In this document: piece by piece, positions 1-64,000 of the stretch
How positions within the stretch are numbered: position 1 is the first letter of the stretch
Layout: every line of letters begins with the position of its first letter
NCBI GenBank assembly: GCA_022495995.1
Contig: JAFEMH010000163.1
Coordinates: 1-64,000 of the forward strand
Source of the DNA: Adenophora triphylla var. japonica
Taxonomy: Eukaryota; Streptophyta; Magnoliopsida; Asterales; Campanulaceae
Direction of reading: 5' to 3'
Length of the DNA: 64,000 nucleotides
Program-made: the position numbers and the translations under genes
Notes under the pieces: model-generated
The model's database searches: none
What the model was told of the DNA's origin: nothing
Seen by the model: the letters and a program-made list of their open reading frames with translations, nothing else

Positions 1-2157
1 TTTTTGTTATTTTATTTTTATTTATTTTTAGACTTTTCTTAAATTATTAACATTATCTAAATATATGTTCATTAATATTTGAGTTTTTTTTAGATTATAC
101 AAATGTATAGAGCATCTATGAAAAGAAAAACGCCTCTTACTGATGTTGACAACGATTCCATTAATTTATCGCAACGATCTTCTCAACGATTACCATTGGC
201 GGATATTTCTAATGGTAATTTTATTATTTACTTTATTATTATTATTATTTTAGCATATCCATTAATATCATGTGTATAAAATTTAAATTATAATAAATGC
301 TTGATTTTATATTTATTTTTTTACTATCATTTTAAATGAATTTATTTTTATATTTGTTTTAATTTATCATCGGGTAGTCATTTGATTTCACCAAGTAATC
401 ATCAAAGTTGTATTACTACTCAAGGTAATATGTTATTCAATTTTGTCAATTTTGAAGTATTTTTCATTATAAATATAAATTCCAAAAAAAAAAATTGTAA
501 GATAATAATACTTGATATACGTGCATTGATGTGGAACCGCTACAAATGAAAATCTTACTCCTAATTCAATCCACGACCGTGGATCTATATGTATGATTTA
601 CTTTGTTATTTTATAATATTTTTCCTATTTTATTTTTATTTTTGAATTTCTTAATAATCTTTTGTTGAAGAATAATTATTTTTCTTAATCACTAAATTTA
701 CAAGCATGGCATCAAGTGTACATAACACTTTTCATGGCACGCTCATCGAGCCAAAAAAAATTGGACGACCGAGAAAAACTATTTCTTCTTCAATGGATTC
801 TATCACGACAAATTTGTTAAAACACGGTGGGAAAAGTTAAAAACGGGGAGACCAAGAAAGGTAGCTTCTTCTATTTTGGAATCTTCAAAGATAAATTTGG
901 AGGTCGATAGATTCAAATTCTATATCTCGTAAGTTATATGTTGGTTGATTTTTTACCAACTATATATTTTAAAGAGCTAAAATAAATATATTCAATTCGC
1001 TCTTAACATTCGTTTGACATTGTAGGAACAATAGTGTAACAAAGAGGCAACAATATAACATTATTATCTCCTACCTAGGAACTTAGGTAATGATTTTTTT
1101 TAATTGTTCAACATTTCCGATATTTTTAAATAAAACTATTTATTATCACAAATTATTATTCAATATTTTATGATAAAATATTTTCATTAATAATGAAGTC
1201 ATCTATTCTATTTGTATATTTAATCTGGCTACATTATAAACAATTCTCGCATGAATGTGTCAACAAGTGAGTCGTTAATAAATCGAAGGAAAAATCCAAG
1301 AAAGCGCACATGGGTGTAAAGGAAAAAGATTCCTGGACGAACAATATAATACAGGTGTTTATTATTATTTTTTTCTCAAGTATATATTATATTATTATTT
1401 TAATAAAAGATAATGAATGAATTACTTACACAATTTAAATATTTATCAATATATTGTAGTTTACGGGGATATAAAAGATCCTGATTACGCAATGTATGAA
1501 TGTGGTACGATGTTCCTGCATGCATTTAAAGGTTAAAAAGTACGCAAGCATCAACACAAATTTAAATTTTCATTGAGGTTTGATGCATGAATGGAAAAGT
1601 TCGCATTGACCCATTATTGCAGCAATCTAAGTTATTGAAAGTGATCTCTTAGAGAAACAAGCATGAAAAGCAGTAAAAATTATAAAAGACAATATTCGAG
1701 CGCATAATTCTCTATGTTCGCATTCACTCTCAATGACCTAAGGCAATGATGGCATGGCATAAACAATGGTCGTGGTCCTTATTCGTTTAAATTGAAAGGA
1801 AAGAATGATCATATGATAGGTTCTTTATTGCCTAATGACGGCCATCCCCCCTGCTTCTCTGCCTTTTGCATATCTACGACACGGATAATGAAGTTAAAAA
1901 TAGAATTAATGCTTTCAGTGCACGTTTATATTTAACATTCTAGAATTATAATTTATATTACATATACTACCGTATTTAATTATCTTCTATTTATATGGTC
2001 TCGATTCTTTCACTATGCTGTGAAAGATAAAGATAAGCCTTTCTCCATTCGATGAGGCATTCCTGTCACGCATTTGAAAAATAAGTGATAGGATGCGGCA
2101 TAACCCTTGGCGCACGTACTTGGCTGCACGGGCCTTAAGCTTAAATATTTGAAATCT

Positions 2158-3660
2158 AAGAAAGATATTAAATTGAGGCTTATAGGAAAGCGGGGTAGAG
2201 ATGGTAAACCGTTTAATATGCCGATGCCTCGTGAGGTCGCCGCTGATAATCGAAGGTGATATTCATGATTCTGTGACGTCAGTGATACTGTTATCAAAGT
2301 GCGTAATGCAGGATCTCAAACATATTCATGAATTTGATAAATCTTACCTTCCTCTACATTATCCCTCGTTATTTGTATACGGTGAAGATGGATATTTCAC
2401 GTACATTCCGAGAAATAAACCTCCCTGGGCAAAGAGATCAAGTCTAAGCCACTAAAAAGATTTTTTATCTTTTCGACTTCAGGAGAGGATAAGAGAAGGA
2501 TCACAAATTATGAGAAATGGGCTCATGCCAAACAATTCATGGTTGATGCACATGTTAAGATGGATACACAGAGGCTTCAATGGATACGCCATAATCACCT
2601 AATCTTCTGACGGAAACTTATAAAAATCTTTCGTATGCATCGGTAAGTGGAGAGGTACCTGGCGAAGCATCCGGGAGACGCAGTTATATTGCCATCCTCT
2701 TATACCTACGGCGGCAATGGTGGATGACTCAAAATTACTGTGATTCTCTCGCTTATATTTAAATGGACCGGTATCCAGCTACTTTTCATAACATTTACGT
2801 GTAATCCTAAATTACGAGATTACGAGATTCTCGTAAAAAATATGGCACAGGCTCGAGGATAGCCTCGATGTATTAAACAGGTATTTAGATTGAAGCTTAA
2901 TCAAATGATTTGCGTATTTCAAGGAAGGCCAAGTGCATTTGGCACCCCAAAAGCAAGTAAGTAAATCTTTAAATATTATTTGTTTTCCTCTTATTTGCTT
3001 ATTATTTATATTTTTTTTTATTAAAGCATGTTCCTCTTATTTTGTTAATTGATTCAATAGCTTATATACACTGTGGAGTTTCGGTAAGAGGGGCCTTCCT
3101 TACGCATGCTCATATTCTTCTCTTTCTTAACCGCCGTGATCGTGGTCATAATCCCGAAGATATTGACAAGTCGGGATTATTGCCGAGATTCCCCGACAAG
3201 GAGAAATATCCTAGATTATATAAGGCGCTTGCCGAATATATGCTGCATGGACCATGTGGTGCCGCTAATCCTAAATCTCCGTGTACGGGATCACAACAAG
3301 TGCTCAAAAATTTCTAAATCATTCAATGATCGCACTCGTGTAGACGTAGAAACGGTATCAGCGTATATAGGCGAAGCAGACACGGGGTTTCATAATTGAT
3401 AAGAGTGGAGTTGCTTCCTCGACAATCGCTCAAATCAGTCTCCATTCAATCCATATCTTTCGCTTAAAGTACGAAGCCTCAGCATAAATGTTCGAGTACC
3501 GCAATCGTGAGCAAGGCAATCAAGTATTTGTTCAAGTATATAAATAAGTGGAACCTGGACAGATATGCGCTTGCAATCGAAAACGATGAGGTGAAAAGGC
3601 AAAATTGATTGTCGATATGTATCTCGCGTGTGAAGCCATGTGGGAGGATTTTCTGATTCG
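2158..3660 (+). pseudogene. Helitron Rep (Helitron_like_N) part of the fossil
   Basis: This part corresponds to the replication-initiator half of the Helitron protein. In order I can read a YGEDGY segment near 2375, QFMVDAHVKMDTQRLQWIR near 2535-2590, FITFTCNPK near 2780-2810, a KRGLPYAHILLF-like stretch near 3075-3120 and the proline/cysteine-rich HGPCGAANPKSPC near 3250-3290. Between about 2957 and 3050 an AT-rich stretch starts with GTAAGTA and ends TAG just before the next recognisable segment, so it may be an intron. The two-tyrosine HUH catalytic region is too degraded for me to place the catalytic residues. Confidence 0.8.
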
Positions 3661-4794
3661 ACATACATTTATCGGACCCCTCCCGTTGAGCGCTTGGCTT
3701 TTCACTTGGAGGGTGATCATAGTATCCCCTTCATGGACCCGGAGACTTTCTTCCCGATAGTTTTGGATAAAGCGACAGCTTAAAGAATCTCAATTCTTAT
3801 GAAGTGGATGGAGTATAACAGTATTCATCTCAGCATGCTCGAAAAAATTATAAATATTGTGAATTTCCTCAACATTTCGTATGGGATAAACCTAAACGTG
3901 AATGGCGCTCCGAGGAAAGATGTGTAAACGCTTTGCAGGGGGCGTATTGCCATCATGTTCCAATGAATTGGGCGGAGAATTGTATTACCCTCAGGATAAT
4001 GTTAAATCATGTAGCGGGTGCCATGGGAATTCAATGATTTGAGAACCGGTCAGGAATAGCGTTGTTCATCCCGGGATTTCAAATCCGCATGTTACGCTCC
4101 TGGGATTATTAGATGATGACAAGGAATACGTTGATGGAATTATAGAAGCGAGTCATCGAGATTGCCCGGATAGTCCAGGAGAAGACTATTTTCTATGTTG
4201 CTGTATTTTCTTATCTAATAGTATGTCGAATCCGGGGAGAGTGTAATGGGAGAAGACTTGGCACTTATTAACCCGGATGATATAGAGTACAAGTATCGGA
4301 GGATGCACGAGTAATCCCGGTATTCCGTTCCATGTTTACATATTTGTTTTACAATAAATATCAATTATGATTTTATTTCTACTTTACGCTTATACAATAT
4401 GATTCTATATATTTATCTATTATTAATATATTTATTTTTGTTTTTTATAAGATTTCAGCCTTTGAAATTAATTAATGAACATGTGTCCGTAATCTTTGCT
4501 TTTTCGCTGAAATTGAGAAGTTACCGATCGTAGTAATCGTCAAGTCGCTAGCGCCTCCATAAATTTAAAGACATGCTGCCCTAAACCGCCAGTGCAAGGC
4601 AAATGTGGGATCGGTGATGCGATAAATAAGCTCATTCCTGGATGAGACATCTTTATGACATCGATGAGATGAAAGTCGAAAGCACTCAGATTACATCCTC
4701 GCTAATGTGCAGAGCAAAAGAGTGTTTATGATAAGATTATTAAGTCTGGGCCGTTGATTGAGGAAACGGTGGCGTGTGTTTTCCTTCTATGGTT

Positions 4795-6428
4795 ATGTGT
4801 GGTACGGGAAAGACCTTTCTTATGGAAAACACTCTGTGGTTCTCGCATTTAAGGAGCAAAGGAGAGATATTTGCTCTTTCCCTGGTTGCTTCCAAGCTGC
4901 ATAGCTTCATTGCTCCTTCCCGAAAGGTGACTGCAAGCATTTCCTAGGTGTCTGTATCCCGATACAGTAAACGAGAGCTCAACTTGCGCAAACTAAAGCC
5001 TGGCACTGGATGAGGCAAAAGACTTCTACGTAAAACCAAACCATTGATATGGACGAAGCTCCAACGGCTCATAAACATTAGAAAGTTTTGAGGCTCTCGA
5101 TCGTAGCCTCCGAGATATTATACGTGACACCCGAGGGAGATATTCCAATAAACCATTTCGAGGTTTAGTTATTGTATTCGGCTGTACCTGCATGCATTTT
5201 ACCGTTGTTCCTAAAGGGAGTAGGCATGATATTGCGCGGCATAAGCGCGCACTCGTGTCTATCCAAAATATGGAACGACTGTGAGGTTCTCGTATTGGAC
5301 GCACAATACGAGACTCCAGTGTAATTCTTCTAAATATCCTTTATTCGTCCTGGGCGTTTAAATATTTTTATTTTGGCAATTTAAGTAGCATTTGTATATA
5401 TTTAACTTAATGTAGGGTGATTCCTACTTCTCTAATAATTCCGAAGAGATGTAAGAGATTCTCGCCTCAAGCGTGGCATCATTGACTGCTCGGAGTACGG
5501 GATTGCGCTGTGGAGATAATGACGTGAGAAATTGACATTAACCTTCCCCGGATGCATATATTGATTCGAGAGGCTTTCGTATCCTATTGCAGTAAAATAG
5601 TCGAATCTATATATCCCGACTTATTGCTAAAATAAGGATGTCAAGGATTCTTCCGCACTAGAGTCGTGCATTCGGGCTCCAACAAATGAGATCAAGTCGA
5701 TAAAATAAATGATTATGTCATGTCACTCTTTCCGGAGACGAAGTTGGAATATAATGAAGTTCCGATGCCATTTGTAAGGGGACGAGGATGATGAAAATGG
5801 TGATGAAGATATATTCTCACTCCGAATTTCTAAACACTATCAAGTGTTCTCGATTGGGCAAATCACATTATTAAGTTGGGTAAAAGGTCAGCGCATAGTA
5901 ATGCTTTTGAGGAAATCTTGATCAAGCCGCCGAATCGTGTAACTAGCACTGCATGATTGTCACTCAGAATTAGGTAAATACATTAATTTTTAATTTTTCT
6001 ATATATACATATAATTTAATACTTAATTTTGTTACATATACGTAGTGTAAGCATGTAAATGTCGAAGCCAAGATGCTTTCGAAAGAATGTTGGCATTGAA
6101 GCGTGCTTATTCCTAGAATGATAATGTCTCCGCGATGTGACAAAAATTTCCTGCTAGATTCCAGCAAGAAGGCAATTTCCACTGGGCTGTCCGTTTCTTT
6201 TGCTATGACAATCAACAAGCAGTCGTGACAATCTCTTTCCCACGTAGGACTATATCTTTTACACACTGTTTTCAAATAATGACAACTTTATTGGTAGCAT
6301 TTTCCGCAGAACTTAACCAAGCAAGAAGAGTAGACTTAAAGTTATTATTTTGCGATTCAGACGCTTTCAAACATAATGACAAGATCGCTCTTCAATGTAG
6401 TCTACAAGGAAGTTTTCTTGAACAGACT
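4795..6428 (+). pseudogene. Helitron PIF1-like helicase part of the fossil
   Basis: SF1 DNA helicase half of the Helitron protein. The Walker A motif reads GTGKTFL at 4801-4821 and is followed by a frame reading LWFSHLRSKGEIFALSLVAS. A PFRGLVIVFG segment near 5155-5180 stands where the Walker B/GGDFRQ region is expected. Near 5690-5750 the words NDYVMSLF are visible. The C-terminal signature VSFAMTINK-(stop)-QSLSHVGLYL is at 6205-6260, and NVVYKEVF marks the protein end near 6395. Several frameshifts and stops make this certainly non-functional. Confidence 0.82.
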
Positions 6429-6930
6429 CTGAGAATTTATATTGCACAATTTGTGGTTAAACAAAAGTATTGAAATTTATTATTATTTTCTTTGTTTTTT
6501 TTTTTGTTTTTCTTTAAATATATTAAAAGGAGAGTGGAAGAGACATGTCGACGACTTGTGACACACACTATTAAACTCACGCTATTGTAATCATATCTCT
6601 TCATCTTCCAAAGTCAGAACACTAATATCTTAATATTTTTTGGTTGGTTAGGCGGACCTAACCTCCCGTGGTTTTGTGCCTACGATATAGTGCTTGTTCT
6701 CAAGCGGCGTTTTCCACGTTACATCACGTGTCAACATCTTTTTTCGTATTAATTATATTCCTAATATCCGCTACATATATTATCAATTTAGATTTATATT
6801 GTTATTTAAAATCAATTAAAACACATAAATAATTATTTACTTAATAAAAAAATTATCCACCGTCTGCACCGACCTAATGTTACCGACTAGTATCTTTAAA
6901 ATAAAATAACTACACCCCTCTCCACATTAC

Positions 6931-6953
6931 ACACACACTCTCTCTCTCTCTCT
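6931..6953. repeat. AC/CT microsatellite
   Basis: A short ACACAC run passes directly into an uninterrupted CT dinucleotide run of about seven units. It lies in the spacer after the Helitron fossil and has no visible function. Confidence 0.85.
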
Positions 6954-7955
6954 AAGTTTCTCTCTATGCTCCATCTCTCCAGTCACCCCACTTCCACCCC
7001 CTCCTCCACTTTCGGCGACCGTCACCCTCAACTCCGGCGATCTATTACTCCGGCGACCGTCCACCTCCTCAACTCCGACCACCATCTCCTTCCCCAACTC
7101 TGGTGACCATCTCCCTCTCCAACTCTGCAAATGGGGCCCTCTACATTGCTATTTTACAATGAATTTGGAAACTTGCCGACCACCTTGTTCTGGCAACATT
7201 TCAACAACAACTTTCCGCCGAAAATTCCATTTCTGGCTAAAACGTTGAGGCAAATTCTAAATTCAACGAATGATAGAGGAAATAAGCCCTAACCTTTTCA
7301 GTTTTAAGTGAGAACGAACTTCACCGAGCTCCTTATCAACGCGAATACGTCCGGCAATTACGAATGTCGCTAATGAAGACGGACAACCCTCTCATGCCGG
7401 ACAACTCCATCTCCACCGCTCAAATCCAATAGAGGGAAAGTGTTTCTTCACTCTTCCATTCTCAAGATCCTAGCCGTTAGTTTCTCGATCCAGTCGTGAA
7501 AGTTACAGCTCCGAGATACTCTAAACAACGATCGAATTTTGAATGCCACCGAGAATATATAGATATATGAATATGGATATTTATATACTGAAAGTAAGAA
7601 CTCAAAAATTGTCAGTTGAAAGAGGAAGAAGAAGACAGTGATTTAGAGAGAGATAATTAGTTTAGAGAGAGAAAGTTGGACCAGGTTAAAAAGTCGTTGA
7701 CAAAATGACTTCCTTTTGTTTTATTTTTTTAATTATAATAGCGTAGTTTTTTTTATGCTTATTAGTAAGTTTATTAAAAATATATTTGTCCAGCTAATTT
7801 TAGCATGATTATGTTTTTTATATGAACTGAATTGCATCAGCTGTGCCTACGAAATGGTATGTGGTGGACCATGGTTCTTTAAAAACTGAGACCATTTTCT
7901 TTGACCCTGATTTTGAGTTCACACACAAAATTTAGAAAAATATTAATATTGTAAT

Positions 7956-7985
7956 CACTCCATCCCAAATAAATGTCTATATTTT
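7956..7985. mobile_element. Possible Stowaway-like MITE terminus
   Basis: The words CACTCCATCCCAAATAAATG resemble the CTCCCTCCGTCCCAAA terminal inverted repeat of plant Tc1/mariner-derived Stowaway MITEs. Only one end is visible; I found no matching inverted partner or TA duplication, so this could be a chance match or a broken element. Confidence 0.3.
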
Positions 7986-8053
7986 TCAAAAAAAAAATAT
8001 TAAAACAAATATTCATTTTTTAATGAAGTTACTAAAATTAAAACAAAATTGAA

Positions 8054-9905
8054 ACTGAGAACTTACTGATAATTTAAGTTTTCAGTTGTTTGGTCGATAA
8101 AGTTTGTGGTTGTCGGAATTGATCATGTTTTTATTAGTTTACTTGTCAACTGAAAACTTACTGATAAGTTAAGTTCTCGGTTGTTTGAAAAAAGAGTTGA
8201 TCGTGTTCTTATTAGTTTAGTTAAGAACTGAAAACTTGCTGATAAGTTAAGTTTTCATTGTTTGGTCGCAGAGTTGTGTCAGCCGTAGCCGATCGTGTTC
8301 TTATTAATTTACTGATAACCGGGAACTTATACCGATAAGTTCTTAGTTTTTGGTCGCCGGTGTTGGTGGTCGCCGGAGTCGATCGTGTTCTTAGTAGTTT
8401 AGTTGACAACCGAGAACTTACCGATAAGCTTAAGTTCTCTGCTATTTGGTCGACGGAGCCGATCGTATTCTTAGTAGTTTAGTTAACAAACGAGAACTTA
8501 CCGATAAGTTCTCGATGTTTGGTTGTCGAAGTTGGTGATCGTTGGAGTTAATCGTGTTCTGAACTAGTGGAGACAGTTGATAACTTAATGATAAGTTAAG
8601 TTCTCAATTGTTTGGCTGTCGGATAGGTCGCCGAAGTTGACCGTGTTCTTAGCTGTTTAGTTAACAACTGAGAACTTATTGATAAGTTCTCAGTTGTCTA
8701 GTCATCGGAGTTGATCGTGTTCTTAGTTGTTTAGTTAACAACCGAGAACTTATTGATAAGTTCTCGCCTGTCTAGTCATCTGAGTTGATCGTGTTCTTAG
8801 TAGTTTGGTTGACAACTAAGAACTTACCGATTAATTCTCGCTTGTTTAGTCGACGAAGTTGGTGATCGCCGGAGTTGATCGTGTTCTTAGTAATTTAGTT
8901 GACAATTGAGAACTTACTAATAAGTTAAGTTCTCGCCTGTTTGGTCGCCAAGTAGTGGTCCCCTGAGTCGGGTCGTGTTCTTAGTAGTTTAGTTGACAAC
9001 TAAGAACTTACTAATAAGTTAAGTTCTTAGTTGTTTGGTAGCCGGAATTTATCGTGTTCTTAGTAGTTTAGTTTAGAACTGAGAACTTACTGATAAGTTA
9101 AGTTCTCGCTTTCCGGTCAGTCGAAGTTGGTGGTCACTGCCTGAGTTAATAGTGTTCTTAGTAGTATAGTCGACACCGAGAACTTACCGATAAGTTAAGT
9201 TCTCAGCTTGTTTGGTCGTCGGAATTGATCATGTTCTTAGTGGACACAACCGAAAGCTTACCGATAAGTTAAGTTTTTAGTCTGTCTGCAGCGGATTCGT
9301 GGTCATTTCATGAGTTAATCATGTTCTTAGTAGTTTAGTCGACAACCGAAAACTTACCGATAAGTTAAGTTCTAAGTTGTTCGATCGCCGGAGTAGATCG
9401 CTTGAGTCGGTAATCGACGCGGGAGGTCAGCCTGAGTTGATAATGTTCTTAGTATAGTAATTAGTTGATAACGAGAACTTACCGATAAGTTAAGTTCTCG
9501 CTTGTTTGTCAGTCTGAGAGGTCACCTGAGCCTGTGGTCACCTGGGAGGCCACCTGTGAGTCAGTGCGGTCGCCTGAGTCGATCGTGTTCTTGTGTTAGC
9601 TTCTGCTAGGCCGACAACCGAGAACTTACCGATAGGTTCTCGCTCTTTTCGTCAATTTTGATTTGATCGTGTTATTAGTAGTTTAGTTGACAACCGAGAA
9701 CTTACCGATAAGTTCTCACTGTTTGATCGCCTGAGAGTTCCGCCGAGTTGATCATGTTCTTTAGTAGTTTAGTGCCGACAACCGAGAACTTACCGATAAG
9801 TTAAGTTCACGCTGCGGTCGCCGGAGTTCAGCTGGGTCGCTCTGAGTTAATTGTGTTCGCGGTAGTTTAGTCGACAACCGAGAACTTACCGATGTTAATT
9901 GCTCG
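8054..9905. repeat. Minisatellite of 21 units with an internal inverted repeat
   Basis: A degenerate tandem array with a unit of about 70-125 bp. Each unit contains a conserved GATCGTGTTCTTAGTAGTTT-like half and a hairpin half, GAGAACTTA then a short loop then TAAGTTCTC. I counted 21 copies of the hairpin. Two loop forms alternate: a 4-nt form (CCGA or TTGA) and a longer form with an extra AAGTT-containing insertion. Stem bases are far better conserved than the linkers, which differ in length and sequence. No open frame crosses it, and no coding, promoter or CRISPR features are visible. Confidence 0.9.
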
Positions 9906-10123
9906 CTTGTTTCGGGACGCCTGAGAGGTTGCACGACGTAAAAAAAAAAAAGTCGTCTGAGTTTATCGTCGAATTGGTCGCCGGAGTTAATGGTTGCCGA
10001 TGTGTCGATTGGAGAAGATGGGGAGGGGTGACCTAAGGTGACGGTGGTTGGAGAGAAATTAAATTGATAAAGAGAGCGGACTTAGTAAAATGATAGAGGG
10101 TGAACTTAGTAAAATGTCGGGAG
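9906..10123. other. Flank between minisatellite and chromovirus
   Basis: A decayed tail of the hairpin minisatellite (to about 9990) with an A11 run at 9941, then a purine-rich stretch in which AACTTAGTAAAATG-like words occur twice (near 10080 and 10103). Nothing coding is visible. Confidence 0.5.
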
Positions 10124-12430
10124 TGTCAGAACGACCCTAACCCTAGGCACAATTTTAGTATAATATTATATGCTTTTAATATTAATGTTAACTTACGTGT
10201 CTATTTTATGTCTTTACATTCTTATGTCAAGATGAAATGGTCTGGAGAATAATTTAGAGCCCTTAGAATTTCTAGAGAAATAAAATAAAGCAATGGGAAA
10301 ATATAATAATAGGAAATGAATAAAATGTGGAAGGAGTATTAAAGTATGTGGAATAAATACTTGAGTAGGAGAGTTTAATTTTAAATGCTTTGGAAAATTA
10401 GGGGAACAAATTGTTATTTTGGGTGAAAGCCTTGAGTATTGGTGGCGGGGGCCACGCCTCCCTAATTCCCTCAACTTTGGCCTCATAAGTCAACCTTCCC
10501 CATACCTCCCATACTCCTTCCCTTACTCTTTCACCTCCTCACTCTTCTTCTTCATTTTCCTTACTTTCTTTTAGAAAACATCCATGGAAAACCTTCCATG
10601 AAAACTTCACCTCCCAAATCATTTCCAAGGTAAATCCTCCTCCATTTTCAAATCCAAGAGTACTTTGGTGATTCGTGCATCTAGGAGAGTTGATCAAGCC
10701 AAGAAAATCATCTTTCCATCTTCAGTATTTGCTAGAGGTGAGTTATTATGACCCTTTCCCTTCTTTGAATGTTCATGAATATTAATGTTGTTATGGTTGT
10801 TCTATTGGTTTTGATTCTTGGGGAAACTTTCTTGAATTGAGGAATTTGTTTGTTTTATAGGAAATGTTGTGGTTCATGGAAGTGGTAATGATCTAGGGTT
10901 AAGACATGAGTCCACGGAGTTAAATGAGTTAGAATGAAGTTAGCAAAGTTGGAAATTTTCCCTTAGGTTCACAAATTAGAAGTCTTGGTTGGAACATTTG
11001 AATTTTTGGGGAAATAGTTGTTGTTGCCGCCGCTATCGCCCGTTTCGGGGCCGAGGCACGAGTCGTGCCCCTTGGCACGAGTCGTGCCCTTGGCCAAATC
11101 GTGACCACGAGTCGTACCTAGGAGGTCCAATCGTTCTGAGTGACTTAAGGAATTGAGCACGAGTCGTGCCCTGGGGCACGAGTCGTGCCCTGAACTGGTT
11201 TCTCACATCAATTTTAAAACTGTTCAAACCCTATTAAACTAGAACCAAAATGAAATCTCTGTAACCTAGATTAAAGTAGAATACTTTGGCTACACAATGA
11301 CATCTTAAGTGATCAAAATGGAATTGGGGAAGTACTTTAAATGTTGCTCGGAAAACGCTAGTTAACCTAGTTTGGCAACTTGACAAATATGATCCCAACT
11401 TGATAGATTTGTCGTGGACCTTTAAAGAGGCTATGTATTGTTGTATAATGACTATGTAGGATGGATTGATGATACTTCCTTGCCTTACTTGAGTTCATAT
11501 ACATTGATTATATTATGCATAGTGTGTTAAATAAATGTTGAACTATGATATTAGTTGAACATGAGTATATTTTACCATGTTGCTATATTGTTATCCCTTT
11601 TGTGGATTATATTTCAAGTAACTATTATGTGCTTGATATTGTGTTAATCACTGATGTTGGGGTATAACATAATACGATCAATTATGGAAGTGTGACCTAA
11701 TGTGATCGGATTATGTTATATTCGTGACCGATCCCCTCCTCGCGCCACAGTGTCGGGGTTATAGCATCCGTATTGAGCCAAAAGCCTTACAGAGTTGCTA
11801 CTATCTTATTTGGTTCCCGAGAAATGGGTCTTATAAGATGTGAGTATTGCTTAAATTTCACCTAAGATTGGAATTTTATATCCAATGTTGTACGACTATT
11901 GTTCGAGACGGGAAAAGGTAAACCAAGGTAATGGAATGTGTTTACGCTTTTCCAATGTGTTATATGAAACTTGTTATGTGTTGCATCTTATTTGGCATAT
12001 TGCTGCATTCATAATAGCTTGCTGAGATTTATTCTCACCCCTCTCCCTTTAATGTTTTTAGATCCCGAGACAGGCGGACCGGCCAAGTAAGGCGGAGAGG
12101 AGTTTGGAAGTGATTTTGGGGATTGTCGAGGTATGTATAGGTTGGCGTAGAAAGTGTATTTTGGTATAATTCCTTTATGGAGTTTGTATTTATAAACTTT
12201 AATTTCTAAGTTATAACCACAATCTTTTGTAACTAAAACAGATGAATACTTTCAAAGTTGGTCAACTCTTCCTCCAATGTGGAGAGGAGTGGAGTTATTT
12301 TGAAATGGTTATGTTAATTGTGATTATGTTTGAAAGTTAAATCAAAGTTTTAAAAGTTTGGGAAATTTTGAGTTAGTTTGGGAACGCTCCAGCTCGGGAC
12401 ACGTGTAGGTTCTGGGTCGGGGTCCTCACA
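10124..12430 (+). repeat. 5' LTR of the chromovirus
   Basis: Begins TGTCAGAACGACCC and ends GGTCCTCACA, directly before the PBS. It aligns with the 3' LTR at 16992-18991. It is longer because it keeps a 443 bp segment (11541-11983) absent from the 3' LTR. Inside, at 11055-11190, it carries five copies of a GGCACGAGTCGTGCC-type palindrome. I could not assign a convincing TATA box. Confidence 0.93.
11055..11190. repeat. Palindromic word cluster in the 5' LTR
   Basis: The word GGCACGAGTCGTGCC (arms GGCACGA and TCGTGCC around one central base) occurs at 11055-11069, 11074-11088, in a degenerate form near 11105-11119, at 11157-11169 and, in its longest form with 8-bp arms, at 11174-11190. The copies are arranged as two close pairs with a degenerate one between them. 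Confidence 0.92.
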
Positions 12431-12432
12431 GT

Positions 12433-12444
12433 TGGTATCAGAGC
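12433..12444 (+). other. Primer-binding site, initiator tRNA-Met
   Basis: TGGTATCAGAGC lies two bases after the 5' LTR. It is the standard plant retrotransposon PBS complementary to the 3' end of initiator methionine tRNA, from which minus-strand cDNA synthesis starts. Confidence 0.95.
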
Positions 12445-12528
12445 TCGGTTAGAGTTCTCGGGTAGAGTCTAGCTGAGTGAGAGTGTGTGATAACTGACGT
12501 CGAGTGTTTAGTGCAGGAGTTTGTTCTA

Positions 12529-13198
12529 ATGGCGGGTAATGATGGCGATCAGGATCGGGCTTTGGGCAATGTTGGTAATCCGAATGTCGAAATGATGGAT
12601 ATGTTCCGAGTGTTTCTCCAGAATATGGCAAATCAGAATCAAGGTAGGGGACAACAACAACCAGAAGGTAGGCAAGGGCACCATGGCCTAGAGAAATTTG
12701 TGAAGATGTCTCCTCCTAGTTTCAACGGAGATCCGAATCCGGTGAAGGCGGAGAGATGGCTTTAAGCTATGAATAAGATTTTCGAAGCAATGGAGAGTTC
12801 GGATGCAGAAAAGGTAAGGTGCGCCATTTTCAAGTTGGAAGGACCCGCTGAGCACTGGTGGCAGGTAGTGATGGATGGCTGGGATTGGGATCTGACACCG
12901 TAGACTTGGGAAAATTTCACGCACAAGTTTCGGGATCATTTCGTTCCGATGGTTACTAGAGATAAAAAGGAGGTTGAGTTTCTGAAATTGGAGCAAGGGA
13001 CAATGACCATAGCACAATATTCAGCCAAGTTTACGGAGTTAGCCCGATATTGTCCCCATTTGGTACCAGAGGAAGAGAGGCGGATCTACCGGTTCGTGAA
13101 GGGCTTAAGGGTGGAGTTTCGAAAGCAGCTATTGACGCATGACTTCACCAACTTCCAAGCGGCCGTGAATATGGCGTACCGATTGAGAATGATATAGA
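12529..13198 (+). pseudogene. Chromovirus gag (capsid part), broken
   Basis: Capsid-forming Gag polyprotein. The chosen start is the ATG at 12529 (MAGNDGDQD), just after the leader; the frame is open slightly further upstream but without a better ATG. Typical capsid words are visible: PPSFNGDPNPVKAERWL, then MNKIFEAM, LEGPAEHWW, and further on FTELARYCPHLV and FVKGLRVEFRKQLL. In-frame stops stand at 12763-12765 (TAA) and 12901-12903 (TAG, where a tryptophan is usual). The frame closes at 13198, while the probable continuation is in another frame. No functional Gag can be made. Confidence 0.88.
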
Positions 13199-13206
13199 AG
13201 AGCATC

Positions 13207-16206
13207 GTGGTAAATCTGAAGGCGGAAATAGAAATAGATTCCAAGGTCAAGGTTCTGGGCAGAATAGAGGGCAGCCAAGGACTTTCACTTCGGGAGCAAA
13301 TAGAGGAGGAAATGTGGCGGCGCCGAGAAATCGTTCGACTCAGTCGGCCTGGGACATTATGTGGATATTGTAAGAAGCCAAGACATTCAGAGGATAAGTG
13401 TTGGAGCAAGCAAGGCAAGTGTTTAGAGTGTGGGGCAACAGGCCATTTTCGGAAGAATTGTCCTAAGTGGCAAAGGAAGCAAGCTTCGGGTAGCGGTCAA
13501 GGGGGACAAGGCAGTGGTGTGAAGAGAGATATCGACGGGAAACCCAAGGATAGAGTGCAAGGTCGAGTGTTCGCCTTGGGTAGAGGAGAGGTCGATCCCA
13601 ATGCTGTCATTAGAGGTATAGTCCCTGTCTCAGGAGTTAAGGCCCGCATTCTTATAGATCCCGGGTCTTCCCATTCATTTGTGGCATCTCATTTTGCATT
13701 TTCATTGCATAAATTGCCTGAATCTATGCCTTATGTGTTGGAGGTCTCTACTCCTATGGGAGAGTGCCTCGCATCTTCTTTTATATATCATGGTTGTAAT
13801 GTGACTATATGTGGGCATGTATTGCTGGTGGATTTGGTCGAGTTACCAATCCATGACTTTGATGTGATCCTTGGGATGGATTGGTTGAGTCAGTGTCATG
13901 CTTTGGTAGACTGTCGTAGAAAGCGAGTCTCATTTGCTATGCCTGATGTGCCTACTTTTATATTTGATGCAGACAAATCTATGTTCGGTTTACATGTTAT
14001 TTCTGCTTTAAAGGCTAGAAAAATGCTATCTAAGGGGTGTGCAGGGTACTTGGCTTATGTGGTAGATTCCAATAAGAAGTCCCCCGAGTTAGCTCATGTT
14101 CCCGTTGTCAATGAGTTTAGTGATGTGTTTTCAAGTGAGTACTCTATGCCTCCGGATCGTGAGGTAGAGTTTTGTATTGACCTAGTGCCTGGTACCGCAC
14201 CTATTTCTAAAGCACCCTATAGAATGGCTCCGGCCGAGTTAAAAGAGTTGAAGGTCCAATTGCAAGAATTGCTAGACCGGGGTTTTATTCGCCCAAGTAT
14301 GTCTCCGTGGGGAGCACCGGTTTTATTTGTTAGGAAGAAGGATGGTACCTTACGATTATGCATTGATTATCGTTTGTTGAACCAAGCAACTATCAAGAAT
14401 AAATATCCTCTACCGCATATAGATGATTTGTTTGACCAACTTCAAGGTTCCGTTATCTACTCTAAACTTGATTTGAGAAGCGGATACCATCAGTTGAAGA
14501 TTAGACCGGATGATATTGCTAAGACAGCTTTCCGAACGAGATATGGTCATTATGAGTTTGTTGTGATGCCTTTCCGGTTGACTAATGCTCCAGCCGTATT
14601 CATGGATATGATGAACCGTATTTTCAAGCCGTATCTTGATAGCTTTGTGGTGGTATTCATAGATGACATTCTTGTCTATTCTAAGTCCCGGGAGGAGCAT
14701 GAAAATCATTTGAGTATTGTCTTGTTAGTTCTTCGTGAGAAGCAGTTGTACGCCAAGTTCAGCAAGTGTGAGTTTTGGCTTGAGAAAATTTCTTTCTTGG
14801 GGCATATAGTGTCGAGTTTGGGAATTTCCGTGGATCCTTCAAAAATTGAAGCCGTGGTTAATTGGAAGCAACCTTCGACTGTGACTGAGGTTCGTAGTTT
14901 TCTTGGTTTGGCGGGGTATTATCGAAGGTTCATTGAAGGGTTTTCTCGGATTGCTACTCCGTTGACAAGGTTGACTCGGAAAGATGTATCATTTGTATGG
15001 GATTCCAAGTGTGAAGCAAGTTTCAATGAGTTGAAGAAGAGGTTGACAACGGCTCCTATTCTTACCCTCCCGGATGGTTGTGAGAATTTTGTTATCTATA
15101 GTGATGCCTCGAAGGCGGGTTTGGGATGTGTACTAATGAAAAATGGGAAAGTGATTGCGTATGCCTCTAGGAAGTTATCACCGGCGGAACAGAATTACCC
15201 TACTCATGACATGGAATTGGCGGCGATTGTGTTTGCGTTGCATAAGTGGAAACATTATCTTTATGGGGCGAGATTCGAGATTTTTACCGACCATAAGAGT
15301 TTGAAGTATTTATTTACCCAAAAGGAGTTGAATAACCGACAAAGGAGATGGCTAGAGTTCTTGAAGGATTTTGATTGTGTAATTTCATATCATCCGGGAA
15401 AGGCCAATGTTGTGGCGGATGCGATTAGCCGAAAGGCTTATGTGACATCTTTGAGTGCCCAAGAGTTGAGGAGTGAAGTAATACTTGCGAATGTGCGAGC
15501 CATTCCTACCTTGTATGGACATTTGAAGGAAGCTCAACAGAATGATCCGGAGTTAAAGAAAATTTTGGGACAAGTGCAAGATGGGAAAGCCGGGGAATTT
15601 ACGTTGAATAGAGATGGGATTTTAACCTTCCAAGGGAGAATTTGCGTTCCTTCATCACCGGAAATCAATAGCCGTGTTCTAGAGGATGGTCATAAGTCCA
15701 AGTTTGCGATTCATCCGGGTAGTACTAAAATGTACCAAGACTTGAAGCGTGGGTATTGGTGGAATGGGATGAAAAGGGAAATTGCGGATTATGTGTCTAA
15801 GTGCTTAACTTGTCAACAAATCAAGGCCGAACACCAGAGACCGGCAGGACTACTTCAACCATTGGATATTCCGGAGTGGAAATGGGAAGGGATCTCGATG
15901 GATTTTGTTTCAGGTTTGCCTCTTACCGCGAAGAAGATGGATGTTATTTGGGTTATTGTGGATAGATTGACAAAGTCGGCTAATTTTCTTCCGGTGTCAA
16001 CCAAGTTCTCGATGGAGAAGTTAGCCCAGTTGTATATGAAGGAGATTGTTAGACTTCACGGGGTTTCGGTTAGCATTGTTTCCGACAGAGATCCGAGATT
16101 CACTTCTAGATTTTGGAGAGCATTGCATGAAGCCTTGGGTTCTAAATTGTATTTTAGTACGGCGTTTCATCCTCAAACTGACGGTCAGTCCGAGAGAACT
16201 ATTTAG
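13207..16206 (+). pseudogene. Chromovirus zinc knuckles, protease, RT, RNase H and integrase core
   Basis: A 999-codon open stretch holding most of pol. Two CCHC zinc knuckles lie at residues 52-65 and 72-85. The aspartic protease site reads [10 protein letters not shown] (DPG in place of the usual DSG/DTG; I recall this as common in this clade). RT has [30 protein letters not shown] and the catalytic [10 protein letters not shown] normally conserved glycine is arginine in MPFRLTNAP. RNase H has [13 protein letters not shown] and [11 protein letters not shown]. Integrase has the HHCC segment ending CLTCQQIK, then [16 protein letters not shown] and [10 protein letters not shown] with 35 residues between the second D and E. 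The first 50 residues are probably out of the original frame. The frame ends at a TAG (16204) where glutamine is expected. Confidence 0.93.
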
Positions 16207-16956
16207 ATACTTGAGGATATGTTACGGGCTTGTGTGATGGATTTTCAATTGTCGTGGGAAGATCATCTACCGTTAGTTGAGTTTGCCTACAACAACAATT
16301 ATCAGTCTAGCATTGAGATGGATCCGTATGAAGCGTTGTATGGTAGAAAGTGTAGATCTCCGATGTGTTGGGACGAGGTTGGTGAAGCAAGACTTTGGGG
16401 CTCGAATTTGGTTCGAGATTCGACGGAGAAGATCAAGGTGATTCGTGATAGATTGAAGACGGCTCAGAGTAGGCAGAAAAGCTATGCCGACAATAGGAGG
16501 AGGGACTTATCTTTTCAGGTGGGTGACTTCGTGTTCTTGAAGGTTTCTCTGAGGACGGGAATTAAAAGGTTTGGTAATAAGGGTAAATTGGCTCCGAGGT
16601 TCGTTGGTCCATTTGAGATTCTAGAGAAGATTGGGGATTTGGCTTACCGGTTGGCGTTACCTCCGTCTTTTTCTTTACTTCATGATGTGTTTCACGTTTC
16701 GATGTTGAGGAAGTATTGTCATGATCCTTCCAATATTTTGAGTTCTCCCCCCGATGAGATTCAAGCGGATATGTCTTATGTTGAAGAACCGTTGAGAGTC
16801 TTAGAGTTCCAGGTTAAGGAGTTGAGGACTAAGAGCATTCCGATAGTGAAAATCCTATGGAAGAATCACACTATTGAGGAAGCAACATGGGAGCTAGAGT
16901 CGGAAATGAGAACGAAATACCCTTGGTTGTTTGAGCATCCAAGTAAGTCTTTTTAA
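16207..16956 (+). pseudogene. Integrase C-terminus with chromodomain-like tail
   Basis: This is the direct continuation, in the same frame, after the integrase stop at 16204-16206. It reads FAYNNNYQSSIEMDPYEALYG and GRKCRSP, the GPF/Y-like segment KLAPRFVGPFEILEKIG, HDVFHVSMLRKY, and ends with a chromodomain-like VKILWKNHTIEEATWELE. In chromoviruses this tail guides integration towards heterochromatin. It ends at a normal stop (16954-16956), shortly before the purine tract. Confidence 0.9.
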
Positions 16957-16978
16957 AATTCGGGGCGAATTTTTCTTT

Positions 16979-16991
16979 AAGGGGGAGTGAG
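16979..16991 (+). other. Polypurine tract of the chromovirus
   Basis: AAGGGGGAGTGAG lies immediately 5' of the 3' LTR, the position of the plus-strand primer in LTR retrotransposons. The sequence between the pol stop and this tract is only about 20 bases. Confidence 0.85.
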
Positions 16992-18991
16992 TGTAACGAC
17001 CCTAACCCTAGGCACTATTTTAGTATCATATTATATGCTTTTAATATTATTGTTAACTTTATGTGCTCATTTATGTCTTTAATTTCTTATATTAAGATGA
17101 GATGGTTGGGAAATAATTTAAAACCTTAGGATTGCAAGGGAAATAAAATAAAGCATCTTGGGGGAAATATAATAATAGAAAATGAATAAAATATGAAATG
17201 AGGTTAAAGTATGTGGGATAAAGAATTGGAGTAGGGGGTTAGTTTTACTACTCTAGAACTTGGGAGGGTTTAATGGAAAAAGGTTGAAAGATTTTAATTA
17301 AGGAAGCATGGGGGGGCATACTTCCTCTCCTTATTTCCTTCACCTCTTTCCCCTTAGTCAACATCCTCCCATACTCCTCCATCCTCCTCATTTTGCTTCA
17401 TCATTTTCTTCTTCCTTCCTCCCAATTTCCATGGAAGCTCCTTCTTAAAGCTTCACTTTCCAAGTTCCTAGGGCATTCAATTCTTCTCCATTTGGCAATC
17501 CAATTGTACTTCCGTGTTCGGGGTGAGGAGGGGAGCACATCAAGCTAAGAAAATCCTCATTCCATTCCATATTTGCTAGGTGAGTTATTATGACTTTCCC
17601 TTCTTTAAATGTTCATGAACTATGGATGTTATTATTGTTATTAAAATGATTGTTTGATGCTTTGGAAACCTTCTTAGAGTTAAGGAATTGGTTAATGTTA
17701 GGGAATGATGTTGTTGTTCATAAGAGTTGAGTAAGAGTGTAAGAAAATGAGTTGATTTGGATTAAGAGGGTTAATCTTGAAAAATGGTAGTAAAATGGGT
17801 GGAAAATCAAGGGGTAAATGATCTAGGTTTAGGATATGCTACTTTGGGGTTAAATGGTTTAGAATGGAATTAGCAAAGTTAGAAATCCCTTTTAGGTTCA
17901 CAAATTAGAAGAAGCTTGGTACAAGTTTTGGTTTTTAGGTGTTATTAAGGAAAACTTCCAATGATACCTGATTCTGGCCGTGGCACGAGTTGTGCCCCTT
18001 GGCACGAGTCGTGCCCATGGCCAACTTGTGGATACGACTCGTGGAATTGGAGTTAAATCGTTCTGATCAACTGAAGGCTGAAATGGCACGAGTCGTGCCC
18101 TGTGGAAATAACGAGTCGTGCTTACTAGGGGACGCATGAATCTGGGAAAGGTCAATTGGGCACGAGTCGTGCCCTGTGGCACGAGTCGTGCCCTGGCCTG
18201 GTGACTTTGAACCAACTTTAGAGCTGTTTAAACCTATTCAAACTAGAACCAAAATGAAATCTCTTTAACCTAGATTAAAGTAGAATACTTTGGCTACACA
18301 ATGACATCTTAAGTGATCAAAATGGAATTGGGGAAGTACTTTAAATATTGCTTGGAAAACGCTTGGCAGCCTAGTTTGGCAACTTGACAAATGTGACTCC
18401 AACTTGGTAGATTTAACTTGGACCTTTATAGAGGCCATGTATTGTTGTATGATGACTATGTAGGGTGGGTTGATGATACCTTATTGCCTTACTTGAGTTC
18501 ATATTCATTGATTATACTATGCATAGTGTGTTAAATAAATGTTGCATCTTATTTGGCATATTGCTGCATTCATAATAGCTTGCTGAGATTTATTCTCACC
18601 CCTCTCCCTTTAATGTTTTTAGATCCCGAGATAGGCGGACCGGCCAAGTAAGGCGGAGAGGAGTTTGGAAGTGATTTTGGGGATTGTCGGGGTATGTATA
18701 GGTTGGCGTAGAAAGTGTATTTTGGTATAATTCCTTTATGGAGGTTGTATTTATAAACTTTAATTTCTACGTTATAACCACAATCTATTGTGACTAAAAC
18801 AGATGAATACTTTCAAAGTTGGTCAACTCTTCCTCCAATGTGGAGAGGAGTGGAGTTATTTTGAAATGGTTATGTTAATTGTGATTATGTTTGAAAGTTA
18901 AATCAAAGTTTTAAAAGTTTGGGAAATTTTGAGTTAGTTTGGGGACGCTCCAGCTCGGGACACGTGTAGGTTCCGGGTCGGGGTCTTCACA
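16992..18991 (+). repeat. 3' LTR of the chromovirus
   Basis: Starts TGTAACGACCC and ends GGTCTTCACA. It matches the 5' LTR over its length but lacks the segment equivalent to 11541-11983. The join, near 18540, lies at a TGTTG word present on both sides of the lost segment, pointing to a deletion between short repeats. It also has extra sequence around 17750-17850 and a longer palindrome cluster (17982-18192). Confidence 0.93.
17982..18192. repeat. Palindromic word cluster in the 3' LTR
   Basis: GGCACGAGTCGTGCC-type words are at 17982-17996 (one base changed), 18001-18015, 18085-18099, near 18110-18122 (left arm damaged), 18158-18174 (full 8-bp arms) and 18178-18192. A damaged copy of the opposite centre (ACGACTCGTGG) is near 18032. 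This LTR therefore has about two more copies than the 5' LTR. Confidence 0.9.
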
Positions 18992-19480
18992 TCATATATC
19001 ATAAATAACATTATTATAGAATCTCTAAACCCATTTATAACTTTTTTCAAATGAGCTTATTATACTTAGATCAAAGTTATCTAAAAAATGGATCTTTCTT
19101 TATTGGAGGGAGAGAAGAAGGGAGTAGGTACTAAAATAAATAAAAAATCTCATTAATGATGGAAAAGCTATTGTTGCATTGTTGTATGAGATGAATATTG
19201 AGACAATATATGAGAATTGTTTTGATTTTATTTTTATTGATAAATAACAGATTGTGAATAAATTGAGAAATTCTCAATCGTTGATGAATAACAGATTGTG
19301 AAAAGTTGAAAAATTCTCAATTATTTTAAGAGGGATAACACATATTCTAAAGTGACTTCAACTTTCTCAATATAACTGAGAACTAAATTTATAGTTATTT
19401 AAAACACAACTAGGATTTATGGGTTCAAACGATTTAAATTGAGATTTCTGGAGTGTATACAAGTTTGTGAACAATTTATA
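18992..19480. other. AT-rich spacer after the chromovirus
   Basis: No gene is visible. A segment of about 65 bp, around ATAACAGATTGTGAA, occurs twice in tandem near 19240 and 19288. The rest is unremarkable AT-rich sequence. Confidence 0.5.
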
Positions 19481-19718
19481 TTCTAAATTATTCACTGATG
19501 ATACCAAAAACGTTCGTATCATCACAAATCTAGCGGCATGTTGTATCATATACGTTTGAATAGCCTGAAAAAGATGAACAAACACATAAACTAAGTCGGG
19601 GCCCCACCGTCGAAGGCCCTCCGGCGTGAGAGTAAGTATTTGTGTTGAAAGAGAGAAATCAATTGACAATTGTTTAGAGTAAAAAGATGCGTTGCCAAAA
19701 TAATGTGAATTATGGCTT

Positions 19719-19727
19719 GTATTTATA
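19719..19727 (-). promoter_or_regulatory. TATA-like box, minus strand
   Basis: Minus-strand TATAAATAC in the putative LTR fragment, with CTATGTC directly upstream. It fits a plant RNA polymerase II TATA box; the start site cannot be fixed from sequence alone. Confidence 0.45.
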
Positions 19728-20272
19728 GACATAGGATTGTAGAGTCCATCTTTGATTAGAAAGTTGTGTGTGAGAAGGTTATAATCCTAGTGAGATTATA
19801 ACTTCCCACAATCCATGTTTAAGTATGATTAGGTAATATCATTCTTCACGTGTGTCTAGGAGGCACGCTCCTCGGCATATAATGCTTGGTCGGCCTGAAT
19901 TCATGCAGGGAAAAGGGGGGAGTAAGAATAGAGATGCCAATTTCCTTAATTTATTAGTGACCGAGGAAGGTCTCCTCGTCTTTTAATGAGGCCTAGGTTG
20001 GCCTTTGGCAGATGCCTTGCTCGGCATATGAGTGGGTATCTTTTCGGCATACATGAATTCCATGCCTTAGTCAATATACGCTCTGCTATGTCTAGGTCGA
20101 AATAGTGGGAATGACAAGGAGGCACGACGAGCAAAGGTAGGGAAAGCCCACTCCCTTTGTCGTAATTGAGACTTGTATTAATTATATTCAAGGCCCAATC
20201 CCTTGGGCCTTGCCCGTCCATGACCCAAGTGCGTACCTTGGTTTATAACGTCAGTGGCTCCCGACTTCATAG

Positions 20273-20287
20273 CTCGGCTATGCCGAG
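20273..20287. repeat. Inverted repeat CTCGGC-TAT-GCCGAG
   Basis: Six-base perfect arms around a three-base loop. Related half-words (CTCGGCATA, TCGGCATA) occur at about 19871, 20032 and 20054. It lies about 210 bases upstream of the plus-strand TATA box and upstream of the minus-strand one as well. Confidence 0.75.
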
Positions 20288-20496
20288 GAGGAAGTGGTGC
20301 TCTACCTCGATTTAAACGGATACGAACGGGTTTTTACGAATCACGAAGCGTCCCATTATCTACCGGTTATTTAGATAATGATGGGCGTAATTTACGAGGT
20401 CTGGAAATTCGCCTTTGGAACACTCTAGATCATTAATTGTAGAGAAGAGACGGCGACATAACCCGTATTGTGACCCATACCCGTTCTAGATCTGGG

Positions 20497-20504
20497 TATA
20501 AAAG
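20497..20504 (+). promoter_or_regulatory. TATA box, plus strand
   Basis: GGGTATAAAAGC in a GC-richer context upstream of a leader-like CT-rich stretch. It probably drives the transcript that includes the gypsy-type gene fragment at 21230, as in the U3/R boundary of an LTR. Confidence 0.5.
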
Positions 20505-21229
20505 CTAAAACTCACTTCATTTTTACTCTTTTATCACTTTTTGTACTTGGAGAGAGACTTATAAGGTTGAAAACTGCAAACCGTGTTCTTGCTTTCGTTG
20601 ATTTCTTGGTCAATTTCTGGAGTACGTTCTTGATTTTGTGTGTATTTCCGTTCAACAACTTTCGATTCAGGTATAATTTCTTTTCAATCTCCTTATTTTA
20701 TACCAATTTCTGGGATTTTTGTTCTTGTCGTGTTCTTGAGCCGCCATTGTTGTACTTGTATTTGAAGCTTTTCTTGAATTTGTTCTTGAGCAATTTCTTA
20801 TGCCTTCCTCGTTCTTAGAGATGGCAAGAACATGAAGAATTAACCCAAATGCCCTTTACTGCTACCATACCTAAAACCTTAGGATTTACCAAAGGATTGA
20901 CGGGCCATGGATGATTTTATGTCTGGGTGAGATAGGGGAAATTCTGACGAGGTACCAATCTCCTAGAACCGACATGCATTACCCTAGTCGGTTTAGGATT
21001 GACCGACTTGATTTAGATTTCCCCAATGTCGTGTTGTTCCACGGCTGGTCAGAAATCATTGATCACATCAATATGTATTACTTGAAGTCCAGCCATTTGG
21101 AGCGTCCATTGTTGGGTAAGAATCCCTCCTCGTTTTTAGTTAATAGGACGGGGAGGGATACCCTTACTCGACCTCGTCCTTCTAAATGCCTTAGCCAAAT
21201 TCTGATCTCTGATCTTTATTTATGAAGCT
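20505..21229 (+). other. Leader-like region
   Basis: T-rich transcribed-leader-like sequence after the TATA box. Short frames are open (for example 20911-21225) but none resembles a known protein, and no PBS could be recognised. Confidence 0.35.
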
Positions 21230-21790
21230 ATGATGGGAAAAGGAAGTAACACTGCTTGGCCTTCAGCTGGTCCTTCCACCTCGGGCAGGATTGTAAATGC
21301 CTTTGGTGAGGGAGCCCAAGCAGGTAGCCGAGGGAGAGGACGAGGGAGGTCCAGCCGAGATAGAGTATATATCCCTAGGCCCAAACACATTAAAGTCGGG
21401 GAACCAATGATAGAGGAATTACATTCCAAGTATGGGGTGTCGAGAGAGGAGTACCACCTTAGCTACTTTCCCGGCGCTCTTGTAAAGGATGAGGAGGCGA
21501 TGAAGTACTTTATGTATAGCCTCAACCACGTCCACTGTTTCTACAAGCAGCTCCAATTCGGTTTGCGTCTCCCCTTAGATCCATTCATATGTGAATTTTT
21601 TGAGGACATGCAGGTCGTCCCGGCTATGCTAGGTGCCAATACCGTGAGGTTCCTCACCGGCTTCATCGTATTAGGTCGTAGCTTAGGTTTTAAGCCTTGT
21701 CAGTCTGCGTTCAACCATTTCTTCACAGTTAGTTATAAGGAGGATACAAGGATTGTGGTGATAAGGAGTAACCCACTGAGATTATATTAA
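21230..21790 (+). pseudogene. Gypsy-associated Transposase_28-type protein, 3' truncated
   Basis: A 186-codon frame starting MMGKGSNTAWPSAG, with a Gly/Arg-rich stretch (residues 30-48), followed by a segment resembling the N-terminal domain of plant putative gypsy-type transposases (Pfam Transposase_28): FGLRLPLDPFICEFFEDMQV, then VRFLTGFIVLGRSLGF. Despite the family name these proteins accompany Ty3/gypsy elements and their function is unknown. The match stops at about residue 175 and the frame closes at the point where Ogre leader sequence (21802) begins, so the gene was probably cut when the neighbouring element arrived or recombined. Confidence 0.6.
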
Positions 21791-21802
21791 CGAAGGAAGT
21801 CG

Positions 21803-22499
21803 TTCTCGTCCCGAAGTCTTAGCTTTTCATGCCTTGACTTTGACGCGGAGCCGCGCTAAAAACATACCCGAAGGTTCAATGTGATGCCGTGTCATCAAAA
21901 CCTCAACGTATGCACCATACCAGCCACAACTTGGCCAACGCCAAAAGCTAAGGCCCCTCGCGCAAGCGAGTCAAGAGAGGTCATGCCGAAATTTCGGCAC
22001 AATTTCTGCCTTAACTTAAGAATGTTGACTTCGACCGTGACCTGCATGTCACATACGTTGAAAGTTTACATGACTAGCTAGCCTTAAGTTCACTTTTTCC
22101 TTTGTCAGTGGAACTCGCTTGCCTTATAGAACCCTCGCTCGGGATTGTCCATCCCGGGAAGACGATTCACAGGTGAAAAACGAGGGGCTTATAAACGTAG
22201 TGCCGAGATCCACTAATTCAAGCCCTAGGTTAGTTGCGAAAAAGAAGATGCAATCTTTTCCAACCAATTAGGACTCTGAGAAAACGCGTTTTAAGTAAAC
22301 ATTAAGCGGTAACTGTACATTGCACAAGCCTAATACCCTGAGCCAAATACCCATTCCGAAACCTAAGCCCTGCCTTCCGTTCCCTGCTGCGAACAGAGAG
22401 TGGTACAGAATTCCGGGTCAGCGCCTTGTCAGAATTACAGTTACGGCCGCATCAGACAGTTCTTCGGTTCCCTTAGTTCCTTCAGCCAGACTCTCCGAC
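21803..22499 (+). other. Ogre leader, copy 1
   Basis: Untranslated leader shared with 37073-37769. A 66-codon frame (21881-22081) is preserved in both copies (37151-37351), starting MMPCHQ and sharing most residues, but it resembles no family I know and may reflect simple homology of recent copies. Confidence 0.5.
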
Positions 22500-24263
22500 A
22501 TGTCACACTCACCGAGAAATCGTGATGGGAATGGAACCCCGCCACCGGTAACAGATATGACACTGGAAGAAGCCATCCGGGCCTGTGAGGTTCACAAGGA
22601 ACAGAAAGAGGATCAACAGAGTTTCGTGGTACAACTTCTGTATGAACGGGGTATAGCAACTATCCCTCAACCAGACGATACTTTCATTCTAATCGAGGAT
22701 GATGATCCTCCCTGATCAGCTCCTCAAACCTTCAACCAGGTTCCTCCCCCGCCAAACTACGGGATTCCTTCAAACCAAGGAAATAGTCGATCGAGGCTTC
22801 ATATTTCCACCTCTCAAGGCATCCCCATCATATACGGCCAAGCCAGTTCTACCCCCATCACTCAATATAACCAGCGCAACGCTGGGACATCTCAAACAGA
22901 TATCAATATCCTCCAGTATCCTCTCGGGTTCAACCCGTTGCCTATACACGAACCCCAAAACACTGGGGACAAACCCCGATACAATCCAGAAAAGGCCCCC
23001 ATATATCCACATATATCAAGCCTCCCACCTTCAATTACTGCCTCTCATATAGCAGCACCCGGCCCCGAGCCTCAGAATCCACCACTAGACCCAGCTCTGG
23101 CATGGATGGTCGAACAAATGAAAGACCTAAAAGCCAGCATGGGCAGCTCAAAGCAAGAAATGCTCAGATCCACAGATCCGGGAATGGTCACACCTCTCCC
23201 TGCCAAGTTCAGAATGCCAGAAATGGACCGGTTCGACGAGACTGAATGCCCACAGACGTATGTTGACACCTACGTTCTCGGCATGAGAGCAAAAGGAGCA
23301 ACCCTCCAGCAAATGGCCGACCATTTCCAGCACACTCTCAAGAGTTCAGCATTACGGTGGTTCCTCAGGGTCAAGCCCGCAGATCGCCATACCTGGGATC
23401 AGATCAGCAACATCTTCCTGGAGTGGTACCGATCCAACCTAGAGTGGGAGACAAGTCGTGAAGACTTAATCACCACCGAGCAGAAAGCAGACGAAAGCGT
23501 TGGAGAATTCTATAAAAGGTGGAGTTGGAAAATCTCCGAAATCATGGAGCCACTCTCCAAAGACGAACAAATGCGGATCTTCAAGTCCTGCTTGAGGCCG
23601 TCCATCAGAACACTTATCAGCCATCACTTCTTCCCGGATCTCCGAGCCATGGTCAATGCAGGCTCACAGTTCGAGAAGGATCTCAAAGAAAAGCTGGCTA
23701 CAGTGCCGTCTTACAGATACAGATCAACAACTACATTCAATCCTGCACCGGCCCCCGACAAAGAGAAAGATACTTCTGTCAACTTCATCCATCAGGGACA
23801 ACAGTCAAGCAACAGAAACCCAGCCCTGCAAAGCAACGAATCCCCCAAGAAGCAGCCTTCCATACTCTTCGACAAGCTGGATATGCCTCTGAGTAAAATG
23901 CTGAAAGGACTAATCAAAGACGGCCTCTTCAAGCCTGTTGAAAACTACAAACCGAATAATCCTACAGCCAATGCCGACAAAAGCAAGTACTGCACCTTCC
24001 ACCAATACCATGGGCACACAACTGACAACTGCCTGGGGTTATGGTATGAGATCCAGAATCTGATAGAAGAAGGAAAGTTGGAGCGTCCCCGTGGACCTAA
24101 TACTGTCGAAAACCCTTTTCCGAACAACAACAATGTAAACTCCATCGAGTGGGTGCCAAAGAAGATTGCTGCAAAGCCAGTTCCTCCGCCTCTTCCAGCC
24201 AAGTCCTCATCAAACGACCACATTTGGTACGATGTATGTGACTGCACCGAATGCCTTGAATAA
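22500..24263 (+). pseudogene. Ogre gag, copy 1
   Basis: Gag polyprotein of a Tat/Ogre element. I chose the ATG at 22500 (MSHSPRNRDGNG), because both copies share it and the preceding frame is leader. A TGA at 22713-22715 interrupts it (copy 2 has CGA, arginine), and a TAA ends it at 24263 where copy 2 reads tyrosine and continues. The capsid domain lies at about 23220-23690 (FDETECPQTYVDTYVLGMRA, LRWFLRVKPADRHTWDQI, ADESVGEFYKRWS). A Tat-type knuckle YCTFHQYHGHTTDNC is near 23990-24030. Copy 1 is the better preserved of the two Gag genes: apart from the early nonsense codon the frame is intact. Confidence 0.9.
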
Positions 24264-24817
24264 GAGTTCCAAGACATGATCAGGGGCGATTCTCCAAGAA
24301 AGCAGAAGAAACAGTCTTTTAGTAGAAATTGAAAGAAAGATACGAAGCCGGAGACACCAGTGTGGGTACACTCGGAGAGCCATCCGAGAAGTTCGACTAC
24401 TACGTACTCTACTCCAGCAAGTCCTCCCTTCCTTTAAGCAGCACAGCTTCAGAACGAACAGGGATGGGAAAGCCGAAATATCTTGCTGACACCAAAGCTC
24501 AAGCCTCAGGACACCGGAATACCTCAAATCTTGGCAACCTTACTGCCAGCCAGAAGCCTAATAACCCGCATGATCAGCCAAGGTTCAACTTGCCCAACTT
24601 CAGAGCACGGGCCGGTAAAGGAAAGTCAAAGTCAACTTGGCACTCGCACTCAATCAACGTGCTGACCAAGGGTGGCCACCGCCACAAGCAGCCTCGACAC
24701 AATCCCGAGGCACCACCAAAAACTTTGCCTCTCAAGAGGAAGACATGAAATGGATGGCTTGATGACTCTCCCTCTCCAGAAAGAGATCAGATCTACGATT
24801 CCAGACTGTATGGCAGC

Positions 24818-25261
24818 ATGCTCACCTTCTGTGATGAAGACCTACCAAAAGGGACTTCGGGACATAACGAAGCTCTGCACATCACTGTTCGGCTCAACAC
24901 TATCTCCCTCCCCGGAGTCCTGGTAGATAACGGATCAGCAGTCAACGTCCTTCCCCTCAGTATGATACGAGCTTTATGCATCGATGAAGGCCATATGACC
25001 CCATCTGCCAGAACTATCAAAGCATATGACAACATGTCTCATCCCATCCTGGGAACGGTGACTCTGGAGCTCTGGTTCGAAACCCAAATGGTGCCAGTAA
25101 AGTTCCACGTGATGGACATTCCGTCCGAATTTACAGCCCTGCTGGGATGCCCTTGGCTACACCACTTAAAGGCCATAGCCTCCACTCTCCATCAATGTGT
25201 CAAGTTCATAAACCGACAAGGAGATCTCGAGGTCATCAGAGGAGAGATAGTTTCCTCATAG
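24818..25261 (+). pseudogene. Ogre aspartic protease 1, copy 1
   Basis: Retropepsin-like protease that would process the Gag-Pol polyprotein. The active-site loop reads VLVDNGSAVNVLPLS with the aspartate codon at 24926-24928; DNG is a usual variant in Tat elements. The fold continues through TIKAYDNMSHPILGTVTLEL, the flap-like region and ALLGCPWLHHLKAIASTLHQ. The linker back to gag (24264-24817) is in shifted frames, so protease and Gag are no longer joined. The equivalent in copy 2 has a stop in the active-site glycine. Confidence 0.85.
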
Positions 25262-25458
25262 GCAATGAAGCCGAAATACCAATTAATCGTGCCCGCAGCC
25301 ATGCACCGGGGCTACCTCCTGCAAACCGACAAAAGGACAACTAGGGCAAATTTCATCAGAATCCCTCAAAGTCCGGAGGTGCTAACTATGTCAACGCCCT
25401 CGAGCAGGAAGATCCTGAAGCAGTCAGATTCATCAAGTTCAATTGCCGTTTTCGAGAC

Positions 25459-26694
25459 TTGGATCCAGAATGGAAAGAAACCTTGAACACCGCAATGGTA
25501 CAGGGACACAAACCCCCTATCTCCGGTCGAAGGTTTGTCAGCATCCTTCGAGCAAACTCTCTGGCCACACCAGATGAGGAAATCTTCACAATAAAGGTCA
25601 ACAGGCACCGACACACTCGAGAAGAATGCATGGCAGTCGTCTGGGATATTTTACACACAAAATTTCCCATCGAGCCCCTCTGCTCAAGTAGAGGACATGA
25701 ATTTTTTCTAGCAGCGCCAGCTGTACAACGGGGCGCGAGACGTCCTTTGATCTGGGTTGAACCGTCAGACGGCAACGAATCAGGACTCTCCGGAGTAGAA
25801 GACGCGGCAGATCCGCAGGAAGATCCTTACATGCACATGCTCAGATTCGGGGATGACACCAGTTTCGACGAGGTCACCTACGATGAAGGCTCAAATACCA
25901 TGGAAATCGTCAAACTTAATGTCCAGTACAGAAAGTTATCCGTCGAGTGGAGGCAAATGGTTGACATGACAAAGAATCCTTCTGACCATGTAACCGACGA
26001 CGACTTCATCACCATCATCTTCTCCAGATATCCAGACGAGATCAAGGATCCAGTCCTTATTGTCAGATTCTGCAATGCGAAAGTTACCCTCAATGATTGC
26101 CTAATCATGGTAAACGAGGTCCTTGCCAAGAGAGCTCAAGGCTCATCATCATTTCCAGTTATCAGCCCCAGTGGCAACCGGCCCGTGCCGTCAATCAAAC
26201 TCACAGCCAAGAGTGCCGCTAGGGCCGAAGGCATCGACAAAGGAAACAGAGCTCCTCACCTTATTACAAGTCAGATCAACCTCGGGAATGCCTCCAACAG
26301 CCACCCTGAGAACATCTATGAATGTACTCCCAGCGAGATAGATCAAGCTTCCGAAGAAAGGAACGATCACCTCAGCATCAGCATGCTCAAGTTCAACCCT
26401 ATTCCCAGTCAACACGGCCACAGATTCAGATATCTCGCCAGCAAGCTGCTAGCTCTGATAGACTTGGCTCTCGAACGAGATCACGAGACCATCAACATCG
26501 CAGAATTCAACACCCCCGTCAGTTTGATAAAACAGATATGGGAAAACTTCTTGGTGACCGAGATCAAAGAAGGCCGCATGGAATGTCCAAGCACGACTTC
26601 CTTCGTCAATATAATCCAAGTGTTTCCGCCATTCGAAGATTTGGAAAAGGGGAACGTAGGCAGCCATCATTGGTTCAGTCTCAAAAACAAATAA
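25459..26694 (+). pseudogene. Unknown Ogre-internal protein, copy 1
   Basis: A 411-codon open frame between protease 1 and the position of the missing pol. I do not recognise a family. Visible parts are an N-terminal stretch that is open in frame for some distance upstream (ANYVNALEQEDPEAVRF before 25459), WDILHTKFPIEPLCSSRGHEF, an acidic middle (SGVEDAADPQEDPYMHML), and IIFSRYPDEIKDPVLIVRF. The last 20 or so residues come from beyond the pol deletion (after about 26645), so the true C-terminus is lost. The frame contains no stop in copy 1, but the copy 2 equivalent (40640-41888) is broken. Conservation in both copies suggests a real domain of the polyprotein. Confidence 0.6.
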
Positions 26695-26899
26695 AATTTC
26701 AAATATAACACCAATCGCTTATGTTTCAAAAAACTCTTAAATTTAACCTATAGATTCATTACGGTTAAAACAATCTTTGATGAGTTAAAGCACGGTCTAC
26801 TCTTGACTCGCTACATGCAAGCAAAACAACAATAAAACATTAATCAATTTAATGTGTCTGGAATGACAGTGGGTGGATATTTCGAACAACAAGGTCAAC
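26695..26899. other. Spacer between sense and antisense genes, copy 1
   Basis: Sequence matching 46680-46890 of copy 2. It starts just after the conserved AAAAGGGGAACGTAGGCAGC motif that follows integrase in copy 2, and ends at the antisense stop. No gene is visible. Confidence 0.5.
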
Positions 26900-28314
26900 C
26901 TAGTCACTCGTACTCGGCCTTTCGTCTTTCCTCCCCTTCCCTTTCCCACGGCGGTTATTTTTTACCTTTATAGGGAATATTCCCGTAGTCTTTCTACCTG
27001 GCTCTGGGACCCTTCCCGATGCCTCTGTCAAACCCGTGGCCGCCAACGCAGCCCTTTCCCTATCTCTATCACGAGATGCCTCTCTTTGAGTTGTCATATC
27101 CATGCTCTGATCGGCCATCCGACTAGCATTGGCCTCATAGTCAGCCATATCATCCCCGATACAATCCTGAGGGTTAGCCATGGGTTCGGCACTCCTCAAA
27201 GTCGAGCTGTCACGGCGGTCAAGGCCCAATAGCTCACTTCGCCTCCACAGAAGAGCCATTTGTGTCTCCCCTATACACTCCTCATACCAGTTCAAATATC
27301 GAGTGGACAAAATAGTGCCCCCTCTCCGGTGAAAGAGAACCCTGGCAGGAAAAGACGCATATTGCCACAACCGCATGAAAAGCAATGATGTCGAAGGATC
27401 ATCCATAAAGAGCGATCCCACCTCAAAGGTAGCGGCATCACTCAAGCCCGTCAACGGAACCTGCTCCAGCCCGAACTGCCGCAGCACCAATGATGGAATG
27501 TAGAAAGAAGACTGTGACAGCCCCGGAACTCTAACAATGAAGAGACCCTCTTGAATGGTCCGGCAAGTCTGCAACTTCCAGTGAGGAACCCACCATCGCA
27601 GACGATGCGTGCGAAGTTTGGACATCCAAAGCTCCAAGTCAGCCTGACTGCAATCGCTCCCTCAACTACAAAGTAAGCATAGCGGGACTTCCTCCCCACA
27701 TGTATCGGCTACCGGTCGCCATCCGACCTATGCCAAGAAATGTCTCGCCAAAAATCAAGGGTATGATATCTCCTCCGCTCCGGCATTGCATCACCAGGTC
27801 CAGAACACTGTGGTGGCACACCCCCAATGACGTGAATGTGAACAAAGTAGCAACCGCGCACAGAGCAAAGGCGTCCCACGCCGCAACGCTCCCATCGACA
27901 CCAGCAAATCTATCGGCCAGCCCCGAAATGTCAACATGATCAGTATTTAGTATCAGCATTCCGCATGCTTCTTCAGCCGAAACGTCAAGCAGGGACATCA
28001 ACTTCTCAACAGTGGTCAGGCCGCCCGTCAAAGGAAGAACAATCTGCTCCACCTCAGGTCCTCCAAGGATAGCCCAAAAATTCTCAAGCGTGGGCGTGAT
28101 CTCATTATAAGAGAAGTTGTACACGTGCCTCCTTTCGTCCCAAAAACGAGCCGCAGCTCTCAGAAGGTCCCAATTCGGCACAAGCTCCTTCAAAGCCCAA
28201 ACTGCCTTCATCGAAGAACTCCTTGTTTTGCCTCGTGTGGTGCCGTACCCACGTCTTGAACCTTTCCAAAAATCGTTCTTGCATCTGAGACGACAACCTT
28301 GGAAACGTGGCCAT
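26900..28314 (-). pseudogene. Antisense DUF7745-like gene, copy 1
   Basis: Antisense to the retroelement. Start MATFPRLSSQMQERF at 28314 is shared with copy 2. After a frameshift near 28215 the frame reads VWALKELVPNWDLLRAAARF, VYNFSYNEITPTLENFWAIL and DVSAEEACGMLI, which resembles the plant DUF7745 domain (related in style to plant mobile domains; function unknown). A deletion near 27655, with TGC at both borders, removes about 80 bp present in copy 2. The rest is open (26900-27637), with WWVPHWKLQTCR and FYIPSLVLRQFG and a basic, low-complexity end KNNRRGKGKGRKDERPSTSD. Such extra antisense genes are known from Tat-lineage elements. Confidence 0.72.
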
Positions 28315-28884
28315 GGAAAACAAAGGAAACTTCAAAGAATTTGAGAGAGAAACAGAATTCAGCTTCAGAAACAAGCGTGAGATTTCCAAATCTGCAGAAA
28401 CTGGATTGCAATTTAAACAAAGTGAAATTGAGAAATAGGCCGGCCGGGCTGTTTTTCAAGTTGACCAAGTTAAACCTGTAGCCTTGCTGCACCAATGTCC
28501 CTCGACATTTCCTAAGGCATCCCTGTTCAAGCCTTGACCAAAACATATTAACCCGTGATTAATTCACTCATTGCCAACACCACATCCGCCCCGGGCTCGT
28601 GCAACAGTGCAATTAATAAATAACAGTGCATATAGTTATAAATTTTGCCAGCTCAAATTTTATTATTTAACGCATCTCATGTTATTATTTATTTTTGATC
28701 AACCTACTTGCTTATCTGCCAAGAATAAGTAAAAAGTAATCATAATAAATACTCAAAATGTACAAAAGTTCACAAGGGCCTTTCAAGTACAAAATGATAT
28801 TTTGTTACAGACAGTGCACACAATTGTCTAAAAAAAGAAAAAAAATCAACGAGACTACTCCGAGTCCTGCTCGTCATCCGATCA
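28315..28884. other. Intergenic region between the two antisense genes, copy 1
   Basis: Contains the upstream region of the DUF7745-like gene, with a GGCCGGCC palindrome at 28438-28445 about 125 bases before its start codon, then AT-rich sequence conserved in copy 2 (48600-48900). It also serves as the 3' region of the antisense PMD gene. Confidence 0.5.
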
Positions 28885-30867
28885 CTAAAAATACTGCCCC
28901 GAAGTAGCCGGATCCGTGGTAGACAAATTATCCGCGAACTCATCAAAGTCGGAGTACGAGAAGTGACGGCTCCGCGCCTGTGCTCCCGAAGACTCCCCAG
29001 GCTCGTATCCCGAACACGAGGAGTGGCGAGCTCCAAATCCAGCAGTCTCACTAGAGAACTGGCTAAAGCCCCGCCCGACATCTACACCACCAGCCGTGGA
29101 AGCAGATGAGTCTCTCGCAGCAGACGGTCGGAAAGGCATCGGCTCCTGAACAGCCGTACTCCTCCGAGAACTGCACCGCAGGAAGTTCACAAGCCTCCTA
29201 GCAAACCCAGTCATCCCATCCAGACGTCTTACGGCCTGATCGTAAGTACGGCCAGAAACCTGCAAACCAGGAAAGCCGTCAAAAGACAAACGGACAGTAC
29301 ATATGTAACATTTGCAGAATGCTACTACAAGTACAGACTAGCAACAAAAGACTCACCGAAGCACTGGGTTCAACTCTGTATTGAGGCCTCGCCTGCTTCG
29401 GGATGGGAATCGTCAACCGCCTACGAGAACCACCAATGCCCTCGAATGCCAAGCGAGTGCGGGGGAGCGGATAATCTCTGGTAAGCGCAGGGTCCTCACC
29501 CTCTCTATCCATCACCTGTGGGCTCCTAAGCCTCGTCCTTCGAAAGATGTCATAGTCAGCATCCACTATGATGTTCTCGATGTGAGGCACTCCCTGCCTG
29601 TACCACTGCAACTCCTCCCCTACTATGGACATAGGAAACTGCATGTGAAGAGGCAGATCCCTCGAAACTAAGGGACTAGATCCCGGAGCGTACTGGCAAG
29701 ACACCCTCTCGCCCAGATACATAACGTCATAATGATGCCCCACTTGCAGCTTCCGCTGATGTGTCACCTCCCTAGAAGCCTGCACCACGAATGATCAAAC
29801 CGGCTCCACCAAGTCAAGTTGATCCTCGGCAAGAAGTCTCGGTCCAAGGCCAAAGACACCTCCTCGTAAGTCACACGGGTACTTTCCCTGGACTTCACCG
29901 GCTTCCTAGCCGCCTTCTGCCAAGTCAGTATGGCATAAAACAAAAGGGTATATGCCTCCCTGGTGGTCCACCGATGCGGGTGAAATACCTCAAAGCACCA
30001 CACCTGTCAAATGCCAGGGAAGTTATATCAGCTACAAAGCAGATACATACAAGTACAAGCGAGACAAGGAAGAGAAAAAGAAGGAGAATCACATCTAGTG
30101 CAAACTGAAAGCAACAGAACGAGTTGTCCTCCCCCCGAAAACACCTGTCCAAGGCGAAGAAGAGCTCGACCAGACCAGCTTCTTCCCAGGCAAAACCCCT
30201 CACGACCTCCAGATTAGTCAGGGAGCCAAGCAAAGCAAACTGGCACGTCGTGTCAACATTGGGGAAAAGGATTGCTGACAGAGCAAACCTCAAAAACCCC
30301 TAGCCAAACACTTTGCTGTCATCCTCTCGGAGCCAGCTAGATACTCATCTATCCCCCTCCTCAAGTGTGCCTCTATAGGCCCGTACCAAATACCAAGGCC
30401 CCTAGCATCCGTGATGTCAAAACCAAGCAGTCTCGACAGCTGCTCCATGGCAAAACCATCAAACCACTCTATAGGATTACCTCGGAATGACAACCCGGTA
30501 ATCGCGGCAAAGTCCGTAGGAGTCACTGATGCCTCCCCTCGTATCCCACCAATACTTGCTCAAGGCTATATGGAGCACCTTCACCCTCTGCCTCGACGCC
30601 ACCACGGCCACCGCACTGATAAAGCCTCCCAGGCCAGAGTCTATCACGAGCTGCCGTGGACTCCTCTCCCCGTCACGAGCCACATCCAGGAACATTTCCC
30701 ATAGCTCACGGACTGCCTCAACATCTCCCCTACTCTTGGCAGTGGACACGTCAACCGTCCCTCGCCCCTGCAGGAAAACACAGCAAAGGTATATTACTAC
30801 AAGATAACGTACACAAAATGCACATGCACATGTCATAATTACAAAAACATATCAACACAAAGATATA

Positions 30868-31260
30868 GTTCATTTCCCTAAAATATTTTCGTCCTAGTCG
30901 GAGTATTAACGGTTAAAGTTTCAAAATCCCATTCATTAACGGTTCATTTCCCTAAAATATTTCCGTCCCAGTCGGAGTATTAACGGTTCAAGTTTCAAAA
31001 TCCCGTTCATTAACGGTTCACTTCCCTAAAATATTTTCATCCCAGTCGGAGTATTAACGGTTCAAGTTTCAAAATTCCGTTCATTAACGGTTCATTTCCC
31101 TAAAATATTTCCGTCTCAGTGGAGAATTAACGATTCAAGTTTCAAAATCCCGTTCATTAACGGTTCATTTCCCTAAAATATTTCCGTCCTAGTCGGAGTA
31201 TTAACGGTTCATTTCCCTAAAATATTTCCGTCCCAGTCGGAGTATTAACGGTTCAAAATC
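30868..31260. repeat. 74-bp minisatellite in the antisense intron, copy 1
   Basis: About five tandem units built from CCCTAAAATATTTCCGTCCC, AGTCGGAGTATTAACGGTTC and TTCATTAACGGTTCATTT-type words. It lies in intron 1 of the antisense PMD gene. Copy 2 keeps fewer units, at 50697-50890. Confidence 0.88.
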
Positions 31261-31267
31261 TCAAAAA

Positions 31268-31690
31268 CGTACAAGTCATTTTGAAAAATCCGTCAAACCC
31301 AGAACTTTCAAAATATTTTGAAAAACCCGTCAAACCCGAAACTTTCAAAACATTTCGAAAAACCCGTCTAAAACGAAACTTTCAAACATTTCAAAAATTA
31401 CTCCGTCCCGAATTAAACTCACTTTAATTTTGGAAAATGCCCCTAGACATGGAATTTTTCTACCAAAATTTCAACGTTGTCTACCCATAACGCCAATTGC
31501 CCTAAGCTAAAGTCAATTTCAACAAAAGGGCATCGCAAGGTCAAAAGCCCCAAAATATTTCGAAAAATCCGTCAAACCCGGAACTTTCAAAACATTTCGA
31601 AAAACCCGCCAAACCCGGAACTTTCAAAACATTTCGAAAAACCCGTCTAAAACGGAGCTTTCAAACATTTCAAATATTACTCCGTCTTTA
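31268..31690. repeat. 36-37 bp minisatellite and duplicated segment, copy 1
   Basis: Units of the type AAAAACCCGTCAAACCCG plus AACTTTCAAAACATTTC repeat at 31290-31390 and again at 31555-31680. The intervening stretch (31400-31550, with GGCATCGCAAGGTCAAAAGC) is itself duplicated after 31690, so a larger duplication of about 290 bp is superimposed. Confidence 0.8.
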
Positions 31691-32067
31691 ATTTTGGAAA
31701 ATGCCCTTAGACATGGAATTTTTCTACCAAAATTTCAACATTGTCTACCCATAATGTCAATTGCACTAAGCTAAAGTCAATTTCGACAAAAGGGCATCGC
31801 AAGGTCAAAAGCCCCAAATCGGACACCAAGAACCCTAACACAATTCAAGTAAAAATTCCAAAATTTCAAGAATGCAAATTCTAAAATTCAATGAAATTTA
31901 GAGGATGCTTACCTTCCTCGCTATCCCCTCCTTGGATTTATGGATATCCCAAGCTTTGTAAAACTCGATCGGATGGGAAGAATGGTCGTTCACACCGTCC
32001 TCTTGAGCCTCTTCCTCTCATTATCGGTCCTTCTATGTCGACCCGTCTGCCCTAATCCTGCTTCCAT

Positions 32068-32290
32068 AGCAATAATCTCTCGAAGATTTCAACAAAGATC
32101 GAAGAAAAGTGACAAATTTTTCTCTCTTCCTCTCGACAAATCTCTCAAATTTTCTCTCTTTCTCTCTAATGGACGACGACTGCTTTAAGTTGTCCAAATT
32201 GAGACATAGGCGAGCCTCTTTTACGTGATGGGCCACTTTGGCCCAAATGCCAATTCAGCCCCTCATCTTTCCAAATTTGACACTTTTCCT
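32068..32290 (-). promoter_or_regulatory. Upstream region of the antisense PMD gene, copy 1
   Basis: On the minus strand it precedes the PMD start codon with a GA-rich leader (GAAAGAGAGAA words). A damaged form of the GAGGCC-GTCC-GGCCTC inverted repeat seen in copy 2 lies near 32208. A promoter is inferred from position only. Confidence 0.4.
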
Positions 32291-32790
32291 CAAAAGTTAA
32301 AATTTCCCTAGTTAGAATTTCTAATGCCCCTCTCCAGAGGTTAAATTCCAGTTAGACATTTCTAACGCCCCCTTTCCAGAGGTTAAATTCCAGTTAGACA
32401 TTTCTAACGCCCCCTCTCAAGAGGTTAAATTCTAGTTAGACATTTCTAATGCCCCTCTCCAGAGGTTAAATTCCAGTTAGACATTTCTATCGCCCTTCTC
32501 CAGAGGTTAAATTCCAGTTAGACATTTCTAACGCCCCTCTCCAGAGGTTAAATCCCGACAGTCATCGTAAGCCCGACCATCTCATCGGCAATCAATGTAA
32601 GCCCGCACAACAATCCCTTTTCAGCCACTATAGTAAGCCCGATTATCTTTTCCCCCCAGCAGGTGAACAATCACTTCCCCGGCCGTCATCGTAAGACCGA
32701 CCATCTCAACGGCAATCAATGTAAGGCCGCGCAACAATCCCTCTTCGGCCACCGTCGTAAGTCCGAACATTTCTCCCCAGTAGGATCCTA
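32291..32790. repeat. Tandem repeats of the Ogre 3' region, copy 1 (first block)
   Basis: About six units of 41-45 bp with AGAGGTTAAATTCCAGTTAG and ACATTTCTAACGCCCC (32300-32550), then two imperfect long units around GTAAGCCCGACCATCTCA and GGCAATCAATGTAAGCCCG (32555-32780). Homologous repeats lie in copy 2 and, for the GTAAGCCCG words, in the remnant at 55690-55940. Confidence 0.85.
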
Positions 32791-32999
32791 AGACACTCCT
32801 TCTAAAGGAACGTCAATCAATCTCCTTAGTTCCTAACCGACTTTGTTAGAACTCAGGACGCTTTTCCCCAGCAATGTGTCATTCTCTCCCGAGATCACAT
32901 TCCGTTCCTAACCCCGATGTTGGAACGTCAATTCTTCCGTGTTGTTAAAAAGGCCAGTTTAACACAACTATTCCCATCATTCCCACCATATCCCCAAAG

Positions 33000-33475
33000 G
33001 CACGAGCACCTTCACCTCAGGTTAGAACGCCTCTAAACAGTTTCCCTCAGGTTCAGACGCCTCCGAACAGTCTCACTCAGGTTAGAACGCCTCCAAACAG
33101 TTTCCCATAGGTTCAGACGCCTCCGAACAGTCTCCCTCAGGTTAGAACGCCTCCAAACAGTTTCCCATAGGTTCAGACGCCTCCGAATAGTCTCACTCAG
33201 GTTAGAACGCCTCCAAACAGTTTCCCTCAGGATCAGACGCCTCCGAACAGTCTCACTTAGGATAAAAATGCCTCCAAATAGTTTCCCATAGGTTCAGATG
33301 CCTCCGAACAGTCTCACTCAGGTTAGAATGCCTCCAAACAGTTTCCCTTAGGATCAGACGCCTCCGAACAGTCTCACTTAGGATAAAAATGCCTCCAAAC
33401 AGTTTCCCTCAGGTTCAGACGCCTCCGAATAGTCACACTCAGGTCTAGATGCCTTCAAATCAGTCTCAACTAGGA
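33000..33475. repeat. Tandem repeats of the Ogre 3' region, copy 1 (second block)
   Basis: About 15 units of roughly 30 bp, mostly alternating CAGGTTAGAACGCCTCCAAA and AGGTTCAGACGCCTCCGAAC, giving a higher-order period of about 60 bp. They lie just upstream of the conserved GGGATACGTAG motif and the 3' LTR. Confidence 0.88.
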
Positions 33476-33534
33476 CGAACTCCTCCTAATCATTTCCCCA
33501 CAGGTCAAGGCCCCTACGAAATGCCCTCGCACCC

Positions 33535-33610
33535 ATGAACTATGATCGTCTTGATTCCCGCTCGGGATACGTAGAAATCCTTTCGCTAAGGGTCCAGCCA
33601 TTTGGCCGCT
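33535..33610 (+). other. Conserved Tat 3' motif with GGGATACGTAG
   Basis: TTGATTCCCGCTCGGGATAC followed by GTAGAAATCC, a motif repeated at 53140 and three times at 56690-56950. In the best copies the outer parts form a hairpin (GATTCCTAC and GTAGGAATC). I recognise this motif from the 3' regions of Tat-lineage elements generally; function not known to me. Confidence 0.6.
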
Positions 33611-34191
33611 CAGGTCTCTCCAAATAAGGCATCCCCTGATTTGGATCCTTATTTTTTTCAACGACCCCACTTCCTTCGAAAGTGACGTCGCTGAGGGGCT
33701 ACTATAAGTACCCAAATCCGGATTATTAAAATCCGTTAAAAGTTAACCGGAATCCATTAACTGGTCCTTACCAAGTTAACCGGAACCCGTTAAACTCCCC
33801 ATTCCCGAGTCAACGAGACTTCCCAGGACTGCCCTGTGCATCCAATATCCAAAGCGTACTCAACACATGTTATCACACGTAAAAGTACTGCTTTCCTCGA
33901 AAAACGCAATTTTTCAGGACTTTCTGGGGTCGTTCCGGACATTTTTCGGACAGTTATTTAGAAAACAGTCAAAACCGGGATTAACGGGGCAAAAACCCTA
34001 GCCTTGGTGACTCACAGGGACACGTGGCACACATGCATAGCCTCCCCCATCCCCATCAATCAAATTCAAGGGTGAAAAGACCAAAATACCCCTGAAATTG
34101 ATAGTTCCGGCCAGTTTTACATGAAAAACCAAAATCCTCATCAAGTCCCTGCAATTTCCACAATACCCAAAAACCCCCCAAATTGAAGGTT

Positions 34192-34205
34192 AGGCCATCC
34201 GGCCT
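34192..34205. promoter_or_regulatory. U3 inverted repeat AGGCC-ATCC-GGCCT, LTR-A
   Basis: Five-base arms around ATCC, about 18 bases upstream of the TATA box, within the phrase AATTGAAGGTT - repeat - GTTTT. A damaged second copy (TTCCGGCCAGTTTTAC) lies near 34105. A sequence-specific factor site is possible but inferred. Confidence 0.6.
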
Positions 34206-34222
34206 GTTTTACAAATTTACCC

Positions 34223-34231
34223 CTATAAATA
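34223..34231 (+). promoter_or_regulatory. TATA box of LTR-A
   Basis: CCCCTATAAATACAG, identical in type and context to the box in LTR-B at 53824. It marks the U3/R border of the retroelement promoter; the start site should lie about 30 bases downstream. Confidence 0.75.
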
Positions 34232-34639
34232 CAGAGGCTGTCATTCTGTAAAAAAGAGACAAAAATATTACCCTTCCTCAAAACCCCACGGTTCTAGCAG
34301 CCTTTACCCCCTCCCGAGCCTCGAAAATGCCTCGATTTGCGTGAAAACCACATTTTCTGACCAAACACTTCCTAAACACCTCCAAAACACTAAATCGTAT
34401 CCCGTATATGCCTTCTGAGCCAAAGAGTCAATCCCTAGCCATAGGTAACACTCTCTCTCTCTCTCTAAAACTCCATTTTGCCTCGATTTACGCGTCAAAC
34501 GCTATTTTCGATCCGGTCAAAACTCTCAAAATGTAGACGTAACGCCGTCTATGGGACTTGATACGTTTTAGTCCCTAATCATATTCTCTCCCGTAAGAGA
34601 AGTAATTTCGGGTTAAAACGGCATTCAAGTCCCGTTTTT

Positions 34640-36080
34640 ACGTTTCTGTCATTTACCGTCCGGATCGTTCGAACCGTTGATTCACTCTTTACCGTCCGAA
34701 CCGTTTGGTTCGTGATTGTCATTTACAAAGTCCGAATCGTTTGATCCGTTGATATCGCTATTTACTTTACGCACCTTTACAAATCCAAGCCGTTTGGCTC
34801 GTCGATCGCACTTTTACCGTCCGGATCGTTCGATTCCGTTGACACAACATTTCATTACTGTCATTTACAAGTCCAAGCCGTTTGGTTTGTTGATAGTATT
34901 TATTTACGAATGTCCGAGTCACAAAATGTCTCGTTGATCGCATCTCATTTATTACCTTTTTCATAAATTGGTAACATTATAATGCCCAACTCAAAATCCG
35001 ACGTTTGACATTCAAACGCTCTTTTCACTAAAATCAACGTTTGTCATTCAAACTAAAGATTCAAGTTCGTCATTCGAACCCGTTTTCAAAACAACTCAAA
35101 ACTTGACGTTTGACATTCAAACGCTCATTTCCGACCTAAAATCGACATTTGACATTCAAACGCTCTTTTCACTAAAATCAACGTTTTTCATTCAAACTAA
35201 AGATTCAAGTTCGTCATTCGAACCCATTTTCAAAACAACTCAAAACCCGATGTTTGACATTCAAACGCTCTTTTCACTAAAATCAACGTTTGTCATTCAA
35301 ACTAAAGATTCAAGTTCGTCATTCGAACCAGTTTTTAAAGCAACTCAAAACCCGACGTTTGACATTCAAACACTCATTTCCGACTTAAAACCGAAGTTTG
35401 ACATTCAAACGCTCTTTTCACTAAAATCAATGTTTGTCATTCAAACTAAAAATTCAAGTTCGTCATTCGAACCCGTTTTCAAAACAACTCAAAACCCGAT
35501 GTTTGACATTCAAACGCTCATTTCCGACTTAAAACCGACGTTTGACATTCAAACGCTCTTTTCACTAAAATCAACGTTTGTCATTCAAACTAAAGATTCA
35601 ATTTCGTCATTCGAACCCGTTTTCAAAACAGCTCAAAACCCGACATTTGACATTCAAACGCTCATTTCCGACTTGAAACCAACGTTTGACATTCAAACGC
35701 TCTTTTCACTAAAATCAACGTTTGTCATTCAAACTAAAGATTCAAGTTCGTCATTCGAACCCGTTTTCAAAACAACTCAAAACCTGACGTTTGACATTCA
35801 AACGCTCATTTCAGACTTAAAACCGACGTTTGACATTCAAACACTCTTTTCACTAAAATCAACTTTTGTCATTCAAACTAAAGATTCAAGTTTGTCATTC
35901 GAACCCCTTTTTCTAACTCAAAACCGACGTTTGTCATTCAAACACTCGTTTTAATCACAAATCAACGTTTGTCACTCAAACCAAGATTAAAGCTTGTCGT
36001 TCAAGCCCCTTTTCAAAATGCAACACAAACACACACACACACTTTTCGAGAAAGGTAGAAAGACTCGTCATACGAGGCGT
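34640..36080. repeat. Hairpin ladder of LTR-A
   Basis: A dense series of mini-inverted repeats. First a GTTT/GTTC-loop group: CGAACC-GTTT-GGTTCG (34697-34712), CGAATC-GTTT-GATCCG (near 34733), AGCC-GTTT-GGCT (near 34788) and CGGATC-GTTC-GATTCCG (near 34822). Then a TCATT/CAT-loop group: GTTTG-TCATT-CAAAC, GTTTGA-CAT-TCAAAC, GTTCG-TCATT-CGAAC, CTTG-TCGTT-CAAG and CTCG-TCATA-CGAG (36066). The second group is amplified as about six units of 144 bp (35100-35950). An 283-codon open frame across it is a by-product of the 144-bp period. Confidence 0.9.
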
Positions 36081-36382
36081 TTCGGGTGATTGCAATATAC
36101 TCTTCCCAAAACGTAACGTGACCTCCGAACCTAACAATCTCTGGTCCAAAAAAGCCTTTTCCAAGTTTTGGCTACCAATCAAAACGTCCCCTTTTTAAAA
36201 GCCTTTTCCAATTTTTGGCTACCAATCAAAACGTCCCCTTTTTCAAAGCCTTTTCCAAGTTTTGGCTACCAATCAAAACGTCCCCTTTTTCAAAGCCTTT
36301 TCCAAGTTTTGGCTACCAATCAAAATGACCTCCTTTTCAAACCAGCCCTTTTCAAAGTTTAGGCTCATAATACAAAACGGCG

Positions 36383-36392
36383 TGGCGAATCT
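36383..36392 (+). other. Primer-binding site of copy 2, mutated
   Basis: TGGCGAATCT at the place where LTR-B has TGGCGACTCC, eight bases after the LTR end. TGGCGACTCC is the usual PBS start of Tat/Ogre elements (tRNA-Arg as I recall, not verified). At least two bases are mutated. Confidence 0.75.
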
Positions 36393-37769
36393 TCCCTCTC
36401 CCTTCCAAGCGAGGTCCCAAGTTTGCGAAAGCCGCTCGCCGCATTTCCGCGCGCGATCCTGGTAATTTCAGTGACATTTGTCATTCAAATGCTCTTTTTA
36501 ACAAAATCAACGTTTGTCATTCAAACCAAGATTAAAGCTTGTCATTCAAGCCCATTTTCAAAAGCAACACAAACACACACACACGCACACTTCGAAAAAA
36601 AAAGATGTTGCATTTTCATCTCTTTCAAAATCATAACATGTTCGTGCATATTCCGTTCATAATTGATTTTCTTGCTATATTTTGAACTGCGCATAAATTC
36701 TTTAAGACTCATTCTGAAAATCTCTATTTTACTCAGAAAAAAAAAAGAATTTAGTGACCGCACACTACTTGCACTGCTGCCTCAGTACACCGCACGCTAT
36801 GCACACTTGCTGCCTTGGTACACTGCACACTACAACACTCAACCCGGGGTGACCGTTCAGCTGCAGCTTTATTGGCCTTCCTACGCCCTTCGAGCGCGTA
36901 CGGGGTCATCCCAAACAGCCCATCCTAGCCCGTGTAATCCATGCACTCTTTGTGTCACACTTCATCCAAGACCTCGGTTGGTTTTTGGCTTAGTTCGTGT
37001 CATAAAGCCTAAGTGTATGCTTTTACGCCGATCTCCCTCACAAGTCGAACTTAAAAGTTGAGATCAAAGGTCATTCTCAACCCGAAGTATGAGCTTTTCA
37101 GCCTTGAATTTGATGCAGAGACGCACTAAAAACATACTCGAAGTTTCAATGTGATGCCATGTCATCAAACCCTCAATGTATGCACCATGCCAGCCACAAC
37201 TTGGCCAATGACAAAAGCTAAGGCCCCTCACGCAAGCGAGTCAAGAGATGTCATGCCAAAATTTTGGCACAATTTTTGCCTTAACTTAAGGATGTTGACT
37301 TCGACCGTGACCCGCATGTCACATACGTTGAAATTTTACATCACCAGCTAGCCTTAGGTTCACTTTTTCCTTTGTCGGTGGAACTCGCTTGCCTTATAGG
37401 ACACTCGCTCGAGATTGTCCATCCCGGGAAGACGATTTACATGTGAAAAATGAGGGGTTTATAAACGTAGTGCCGAGATCCACCGATTCAAGCCCTAGGT
37501 TAGTTGCAAAAAAGAAGAGCAATCTTTTCCAACCAATTAGGACTCTGAGAAAATGCATTTTAAGTAAACATTAAGCGGTAACTGCACATTGCACAAGCCC
37601 AAAAATCCTGAGCCAAATACCCATTCCGAAACCTAAGCCCTGCCTTTTGTTCCCTGCAGCGAACAGAGAGTGGTTCAGAATCCCGGGTCAGTGCCTCGTC
37701 AGAATTACAGTTACGGCTGCATCAGACAGTTCTTCGGTTCCCTCAGTTCCTTCAGCCAGACTCTCCGAC
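36393..37769 (+). other. Leader of Ogre copy 2, rearranged
   Basis: Begins with the internal start shared with 55179-55255. At 36474 it switches to a duplicate of an LTR piece (36474-36600 resembles 54805-54925, including the ACACAC run). After about 36610 comes unique leader sequence, and from about 37072 the leader shared with copy 1. No long open frame is convincing. Confidence 0.65.
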
Positions 37770-39665
37770 ATGTCAGACTCACCGAGAAATCGTGATGGGA
37801 ACGGAACCCCGCCACCGGTAACAGATATGACACTGGAAGAAGCCATCCGGGCCTGTGAGGTTCACAAGAAATAGAAAGAGGATCAGCAGAATTTCGTGGT
37901 ACAACTTCTTAATGAACTGGGTATAGTAGCTATCCCCCAACTAGACGGTACTTTTGTTCTAATCGAGGATGATGATCCTCCCCGATCAGCTCCTCAAACC
38001 TTCAACCAGGTTCCTCCCCCGTCAAACTACGGGAATCCTTCAAATCAAGGAAACAGCCGACCGAGGCTTCATATTGCCACCTCTCAAGGCACCCCTATCA
38101 TATACGACCAAGCCGGTTTCACCCCCATCACTCAATATAACCATCACAGCGCTGGACCATCTCAAACAGATCCCATCTCAAAACACCGGGACGAAACCCC
38201 GATACATCCCAGAAAAGGCCCCCATATATCCACATATATCAAGCCTCCCACCTTCAATTACTGCTTCTCTAATAGCAGCACCCGGCCTCGAGCCTCAAAG
38301 TCCACCACTGGACCCAACCCTGGCCTGGATGGTCGAACAAATGAAGGACCTGAAAGCAAGCATGGGCAGCCCAAAGAAATAAACGGTCAGATCTACAGAT
38401 CCGGGAATGGTCACACCTCTCCCTGCCAAGTTCAGAATGCCAGAAATGGACAGATTCGACGGGACCGAATGCCCACAGACGCATGTTGACACCTACGTTC
38501 TCGGTATGAGAGCAAAAGGAGCAACCCTCCAGCAAATGGCCGACCATTTCCAGCACACTCTCAAGAGTTCAGCATTACGGTGGTTCCTAAGGGTCAAGCC
38601 TGCAGATCGCCATACATGGGATCAGATCAGCAACATCTTCCTGGAGCAGTACCGATCTAACCTAGAGAATGGGAGACAAGTCGTGAAGACTTAATCACCA
38701 CCGAGCAGAAAGCAGACAAAAGTGTTGGAGAATTCTATAAAAGGTGGAGTTGGAAACTCTCCGAAATCATGGAGCCACTCTCCTAAGACGAACAGATAAG
38801 GATCTTCAAGTCCTGCTTGGGGCCGTCCATCAGAACACTCATCAGCCATCACTTCTTCCCGGATCTCCGAGCTATGGTCAATGCGAGCTCACAGTTCGAG
38901 AAGGATCTCAAAGAAAAGCTGGCTACAGTTCCGTCTTACAAATACAAATCAACAACTACATTCAATCCTGCATCGGCCCCTGGCAAAGGGAAAGATACTT
39001 CCGTCAACTACATCCATCAGGGACAGCAGTCAAGCAACAGAAACCCAGCTCTGCAAGGCAACGACTCCCCCAAGAAGCAACCTTCTATATGCTTCGATAA
39101 GCTAGATATGCCTCTGAGTAAAATGCTGGAAGGAATAATCGAAGAAGGCCTCCTCAAGCCTGTTGAAAACTACAAACCGAAGAACCCTGCAGCCTATGCC
39201 GACTAAAGCAAGTACTGCACCTTCCACCAATACCATGGCCACACAACTGACAACTGCCTGGGGTTACGATATGTGATCCAGAATCTGATAGAAGAAGGAA
39301 AGTTGGAGCATCCCCGTGGACCTAATACAGTCGGAAACCCTTTTCTGAATTACAACAGTGTAAACTCCATCGAGTGGGTGCCAAAGAGGATTGCCGCAGA
39401 GCCAGTTCCTCTGCCTCTTCCAGCCAAGTCCTCATCAGATGTCCACATCTGGTACGATGTATGTGACTGCTCTGAATGCCTCGAATATGAATTCCAGGAC
39501 ATGATCAGGGGCAATTATTCCAAAAAGCAGAAGAAACAGTCTTCTCAGCAGAAATTGAAAGAAAGATACGAAGCCGGAGACACCAGCGTGGGTACACTCG
39601 GAGCCATCCGGGAAGTTCGACTGCTATGTGCTCTAGTCCAGCAAGTCTTGCCTTCCTTCAAGTAG
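37770..39665 (+). pseudogene. Ogre gag, copy 2
   Basis: Starts MSDSPRNRDGNG at 37770, collinear with copy 1 gag. Damage: TAG at 37872-37874; loss of about 50 bp near 38170 that shifts the frame; an extra AA near 38668 that shifts it again after FLEQYRSNLE; a stop before SKYCTFHQYH (39204-39206). The capsid domain is still readable at 38407-38690 and the knuckle near 39210-39260. The C-terminal linker, open here past the point where copy 1 stops, ends at 39665. Confidence 0.88.
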
Positions 39666-40044
39666 CAAAGCTTCAGAATAGACAGGGGTGGGAAAGCCGA
39701 AATATCCTGCTGACACCAAAGCTCAGGCCTCAGGACACAATAAGATCTCAAATCTCGGCAACCTTACTGCCAGCCAGAAGACTAATCCCCCGCAGGATCA
39801 GCCAAGGTTCGACTTGCCCAACTTCAGAGCACGGGCCGACAAAGGAAAGTCAAAGCCAACTTGACACTCGCACTCAATCAACGTGCTGACCAAGGGCGGC
39901 CACCGCCACAAGCAACCTCAACACAATCCCGAGGCACCACCAAAACCTTTGCCTCTCAAGAGGAAGACAGGAAATGGATGGCTCGATGACTCTCCCTCTC
40001 CAGAAAAAGATCAGATCTACGATTCTAGACTGTACGACAGCATG

Positions 40045-40528
40045 CTAAAAAGGGGTTACAGGACACAACAAAGCTGTGCACATCACTATTCGGCTCAACA
40101 CTATCTCCCTCCCTGGAGTCCTGGTAGACAACTGATCAGCAGTCAACGTCCTTCCCCTCAGCATGATGCGAGCCTTACGCATCGATGAAGGCCATATGAC
40201 CCCATCTGCCCGAACTATCAAAGCATACGACAGCACATCTCGTACCATCCTGGGAACGGTGACTCTGGAGCTCTGGTTCGAAACCCAAATGGTGCCAGTA
40301 AAGTTCCACGTGATGGACATTCCGTCCGAATTTACAGCTCTGCTGGGACGCCCATGGCTACACCACATGAAGGCCATAGCCTCTACTCTCCATCAGTGTG
40401 TCAAGTTCATAAACCGACAAGGAGATCTCAAGGTCATCAGAGGAGACAATTTCCTCGTAGGTTACGAAGCCGAAATGCCAACTAAGCGTGCCCGCAGCCA
40501 TGCACCTGTGCTACCTCCTACAAACTGA
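40045..40528 (+). pseudogene. Ogre aspartic protease 1, copy 2
   Basis: Collinear with 24818-25261. The active-site loop is destroyed: after the catalytic Asp-Asn codons the glycine codon is replaced by TGA (40133-40135), and the stretch encoding LTFCDEDLPKG in copy 1 is changed. Downstream, TIKAYDSTSRTILGTVTLEL and ALLGRPWLHHMKAIASTLHQ remain open. Confidence 0.82.
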
Positions 40529-40639
40529 CAAAAGGACAACCGGGGCAAATCTCATCAGAATCCCTCAGAGTCTGGAGGTGCTAACTACGTCAATGCCCTA
40601 GAGCAGGAGAATCCTGAACAGTCAGATTCATCAAGTTCA

Positions 40640-41888
40640 ACTGCCATTTCCAAGACTTGGATCTAGAATGGAAAGAAACCTTGGACAACGCAATGATACA
40701 GGGACACAAACCCCCTATCTCTGATCGAAAGTTCGTCAACATCCTTTGAGCAAACTCTCTAGCCACACCAGACGAAGAAATCTTCACAATAAAGGTCAAC
40801 AGGCACCGGTACACTCGTGAAGAATGCATGGCAGTCGTCTGGGATATTTTATACACGGAATTTCTCACCGAGCCCCTCTGCTCAAGCAGAGGACATGAAG
40901 TTTTTCTAGCAGTACCAGCTTCGCAATAAGGCACGAGACGTCCTTTGATCTGGGTCGAACCGTCAGGCAGAAATGAATCAGAACTCTCCGGAGTAGAAGA
41001 CGCGGCAGATTCGCAGGAAGATTCTTACATACACATGCTCAGTTTCGGGGATGACACCAGTTCTGACGAGGTCACCTACGATGAAGGTTCAAATACCATG
41101 GAAATATTCAAACTTAATGTCCAGTACAGACAGTTATTCGGCGAATGGAAGCAAATGGTGGACATGATAATGAATCCTTCTGATCATGTAACCGATGACG
41201 ACTTCATCAACATCATCTTCTCCAGATATCCCGACGAGACCAAGGATCCAGTCCTTATTGTCAGATTCTGCAATGCGGAAGTTACCCTCGACGATTGCCT
41301 AATCATGGTAAACGAGGTCCTTGCCAAGAGAGCTCAAGGCTCATCATCATTCACAGTTATCAGCCCCAGTGGCAACCGGGCCGTGCAGTCATTCAAACTC
41401 ACAGCCAAGAGTGCCGCCAAGGCCTAAGGCATCGATAAAGTAGATGAAGCTCCTCACCTTGCTACGAGTCAGATCAGCCTCGGGAACGCCTCCAGCAGCC
41501 ACCCTGAGAACATCTAGGAAAGTGCTCCCAGCAAGACAGATCAAGCTTTCGAAGAAAGGAACGATCACCTCAGCATCAACATGCTCAAGTTCAACCTTAT
41601 TCCCAGCCATCACGGCCATGGATCCAGACATCCCGCCAGCAAGCTACTGGCACTAATAGATTTGGCTCTCGAACGAGATCACGAGACCATTAGCATCGCA
41701 GAATTCAGTACGCCCGTCGGTTTGATCAAACAGATATGGACAGACTTATTGGTGACCAAGATCAAAGAAGGCCGTATGGAATGTTCGAGCATGACTTCCT
41801 TCGTCAATGTAATCCAAGTGTTTCCGCCATTCGAAGATTTGGATGTAATGACAGTTCTAGACACCTGTCAGACAGCGCGCACCTACTG
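40640..41888 (+). pseudogene. Unknown Ogre-internal protein, copy 2
   Basis: Homologue of 25459-26694, broken into several frames. The middle part (40945-41427) reads IWVEPSGRNESELSGVEDAA and IIFSRYPDETKDPVLIVRF. The end (41581-41889) continues past the point where copy 1 is cut (VFPPFEDLDVMTVLDTC). I cannot assign a function. Its position between two protease domains is unusual. Confidence 0.6.
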
Positions 41889-42049
41889 AGGCTGCTTAAC
41901 CCTCACAAGAAAATCACCTCTGGGACGAAAACAAAGCTCAGAAGACTCACAGGGACCAAGCCCTTAAAGCGTCACAAGCAGCTTCAAACAGACAACTAGA
42001 GGCTACTCTAGACCAGATCGACCTCAAAGGTTTTGCCCACGGCAACTTC

Positions 42050-42697
42050 TTGGATTACCATGGCTTCTCAACAAACCCCCTTTGGCAAGGGAGGGCGGTC
42101 AACGGTCCAAACGACCTAGGAGATGGAATGGCACAACAAAAGGAATACCTAGCCCAACAGTATGAGGAATACAAGCACTTATCTCCTCGAGAGAAGCAAG
42201 CCCTTTGTGAAAGCGACGACGAAGACGATGAAGTTATTCTCTTCCAAGCCGATCATGAATTCAACAAAACCGGAATCCCAAGGGTCCTGGGAGGATGGGA
42301 ACGGATCATTTCCGTTCTCAAGTTAAAAGGCCAACTGAAGGAGGAAGGTCTATTCAAAAAGAAGAGAAAGATGGAAATACATCTCCAACAACTGCTCAGG
42401 GAGATTCCACAGACTACAACATTCGTTTACAGAAATGATCAACTGGGACAAAATCCAGTCACATGGGCAGAAGTTCGGGAAGCCGTGTACTCACCTTTCG
42501 ATATACCCGCCACTCAGTTAAAGCAACATAGAACACTCTCCTCGATGGAAGTTTATCTAGACTGCCAAATACGGTTCAAAGAAGCGTTGGCTATTCTCAC
42601 ATATGAAGGCTCGGCTACAAGAGAGCGAATTTGGGCTAAAAGAGGAGGAAAGTTAGCAAACATGACTACTGCTTATCTCAACTCAAGAATGCCATGA
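42050..42697 (+). pseudogene. 216-codon frame upstream of protease 2
   Basis: Open frame MDYHGFSTNPLWQG..., with a short Asp/Glu-rich segment (CESDDEDDEVILF) and a Lys-rich stretch (KKKRKMEIHLQQLL). I do not recognise it. It lies in pol position and the following frames (42760-42975 with KAPKPVSWDRIRKAAK, and 43084 onward) probably continue the same polyprotein linker after frameshifts. It is absent from copy 1 because of the pol deletion. Confidence 0.5.
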
Positions 42698-43083
42698 GCC
42701 TGCTCAGCAAGAAGGAGAAAAATGCAGTATAACGTGAAGAGATCAGAGAAATAGTTCGCATGAACCAAGAACTCTCTAGCCTCCCCCGGAGGGTCAACAA
42801 GACAGAGTTCAGTTCTAGCAACCACTGCTGCGCACTGACATTCAAACAACTGCGGCGAACTATAGGCTCCCTCCCTGCAAAGGCACCTAAACCAGTATCT
42901 TGGGACAGAATCCGAAAAGCTGCTAAAGCCCCCAAAAAGACATTAACAGTCAACGAATTGAGAGAGGACAAATGACCCTGTGCTTCGAAAAGTCCTCCAC
43001 TGATTATGGCTTAACTCAAAGCAACCTGTGCAAAGGGGACCAAGCCCGACATCAACGTTCTGACCCAATCTGGTCAAATCCAT

Positions 43084-43968
43084 GTGCTACCGCCCAAGGC
43101 CACCAAAAAGCCAACAGAGCCAGAACTGCAACTCGGTCTGCCCGAAGAAACAAGTTCCGGAAAGGAGGACCCGATCCTCACTCAGCTCAAGCAGACCCAG
43201 GTGAACATTTTCTTGTGGTCCCTCCTCACATCTTCATACCCTCACAAGCTCAAGCTAGAGGAAAGTTTGGCCCGTACCATGGTCCCCGTGGACGCAACTC
43301 CAGAAGAAGTAATTCAGATGATAGGGAACATCCACTATGGAAACATCATCACCTTCACAGATTTGGACCTGCCAAAATTTGGGGCTAATCACAATGAGCC
43401 GCTCTACATCATTGTTCAGTTGGATGAGCGTCTCCTTCCCCGCGTACTGGTAGACGGAGGTTCCGGAATGAATGTCTTGCCCGCCAAGATGATGGACCTA
43501 CATGACATCAAGCCCACAGATTTGAAGCCTTCAGTCCACACTGTCAAGGCTTATGACTCTACTTCCTGCACAGTTCTCGGGGTTGCTACTTTAAACATCT
43601 GGTTTGGCAAACGGATGATCCCTACTGAATTTCAAGTGTTGGACATTCCTATCACTTTCAAAGCCATCCTGGGATGACCCTGGCTGCATCAAATGAATGG
43701 CGTGGCATCTACCCTTCACCAATGTATCAAGTTTATTCAAGGCAACGAGCTGACAACAGTCTACGGCGACAGCGTCACCACCGAAGGGACCTGCACCATC
43801 GGCATTCCAGTGTTAGAAATCAAGCATGACGACGATATGGCATTAACTGGATTCACATTGGAGACTTCCAAGGTCCAAATATGCAGTGTGGACCTTCCAC
43901 TATTCTGGGACAAAATCCCTCCTGCCATGAAGATGATGAAACTCATATCACGGCAAATTTCGAAGTAA
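43084..43968 (+). pseudogene. Ogre linker and aspartic protease 2, copy 2
   Basis: The linker QTQVNIFLWSLLTSSYPHKL is typical of the segment before protease in Tat elements. Protease active site: VLVDGGSGMNVLPAKM with the aspartate codon at 43452-43454, then VKAYDSTSCTVLGVATLNIW and FKAILG. A TGA at 43675-43677 replaces the arginine usual before PWLHQ; the frame then continues GVASTLHQCIKFI to 43968. It is clearly related to protease 1, yet divergent, so the element encodes two different protease domains. Confidence 0.82.
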
Positions 43969-45565
43969 AATCCTTTGTGGACGGATTTGCCGGATACAAT
44001 CATATCAAGATGTCCGAAGAAGATCAGGACAAGACTGCTTTCACCACTCTGTGGGGGATATACTGTTACACGGTCATGTCATTTGGTTTAAAGAATACTG
44101 GGGCTACATATCAACGGGCTGCAACTGCCCTCTTCCATAACATGATCCACAAAGAAATCGAAGTGTACGTCAACGACATGATCATCCACTCCAAAGGATC
44201 AGACATGCAGCACATGACAGATTTGAGAAAGTTCTTTAACTGACTCAGAAAACACTCCATGGGATTGAACCCTGCAAAGTGCACCTTCGGCTTCAAGCGA
44301 GGCAAAGTACTGGGGTACATGGTTATAGAAAGAGGCATCGAAGCAGATCCCAAGAAAATCAAGGCCATCATCGACATGAAGCCACCGCAGACACTGACAG
44401 AAGTGAAAAGTTTTATGGGGAGACTTCAATACATCAGCCGCTTCATCAACTAGTTGACATTTCTCTGTGAGCCAATGTTCAAGCTAATGAAGAAAAATGT
44501 TGACATCAAATGGGACTCCGAATGCCAAACAGCCTTCGAGAAAATCATGACATACTTGGTGAATCCCCCAATCCTGTGCCCGCCACATGAAGATAAGCCA
44601 CTCCTCCTGTACCTGACAGTGACTGACACGTCAATTGGGGCTATGCTAGCACAAGAACAGAAAGATTCTAGAGTTGAGCATGCAATCTACTTCGTGAGCC
44701 TAAAGCTTTAGGGAAGTGATCCTGGTCTCCAAGATGGACCCCGTCAGATATCTCTTCGACAAGCCATCTCTATCAATGAGATTAGCCAAGTGGTCATTCT
44801 TCTTGGCTGAATTCGACATCAAGTACATGACCAGAAAATCAATAAAGGTTCGAGTAATGGCAGATCAACTTGCAGACTTCCCAAGCAGTGAACTCAAGGG
44901 TCCTGATCTGAAGTTTCCAGATGACGGAATCTTCTCACTCAACAGCGTAAACCGCTGGCAACTCTTCTTTGATGGGGCAGCCAACAAGAAGGGAAATGGT
45001 ATTGGAATGGTCTTGGTTGATCCTAAAGACGAGCACACTCCCATAGCCATCAAACTGAATTTTGAAGCAACCAACAATGCAGCAGAATATGAAGCTTGCA
45101 CAGCCGGCCTAGAAGCCGCTCTTGAACGCAACATAACAGAACTGGAAGTATACGGAGACTCAGCATTGATCATCAATCAAGTATCCAACAAATGGAAGAC
45201 AATAGATTCTGACCTCCAGAAGTACCATACGTACAAGGGGAGCTCATTGCTCAGTTAAAGGACATCTCTTTCCAATACTTGCCAAGAGACAGGAACCGCT
45301 TCGCAGATGCCCTGGCAACCCTAGCATCTCTTGTTGAAATTCCCGAAGGGAAATCAATAAAACCCCTCAAATCTACCAGTACCTCCAAAAATGGAGAAGC
45401 TTCCTTCACAAATGAAGATGGAAAATACAAAGAAGGGATCAAAGCCAAAAATAAGATGGCTCTAAAATGCCTGGCATCCCATTTCGTCATTCTAGAGGGT
45501 ATGTTATACAAGAAGCGCCACCAAGGACCACTCCTCCGGTGTGTAAATAAAGAAAATCCAGCGAG
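43969..45565 (+). pseudogene. Ogre RT, RNase H and second (archaeal-type) RNase H
   Basis: RT begins abruptly at FVDGFAGYNHIKMSEEDQDK: the fingers region with the VDYRDLNKA-type motif is missing between 43968 and this point. The catalytic box reads YVND (44166-44177) in place of YVDD. Stops follow at 44241-44243 and 44451-44453. The first RNase H is internally deleted between YFVSLKL (44708) and SKMDPVRYLFDKPSL. The second RNase H is well preserved: LFFDGAANKKGNGIGMVLV, NNAAEYEACTAGLEAAL, VYGDSALIINQ; a small lesion near 45235 shifts the frame before ADALATLASL. Two RNase H domains in a row are characteristic of the Tat lineage. Confidence 0.88.
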
Positions 45566-45568
45566 CTG

Positions 45569-46636
45569 ATGAACGAAGTTCACAACGGAACCTGCGGTCC
45601 GCACATGAACGCCAGAGCATTGACACAGATCATCCTCCGTATGGGTTACTGCTGGGTATCAATGGAAACAGACTGCATCCAGTTCGTCAGAAGCTATGAC
45701 AAATGTCAACGACTCTCCAACCTCAACCACATTCTTCCTCACGAGCTCTACTGCATAACTACACCATGGCCTTTCGCCACATGGGGAATTGATGTCATCG
45801 GCAAAATTACTCCACCAGGGAGCAATGGTTACGAGTTCATATTAGTCGCAGTCGACTACTTCACCAAATGGGTAGAAGCCAGATCATACAAAGTATATAA
45901 TTCCAAGAAGGTGGCCGAGTTCATCAAAGAGAACATCATGTGCAGATACGGGGTGCCCAACGAGATCATATCCGACAATGGGACCCATTTTGAAGGAGAT
46001 TGTGACCAACTGTTAACCGAGTTCAGAGTTACACGCCACAAGTCTTCTCCCTACAGACCACAGACTAATGGTGCAGTAGAGGCAACAAACAAGACTCTTG
46101 CAAGAATAATAAAAAAGATGGCCGTCAGAGGTCGGGATTGGCCCGAAAAGCTATATCTAGCCCTTTGGGGATATATAACATCAGTCAAAACCGCCACAGG
46201 GGAGACTCCTTTCACACTCACAAACGGAATGGAAGAGATGTTACCAGTTGAATTGGAAATTCCATCCCTCCGAGTCCTCTTGGAAAATGGAATCAATGAA
46301 GTTGAATGGCTCCAAAGCCGTCACGACGAACTACCTCTACTCGACGAGCGAAGATTGAAAGCCATGGAACATACTCGTGCCTACCAAAGCAGAATGGCCC
46401 GAGCATTTGATAAGAAAGTCAAGATCCGAGACATCAGAGAAGGCGACTTGGTGCTTAAGGAAAAGCCTCCTACATAGACCAATCCCCTCAGAAAGTGGGA
46501 ACCTACCTGGATAGGCCCGTTAGTGGTACAAAGAATCTTCTTCGGAGGAGCCATGAAGTTAGCAGATTTAGACGGGAACCCTTTTCTCAGCCCAGTAAAC
46601 GGAAGCAAGCTCCGCAAATACTTAGTCCATTTGTAA
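45569..46636 (+). pseudogene. Ogre integrase
   Basis: The N-terminal zinc segment has EVHNGTCGPH and METDCIQFVRSYDKC (HHCC). Catalytic residues: Asp at 45791 (GIDVIG), Asp at 45974 (SDNGTHF) and Glu at 46079 (NGAVEATN). The D-D distance is 60 intervening residues, but the D-E distance is 34 rather than the usual 35, suggesting a lost codon. The C-terminal GDLVLKEKPPT is followed by TAG (46475-46477); the same frame then continues KWEPTWIGPLVVQRIFFGGA to a natural stop at 46634-46636. Right after it comes the AAAAGGGGAACGTAGGCAGC motif typical of the pol end in this lineage. Confidence 0.9.
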
Positions 46637-46890
46637 AAGGGGAACGTAGGCAGCCATCATTGGTTCGGTCTCAAAAACAAATAAAATTTCAAATACAACA
46701 CCAATCGCTTGTGTTTCGAAAAACTCTTAAATTTAACCTACAAATTCATTACAGTTAAAACAATCTTTGATGAGTTCAAGCACGGTCTATTCTTGACTCT
46801 CTACACACTAGCAAAACAACAATAAAACACTTAATCAACTTAATGTGTCTGCAATGACAGTGGGTGGATATTTCGAATAGCAAGGTCAGC

Positions 46891-48393
46891 CTAGTAACTC
46901 GTACTCAGTCCTTCACCTTTCCTCCCCTTCCCTTTTCCACGACAGGTATTCTTTGCCTTCACAGGAAATATCCCCGTAGTCCTTCTACCTGGCTCTGGGA
47001 CCCTTCCCGATGCCTCTGTCAAACCTGTGGCCACCAATGCAGCCCTTTCCCTAGCTCTATCACGAGCTACCTCTCTTCGAGTCGCCATATCCGTGCTCTG
47101 ATCGGCCATCCGACTAGCATTGGCCTCATATAGTCAGCCATATCATCCCCAGTACTATCCTGAGGGTTAGCCATCGCTTCGTCCCTCCTCAAAGTCGAGA
47201 TGTCACCGCGGTCAAGGCCCAATAGCTCACTTCGTCTCCACAGAAGAGCCATTTGTGTCTCCCCTATACACTCCTCGTACAAGTTCAAATATCAAGTGGA
47301 CAGAACAGTGCCCCCTCTCCGGTGAAAGAGAACCCTGGCAGGAAAAGATGCATATTGACATAACTGCATGAAAAGCAATAATGTCGAAGGATCATCCATG
47401 AAGAGTGATCCCACCTCAAAGGTAGCGGCATCACTCATGCCCGTCAACGGAATCTGCACCCGCCTAAACTGCTGCAGCACCAAAGATGGAATATAGAAAG
47501 AAGACTGGGACAGCCCCCGGAACTCTGACAATGAAGAGACCCTCCTGAACGGTCCGACAAGTCTGCAACTTCCAGTGAGGAACCCACCATCGCAGACGAT
47601 GTGTGCGGAGTTTGGCTATCCAAAGCTCCAAGTCAGCCTGACTGCCTCCTATCACCAAGGGTCGCCGAGAGAAAGACCAAGGATCACATGTCGCTGGTAC
47701 CTCGAGCATCACTTGCAATCGCTCCATCAACCGCAAAGTAACCATAGCAGGACTTCCTCCTCACATGTATCGGCTACCGGTCGCCATCCAACCTATGCCA
47801 AGGAATGTCTCGCCCAAGATCAAGGGTACGATATCTCCTCCGCTTCGGTACTGCCTCACCATGTCCAGAACACTGTGGTGGCACACCCCTAAGGACGTGA
47901 ATGTGAACAGAGTAGCAATCACGCACAGAGCAAAAGCGTCCCATGCAGCAACGCTCCCATCAACACCGGAAAACCTATCGAGCAGCCTCGAAATGTCAAC
48001 ATGATCAGTATTCGGTATCAGCATCCCGTACGCTTCTTCAGCAGAAATGCAAAGCAGGGACATCAACTTCTCAATGGTGGTCATGCCACCCGTCAAAGGA
48101 AGAACAATCTGTTCCACCTCAGGTCCTCTAAGGATAGCCCAAAAATCCTCAAGCCTGGGCATAATCTCGTTATATGAGAAGTTGTACACGTGCCTCCTTT
48201 CATCCCAGAAATGAGCCGCAACTCTCAGAAGGTCCTAATCCGGCGCAAGCTCCTTCAAAGCCCAAACCCCCTTCATCCTATAACAACCCTCGAAAAACTC
48301 CTTGTTTTGCCTCATGTGGTGCCGTACCCATGTCTTGAACCTCTCCAAAAATCGCTCTTGCATTTGAGACGACAATCTTGGAAACGTGGCCAT
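46891..48393 (-). pseudogene. Antisense DUF7745-like gene, copy 2
   Basis: Start MATFPRLSSQMQERF at 48393. One nonsense codon (TAG for tryptophan near 48236) interrupts WALKELAPD-DLLRVAAHFWD, then VYNFSYNEIMPRLEDFWAIL and the domain continue to ATGSRYM, with a frame change near 47760. The part deleted in copy 1 is present here (TCDPWSFSRRPLVIG). The end carries the same basic low-complexity tail (GKGKGRKGEGLSTSY). Together the two copies show a protein of about 500 residues. DUF7745 is a plant domain of unknown function; nuclear or retroelement role not established. Confidence 0.72.
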
Positions 48394-48923
48394 GGAAAAC
48401 AAAGGAAACTTCAAGTATTTGAGAGAGAAACATAATTCAGCTTCAAAAACAAGCGTGAGACTTCTAAATCTGCAGAAACTGGACTGCAATTTAAACAAGT
48501 CGAAGTTGAAATACGGGTCGGCCGGCCTGTCTTTCAGGTTGACCCAGTCAAACCTGCAGCCTTGCTGCACCAATGTCCCTCAACATTTCCAAAGAAAACC
48601 CTATTCATGCCTTGCTAAAATTGCCAACCCGTGATCAATTCACTTATTGCAAATACCACATCCACCCCGGGCTCGTGCAACAGTGCAATTAATAAATAAC
48701 AGTGCATATAGCTATAAATTTTGCCTGCTCAAATTTTATTATTCAATGCATTTCATGTTATTATTTATTTTTGATCAACCTACTTGCTTATCTTCCAAGA
48801 ATAAGTAATAAGTAATCATAATAAATACTCAAGTGTATAAAAGTTCTCCCCAAGGGCCTTTTAAGTACAAAACAATATCTGTTACAGGCAGTGCACACAA
48901 TTGTCTAAAAGATATCAGTAGGA
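48394..48923. other. Intergenic region between the two antisense genes, copy 2
   Basis: Includes GGCCGGCC at 48520-48527, about 130 bases upstream of the DUF7745-like start, and AT-rich sequence with ATAAATAA words. It matches 28315-28884. No gene is seen. Confidence 0.5.
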
Positions 48924-51557
48924 CTACTTAGAGTTCGGCTCATCTTTCGAGCACTCAGCATACTGCCCCGCATCAGCAGGATCCGTGGTGGACTGGTAAT
49001 CAATAAACTCATCAAAGCCAGAGTACGAGAAGTGACGGCCCCGTGCCTGCGCTCCTGAAGACTCCCCATGCTCGAATCCCGAGTATGAAGAATGGCGAGC
49101 CCCAAATCCAACAGTCTCACCGGAGAACTGGCTAAAGCCCTGCCCAGCATCTATACCACCAACCGCGAAAGCAAATGAGTCTCTCGCAATAGACGGCCAG
49201 GAAGGCATCGGCTCATGAACAGCCGTACTCCTCTGAGAACTGCATCACAGGAAGTTAACAAGCCCCTGGAGAAACCAGTCATCCCATCCAGACGTCTGAC
49301 AGCCTGATCGTAGGTGCAGCCAGAAACCTGAAAACTAGGAAAGCCATCAAAAGACAGAAAGTACAGCACAGATGCAACATTTGCAGAATGCTACTACAAG
49401 TACAGAAAAGCAACAAGATACTCACCGAAGCACTGGGTTCAACTCTGTTTGAGGCCTCGCCTGCTCCGGGATAGGAATCGTCAACCGCCTGTGAGAACCA
49501 CCAACTCCCTCGAATGCCAAGCGAGTGCGGGGGAGCGGATAATCTCTGGGATGCACAGGGTCCTCACCCTCTCTGGCCATCACCTGTGGGCTCCTCAGCC
49601 TCACCCTCCGAAAGATGTCATAGTCAGCATCCTCAATGATGTTATCAACATGAGGCACTCCCTACCTGTACCGCTGCAACTCCTCCCCATCTATGGACAT
49701 AGGAAACAACATGTAAAGAGGCGGATCCCTCGGAACCAAGGGACCAGATCCCAGAGCATACTGCAAGACACCCTCTCGCCAAGATACAAGACGTCATAGT
49801 GAGGCCCCACTAGCAGCTTCCGCTGACTTGTCATCTCCCTAGTAGCATGCACAACAGCCTGATCAAACCGGCTCCACCAAGTCAAGTTGATCCGCGGCGA
49901 AAAGTCTCGGTCCAGATCCAAAGACACCTCCTTATAAGTCACACGGGTACTCTCCCTTGACTTCACCGGCTTCCTAGCCGCCTTCTGCCAAGTCAGCATG
50001 GCAAGAAACAAAGGAGCATACGCCTTCCTGATAGTCCACCGATGCAGGTGAAACACCTCAAAACACCACACCTGTAAAACGCCAGGAAAGTTATGTCAGC
50101 TACAAAACAGATACAAACAAGTACAAGCGAGACAAGGAAGATAAAAAAAGAAGGAGACTCACATCTAGCACAAACTGAATGAAATAGAATGAGTTGTCCC
50201 CCCCCCTCCGAGAATACCTGTCTAAGGCGAAGAAAAGCTCGGCCAGACCAGCTTCTCCCCAGGCAAACCCTTTCACGGCCTTCAGATCAATCAAGGAGCC
50301 AAGCAAAGCAAACTGACACATCATGTCAGCATTGGGAAAAAGGGTTGCTGATAGAGCAAACCACAAAAATCCCCTAGCCAAACAATCAGCTGTCATCCTC
50401 TCGGAGCCTGCCAGATACTCATCTATCCCTCTCCTAAAATGTTCCTCCATCGGCCCGTACCGAATACCAAGGCCACTAGCATCCGTGATGTCAAAACCAA
50501 GCAGTACCGAATACTCTATTGGATTGCCTCGGAATGACAACCCGGTAATCGCAGCAAAGTCCGTGGGAGTCACTGATGCCTCCCCCCACCTAAAGTGAAA
50601 CGTGTGGGTCGTGTCCCACCAATACTCGCTCAAAGCGACATGGAGCACCTTAACCCTCTCTGTCGAAGCCACCACAGCCACCGCGCTGATGAAGCCTCCC
50701 TAAAATATTTCCGTCCCAGTCAGAGTATTAAATGGTTCAAGTTTCAAAATCCCGTTCATTAACGGTTCATTTCCCTAAAATATTTCCGTCCCAGTCGGAG
50801 TATTAATGGTTCAAGTTTCAAAATCCCGTTTCATTAACGGTTTTTTTCCCTAAAATATTTCCGTTCCAGTCGAAGTATTAACGGTTCGAAATCCCAAAAC
50901 ATGCAAGTCATTTTGAAAAACCCGTCGAACCCAGAACTTTCAAAACATTTCGAAAAACCCGTCAAACTCGAAACTTTCAAAACATTTCGAAAAATCCGTC
51001 AAACCCAGAACTTTCAAAACCATGTTGAAAAAGAAAAACCCGTCAAACCCGGAACTTTCAAGTCATTTCGAAAAACTCATCAAACCCGGAACTTTCAAAA
51101 TCATGTTGAAAAACCCGTCAAACCCGGAACTTTCAAACACTTTCAAAATTACTCCGTCCCAAATTAAACTCACTTTAATTTTGGAAAACACCCCTAGACA
51201 AGGAATTTTCTACCAAAATTTCTACGCTGTCTACCCATAACGTCAATTGCACTAAGCTAAAGTCAATTTTTGACAAAAGGGCATCGCAAGGTCAAAAGCC
51301 CCAAAACGGGCACCAAGAACCCTAACTCAATTCAAATCAAAATTCCAAAATTTCAAGAATGCAAATTCTAAATTCAAAGGAATTTAGAGGATGCTTACCT
51401 TCCTCGCTATCCCTTCCTTGGATTTTTGGCTATCCCGAGCTTTGTAAAACTCGATCGGATCTATAGGAAGAGTGGTCGTTCGCACCGTCCTCCTAAGCCT
51501 CTTCCTCTCGTTGTCGGTCCTTCTATGTCGACCCATCTGCCCCAATCTTGCTTCCAT
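48924..51557 (-). pseudogene. Antisense plant mobile-domain gene, copy 2, exon 2 start deleted
   Basis: Exon 1 is intact: 51557-51399, 53 codons from MEARLGQMGRHRR to KEGIARK, donor GTAAGC, phase 0. Exon 2 lacks its start and splice acceptor, because a deletion joins minisatellite to coding sequence at about 50700. It keeps SEYWWDTTHTFHFRWGEASV, TPTDFAAITGLSFRGN and the donor GTGAGT after 50163. Exon 3 is 50071-49426 (acceptor TTTTACAG) with a frameshift near 49750 and a 2-nt loss near 49449. Exon 4 is 49327-48924 (acceptor GTTTTCAG) with frame changes. Exon 2 here preserves the PMD core better than copy 1, while exon 1 shows the ancestral reading frame. Confidence 0.75.
50697..51150. repeat. 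Minisatellites in the antisense intron, copy 2
   Basis: Two to three 74-bp units of the CCCTAAAATATTTCCGTCCC type (50697-50890), then about six units of the 36-37 bp AAAACCCGTCAAACCC type (50915-51150). Unit order and sequence match copy 1, with different unit numbers. Confidence 0.85.
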
Positions 51558-51760
51558 AGCAAGAATCTTTCAAGATTTCAACCTAAGATCGAAGAAAAAT
51601 TACGAATTTTTCTCTCTTTTCTCTCTTTCTCTCGGCAGAAACTCACAATTTTCTCTCTTTCTCTATAATGACCGGCGACTTCTTTTAATTTGGCCAAATT
51701 GAGTAAGAGGCCGTCCGGCCTCTTTTACGTGATGGGCCATTTTGGCCCAAATGCCAATTC
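51558..51760 (-). promoter_or_regulatory. Upstream region of the antisense PMD gene, copy 2
   Basis: Minus-strand GA-rich leader (AGAGAGAAA words at 51610-51665) and the inverted repeat GAGGCC-GTCC-GGCCTC at 51705-51720, about 150 bases before the start codon. The same type of repeat is in the LTR U3. Promoter function is inferred from position. Confidence 0.45.
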
Positions 51761-51799
51761 AGCCCCTCACCTCATCTTTCCAAATTTGACACTTTTCCT

Positions 51800-53055
51800 C
51801 AAAAAGTTAAAAATTCCCCAGTTAGACATTTCTAACGCCCCTCTCCCGAGGTTAAATCCCAGTTAGAAATTTCTAATGCCCCTCTCCCGATGTTAAATTC
51901 CAGTTAAACATTTCTAATGCCCCTCTCCCGAGGTTAAATTCTAGTTAGACATTCTAACACCCCTCTCCCGAGGTTAAATACCAGTTAGATATTTCTAACG
52001 CCCATCTCCAGAGGTTAAATCCCAGTTAGAAAATTCTAACGCCCCTCTCAAGAGGTTAAATTTCAGTTAGACATTTCTAGCGCCCCTCTCCGGAGGTTAA
52101 ATTCCGTCCGTCAATCGTAAGCCCAACCATCCTATCTCAGCGGCAATCAGTGTAAGCCCGCACAACAATCCCTCTTCGGCCGTCATAGTAAGTCCGAGTA
52201 TCTTTTTCCCCAGCAGGTGAACAATCACTTACCCGGCAGTCATCGTAAGCCCGACCATCTCATTTCAATGGCAATCAATGTAAGCCCGCACAACAATCCC
52301 TCTTCGGCCGCCGTCGTAAGCCCGAACATTTCTCCCCAGTAGGATCCTAAGACACTCGTTCTAAAGGAACATCAATCAATCTCCTAGTTCCTAACTAACG
52401 TTGTTAGAACTCGGGATGCTTTTCCGCAGCAATGTGTCATTCTCTCCCGAGATCACATTTCGTTCCTAACCCCGTTGTTGGAACGTCAATCTTCCATGTG
52501 GTTAAAAACGCCAGTTTAACACAACCATTCCCATCATCTCCACCGTATCCCCAGCAGACAAAGCCTGGCCGTTATCATAAGTCCAGCACTCAAGGCACGA
52601 ACGTCTTTATCTCAGGTTAGAACGCATTCGAACAGTTTCCTGTAGGTTCAGACGCCTTCGAACAGTCTCTCTCAGGTTAGAACGCCTCCGAACAGTCTCT
52701 CGTAGTTTCAGACGCCTCCGAACAGTCTTTCTCATGTTAGAACGCCTCCGAACAGTCTCCCGTAGGTTCAGATGCCTCCAAACAGTCTCTCTTAGGTTAG
52801 AACTCCTCCGAATAGTCTCCCGTGGGTTCAAATGCCTCTGTACAGTCTTTCTCAGGTTAGAATGCCTCTGAACAGTTTCCCATAGGTTCAGACGCCTCCA
52901 AACAGTCTCTCTTAGGTTAGAACGCCTCCGAATAGTCTCCCGTAGGTTCAAACACCTCAAAACAGTCTCACTCAGGTTAGAACGCCTTCGAATAGTCTCC
53001 CTCAGGTATAGATGCCTTCAAATAGTCTCACTCAGGTTTAGACACCTTCAAATCA
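51800..53055. repeat. Tandem repeats of the Ogre 3' region, copy 2
   Basis: Three blocks as in copy 1: about seven 40-45 bp units with AGGTTAAATTCCAGTTAG (51815-52100), GTAAGCCCG-containing long units (52105-52340), and about 15 units of 30 bp with AGGTTAGAACGCCTCCGAAC (52600-53055). The minus strand of the last block is open for 117 codons only because of its period. Confidence 0.86.
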
Positions 53056-53697
53056 GTCTCAACCAGGACGAACTCCTCCTAATCATTCCCCCACAGGTCG
53101 AGGCCCCTACGAAATGCCCTCGCACCCATGAACTACGATCGGCTTGATTCCCGCTCGGGATACGTAGGAATCCTTTCGCTAAAGGGTCCAGCTATTTGGC
53201 TGCTCAGGTCTCTCCAATAAGTCATCCCCCGATTTGGATCCTTATCTTTTTCAATGACCCCACTTCCTTCGAAAGTGATGTCGCTGAGGGGCTATTGTAA
53301 GTACCCAAATCCGGATCGTTACAATCCGTTAAAAGTTAACAGGAATTCGTTAACTGGCCCTTTCCAAGTTAATCGGAATCCGTTAACTCCCCCTTTTCGA
53401 GTCAACGAGGCTTCCCAGGACTGCCCCGTGCATCCAAATTTCAAAGTGTACTCAACACACATTATCACACATAAAAGTACCACTTTCCTCGAAATACACA
53501 ATTTTTGGGACTTTCCGGGGCTGTTTCGGACAATTTCTCGGACAGTTATTTAGAAAACAGTCAAAATCGAGATTAACGGGACAAAAAACCTATCTTGGTG
53601 ACTCACAGGGACACGTGGCACACACGCACAGCTTCCCAAATCAATATCAATCAGATTCGAGGGTGAAAAGACCAAAATACCTCTGAAATTGAAGGTT

Positions 53698-53805
53698 AGG
53701 CCATCCGGCCTGTTCTTCATGAAAAACCAGAATCCTCAACCAAGCCCAGCAATTTCCAAAATACCTCAAAAGTCCCTCAAATTGAAGTTTAGACCGGATG
53801 GCCTG
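53698..53805. promoter_or_regulatory. Paired U3 inverted-repeat words, LTR-B
   Basis: AGGCC-ATCC-GGCCT at 53698-53711 and AGACC-GGAT-GGCCT at 53791-53804, the second with inverted loop. Both stand in the frame AAATTGAAG ... TGTTCTTCA, about 115 and 20 bases upstream of the TATA box. Confidence 0.6.
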
Positions 53806-53823
53806 TTCTTCAAATTTAACCCC

Positions 53824-53832
53824 TATAAATAC
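53824..53832 (+). promoter_or_regulatory. TATA box of LTR-B
   Basis: CCCCTATAAATACAGCC, same context as in LTR-A. Expected start site about 30 bases downstream, just after the pyrimidine-rich CCCCTCCCCTTC. Confidence 0.75.
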
Positions 53833-54239
53833 AGCCCCTCCCCTTCAGTAAAAAGGAGGAAAAATATTAATCCTTGTCAAAAACCTCACGGTTCCAGCCA
53901 ACCAAACACCTCCCTAAGCCCCAGAAATGCCTCGATTTACGTGAAAACCACGTTCTCCAACCAAACACGAGCCAAACTTTCGAAACACATTCCAAACACC
54001 AAATTGTATCCCGTATATGTCCTCCCGAGCCAAAGAGTCAATACCTAGCAATTGGTAACACTCTCTCTCTCTATACTCCGTTTCGTCTCTATTAACGCAT
54101 CATACGCTACTTTCGATCCGGTCGAAATTTTCAATATGCAAACGTAACGCCGTCTACGAGACTTGATACGTTTTAGTCCCTAATCATCTTCTCTCCCGTA
54201 AGAGAAGTAATTTCGGGTTAAAATGGCATTCAAGTCCCG

Positions 54240-54900
54240 TTTCTTACTTTTCTATCATTTGCCGTTCGGATCGTTCGATCCGTTGATTCGCATTTTTACC
54301 GTCCGAACCGTTTGGTTCATGATTATCATTTACAAGTCCGGATCGTTTGATCCATCGATATTGATATTTACTTTACGCACCTTTACAAATCCGAGTCGTT
54401 TGGCTCATCGATCGCATTTTTACCGTCCGGATCGTTCGATCCGTTGATATTGCATTTCAATATTGTCATTTACAAGTCCAAGCCGTTTGGTTTGTTGATA
54501 GTATTTACTTATAAATGTCCGAGTCACAAAATGACTCGTTGATCGCATCTCATTTACTACCATTTTTCATAAAATTGGTAACATCGTAATGCCCGGTTCA
54601 AAACCGAAAGTTCGTCATACGAACTCCTTTTCAAAACCCCTCAAAATCGATGTTTGTCATTCAAACGCTCATTTTTGACTCAAAATAGACGTTTGTCATT
54701 CAAACGCTCATTTCCGACTCAAAATCGACATTTGTCATTCAAACGCTCATTTCCAACTCAAAATCAACGTTTGTCATGCAAACGCTCTTTTCAAACTCAA
54801 AATCGGCGTTTGTCATTCAAATGCTCTTTTTACCAAAATCAACGTTTGTCATTCAAACCAAGATTAAAGCTTGTCATTCAAGCTCATTTTCAAAAGCAAC
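54240..54900. repeat. Hairpin ladder of LTR-B
   Basis: Perfect or near-perfect mini-hairpins: CGGATC-GTTC-GATCCG (54267-54282 and 54428-54443), GAACC-GTTT-GGTTC (54305-54318), GGATC-GTTT-GATCC (54340-54353), CAAGCC-GTTT-GGTTTG (near 54479, one G.T pair), CGAGTCA-CAAAA-TGACTCG (54520-54538), AGTTCG-TCATA-CGAACT (near 54609), several GTTTG-TCATT-CAAAC (54650-54860) and AGCTTG-TCATT-CAAGCT (54868-54884). Confidence 0.92.
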
Positions 54901-55168
54901 ACGAACACACACACACGCACACTTTTCGAGAAAGGTAGAAAGACTAGTCATATGAGGCGTTTTGGGTGATCTGAATATACTCTTCCCGAAATGTAACGTG
55001 ACCTCCGAACCTAACAATCTCTGTTCAAAAAGCCATTTCCTAAGTTTTGGCTACCAATCAAAACGACATCCTTTCCAAAAAGCCTTTTCCTAAGTTTTGG
55101 CTACCAATCAAAACGACCTCCATCAAACCAATCTTTTTCAAAGTTTAGGCTCATAATACAAAACGGCG

Positions 55169-55178
55169 TGGCGACTCC
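55169..55178 (+). other. Primer-binding site after LTR-B
   Basis: TGGCGACTCC, eight bases after the LTR end and intact, unlike the one after LTR-A. Its presence shows that LTR-B is followed by an internal region, not by host DNA. Confidence 0.8.
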
Positions 55179-55689
55179 TCTCTTTTCAGCGAGGTCCCAA
55201 GTGCGAAAGCCGCTCGCGGCGTTCCCCGCGCGCGATCTGGGTAATTTCAGTGTGTAAGGAGAGGAATTTATTTGTAAATCCAACCTCCTCTCCATGGCCC
55301 CTCGGCCCCTTTGATGACGTCCTAGCCTCAATAATTCCGCCATGATAACAATCTAGCAATTTGGGAAGATTTTCTCGAGAAAATGAGGCTCGAAAATGGG
55401 ATTTTCTTCTCTTTCTCTCTTCTCCCTCGGATGGAAATGGAAGAATGGGGTGGAATGGCGTGATGTAAATCTGAATCTGTTTAAAAAACATCAGATTTGC
55501 ATAAGAGTCCGTACGGACCTCTTTGCAAATGCAAGATGTGTCCGCACGGATCACTTTGCAGCCCCAAGCAATTCCCTCTTTTGCCCTTACAAACTTTGCC
55601 CTTGGCTGTCCAAAAGCCATTTCCAGCAGAATTCGTACAAATTGGTCCCTAAACCAACGAATCCTTTTCACTGTCCGTCATCGTAAGCC

Positions 55690-56640
55690 CGGATCTCGCC
55701 CAAACTAATGTCGCAAAATAATTTCGGCCATCAGTGTAAGCCCGAACACCCAATCCCCAGTGGACAAGTGACAAACGACAATCATTGTAAGCCCGTACAA
55801 CAAATCATCTCCCCGACAATCATTGTAAGCCTTAATTTTTCCCCAGCGGACAAAAGTCAAACGACAATCATTGTAAGCCCGTGCAGAGAATACATATCCC
55901 CAGCGGACAAAAGACAAATGGCAGTTACACATAAGCCCGTACAACAAACATCAAATCCTGGCCGTCATCGTATGTCCGGCACCCAAGGTACAAACGCCTT
56001 CTAAAGCCTCAATTAAGGCACATACGCCTTCATCCCAAGGCACAAACGCCTTCATCTCAGGGCATAAACGCCTTCATCTCAAGGTATAAATGCCTTCCAA
56101 AGCCTCAATTAAGGCACAAACGCCTTCATTCCTAGGCAAAAATGCCTTCATCTCAAGGCACAAATGCCTTCATCTCAAGGCACGAACGCCTTCCAAAAAG
56201 TCTCACTTAAGGCACGATCGTCTTCCTCTCAGAGGCACCACCACATTCTCACAATCTCAGCCAGAGGTGCCACCACGTCCTCACAATCTCAGCCAGAGGC
56301 GCCACCATGTCCTCACAATCTAAGCTAGAGGCACCACCACGTCCTCATAATATCATCCAAAGTCACCACCACTTCCTCACAATCTCAGCTCGAGGCACCT
56401 CCACGTCCTCACTATCTCAGCCCGAGGTGCCACCACATCTTTACTATCTCAGCCAGAGGCACCATCACATCCTCATTATCTCAGCCAGAGGCGCCACCAC
56501 GTCCTCAGTCCGAGACACCTCCGAATTGCTCACACTTAGGTTTAGACTCCTTCAAACAATCACACTTGGGTTTAGACGCCTTCAAACAGTCACACATAGG
56601 TCGAGATGCCTCAGAATAGTCTCAACTCAGGATTAACGCC
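55690..56640. repeat. Minisatellite blocks in the Tat remnant
   Basis: Three successive blocks: ACAATCATTGTAAGCCCGT units (55725-55940), AAGGCACAAACGCCTTC units of about 22-33 bp (55985-56225), and CCACCACGTCCTCACAATCT units of about 36 bp (56235-56510). A short TTTAGACGCCTTCAAACAGT block follows (56540-56610). The AAGGC...GCCTT parts are inverted repeats. Confidence 0.85.
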
Positions 56641-56689
56641 TACAAATAGTTCCCCATCGGTCGAGACCCCTTCAAATCCCCCTCACACA

Positions 56690-56950
56690 CGAACTATGAT
56701 CATGCTTGATTCCTACTCGGGATACGTAGGAATCCTACCAAAGGGTCCGGCCATCCGACCCAAGCGGTCACCTCACACATGAACTACGATCAGGCTTGAT
56801 TCCCACTCGGGATACGTAGGAATCCTACCAAAGGGTCCAGCCATCCGACTCAAGCGGTCACCTCACACACGAACTACGATCAGGCTTGATTCCTACTCGG
56901 GATACGTAGGAATCCTACCAAAGGGTCCAGCCATCCGACCAACACGGTCA
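56690..56950. repeat. Triplicated Tat 3' motif with hairpin
   Basis: Three direct units of about 92-93 bp, each with ACGAACTAYGATCAGGCTTG, the hairpin GATTCCTAC-TCGGGATAC-GTAGGAATC (nine-base arms; one base changed in the middle unit) and AAAGGGTCCAGCCATCCGAC. Single copies of the same motif stand at 33540 and 53140 at the matching place before LTR-A and LTR-B. Confidence 0.88.
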
Positions 56951-57247
56951 TCTTCTCTCTCTCGACAAGCGATCCAAATCGGGACTCTTATCTTTATCGA
57001 TGATCGCACTTCCTTCATAAGTGACGTCGTCGAGGGGCTTCTGTAAGTACCCCAATTCGAACCGCTCTCCGTCCGAGCATACGGAAAACACCGGGGATTC
57101 ACGCATTCATGATCCCAAAGACCCTTAACGTCCAAAAAGGTCCAAGCTGACCAGCCAAACCAAAGAAGGACCTTTCAGGGATAAAAGGGAATTCAAGGAA
57201 TTTGCAAGAAATAACAAAAAATAAAAAAACAAGTCATCTTGCATACA

Positions 57248-57401
57248 TGTCCGTACGGACACATGTACAAAGCATGATGTGTCCGTACGGACACTTATGT
57301 CAATACGCCAGAATCATTGCAAAATCTCCACAAAGTCCACAATATTCCCTGAAATCCAGGAAAACCAAATAATTGTAATTGCATACATGTCCGTACGGAC
57401 A
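57248..57401. repeat. Palindromic word cluster in LTR-C
   Basis: TGTCCGTACGGACA is a perfect 14-base palindrome at 57248-57261, 57280-57293 (extended to 16 bases, 57279-57294) and 57388-57401. All lie within 175 bases upstream of the TATA box. A GTCCGTACGGAC copy and a damaged partner recur at 55507-55518 and 55538-55554 with nearly the same spacing. Confidence 0.93.
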
Positions 57402-57422
57402 CTTTTGCAATTTTTTTAGTCC

Positions 57423-57430
57423 TATAAATA
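57423..57430 (+). promoter_or_regulatory. TATA box of LTR-C
   Basis: CCTATAAATAAAGG, 381 bases after the LTR start, in a context like the LTR-A and LTR-B promoters. Confidence 0.65.
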
Positions 57431-57589
57431 AAGGTCTCCCCCTCTCATATCACTGACACCTTCTCTTCTCCAAACCTCCCCACAGCCTTCAGGCACAATT
57501 CTAAGCCATTTTGACCGCTTTTGGTCCTTCCCGAGGCCTTCTGAGCCATCCCGAGGTGCTCTCGAGTGTAGCAATGCGTGAATTTTTAA

Positions 57590-57606
57590 CATCTTTTGAG
57601 TCGCCA
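57590..57606 (-). other. Primer-binding site of the minus-strand element
   Basis: On the minus strand TGGCGACTC followed by AAAAGATG lies just after LTR-D. This is the Tat-type PBS, and it leads into a few tens of bases of leader before the junction with LTR-C. Confidence 0.6.
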
Positions 57607-58263
57607 CTTATTATTTATTTAGGAAAAACAATAAGAAAAACCTTTTTTTGATTTAAAAGAGATTTGAGGGTTCGGGATTTAAGTTATGGAATTGGTAGGT
57701 CAAGGAGCATCCATTCCACCCGATCCGAAGATCGGTCTTGCCAATTGAGTATTATCAATCTTTTTAATTTAACAATAAAATAAAGGAACAAGAAAATCCT
57801 AATCAATTTCTTGATTAGGAATGTCGGATTATATGCTTCGAGATCGCCTTCATGGATTGAAGGGACTCTAGGCTAATCCTTTTGATGGGATTACACCACT
57901 CTAAAAGACAATAGAGAGAGAGATTAAGAAGAAGAGAGTAAAAGTATAGGAGTTTACCTAGTGTTTAGGGATATTTGATTTAGAACGTGGTTCTAAGATG
58001 TCTTCTCGGTCGAGAAGTGATTTGGGTAGAGTTTCGACTCAATATGAGAGTCAAATCTTGATGCGGACAGAGCTTCGCCTCGGTCCTTGATTCGGGCTTT
58101 GATGTTTGTTGATCAACAAGGTTGACAAACAAACTTTAGGTGATTTTAGGGTGATTTTAGGGTGATTTTGTAGGAATCTTTCAGGGAGAGAAACTAACAA
58201 AATGTGTGTGTTGTGTGTTTTCGATCGTGGATCGGGGACCTCTGAAATACTGAAAGCCATCAA

Positions 58264-58272
58264 GTATTTATA
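58264..58272 (-). promoter_or_regulatory. TATA box of LTR-D
   Basis: Minus-strand CCCCTATAAATACTTG, about 380 bases after the LTR start, very like the TATA context of LTR-A and LTR-B. Confidence 0.65.
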
Positions 58273-58433
58273 GGGGTTAAAGAGGTGGATGGATGACTTG
58301 GTCACCAAGATTAGGAGACTCAAGGAAGGTTCCATAACTCATATGTGATTGGAGAACCAGATTAGATGATGTTTATCAAGAAAAGAGGTTGAAATGGAGA
58401 AGGAGAGTGAATCTGCACATCCTGTCGAGGGGT

Positions 58434-58469
58434 TGTCTCGCGCGAGACACGTATGTCTCGTGCGAGACA
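58434..58469. repeat. Palindrome pair in LTR-D
   Basis: TGTCTCGCGCGAGACA (58434-58449) is a perfect 16-base palindrome. Four bases later TGTCTCG-TG-CGAGACA (58454-58469) repeats it with two unpaired central bases. The pair lies 160-200 bases upstream of the TATA box in the minus orientation. Confidence 0.93.
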
Positions 58470-58944
58470 ACTAGTCGGTTGACTATTTTGTCCTCTTCAG
58501 TTTATTCCGTTAGTCAGTTAAGTCCAAAACTAACTAAGTTAGTTAGAAACTTAACAAAACGTGATGAAACTGAGATGCTTTCATCAAAACATAAAAGAGA
58601 GACAAAGAGTAGTGTAATCATGAATTATTGGTTCAGAATGGGGTGTCTACAAGCCCCTTGGCGACAAGACTTATGGAAGAAGTCATGTCATCGATAGAAA
58701 AGACATCATTCTGAACATTGGGATGGTCGTGCCGCACGGCTGCCTATGTATCTCTAAGAGAGAATCAGACCAAACGTAGTTCGACTCCAAAACACCAAAA
58801 AGGCTATTTTAGGTATTTTGAAAAGAATTTTTGAAAAGCAAGGAGATTTTTTGAAAAGGTAAAATCATACTAAGGAATCAAAGACTTGACCCAATTCTGA
58901 AGATACCTGTTTGTTGATGAAGTTGTTGAAGTGCGCCACCCGAG

Positions 58945-59250
58945 GTTATTGACGTTGCCATTGTTGTTGCCGAGGTCACAGACTTTGTTGTCATTGCCGA
59001 AGTCACGGACTTTGAAGTTTGCTGCTGTCACAGACTTTGTTGACGTTGCCGAGGTCACTGACTTGAAGTTTGCTGCTGTCACAGACTTTGAAGTTGTTTC
59101 CGAGGTCACGGACTTGAAGTTTGCTGCCGTCACAGACTTTGAAGCTATTGCCGAGGTCACGGACTTGAAGTTTGCTACCGTCACAGACTTTGCTGATGTT
59201 GTCGAGGTCACAAACTTGAAGTTTGCTGCCGTCACAGACTTTGAAGTTGT
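58945..59250. repeat. 51-bp minisatellite
   Basis: About six units of 51 bp containing GAGGTCACGGACTTGAAGTT and TGCTGCCGTCACAGACTTTG. Because 51 is a multiple of three, several frames stay open on both strands; I do not regard these as genes. It lies in the 3' region of the minus-strand gag-only element. Confidence 0.88.
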
Positions 59251-61148
59251 CGGTTGAGGTGAAGGTTCTGTCGGCCCCTGTAATGCAAGGATATATGCAT
59301 GATGGTCTCGGATAGACCCGAATGATTCTTACCTTTCTGTACCTGTCAGCACATAAAGATTCCAAGTAGATTTTTTTCCAGATTTTAGTTGTTCAACTGG
59401 ACTTACGTGGTGGTGCTCACGTCTGTTCGTGTAAATGGTCGGTTGGTCATTTTGGTGGTGAATATATGTATGAGTATATGGTATATGGACATGTAGGGAC
59501 ATTTGTATGGATTTATATTAGAGATGGGTGATCTGTATGAGAGTGAACTTGTGTTTGACAAGTTGGGACCAAATCAGGTTTTGCAGAATCTGTTGCTAGT
59601 CAGCGAGGCTGCACTGTTTCTTCTTTGTTGTAGGATTTTGATGAGTAACCTTTTGTGAACACATCTAGGCTTGTTGCGAATCTTCATTCTTAATTCTCCC
59701 TTGAGTCGTGTCTCAAGGAGGCAAACGACTATAAATCTATCGACTGTCATAATGGCTTTATGTCCAAGGCCCTTTGATGTCTCAAGCCCCAAGATGCTTG
59801 AAAGTGGTAGATGACTTTGTGAACAGACTTGTGAGTCTGCTCTCTTGATTTGAAGATGATCGAAGAAGACTCTCCTTGTTGATTTGCCTGGAAGAAGATC
59901 GAATGATGTTCAATGAAGAAGGTTGAAGAATAGTCTCCCTTTGTCCTTTGATTTTTTTTTCTTAGTGACGCACCCTAGTTTTTGCCTAGACCACCCTTTC
60001 GGGTTTTCAATCTAGCGGGCATCTCTTTTGCGTCTTTTTTTTTCTTTTTTTTTGAAAGTAGTATGTAACTCGAAGAGAACTCAAAGGAGAGAATCTTATT
60101 GAGGAGAGAGAGATGAGATCTCAAGTTAGTTGAGGAGAGACGGACTCTATTCTTTGGAAGGTGATCCAAGCATTGACTCTTTGGAGAAGTGTATCCTCTA
60201 ATAATGCGAGTGAGAAGCAAAGAGGAAAGCTCCTAATGCAGATTTGATTATTTTGAAGAGTTGAAGTAGAGATTGACTGGGGGAGGAAAGGTTGGGAAGC
60301 CCCAGTTTTAATGCTTGGATTTCAAGAGTGTGTATGGGAGTGGCTAACAGGAAGACCCTAGACTCAACAAGAAATGCCATTTGGCTCAAATATCTAGAAA
60401 AGTTGTTCTACCTTTTAATGAACCGTGCATCATCTAGAAATTTCTAAATAAGTTTGAGGAGAAAGCCAATCATTAGTATAACTTAAGGGTAAACATTTTT
60501 CTTGATATTGAAAGTCTTCTTCACTTGATGTAGGAGGATATTGAGGAATCCTCTTTTGTTGGTATCACTTGACTCCTTTTCTTTGTGGGAGAGTCCTTCA
60601 TTCATTTGAGGTTTCACCTTTGTTGTGGGGGTGATGAAAGCTTGAGATTTTTTTTATTTTTTTTTGTACTCTCAAAGCTTTGAATTGAGTAGCCCCACTC
60701 TTCTTGGAATGAAGGTTGACAGCAGCACCTTTGGCTTTCTTCTTTTTTTGACCTTTGACTTTCAGTAGGGGTAAGGTTCAGCCCTTAAGCCTTCTAAGGA
60801 TAACTTTTTTTCTTAAACTCGCTTAGAAGCTTCTATTTTTTGCGATGATTTTTGGAATGGAGGGTCCATTATTTTGAATAAATTAGAATGATATTCGTGA
60901 GGTAGAACAACCTTAGGGAAAGTGTTTAGGAAAAATGACTTTGATTAATTGAGAAATCTAAGAACAGACTCGATAGTTTAGAGGACACAAACTAGAGGAG
61001 GTGAGGAGTTCTAGAAAGACAGAATGACTCTTCGAGTTCATACTTGGAAATTTAAAATCTAATCTACTTCTATCAAAGGTGAAAGGGAGAGGATAGTTGT
61101 AGCCTCAAAGTCGTAAGTGCAGCTTTTCTTCTCGGAGCTTCATCTTTT
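59251..61148 (-). other. 3' region of the gag-only element without a gene
   Basis: Non-coding sequence downstream of gag, with T-rich runs (59945-59960, 60035-60055, 60648-60665) and many GAAGA words. No polymerase, protease or antisense gene is recognisable. Confidence 0.5.
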
Positions 61149-62502
61149 TCATGGATTACGAGAGAGAGGATTGTTGATGACGTTGGGACGTTCTAGATCT
61201 CCATTGTCAAAGAGGTCTTGGATGATGTCCTTCAAGTGGTGGCAAGTGTTGGTGTCGTGGCCGGTGAAGTTGTGGTACTTGCAGAATAAGTGATGAGCAT
61301 GATTAGGACCCATATCCTTAGGAGGACCACCTTCCCTTGGTTTGATCTTTTCATTCTTGACAAGTACATTGAAGAGTTCTTCTTGAGTGATCCCTTCAAT
61401 TTTGTCATAGTGTCTCTTTTTCTTTTCAGGAGGAGGAACAACAGAATACTTGCTGGTGTTGGGGCGGTTGGATGCAATGGCATTGACTGAAGCATCCTTA
61501 CATGTGGTCGGTTTGTTGAAGCGGAAAGTTCTTTCCTTCTTTTTGCTTTTCAAGAAGTCGTCAATCCTAATTTCGGACTCATGGAGTTTATTGAAACTAG
61601 GAAAGTAATTATCGATGAGCTTCTCTTGAAATTCATCACGAAGACATTGAAGGAAGATGTGGATTTGCTCTTTGAGGGTAGGTCTTTCGACGATTTCAGT
61701 AAGTTTGAGTCTCCATCTTCTAGCAAATTCATCAAAGGACTCATTGGCATGTTGCTTGGTTTGTTCAAGATCCCTCCTAGTAGGGCGGTAAGTGGAGTTG
61801 TTTTCAAACTGCCTTTGGAAGACTAAACATGCAGACGACCAATCAAGCCTCGTAGTCATAGGAAGAGACATGTACCAATCCCTTACAGCACCCTCCAAAG
61901 TTTGAGGAAAGCATTGGGCCAAGATTGTGTTATCAATGCCCATTGGAAGCATGGCCCAAGTGTAGGTCTCAACATGAGCTCGAGGACAGGTAGTACCATT
62001 GAACTTGGCAATATTGGGTGTCTTGTACTTGCGAGGCAACTTGGTGATTGATTGTTGAAGAGCATCGGGATCAAATGGAAAGAATGACCCTTTTGAAGTG
62101 TCAAGGGTTCTCAAGGTAGTTCTTAGTAACATGGTCACCAAGTTTAGTAGTTTCACCACTGCCTTCTTTCTTGGTTTTAGCACCCTTGGAGGTATGCTCC
62201 TCATCATCGGAGGAGGATGAAGAGGAGAAAGAATCAGATTCTTCCTTTTTCTTGCTTGACTTCTTGGGTATCTTATTCTTTTTGGTGTAGGATTCCTCTT
62301 CATCGGAGGAGGATTCCACTTTCTGCTTTTGTTTTCTTCCTTTCTTGACTTTCATGTCGTTGAGCTCTTGCATGAGGGAGTCCATTTGGGCATTTTGCTC
62401 ATCAATTTGCTTACTTTGTTCATCCAACCTAAGCATGGCTTCGATGAGTTGGGCCTTGGCTTCGTTGAATTCGGCCTCGGTGGTAGGAGGAGAAGCAGAC
62501 AT
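61149..62502 (-). pseudogene. Tat-like gag, minus strand, one frameshift
   Basis: Start MSASPPTTEAEFNEAK at 62502. Residues about 10-52 form a probable coiled coil (LRLDEQSKQIDEQNAQMDSL), followed by a Lys/Ser/Glu-rich low-complexity segment with SSSDEEE and SSSSSDDEE. Near 62105 the frame shifts from NYLENP-stop to the frame reading LDTSKGSFFPFDPDALQQSI. The capsid domain follows: NIAKFNGTTCPRAHVETYTW, GAVRDWYMSLP, ESFDEFARRWRLKLTEIV. A Tat-type knuckle FCKYHNFTGHDTNTCHHLKD ends the protein before LERPNVINNPLSRNP. Apart from the single frameshift it is well preserved, so the element may have been mobilised recently with helper proteins. Confidence 0.85.
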
Positions 62503-62608
62503 CGTGTCGAGCTTTGGCGAAGAACCTAGACGTGTAGCAACCGTGTTAAACCATGATCGAGTCCCAACAAGTCGGCTGAGTTTATCTCTCTAAAATTCTC
62601 TCTATAAA

Positions 62609-64000
62609 ATGGCTCATTCTCAATCGGATTCAACTCACAATACCTCTGAGGAATCAAACAGTGATTCCAACATATCCAAGTTCGTGATAATGGTAAGTTA
62701 TTTCCATCTTACAACCATGATTTTTGCAATTTAAAATGGCCGTTTGTCTCTGTCCATAAAATGAGAAACCCAGTTGCTTCGAAATGCTATTTTTTTATGC
62801 TATCTGCTTAAAATTCTGCTCATCCATGTCCGATTCTCCATTATAAACTCATGCATGACATTTATTTCATGTTTAGTTGGTGTTTTGATTGTTCAAAAAG
62901 AAGAAATTTGAAAAACCTTGGTTACGAGTTTTCTGAGTTTAAAATTCAATTTCTGTGATTTATTTGAGTTAAATAAAGTATTTATTGTTGTTTTTAATGA
63001 AATTCCCACTCTTAAAAGCAAGAAAATATGATTTTTAACATGTTTTGTGAAAATCTGGAAATTTCGTTCTTCATGTTCTTCGTATGTTCATATGAATTTC
63101 TGGAAAATACTCTATATTTTGGTTTTTAATTCGGATTAATCTTGTTTAACCTTTTAGATCCAAAATTTTGCTTACAAATATTCTTCAAGTGTTTTTGCTC
63201 TAAGTCACAGTTGACCACATACATTACGGTCGACCGCATAAGCCTTGTTCTTTCTCACTTAAATACGGTTGACCGCACAAATAATTATACATATCACGGT
63301 CAACCGCATCTACATATATGTATCTATGTTCTCACATTTTTTTCTTCTATGCAGAATACTAGTCATTTTATACATGTTTGGGTCATTGACCGCAAAGACT
63401 TAGCTCTTGATGCTCTTGGTAGAGTAATGCTCAAAGTCTTTAAAAAGTCTGGAGTTCTTCCTTTCTTTGACATGAAGCAATCAATCCATTTTCCTGCCTT
63501 GGTGGATCAATTCTTCCACTATGCCAGAGAACATGTTGTAAAAGATGACAAAGGTAGAAGGATCAAGATCATAAGCACTCAAATTCATGGAATTCCATTG
63601 GACATAGACTATGAAGACATTGCTTTTGTCCTCAATATTCCTATCAGCAGAACTGATCCCATAGAACTAGATCAACAGGAATTGGATGATCTATCTGTAT
63701 CATTAATTGGCAGTAATGCAGTAACAACAACACCAATGAAATTTTTTGATGAGCTTATGTACCATATAAGCCATCTTGTTGGACACTCATTTTTCTACAA
63801 AACTGGTAATCAGGCCAACTTCAACAATGATCAGTGGAAGATTTCATCAGCTATATTTCTTGGCAAAAGACTACATTGGCCTAAGATTATTTTTCAACGT
63901 CTGATAGCTAGCATTCTGGAATATCAAAAGAATGAAGCTACTGGTCATAACAAATACAGAACCCATACCAGACTCATTTCCCTCATACTGGCTCAAACAG
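62609..64000 (+). CDS. Two-exon open frame running off the window, unrecognised
   Basis: Exon 1 62609-62692 (28 codons, MAHSQSDSTHNTSEESNSDS...), donor GTAAGT; intron 62693-63354 ending in TTTTTTCTTCTATGCAG; exon 2 from 63355 open without any stop to the window end (215 codons). The join is phase 0. Exon 2 reads HVWVIDRKDLALDALGRVML, IIGTQ-like IISTQIHGIPLDIDYEDIAF and FLGKRLHWPKIIFQRLIASI. I cannot name the family; the position among retroelements and the 'GIPLDIDYEDIAFVL' style suggest a retroelement-associated ORF of the PMD/gypsy-accessory kind, but this is inference. It is the only long undamaged frame in the window. The intron carries four palindromic CGGTYRACCG words. Confidence 0.55.
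63208..63306. repeat. Palindromic word cluster in the intron/leader
   Basis: CGGTCGACCG (perfect, 63227-63236), CGGTTGACCG (63266-63275) and its reverse complement CGGTCAACCG (63297-63306), preceded by a damaged CAGTTGACCAC (63208). Each is followed by CA. They lie in the intron of the open frame starting at 62609 or, alternatively, in an LTR/leader. Confidence 0.85.

Follow-up and report, generated by a model that had tools for sequence, protein, structure and literature searches.

Family-specific palindromic words at the LTR and antisense-gene promoters of Tat-like Ty3/gypsy retrotransposons in Adenophora triphylla var. japonica

A 64,000-nucleotide stretch of Adenophora triphylla var. japonica DNA (contig JAFEMH010000163.1, hereafter the window) contains several LTR retrotransposons, and a first-pass annotation of its sequence reported that unrelated LTR and leader sequences within it each carry a repeated palindromic word of their own. 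Do such words exceed chance and, if so, what might they do? Defining a pair as two identical palindromes (arm length at least 6) no more than 250 bp apart with dissimilar flanks, we found 16 dispersed pairs in the window and none in 60 control sequences shuffled by dinucleotide within 2-kb blocks. The pairs fall in four places: the two LTRs of a Ty3/gypsy element at 10-19 kb, LTR-C, and a position downstream of the LTR-B TATA box (54267/54428). The words of LTR-D and those at 63.2 kb lie outside this count because one letter distinguishes their copies. In the whole genome, exact counts of four words range from 469 to 28,934, the reversal of each giving 0 or 1; the LTR-D word has 1810 exact sites, and the 63.2 kb pattern ACGGTYRACCGC occurs 1425 times as opposed to 173 for its reversal. 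A repeated palindrome within 250 bp is also present in 15 of 37 U3 regions with a TATA box from Tat-like elements (see below) and in none of 30 shuffles. The palindromic words are real and far above chance, and the comparison with shuffled controls proposed in the annotation came out in their favour. Features of the window are listed in Table 1.

Table 1. Positions of LTRs, palindromic words and associated reading frames in the window
Feature	Position	Strand	Remarks
5′ LTR, Ty3/gypsy element (chromovirus of the first-pass annotation)	10124..12431	+	pairs with about 16992-18992
5′ LTR word array GGCACGAGTCGTGCC	11055..11189		11055, 11074, 11156 (1 mismatch), 11175; exact search; pairs 19 bp apart
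3′ LTR word array GGCACGAGTCGTGCC	17982..18192		17982 (1 mismatch), 18001, 18085, 18159, 18178; exact search
CTCGGC-TAT-GCCGAG, one copy	20273..20287		sequence search
Transposase_28 (PF04195) ORF	21230..21790	+	Pfam E 1.8e-8; downstream of plus-strand TATA
LTR-A proximal word AGGCCATCCGGCCT	34192..34205		ends 18 bp before TATAAATA at 34224
Putative first exon, element B antisense gene; begins MEARLGQMGRHRRTDNERKRLRR	51398..51557	-	reading frame; boundary by eye
Word AAGAGGCCGTCCGGCCTCTT at element B antisense-gene promoter	51705..51724		about 150 bp upstream of antisense ATG (51557)
LTR-B, 3′ LTR of element B, end approximate	53297..55248	+	TGTAAGTACCC start after PPT; LTR-A homology stops near 55252
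LTR-B words AGGCCATCCGGCCT (53698), AGACCGGATGGCCT (53791)	53698..53804		TATAAATA at 53824
Element C antisense-promoter words AGTCCGTACGGACC (55506), TGTCCGCACGGATC (55539)	55506..55552		mismatch search
LTR-C, beginning of the 3′ LTR; LTR-D element apparently interrupts it at about 57.58 kb	57041..57576	+	boundary by eye
LTR-C words TGTCCGTACGGACA at 57248, 57280, 57388	57248..57401		exact search; TATAAATA at 57423
LTR-D, minus-strand, probably Ty3/gypsy element, ends approximate	57577..58651	-	TGTAGACACC start after PPT-like AAGGGGCT run, by eye
LTR-D words TGTCTCGCGCGAGACA (58434), TGTCTCGTGCGAGACA (58454, 1 mismatch), 20 bp apart	58434..58469		sequence search
CGGTYRACCG words at 63227, 63266, 63297	63227..63306		upstream of open frame from 63355; Sirevirus-type motif

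Taken singly, the reported arrays held up in part. The triple word of LTR-C, the double word of LTR-D (its second copy with one mismatch) and the repeated word at 63.2 kb (three copies located) were recovered, as were arrays in both LTRs of the 10-19 kb element. Repetition had been overstated for LTR-A, LTR-B and a fragment at 20.3 kb. The AGGCC-ATCC-GGCCT word AGGCCNNNNGGCCT occurs once in LTR-A (34192) and in a single perfect copy in LTR-B (53698), the second LTR-B copy (53791) having one arm mismatch and a reverse-complemented centre. A third perfect match (51708) is outside any LTR, and two more, with one mismatch (19614 and 28437), belong to neither promoter. Allowing up to one mismatch, the window contains six matches where 0.9 are expected, a number reached in 1 of 100 shuffles; for the element C word, at up to three mismatches, the corresponding figures are five, 1.36 and 0 of 100. 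At 20.3 kb the full word is present once, the rest being half-words, two of 9 bp (19871, 20020) and one of 8 bp (20044); to the left of the palindrome there is TATAAATA on the minus strand (19727), and to its right TATAAAAG on the plus strand (20497). Calling the LTRs unrelated was partly wrong, as LTR-A, LTR-B and LTR-C have PPT, LTR start and promoter layout in common. Words placed in U3 no more than 200 bp from a TATA box are seen in LTR-A, B, C and D. In the 10-19 kb element, the clear TATA box (TATTTATAAAC) follows the words at a distance of about 1 kb in the 5′ LTR and 0.55 kb in the 3′ LTR. Further repeated palindromes sit within tandem arrays at 8-10, 31-36, 54 and 56 kb.

The 10-19 kb element has a pol ORF (13207-16206) with the Ty3/gypsy arrangement of protease, RT, RNase H and integrase domains; the next ORF (16219-16956) matches SH3_Tf2-1, and the chromovirus label is that of the annotation. 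With up to three mismatches, GGCACGAGTCGTGCC is found five times in each LTR, so that of the five and six to seven copies originally counted the higher figure requires more degenerate ones. When the two LTRs are compared, 58 of 60 word columns are identical as opposed to 562 of 813 flanking positions (Fisher p 4e-7); in other words, the words are 97% conserved within flanks that are 69% conserved. Spacing is precise too, pairs being 19 bp apart in this family and 84/85 bp apart for TATGTCGTGCGACATA. A search of viral contigs for relatives of the pol protein confirmed none; GGCACGAGTCGTGCC itself matched 34 stretches in such contigs, once in each. The LTR-D words lie about 160 bp upstream of a minus-strand TATAAATA (58272), and the gag ORF of that element (61149-62303, minus strand) matches PF03732, with 29% identity to the element A gag (E 6e-43). 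As far as the LTR goes, the words in the 10-19 kb element and in LTR-D seem to follow the plan of the Tat-like elements described next.

Elements A, B and C are of Ty3/gypsy type, judging from a PF03732 gag ORF in A and from RNase H preceding integrase in B. Their lineage is probably Tat, on the strength of the antisense gene and the tandem repeats. In element B, the word upstream of the antisense gene is followed, on the antisense strand, by a TTAAAA box 20 bp past its 12-bp core; the putative first exon ends in a splice-donor-like GTAAGC, and a further antisense ORF (50100-50681) matches the plant mobile domain (PF10536, E 1.3e-19). In element C, the antisense promoter has a TTTAAA-like box at +20 and the antisense ATG is at 55343, in a frame apparently interrupted by element B near 55249. 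The first-pass annotation missed this copy of the LTR word at the antisense-gene promoter, which varies from family to family as the LTR word does and seems to be new.

To LTR-A, B and C we added copies from the rest of this genome, chosen blind to the words. A TATA box is recognisable in 47 of these 50 Tat-like elements and a word in 35. In 30 of the 35, spanning five word types, the nearest word ends 18-23 bp before the TATA box TATAAATA (AGCCG 13/13, GTCCG-TA 11/11, GTCCG-TC 2/3, GGCCG-TC 2/3, TGTCG 2/4, GGTCG 0/1). Further LTR sites lie approximately 107-114, 127-130, 158-162 and 258-267 bp from the TATA box. Word density, at 4.97 per kb in the 290 bp preceding the TATA box, is 1.07 after it, 0.43 in the antisense-gene region and 0.20 upstream of the PPT. 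The half-site recurs beside the antisense gene, 1-2 kb upstream of the 3′ LTR, and there, on the antisense strand, a TTTAAA, TTAAAA or TTTTAA box follows 20-24 bp after 17 of 22 words (21 elements), the other five having no box at that distance.

Among 43 Tat-like elements, 31 have a U3 word (12 have none of this form), 22 an antisense-region word (21 have none) and 20 have both. The half-site is common to the two regions in 17 of these 20 (7 AGCCG, 6 GTCCG, 3 TGTCG, 1 GGCCG), compared to a mean of 5.6 and a maximum of 14 in 100,000 permutations, although family members are relatives, so that four half-sites (about six words) and not 17 elements count as independent. The three discordant elements are L080 (GGTCG versus GGCCG), L091 (AGCCG in the LTR, TGTCG inside) and L106 (an unrelated dyad inside). 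This test uses no word library; it replaced one based on a fixed list (10 of 15 concordant, reached by 1 of 100,000 permutations) because the list included flank letters and split classes with a common half-site. In some families the flanks are common to LTR and antisense sites as well (CTCTTTGCA and AATTTGA..TTTTAC), so cassette copying or an old duplication could explain part of the matching. That template switching or gene conversion carried short cassettes between LTR and internal region, the palindromes being nothing but copy-prone, is nonetheless improbable as a full account: it leaves unexplained the near-constant distance to the TATA box at both promoters, the strong conservation of the words inside the diverged LTRs of the 10-19 kb element, and the symmetry of the arm differences between families.

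This symmetry is seen in U3s that can still be aligned. The AGGCC..GGCCT and AGTCC..GGACT families, identical at 133 of 165 U3 positions (L079 versus L077), differ at paired arm positions in both LTR sites, and antisense promoters of members of the same families (L080, L083 and the window's element B versus L073, L074 and L079) have the same arm difference. The GTCCG-TC family has TC at the centre of its LTR word as opposed to GC in the antisense copy. Since the two dyad halves and the two promoter copies differ together, the words of each family appear adjusted to a regulator of that family. Inverted words proper to a family, at fixed positions and changing symmetrically, are what sites for a dimeric factor predict. 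We consider it probable, from sequence comparison, that the words are dyad-symmetric sites of a dimeric protein, encoded by element or host and specific to the family, which would control two promoters of one Tat-like element, the sense promoter in the LTR and that of the antisense gene lying between pol and 3′ LTR. Sites in these families have the form xxYCG-NN-CGRxx, with constant CG pairs; the bases of the outer arms would set family specificity. The annotation had suggested binding sites for dimeric host factors, or a target/evasion device diversifying between families; most of the families it named do have their own inverted word, mostly in U3, the distance to the TATA box is fixed in Tat-like elements, and the words do diversify, symmetrically, even though LTR-A, B and C are related and the repeated perfect words of LTR-A, LTR-B and the 20.3 kb fragment fell away.

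One form of the dimer-site explanation, which we consider less likely, is that the sites captured by each family belong to a different dimeric transcription factor of the host, used by the antisense gene too, with no co-diversification of factor and element. Ordinary activator sites may stand 18-23 bp from a TATA box as these words do; three words contain CCGTACGG, which is similar to the core (GTAC) of sites bound by SPL (SBP-box) factors, and TGTCTC is similar to auxin-response half-sites. GTAC is absent, however, from the GGCC, GTCC-TC, TATGTCG and GGCACG words, so that a single conserved geometry would call for several host factors unrelated to each other, and the small symmetric arm steps between close relatives suggest re-tuning rather than an exchange of factors. 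As a general answer, auxin-response and SPL sites were set aside, no single host family being known to fit all the words.

The words might alternatively act as RNA, folding in transcripts to feed or evade small RNAs, a role that a 2016 study reportedly proposed for palindromes in maize Sirevirus LTRs. They are self-complementary, and some arms are long (L094 has a dyad of 30 bp whose arms measure 14 bp). We regard this as unlikely. Within a family the letters of the U3 words hardly change, while the leader hairpins of these LTRs have constant loops on varying stems. At both promoters, moreover, the words precede the TATA box by a fixed distance, the 5′ copy not being transcribed from its own start. 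RNA-dimer or packaging hairpins of retroviral type, expected to combine compensating stem changes with a constant loop, were likewise discarded for the U3 words because the letters are fixed; hairpins with varied stems lie further downstream. It is also unlikely that the words serve as clustered CpG sites whose methylation sets silencing, palindromic because CpGs are needed on both strands. Most copies do have a CpG in each half-site, with CG to CA decay in some (e.g., CCATCCGG versus CCGTCCGG), and the motifs of Sireviruses are reported as CpG islands (PMC2829016). But a CpG takes 2 bp only and does not require family-specific symmetric arms of 12-16 bp. Such a switch could act together with the dimer sites favoured here.

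The annotation knew of no description of the plan as a shared feature; one had in fact been published. Bousios et al. 2010 (PMC2829016) describe palindromic, highly repeated, family-specific LTR motifs upstream of the TATA box in 13 Ty1/copia Sireviruses (two of the 13 listed motifs being the same word), with further copies upstream of the envelope-like gene where there is one, and call them Sirevirus specific and absent from 'classic' retrotransposons. The 63.2 kb words, repeated palindromes with a CGG-CCG core, equal a motif listed there for Vitis (CGGTCGACCG), and by their sequence they belong to the known Sirevirus motifs. Their grouped layout recurs elsewhere in the genome; at the one place examined, a relative rather than a copy of the window's group, it lies just downstream of a copia pol (Pol_BBD, gag_pre-integrs, RVT_2), which places that relative in Ty1/copia at the copia level. 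No LTR belonging to this element was recognised in the window, and the open frame downstream of the words had no match in a Pfam search and none in a homologue search at E 1e-3. Tat-like words resemble the Sirevirus motifs in being palindromes that differ between families, in having several copies before the TATA box (the 15 of 37 U3s above) and in having extra copies upstream of an extra gene. They differ in that their elements are Ty3/gypsy and not Ty1/copia (gag match in A, domain order in B), the CG pairs face inward (YCG-NN-CGR) instead of forming CGG...CCG, and the extra gene is antisense. The plan is only partly new; what seems new is the matching of LTR and antisense promoter in Tat-like Ty3/gypsy elements.

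A second comparison is with VANDALs, which are Mutator type DNA transposons. In PMC5735166, binding is shown for VANC21 and VANC6, and the VANDAL motifs (YAGTATTAY, AGTTGTCC, AGTTGTAC) are not palindromes; the anti-silencing VANC proteins are also treated in PMC10398659. VANDAL motifs, like the words described here, are short, repeated, non-coding and family-specific, and change together between relatives; the Tat-like words, too, differ symmetrically from one related family to another and agree inside a given element (17/20). Against the demonstrated binding of non-palindromic motifs in DNA transposons, the Tat-like words are known from sequence. As for the antisense gene, passages of PMC7264820 and PMC11963269 place one between pol and 3′ LTR in Tat/Retand/Grande elements, as here, report an own promoter for gene23 of Grande, suggest a regulatory, DNA-binding role for the TRP28 domain of antisense ORFs, and describe the function of these genes as undetermined; a promoter word common to the LTR is not described there, 'palindrom' occurring 0 times in the former text and in a cited title only in the latter. 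Retand elements are reported to have the Transposase_28 domain in their antisense ORFs (PMC11963269). In our material the antisense ORFs of Tat-like elements are plant-mobile-domain-like, and the TRP28 ORF is part of the fragment at 20-21 kb. The host plant-mobile-domain proteins MAIN and MAIL1 were considered as support for word binding and dropped, the passages of PMC7156037 consulted containing neither 'DNA-binding' nor 'DOWN motif'.

A narrower and more doubtful version of the dimer-site explanation is that the antisense gene, or a paralogue, encodes the dimeric regulator, which would recognise its own family's palindrome at its own and the LTR promoters; protein and word would co-diversify, leaving families mutually insulated. 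No DNA-binding domain has been demonstrated in the antisense gene, a candidate regulator only. If correct, such a circuit would be an independently evolved retrotransposon counterpart of the VANC systems and would give the antisense genes a function. The common family-specific dyad at the two promoters makes that function directly testable. Should the regulator be element-encoded, retrotransposons would have evolved self-recognition comparable to that found in VANDAL DNA transposons, and the coexistence of many families in one large genome would be easier to explain; even if it is a host factor, the words would serve as a sequence signature of LTR promoters and as a natural set of dimer sites in altered form.

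The window, taken from a 2.48 Gb genome, holds many LTR retrotransposons, some nested within others. The first-pass annotation had listed repeated palindromic words for seven LTRs, leaders or fragments in it. A word search bore this out in four: the 10-19 kb Ty3/gypsy element (in both of its LTRs), LTR-C, the 63.2 kb region and, with one mismatch in the second copy, LTR-D. In the other three the repetition was not recovered: LTR-A and LTR-B each have a single perfect word, joined in LTR-B by an imperfect one, and the 20.3 kb fragment has half-words beside a single full one. Repeated palindromes exceed chance: identical palindromes (arms of at least 6, separation within 250 bp) formed 16 dispersed pairs in the window versus none in 60 dinucleotide shuffles made in 2-kb blocks. 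Repeated palindromes also occur inside tandem arrays elsewhere in the window, for the trivial reason of tandem repetition. The arrangement at the 20.3 kb fragment suggests a divergent promoter pair.

Coordinates of features in the window
Feature	Position	Observation
Diverged tandem repeats	8000-9912	Units of ~74-94 bp plus higher multiples; palindrome AACTTACCGATAAGTT inside; dyad of 34 bp at 8664
10-19 kb element, LTR	10124-12431	Against the other LTR (100-column bins): 63-87% alike upstream of ~11246, 86-98% after it, 94-100% over the last 450 bp
10-19 kb element, LTR	16992-18992	Element flanks: target-site duplication not evident by eye
10-19 kb element, words compared between LTRs	10325-11235
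20.3 kb fragment	19871-21790	Minus-strand TATAAATA and plus-strand TATAAAAG bracket the word and half-words; a Transposase_28 ORF follows plus-strand TATAAAAG
Leader hairpin arrays	34640-36100; 54267-54900	Downstream of the LTR TATA
LTR-B, TATA-proximal word	53791	Centre reverse-complemented relative to LTR-A (ATCC to GGAT); flanks conserved
Insertion of element B	about 55249	Apparently within element C, in the first exon of its antisense gene
Element C, antisense exon	from 55343	Similar to that of element B by eye; apparently cut by element B
LTR-D (minus-strand element)	about 57577-58651
Insertion of the LTR-D element	about 57577	Apparently within LTR-C
63.2 kb words (CGGTYRACCG)	63227-63306

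Palindromic repeated motifs have been described in 13 Sirevirus retrotransposons, where the word varies by family, lies in the LTR upstream of the TATA and recurs upstream of an envelope-like gene (Bousios et al. 2010, PMC2829016). The 63.2 kb word is the Vitis Sirevirus word CGGTCGACCG as given there. Its grouped layout recurs at several places in the genome (C19, C48 and C111, for example). One of these was examined: there, Ty1/copia Pol_BBD, gag_pre-integrase and RVT_2 domains lie in the 3.5 kb upstream of the group. Layout, domains and Vitis match together place the 63.2 kb case with the published kind, even though domain and homologue searches did not confirm an envelope-like gene. The earlier statement that no description was known fails for these words. 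Among the papers listed by searches of titles and abstract openings, covering little of the subscription literature, none describes words of this kind in Ty3/gypsy LTRs, nor a word common to LTR and antisense gene. Relative to the known Sirevirus motifs, the novelty appears to lie in the words of the Tat-like elements.

Exact matches were counted genome-wide and compared with those of the reversed word. GGCACGAGTCGTGCC gave 14,688 + 14,246 matches and TATGTCGTGCGACATA, which was first noticed in a Tat-like genomic copy, 5,632 + 5,554, versus 0 for either reversed word; TGTCTCGCGCGAGACA gave 1,810 versus 0, TGTCCGTACGGACA 469 versus 1 and ACGGTYRACCGC 1,425 versus 173. Among the 100 sites listed per word, all on the first contigs, an exact neighbour lay within 300 bp at 71 for GGCACGAGTCGTGCC and 53 for TATGTCGTGCGACATA. 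Spacings of TATGTCGTGCGACATA at these sites were 84 or 85 bp in 29/32 intervals and 126 bp in 3/32, orientation being identical throughout; those of GGCACGAGTCGTGCC were most often 19 bp (8/39) or 91-98 bp (17/39), with opposite orientation in 4/39.

LTR-B and LTR-C share a PPT and the start TGTAAGTACCC, mutated in LTR-A, and all three contain CTATAAATA; when they are aligned, the words occupy like positions and differ in sequence. The name Tat is our assumption, from anatomy and not from an RT tree. For a survey of this one genome, 40 copies were picked by the pattern of PPT and LTR start, which has 9,902 matches genome-wide, and blind to words, with rarer starts deliberately over-represented (15 CTAC, CTAT or CTTA among the places listed, 25 of the common form). 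Elements A, B and C brought the sample to 43 and seven further loci to 50; element ends and splice sites were judged by eye. Most words in the 43 elements have the form xxYCG-NN-CGRxx, which is absent from the U3 in 12/43. Word density per kb reaches 4.97 in the 290 bp before the TATA; it is 1.07 beyond the TATA and 0.20 ahead of the PPT. A TATA was recognisable in 47/50 elements, 35 of which have a word, and in 30 of these 35 a gap of 18-23 bp separates the TATA from the end of the nearest word upstream. By half-site, that is, one arm of the dyad, this holds for AGCCG in 13/13, GTCCG with centre TA in 11/11 and with centre TC in 2/3, GGCCG in 2/3, TGTCG in 2/4 and GGTCG in 0/1. Palindromes repeated within 250 bp were found in 15/37 U3s versus none in 30 shuffle rounds; they occur in none of 37 stretches directly after the TATA, and also in 9/40 stretches upstream of the PPT and 6/40 further upstream, where they probably reflect tandem arrays. 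Three TGTCG-type copies (L088, L094, L097) carry two or three extra words, TGTCACGCGACA, 23 bp apart, ~0.6-0.7 kb downstream of the TATA.

In 22/43 elements a word recurs ahead of the 3' LTR, ~1.1-2.0 kb from it, the xxYCG-NN-CGRxx form being absent from this region in 21/43. This is the region of the antisense gene, a gene of opposite strand between pol and 3' LTR. In element B an antisense first exon, which starts MEARLGQMGRHRRTDNERKRLRR and ends in a splice-donor-like site, has its ATG ~150 bp downstream of the word; a further antisense ORF has a plant mobile domain match. In other families this domain matched the antisense ORF of L113 (E 1.9e-6, below Pfam's cut-off) and, more weakly, that of L114 (E 0.011); the L115 ORF gave no match. 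On the antisense strand, a TTTAAA, TTAAAA or TTTTAA box follows 17 of 22 words (21 elements) by 20-24 bp, nearly the LTR word-to-TATA distance. For the TGTCG type, coordinates among the sites listed suggest that some elements have a further internal copy, ~2.9 kb past the word at the antisense promoter.

Where both words were readable, LTR and antisense words share a half-site in 17/20 elements. In 100,000 permutations the mean was 5.6 and the maximum 14, a figure that overstates independence since the matches comprise just four half-sites (AGCCG 7, GTCCG 6, TGTCG 3, GGCCG 1). With a fixed word list, a cruder test, the agreement was 10/15. The mismatches are L080, L091 and L106; L091, with AGCCGCACGGCT in the LTR and TATTATGTCGTGCGACATAATA, of another type, in the antisense region, is possibly a chimera between families. 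The AGGCC..GGCCT and AGTCC..GGACT families have alignable U3s (133/165 positions identical, L079 vs L077), and paired arm positions differ between them at both LTR sites. The same arm difference separates the antisense promoters of L080, L083 and element B from those of L073, L074 and L079, and paired positions also differ between element C and elements A/B.

At the 10-19 kb element, the first-pass annotation's chromovirus, 58/60 word columns are identical between the LTRs versus 69% of non-word columns (p = 4e-7), and a genomic relative (L042) carries a symmetric variant, GGGACGACTCGTCCC, with half-changed copies alongside. Downstream of the last word, TTTTAAAA or GTTTAAAC follows after 22-33 bp; the clear TATA lies 0.55-1 kb from the words, making a promoter role less certain here. 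The element is probably a mosaic from recombination of two elements.

The leader hairpins have constant loops (TCATT/ACATT, GTTY) and perfect but differing stems (GTTTG, GTTCG, AGCTTG, AGTTCG; CGAACC, GGATC). [AT]CATT loops have a stem of at least 4 in 31/59 cases, against an average of 0.5% for simple shuffles, the loops not being independent because the array is largely tandem. The arrays look like a structured RNA leader.

The near-fixed TATA distance at two promoters, the near-fixed letters within a family and the symmetric difference between families lead us to infer that the words are DNA sites of a dimeric protein regulating both promoters; constant arms around variable centre bases fit the expectation for a dimer. 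LTR and antisense-promoter words have flanks in common (CTCTTTGCA and AATTTGA..TTTTAC), as if a short cassette had been duplicated or copied between the two, which would have helped the words to change together. With a word at its own promoter and a basic first exon, the antisense gene is a natural candidate for encoding the predicted regulator. Because LTR and antisense words match within an element, both promoters may belong to one circuit under a single family-specific regulator.
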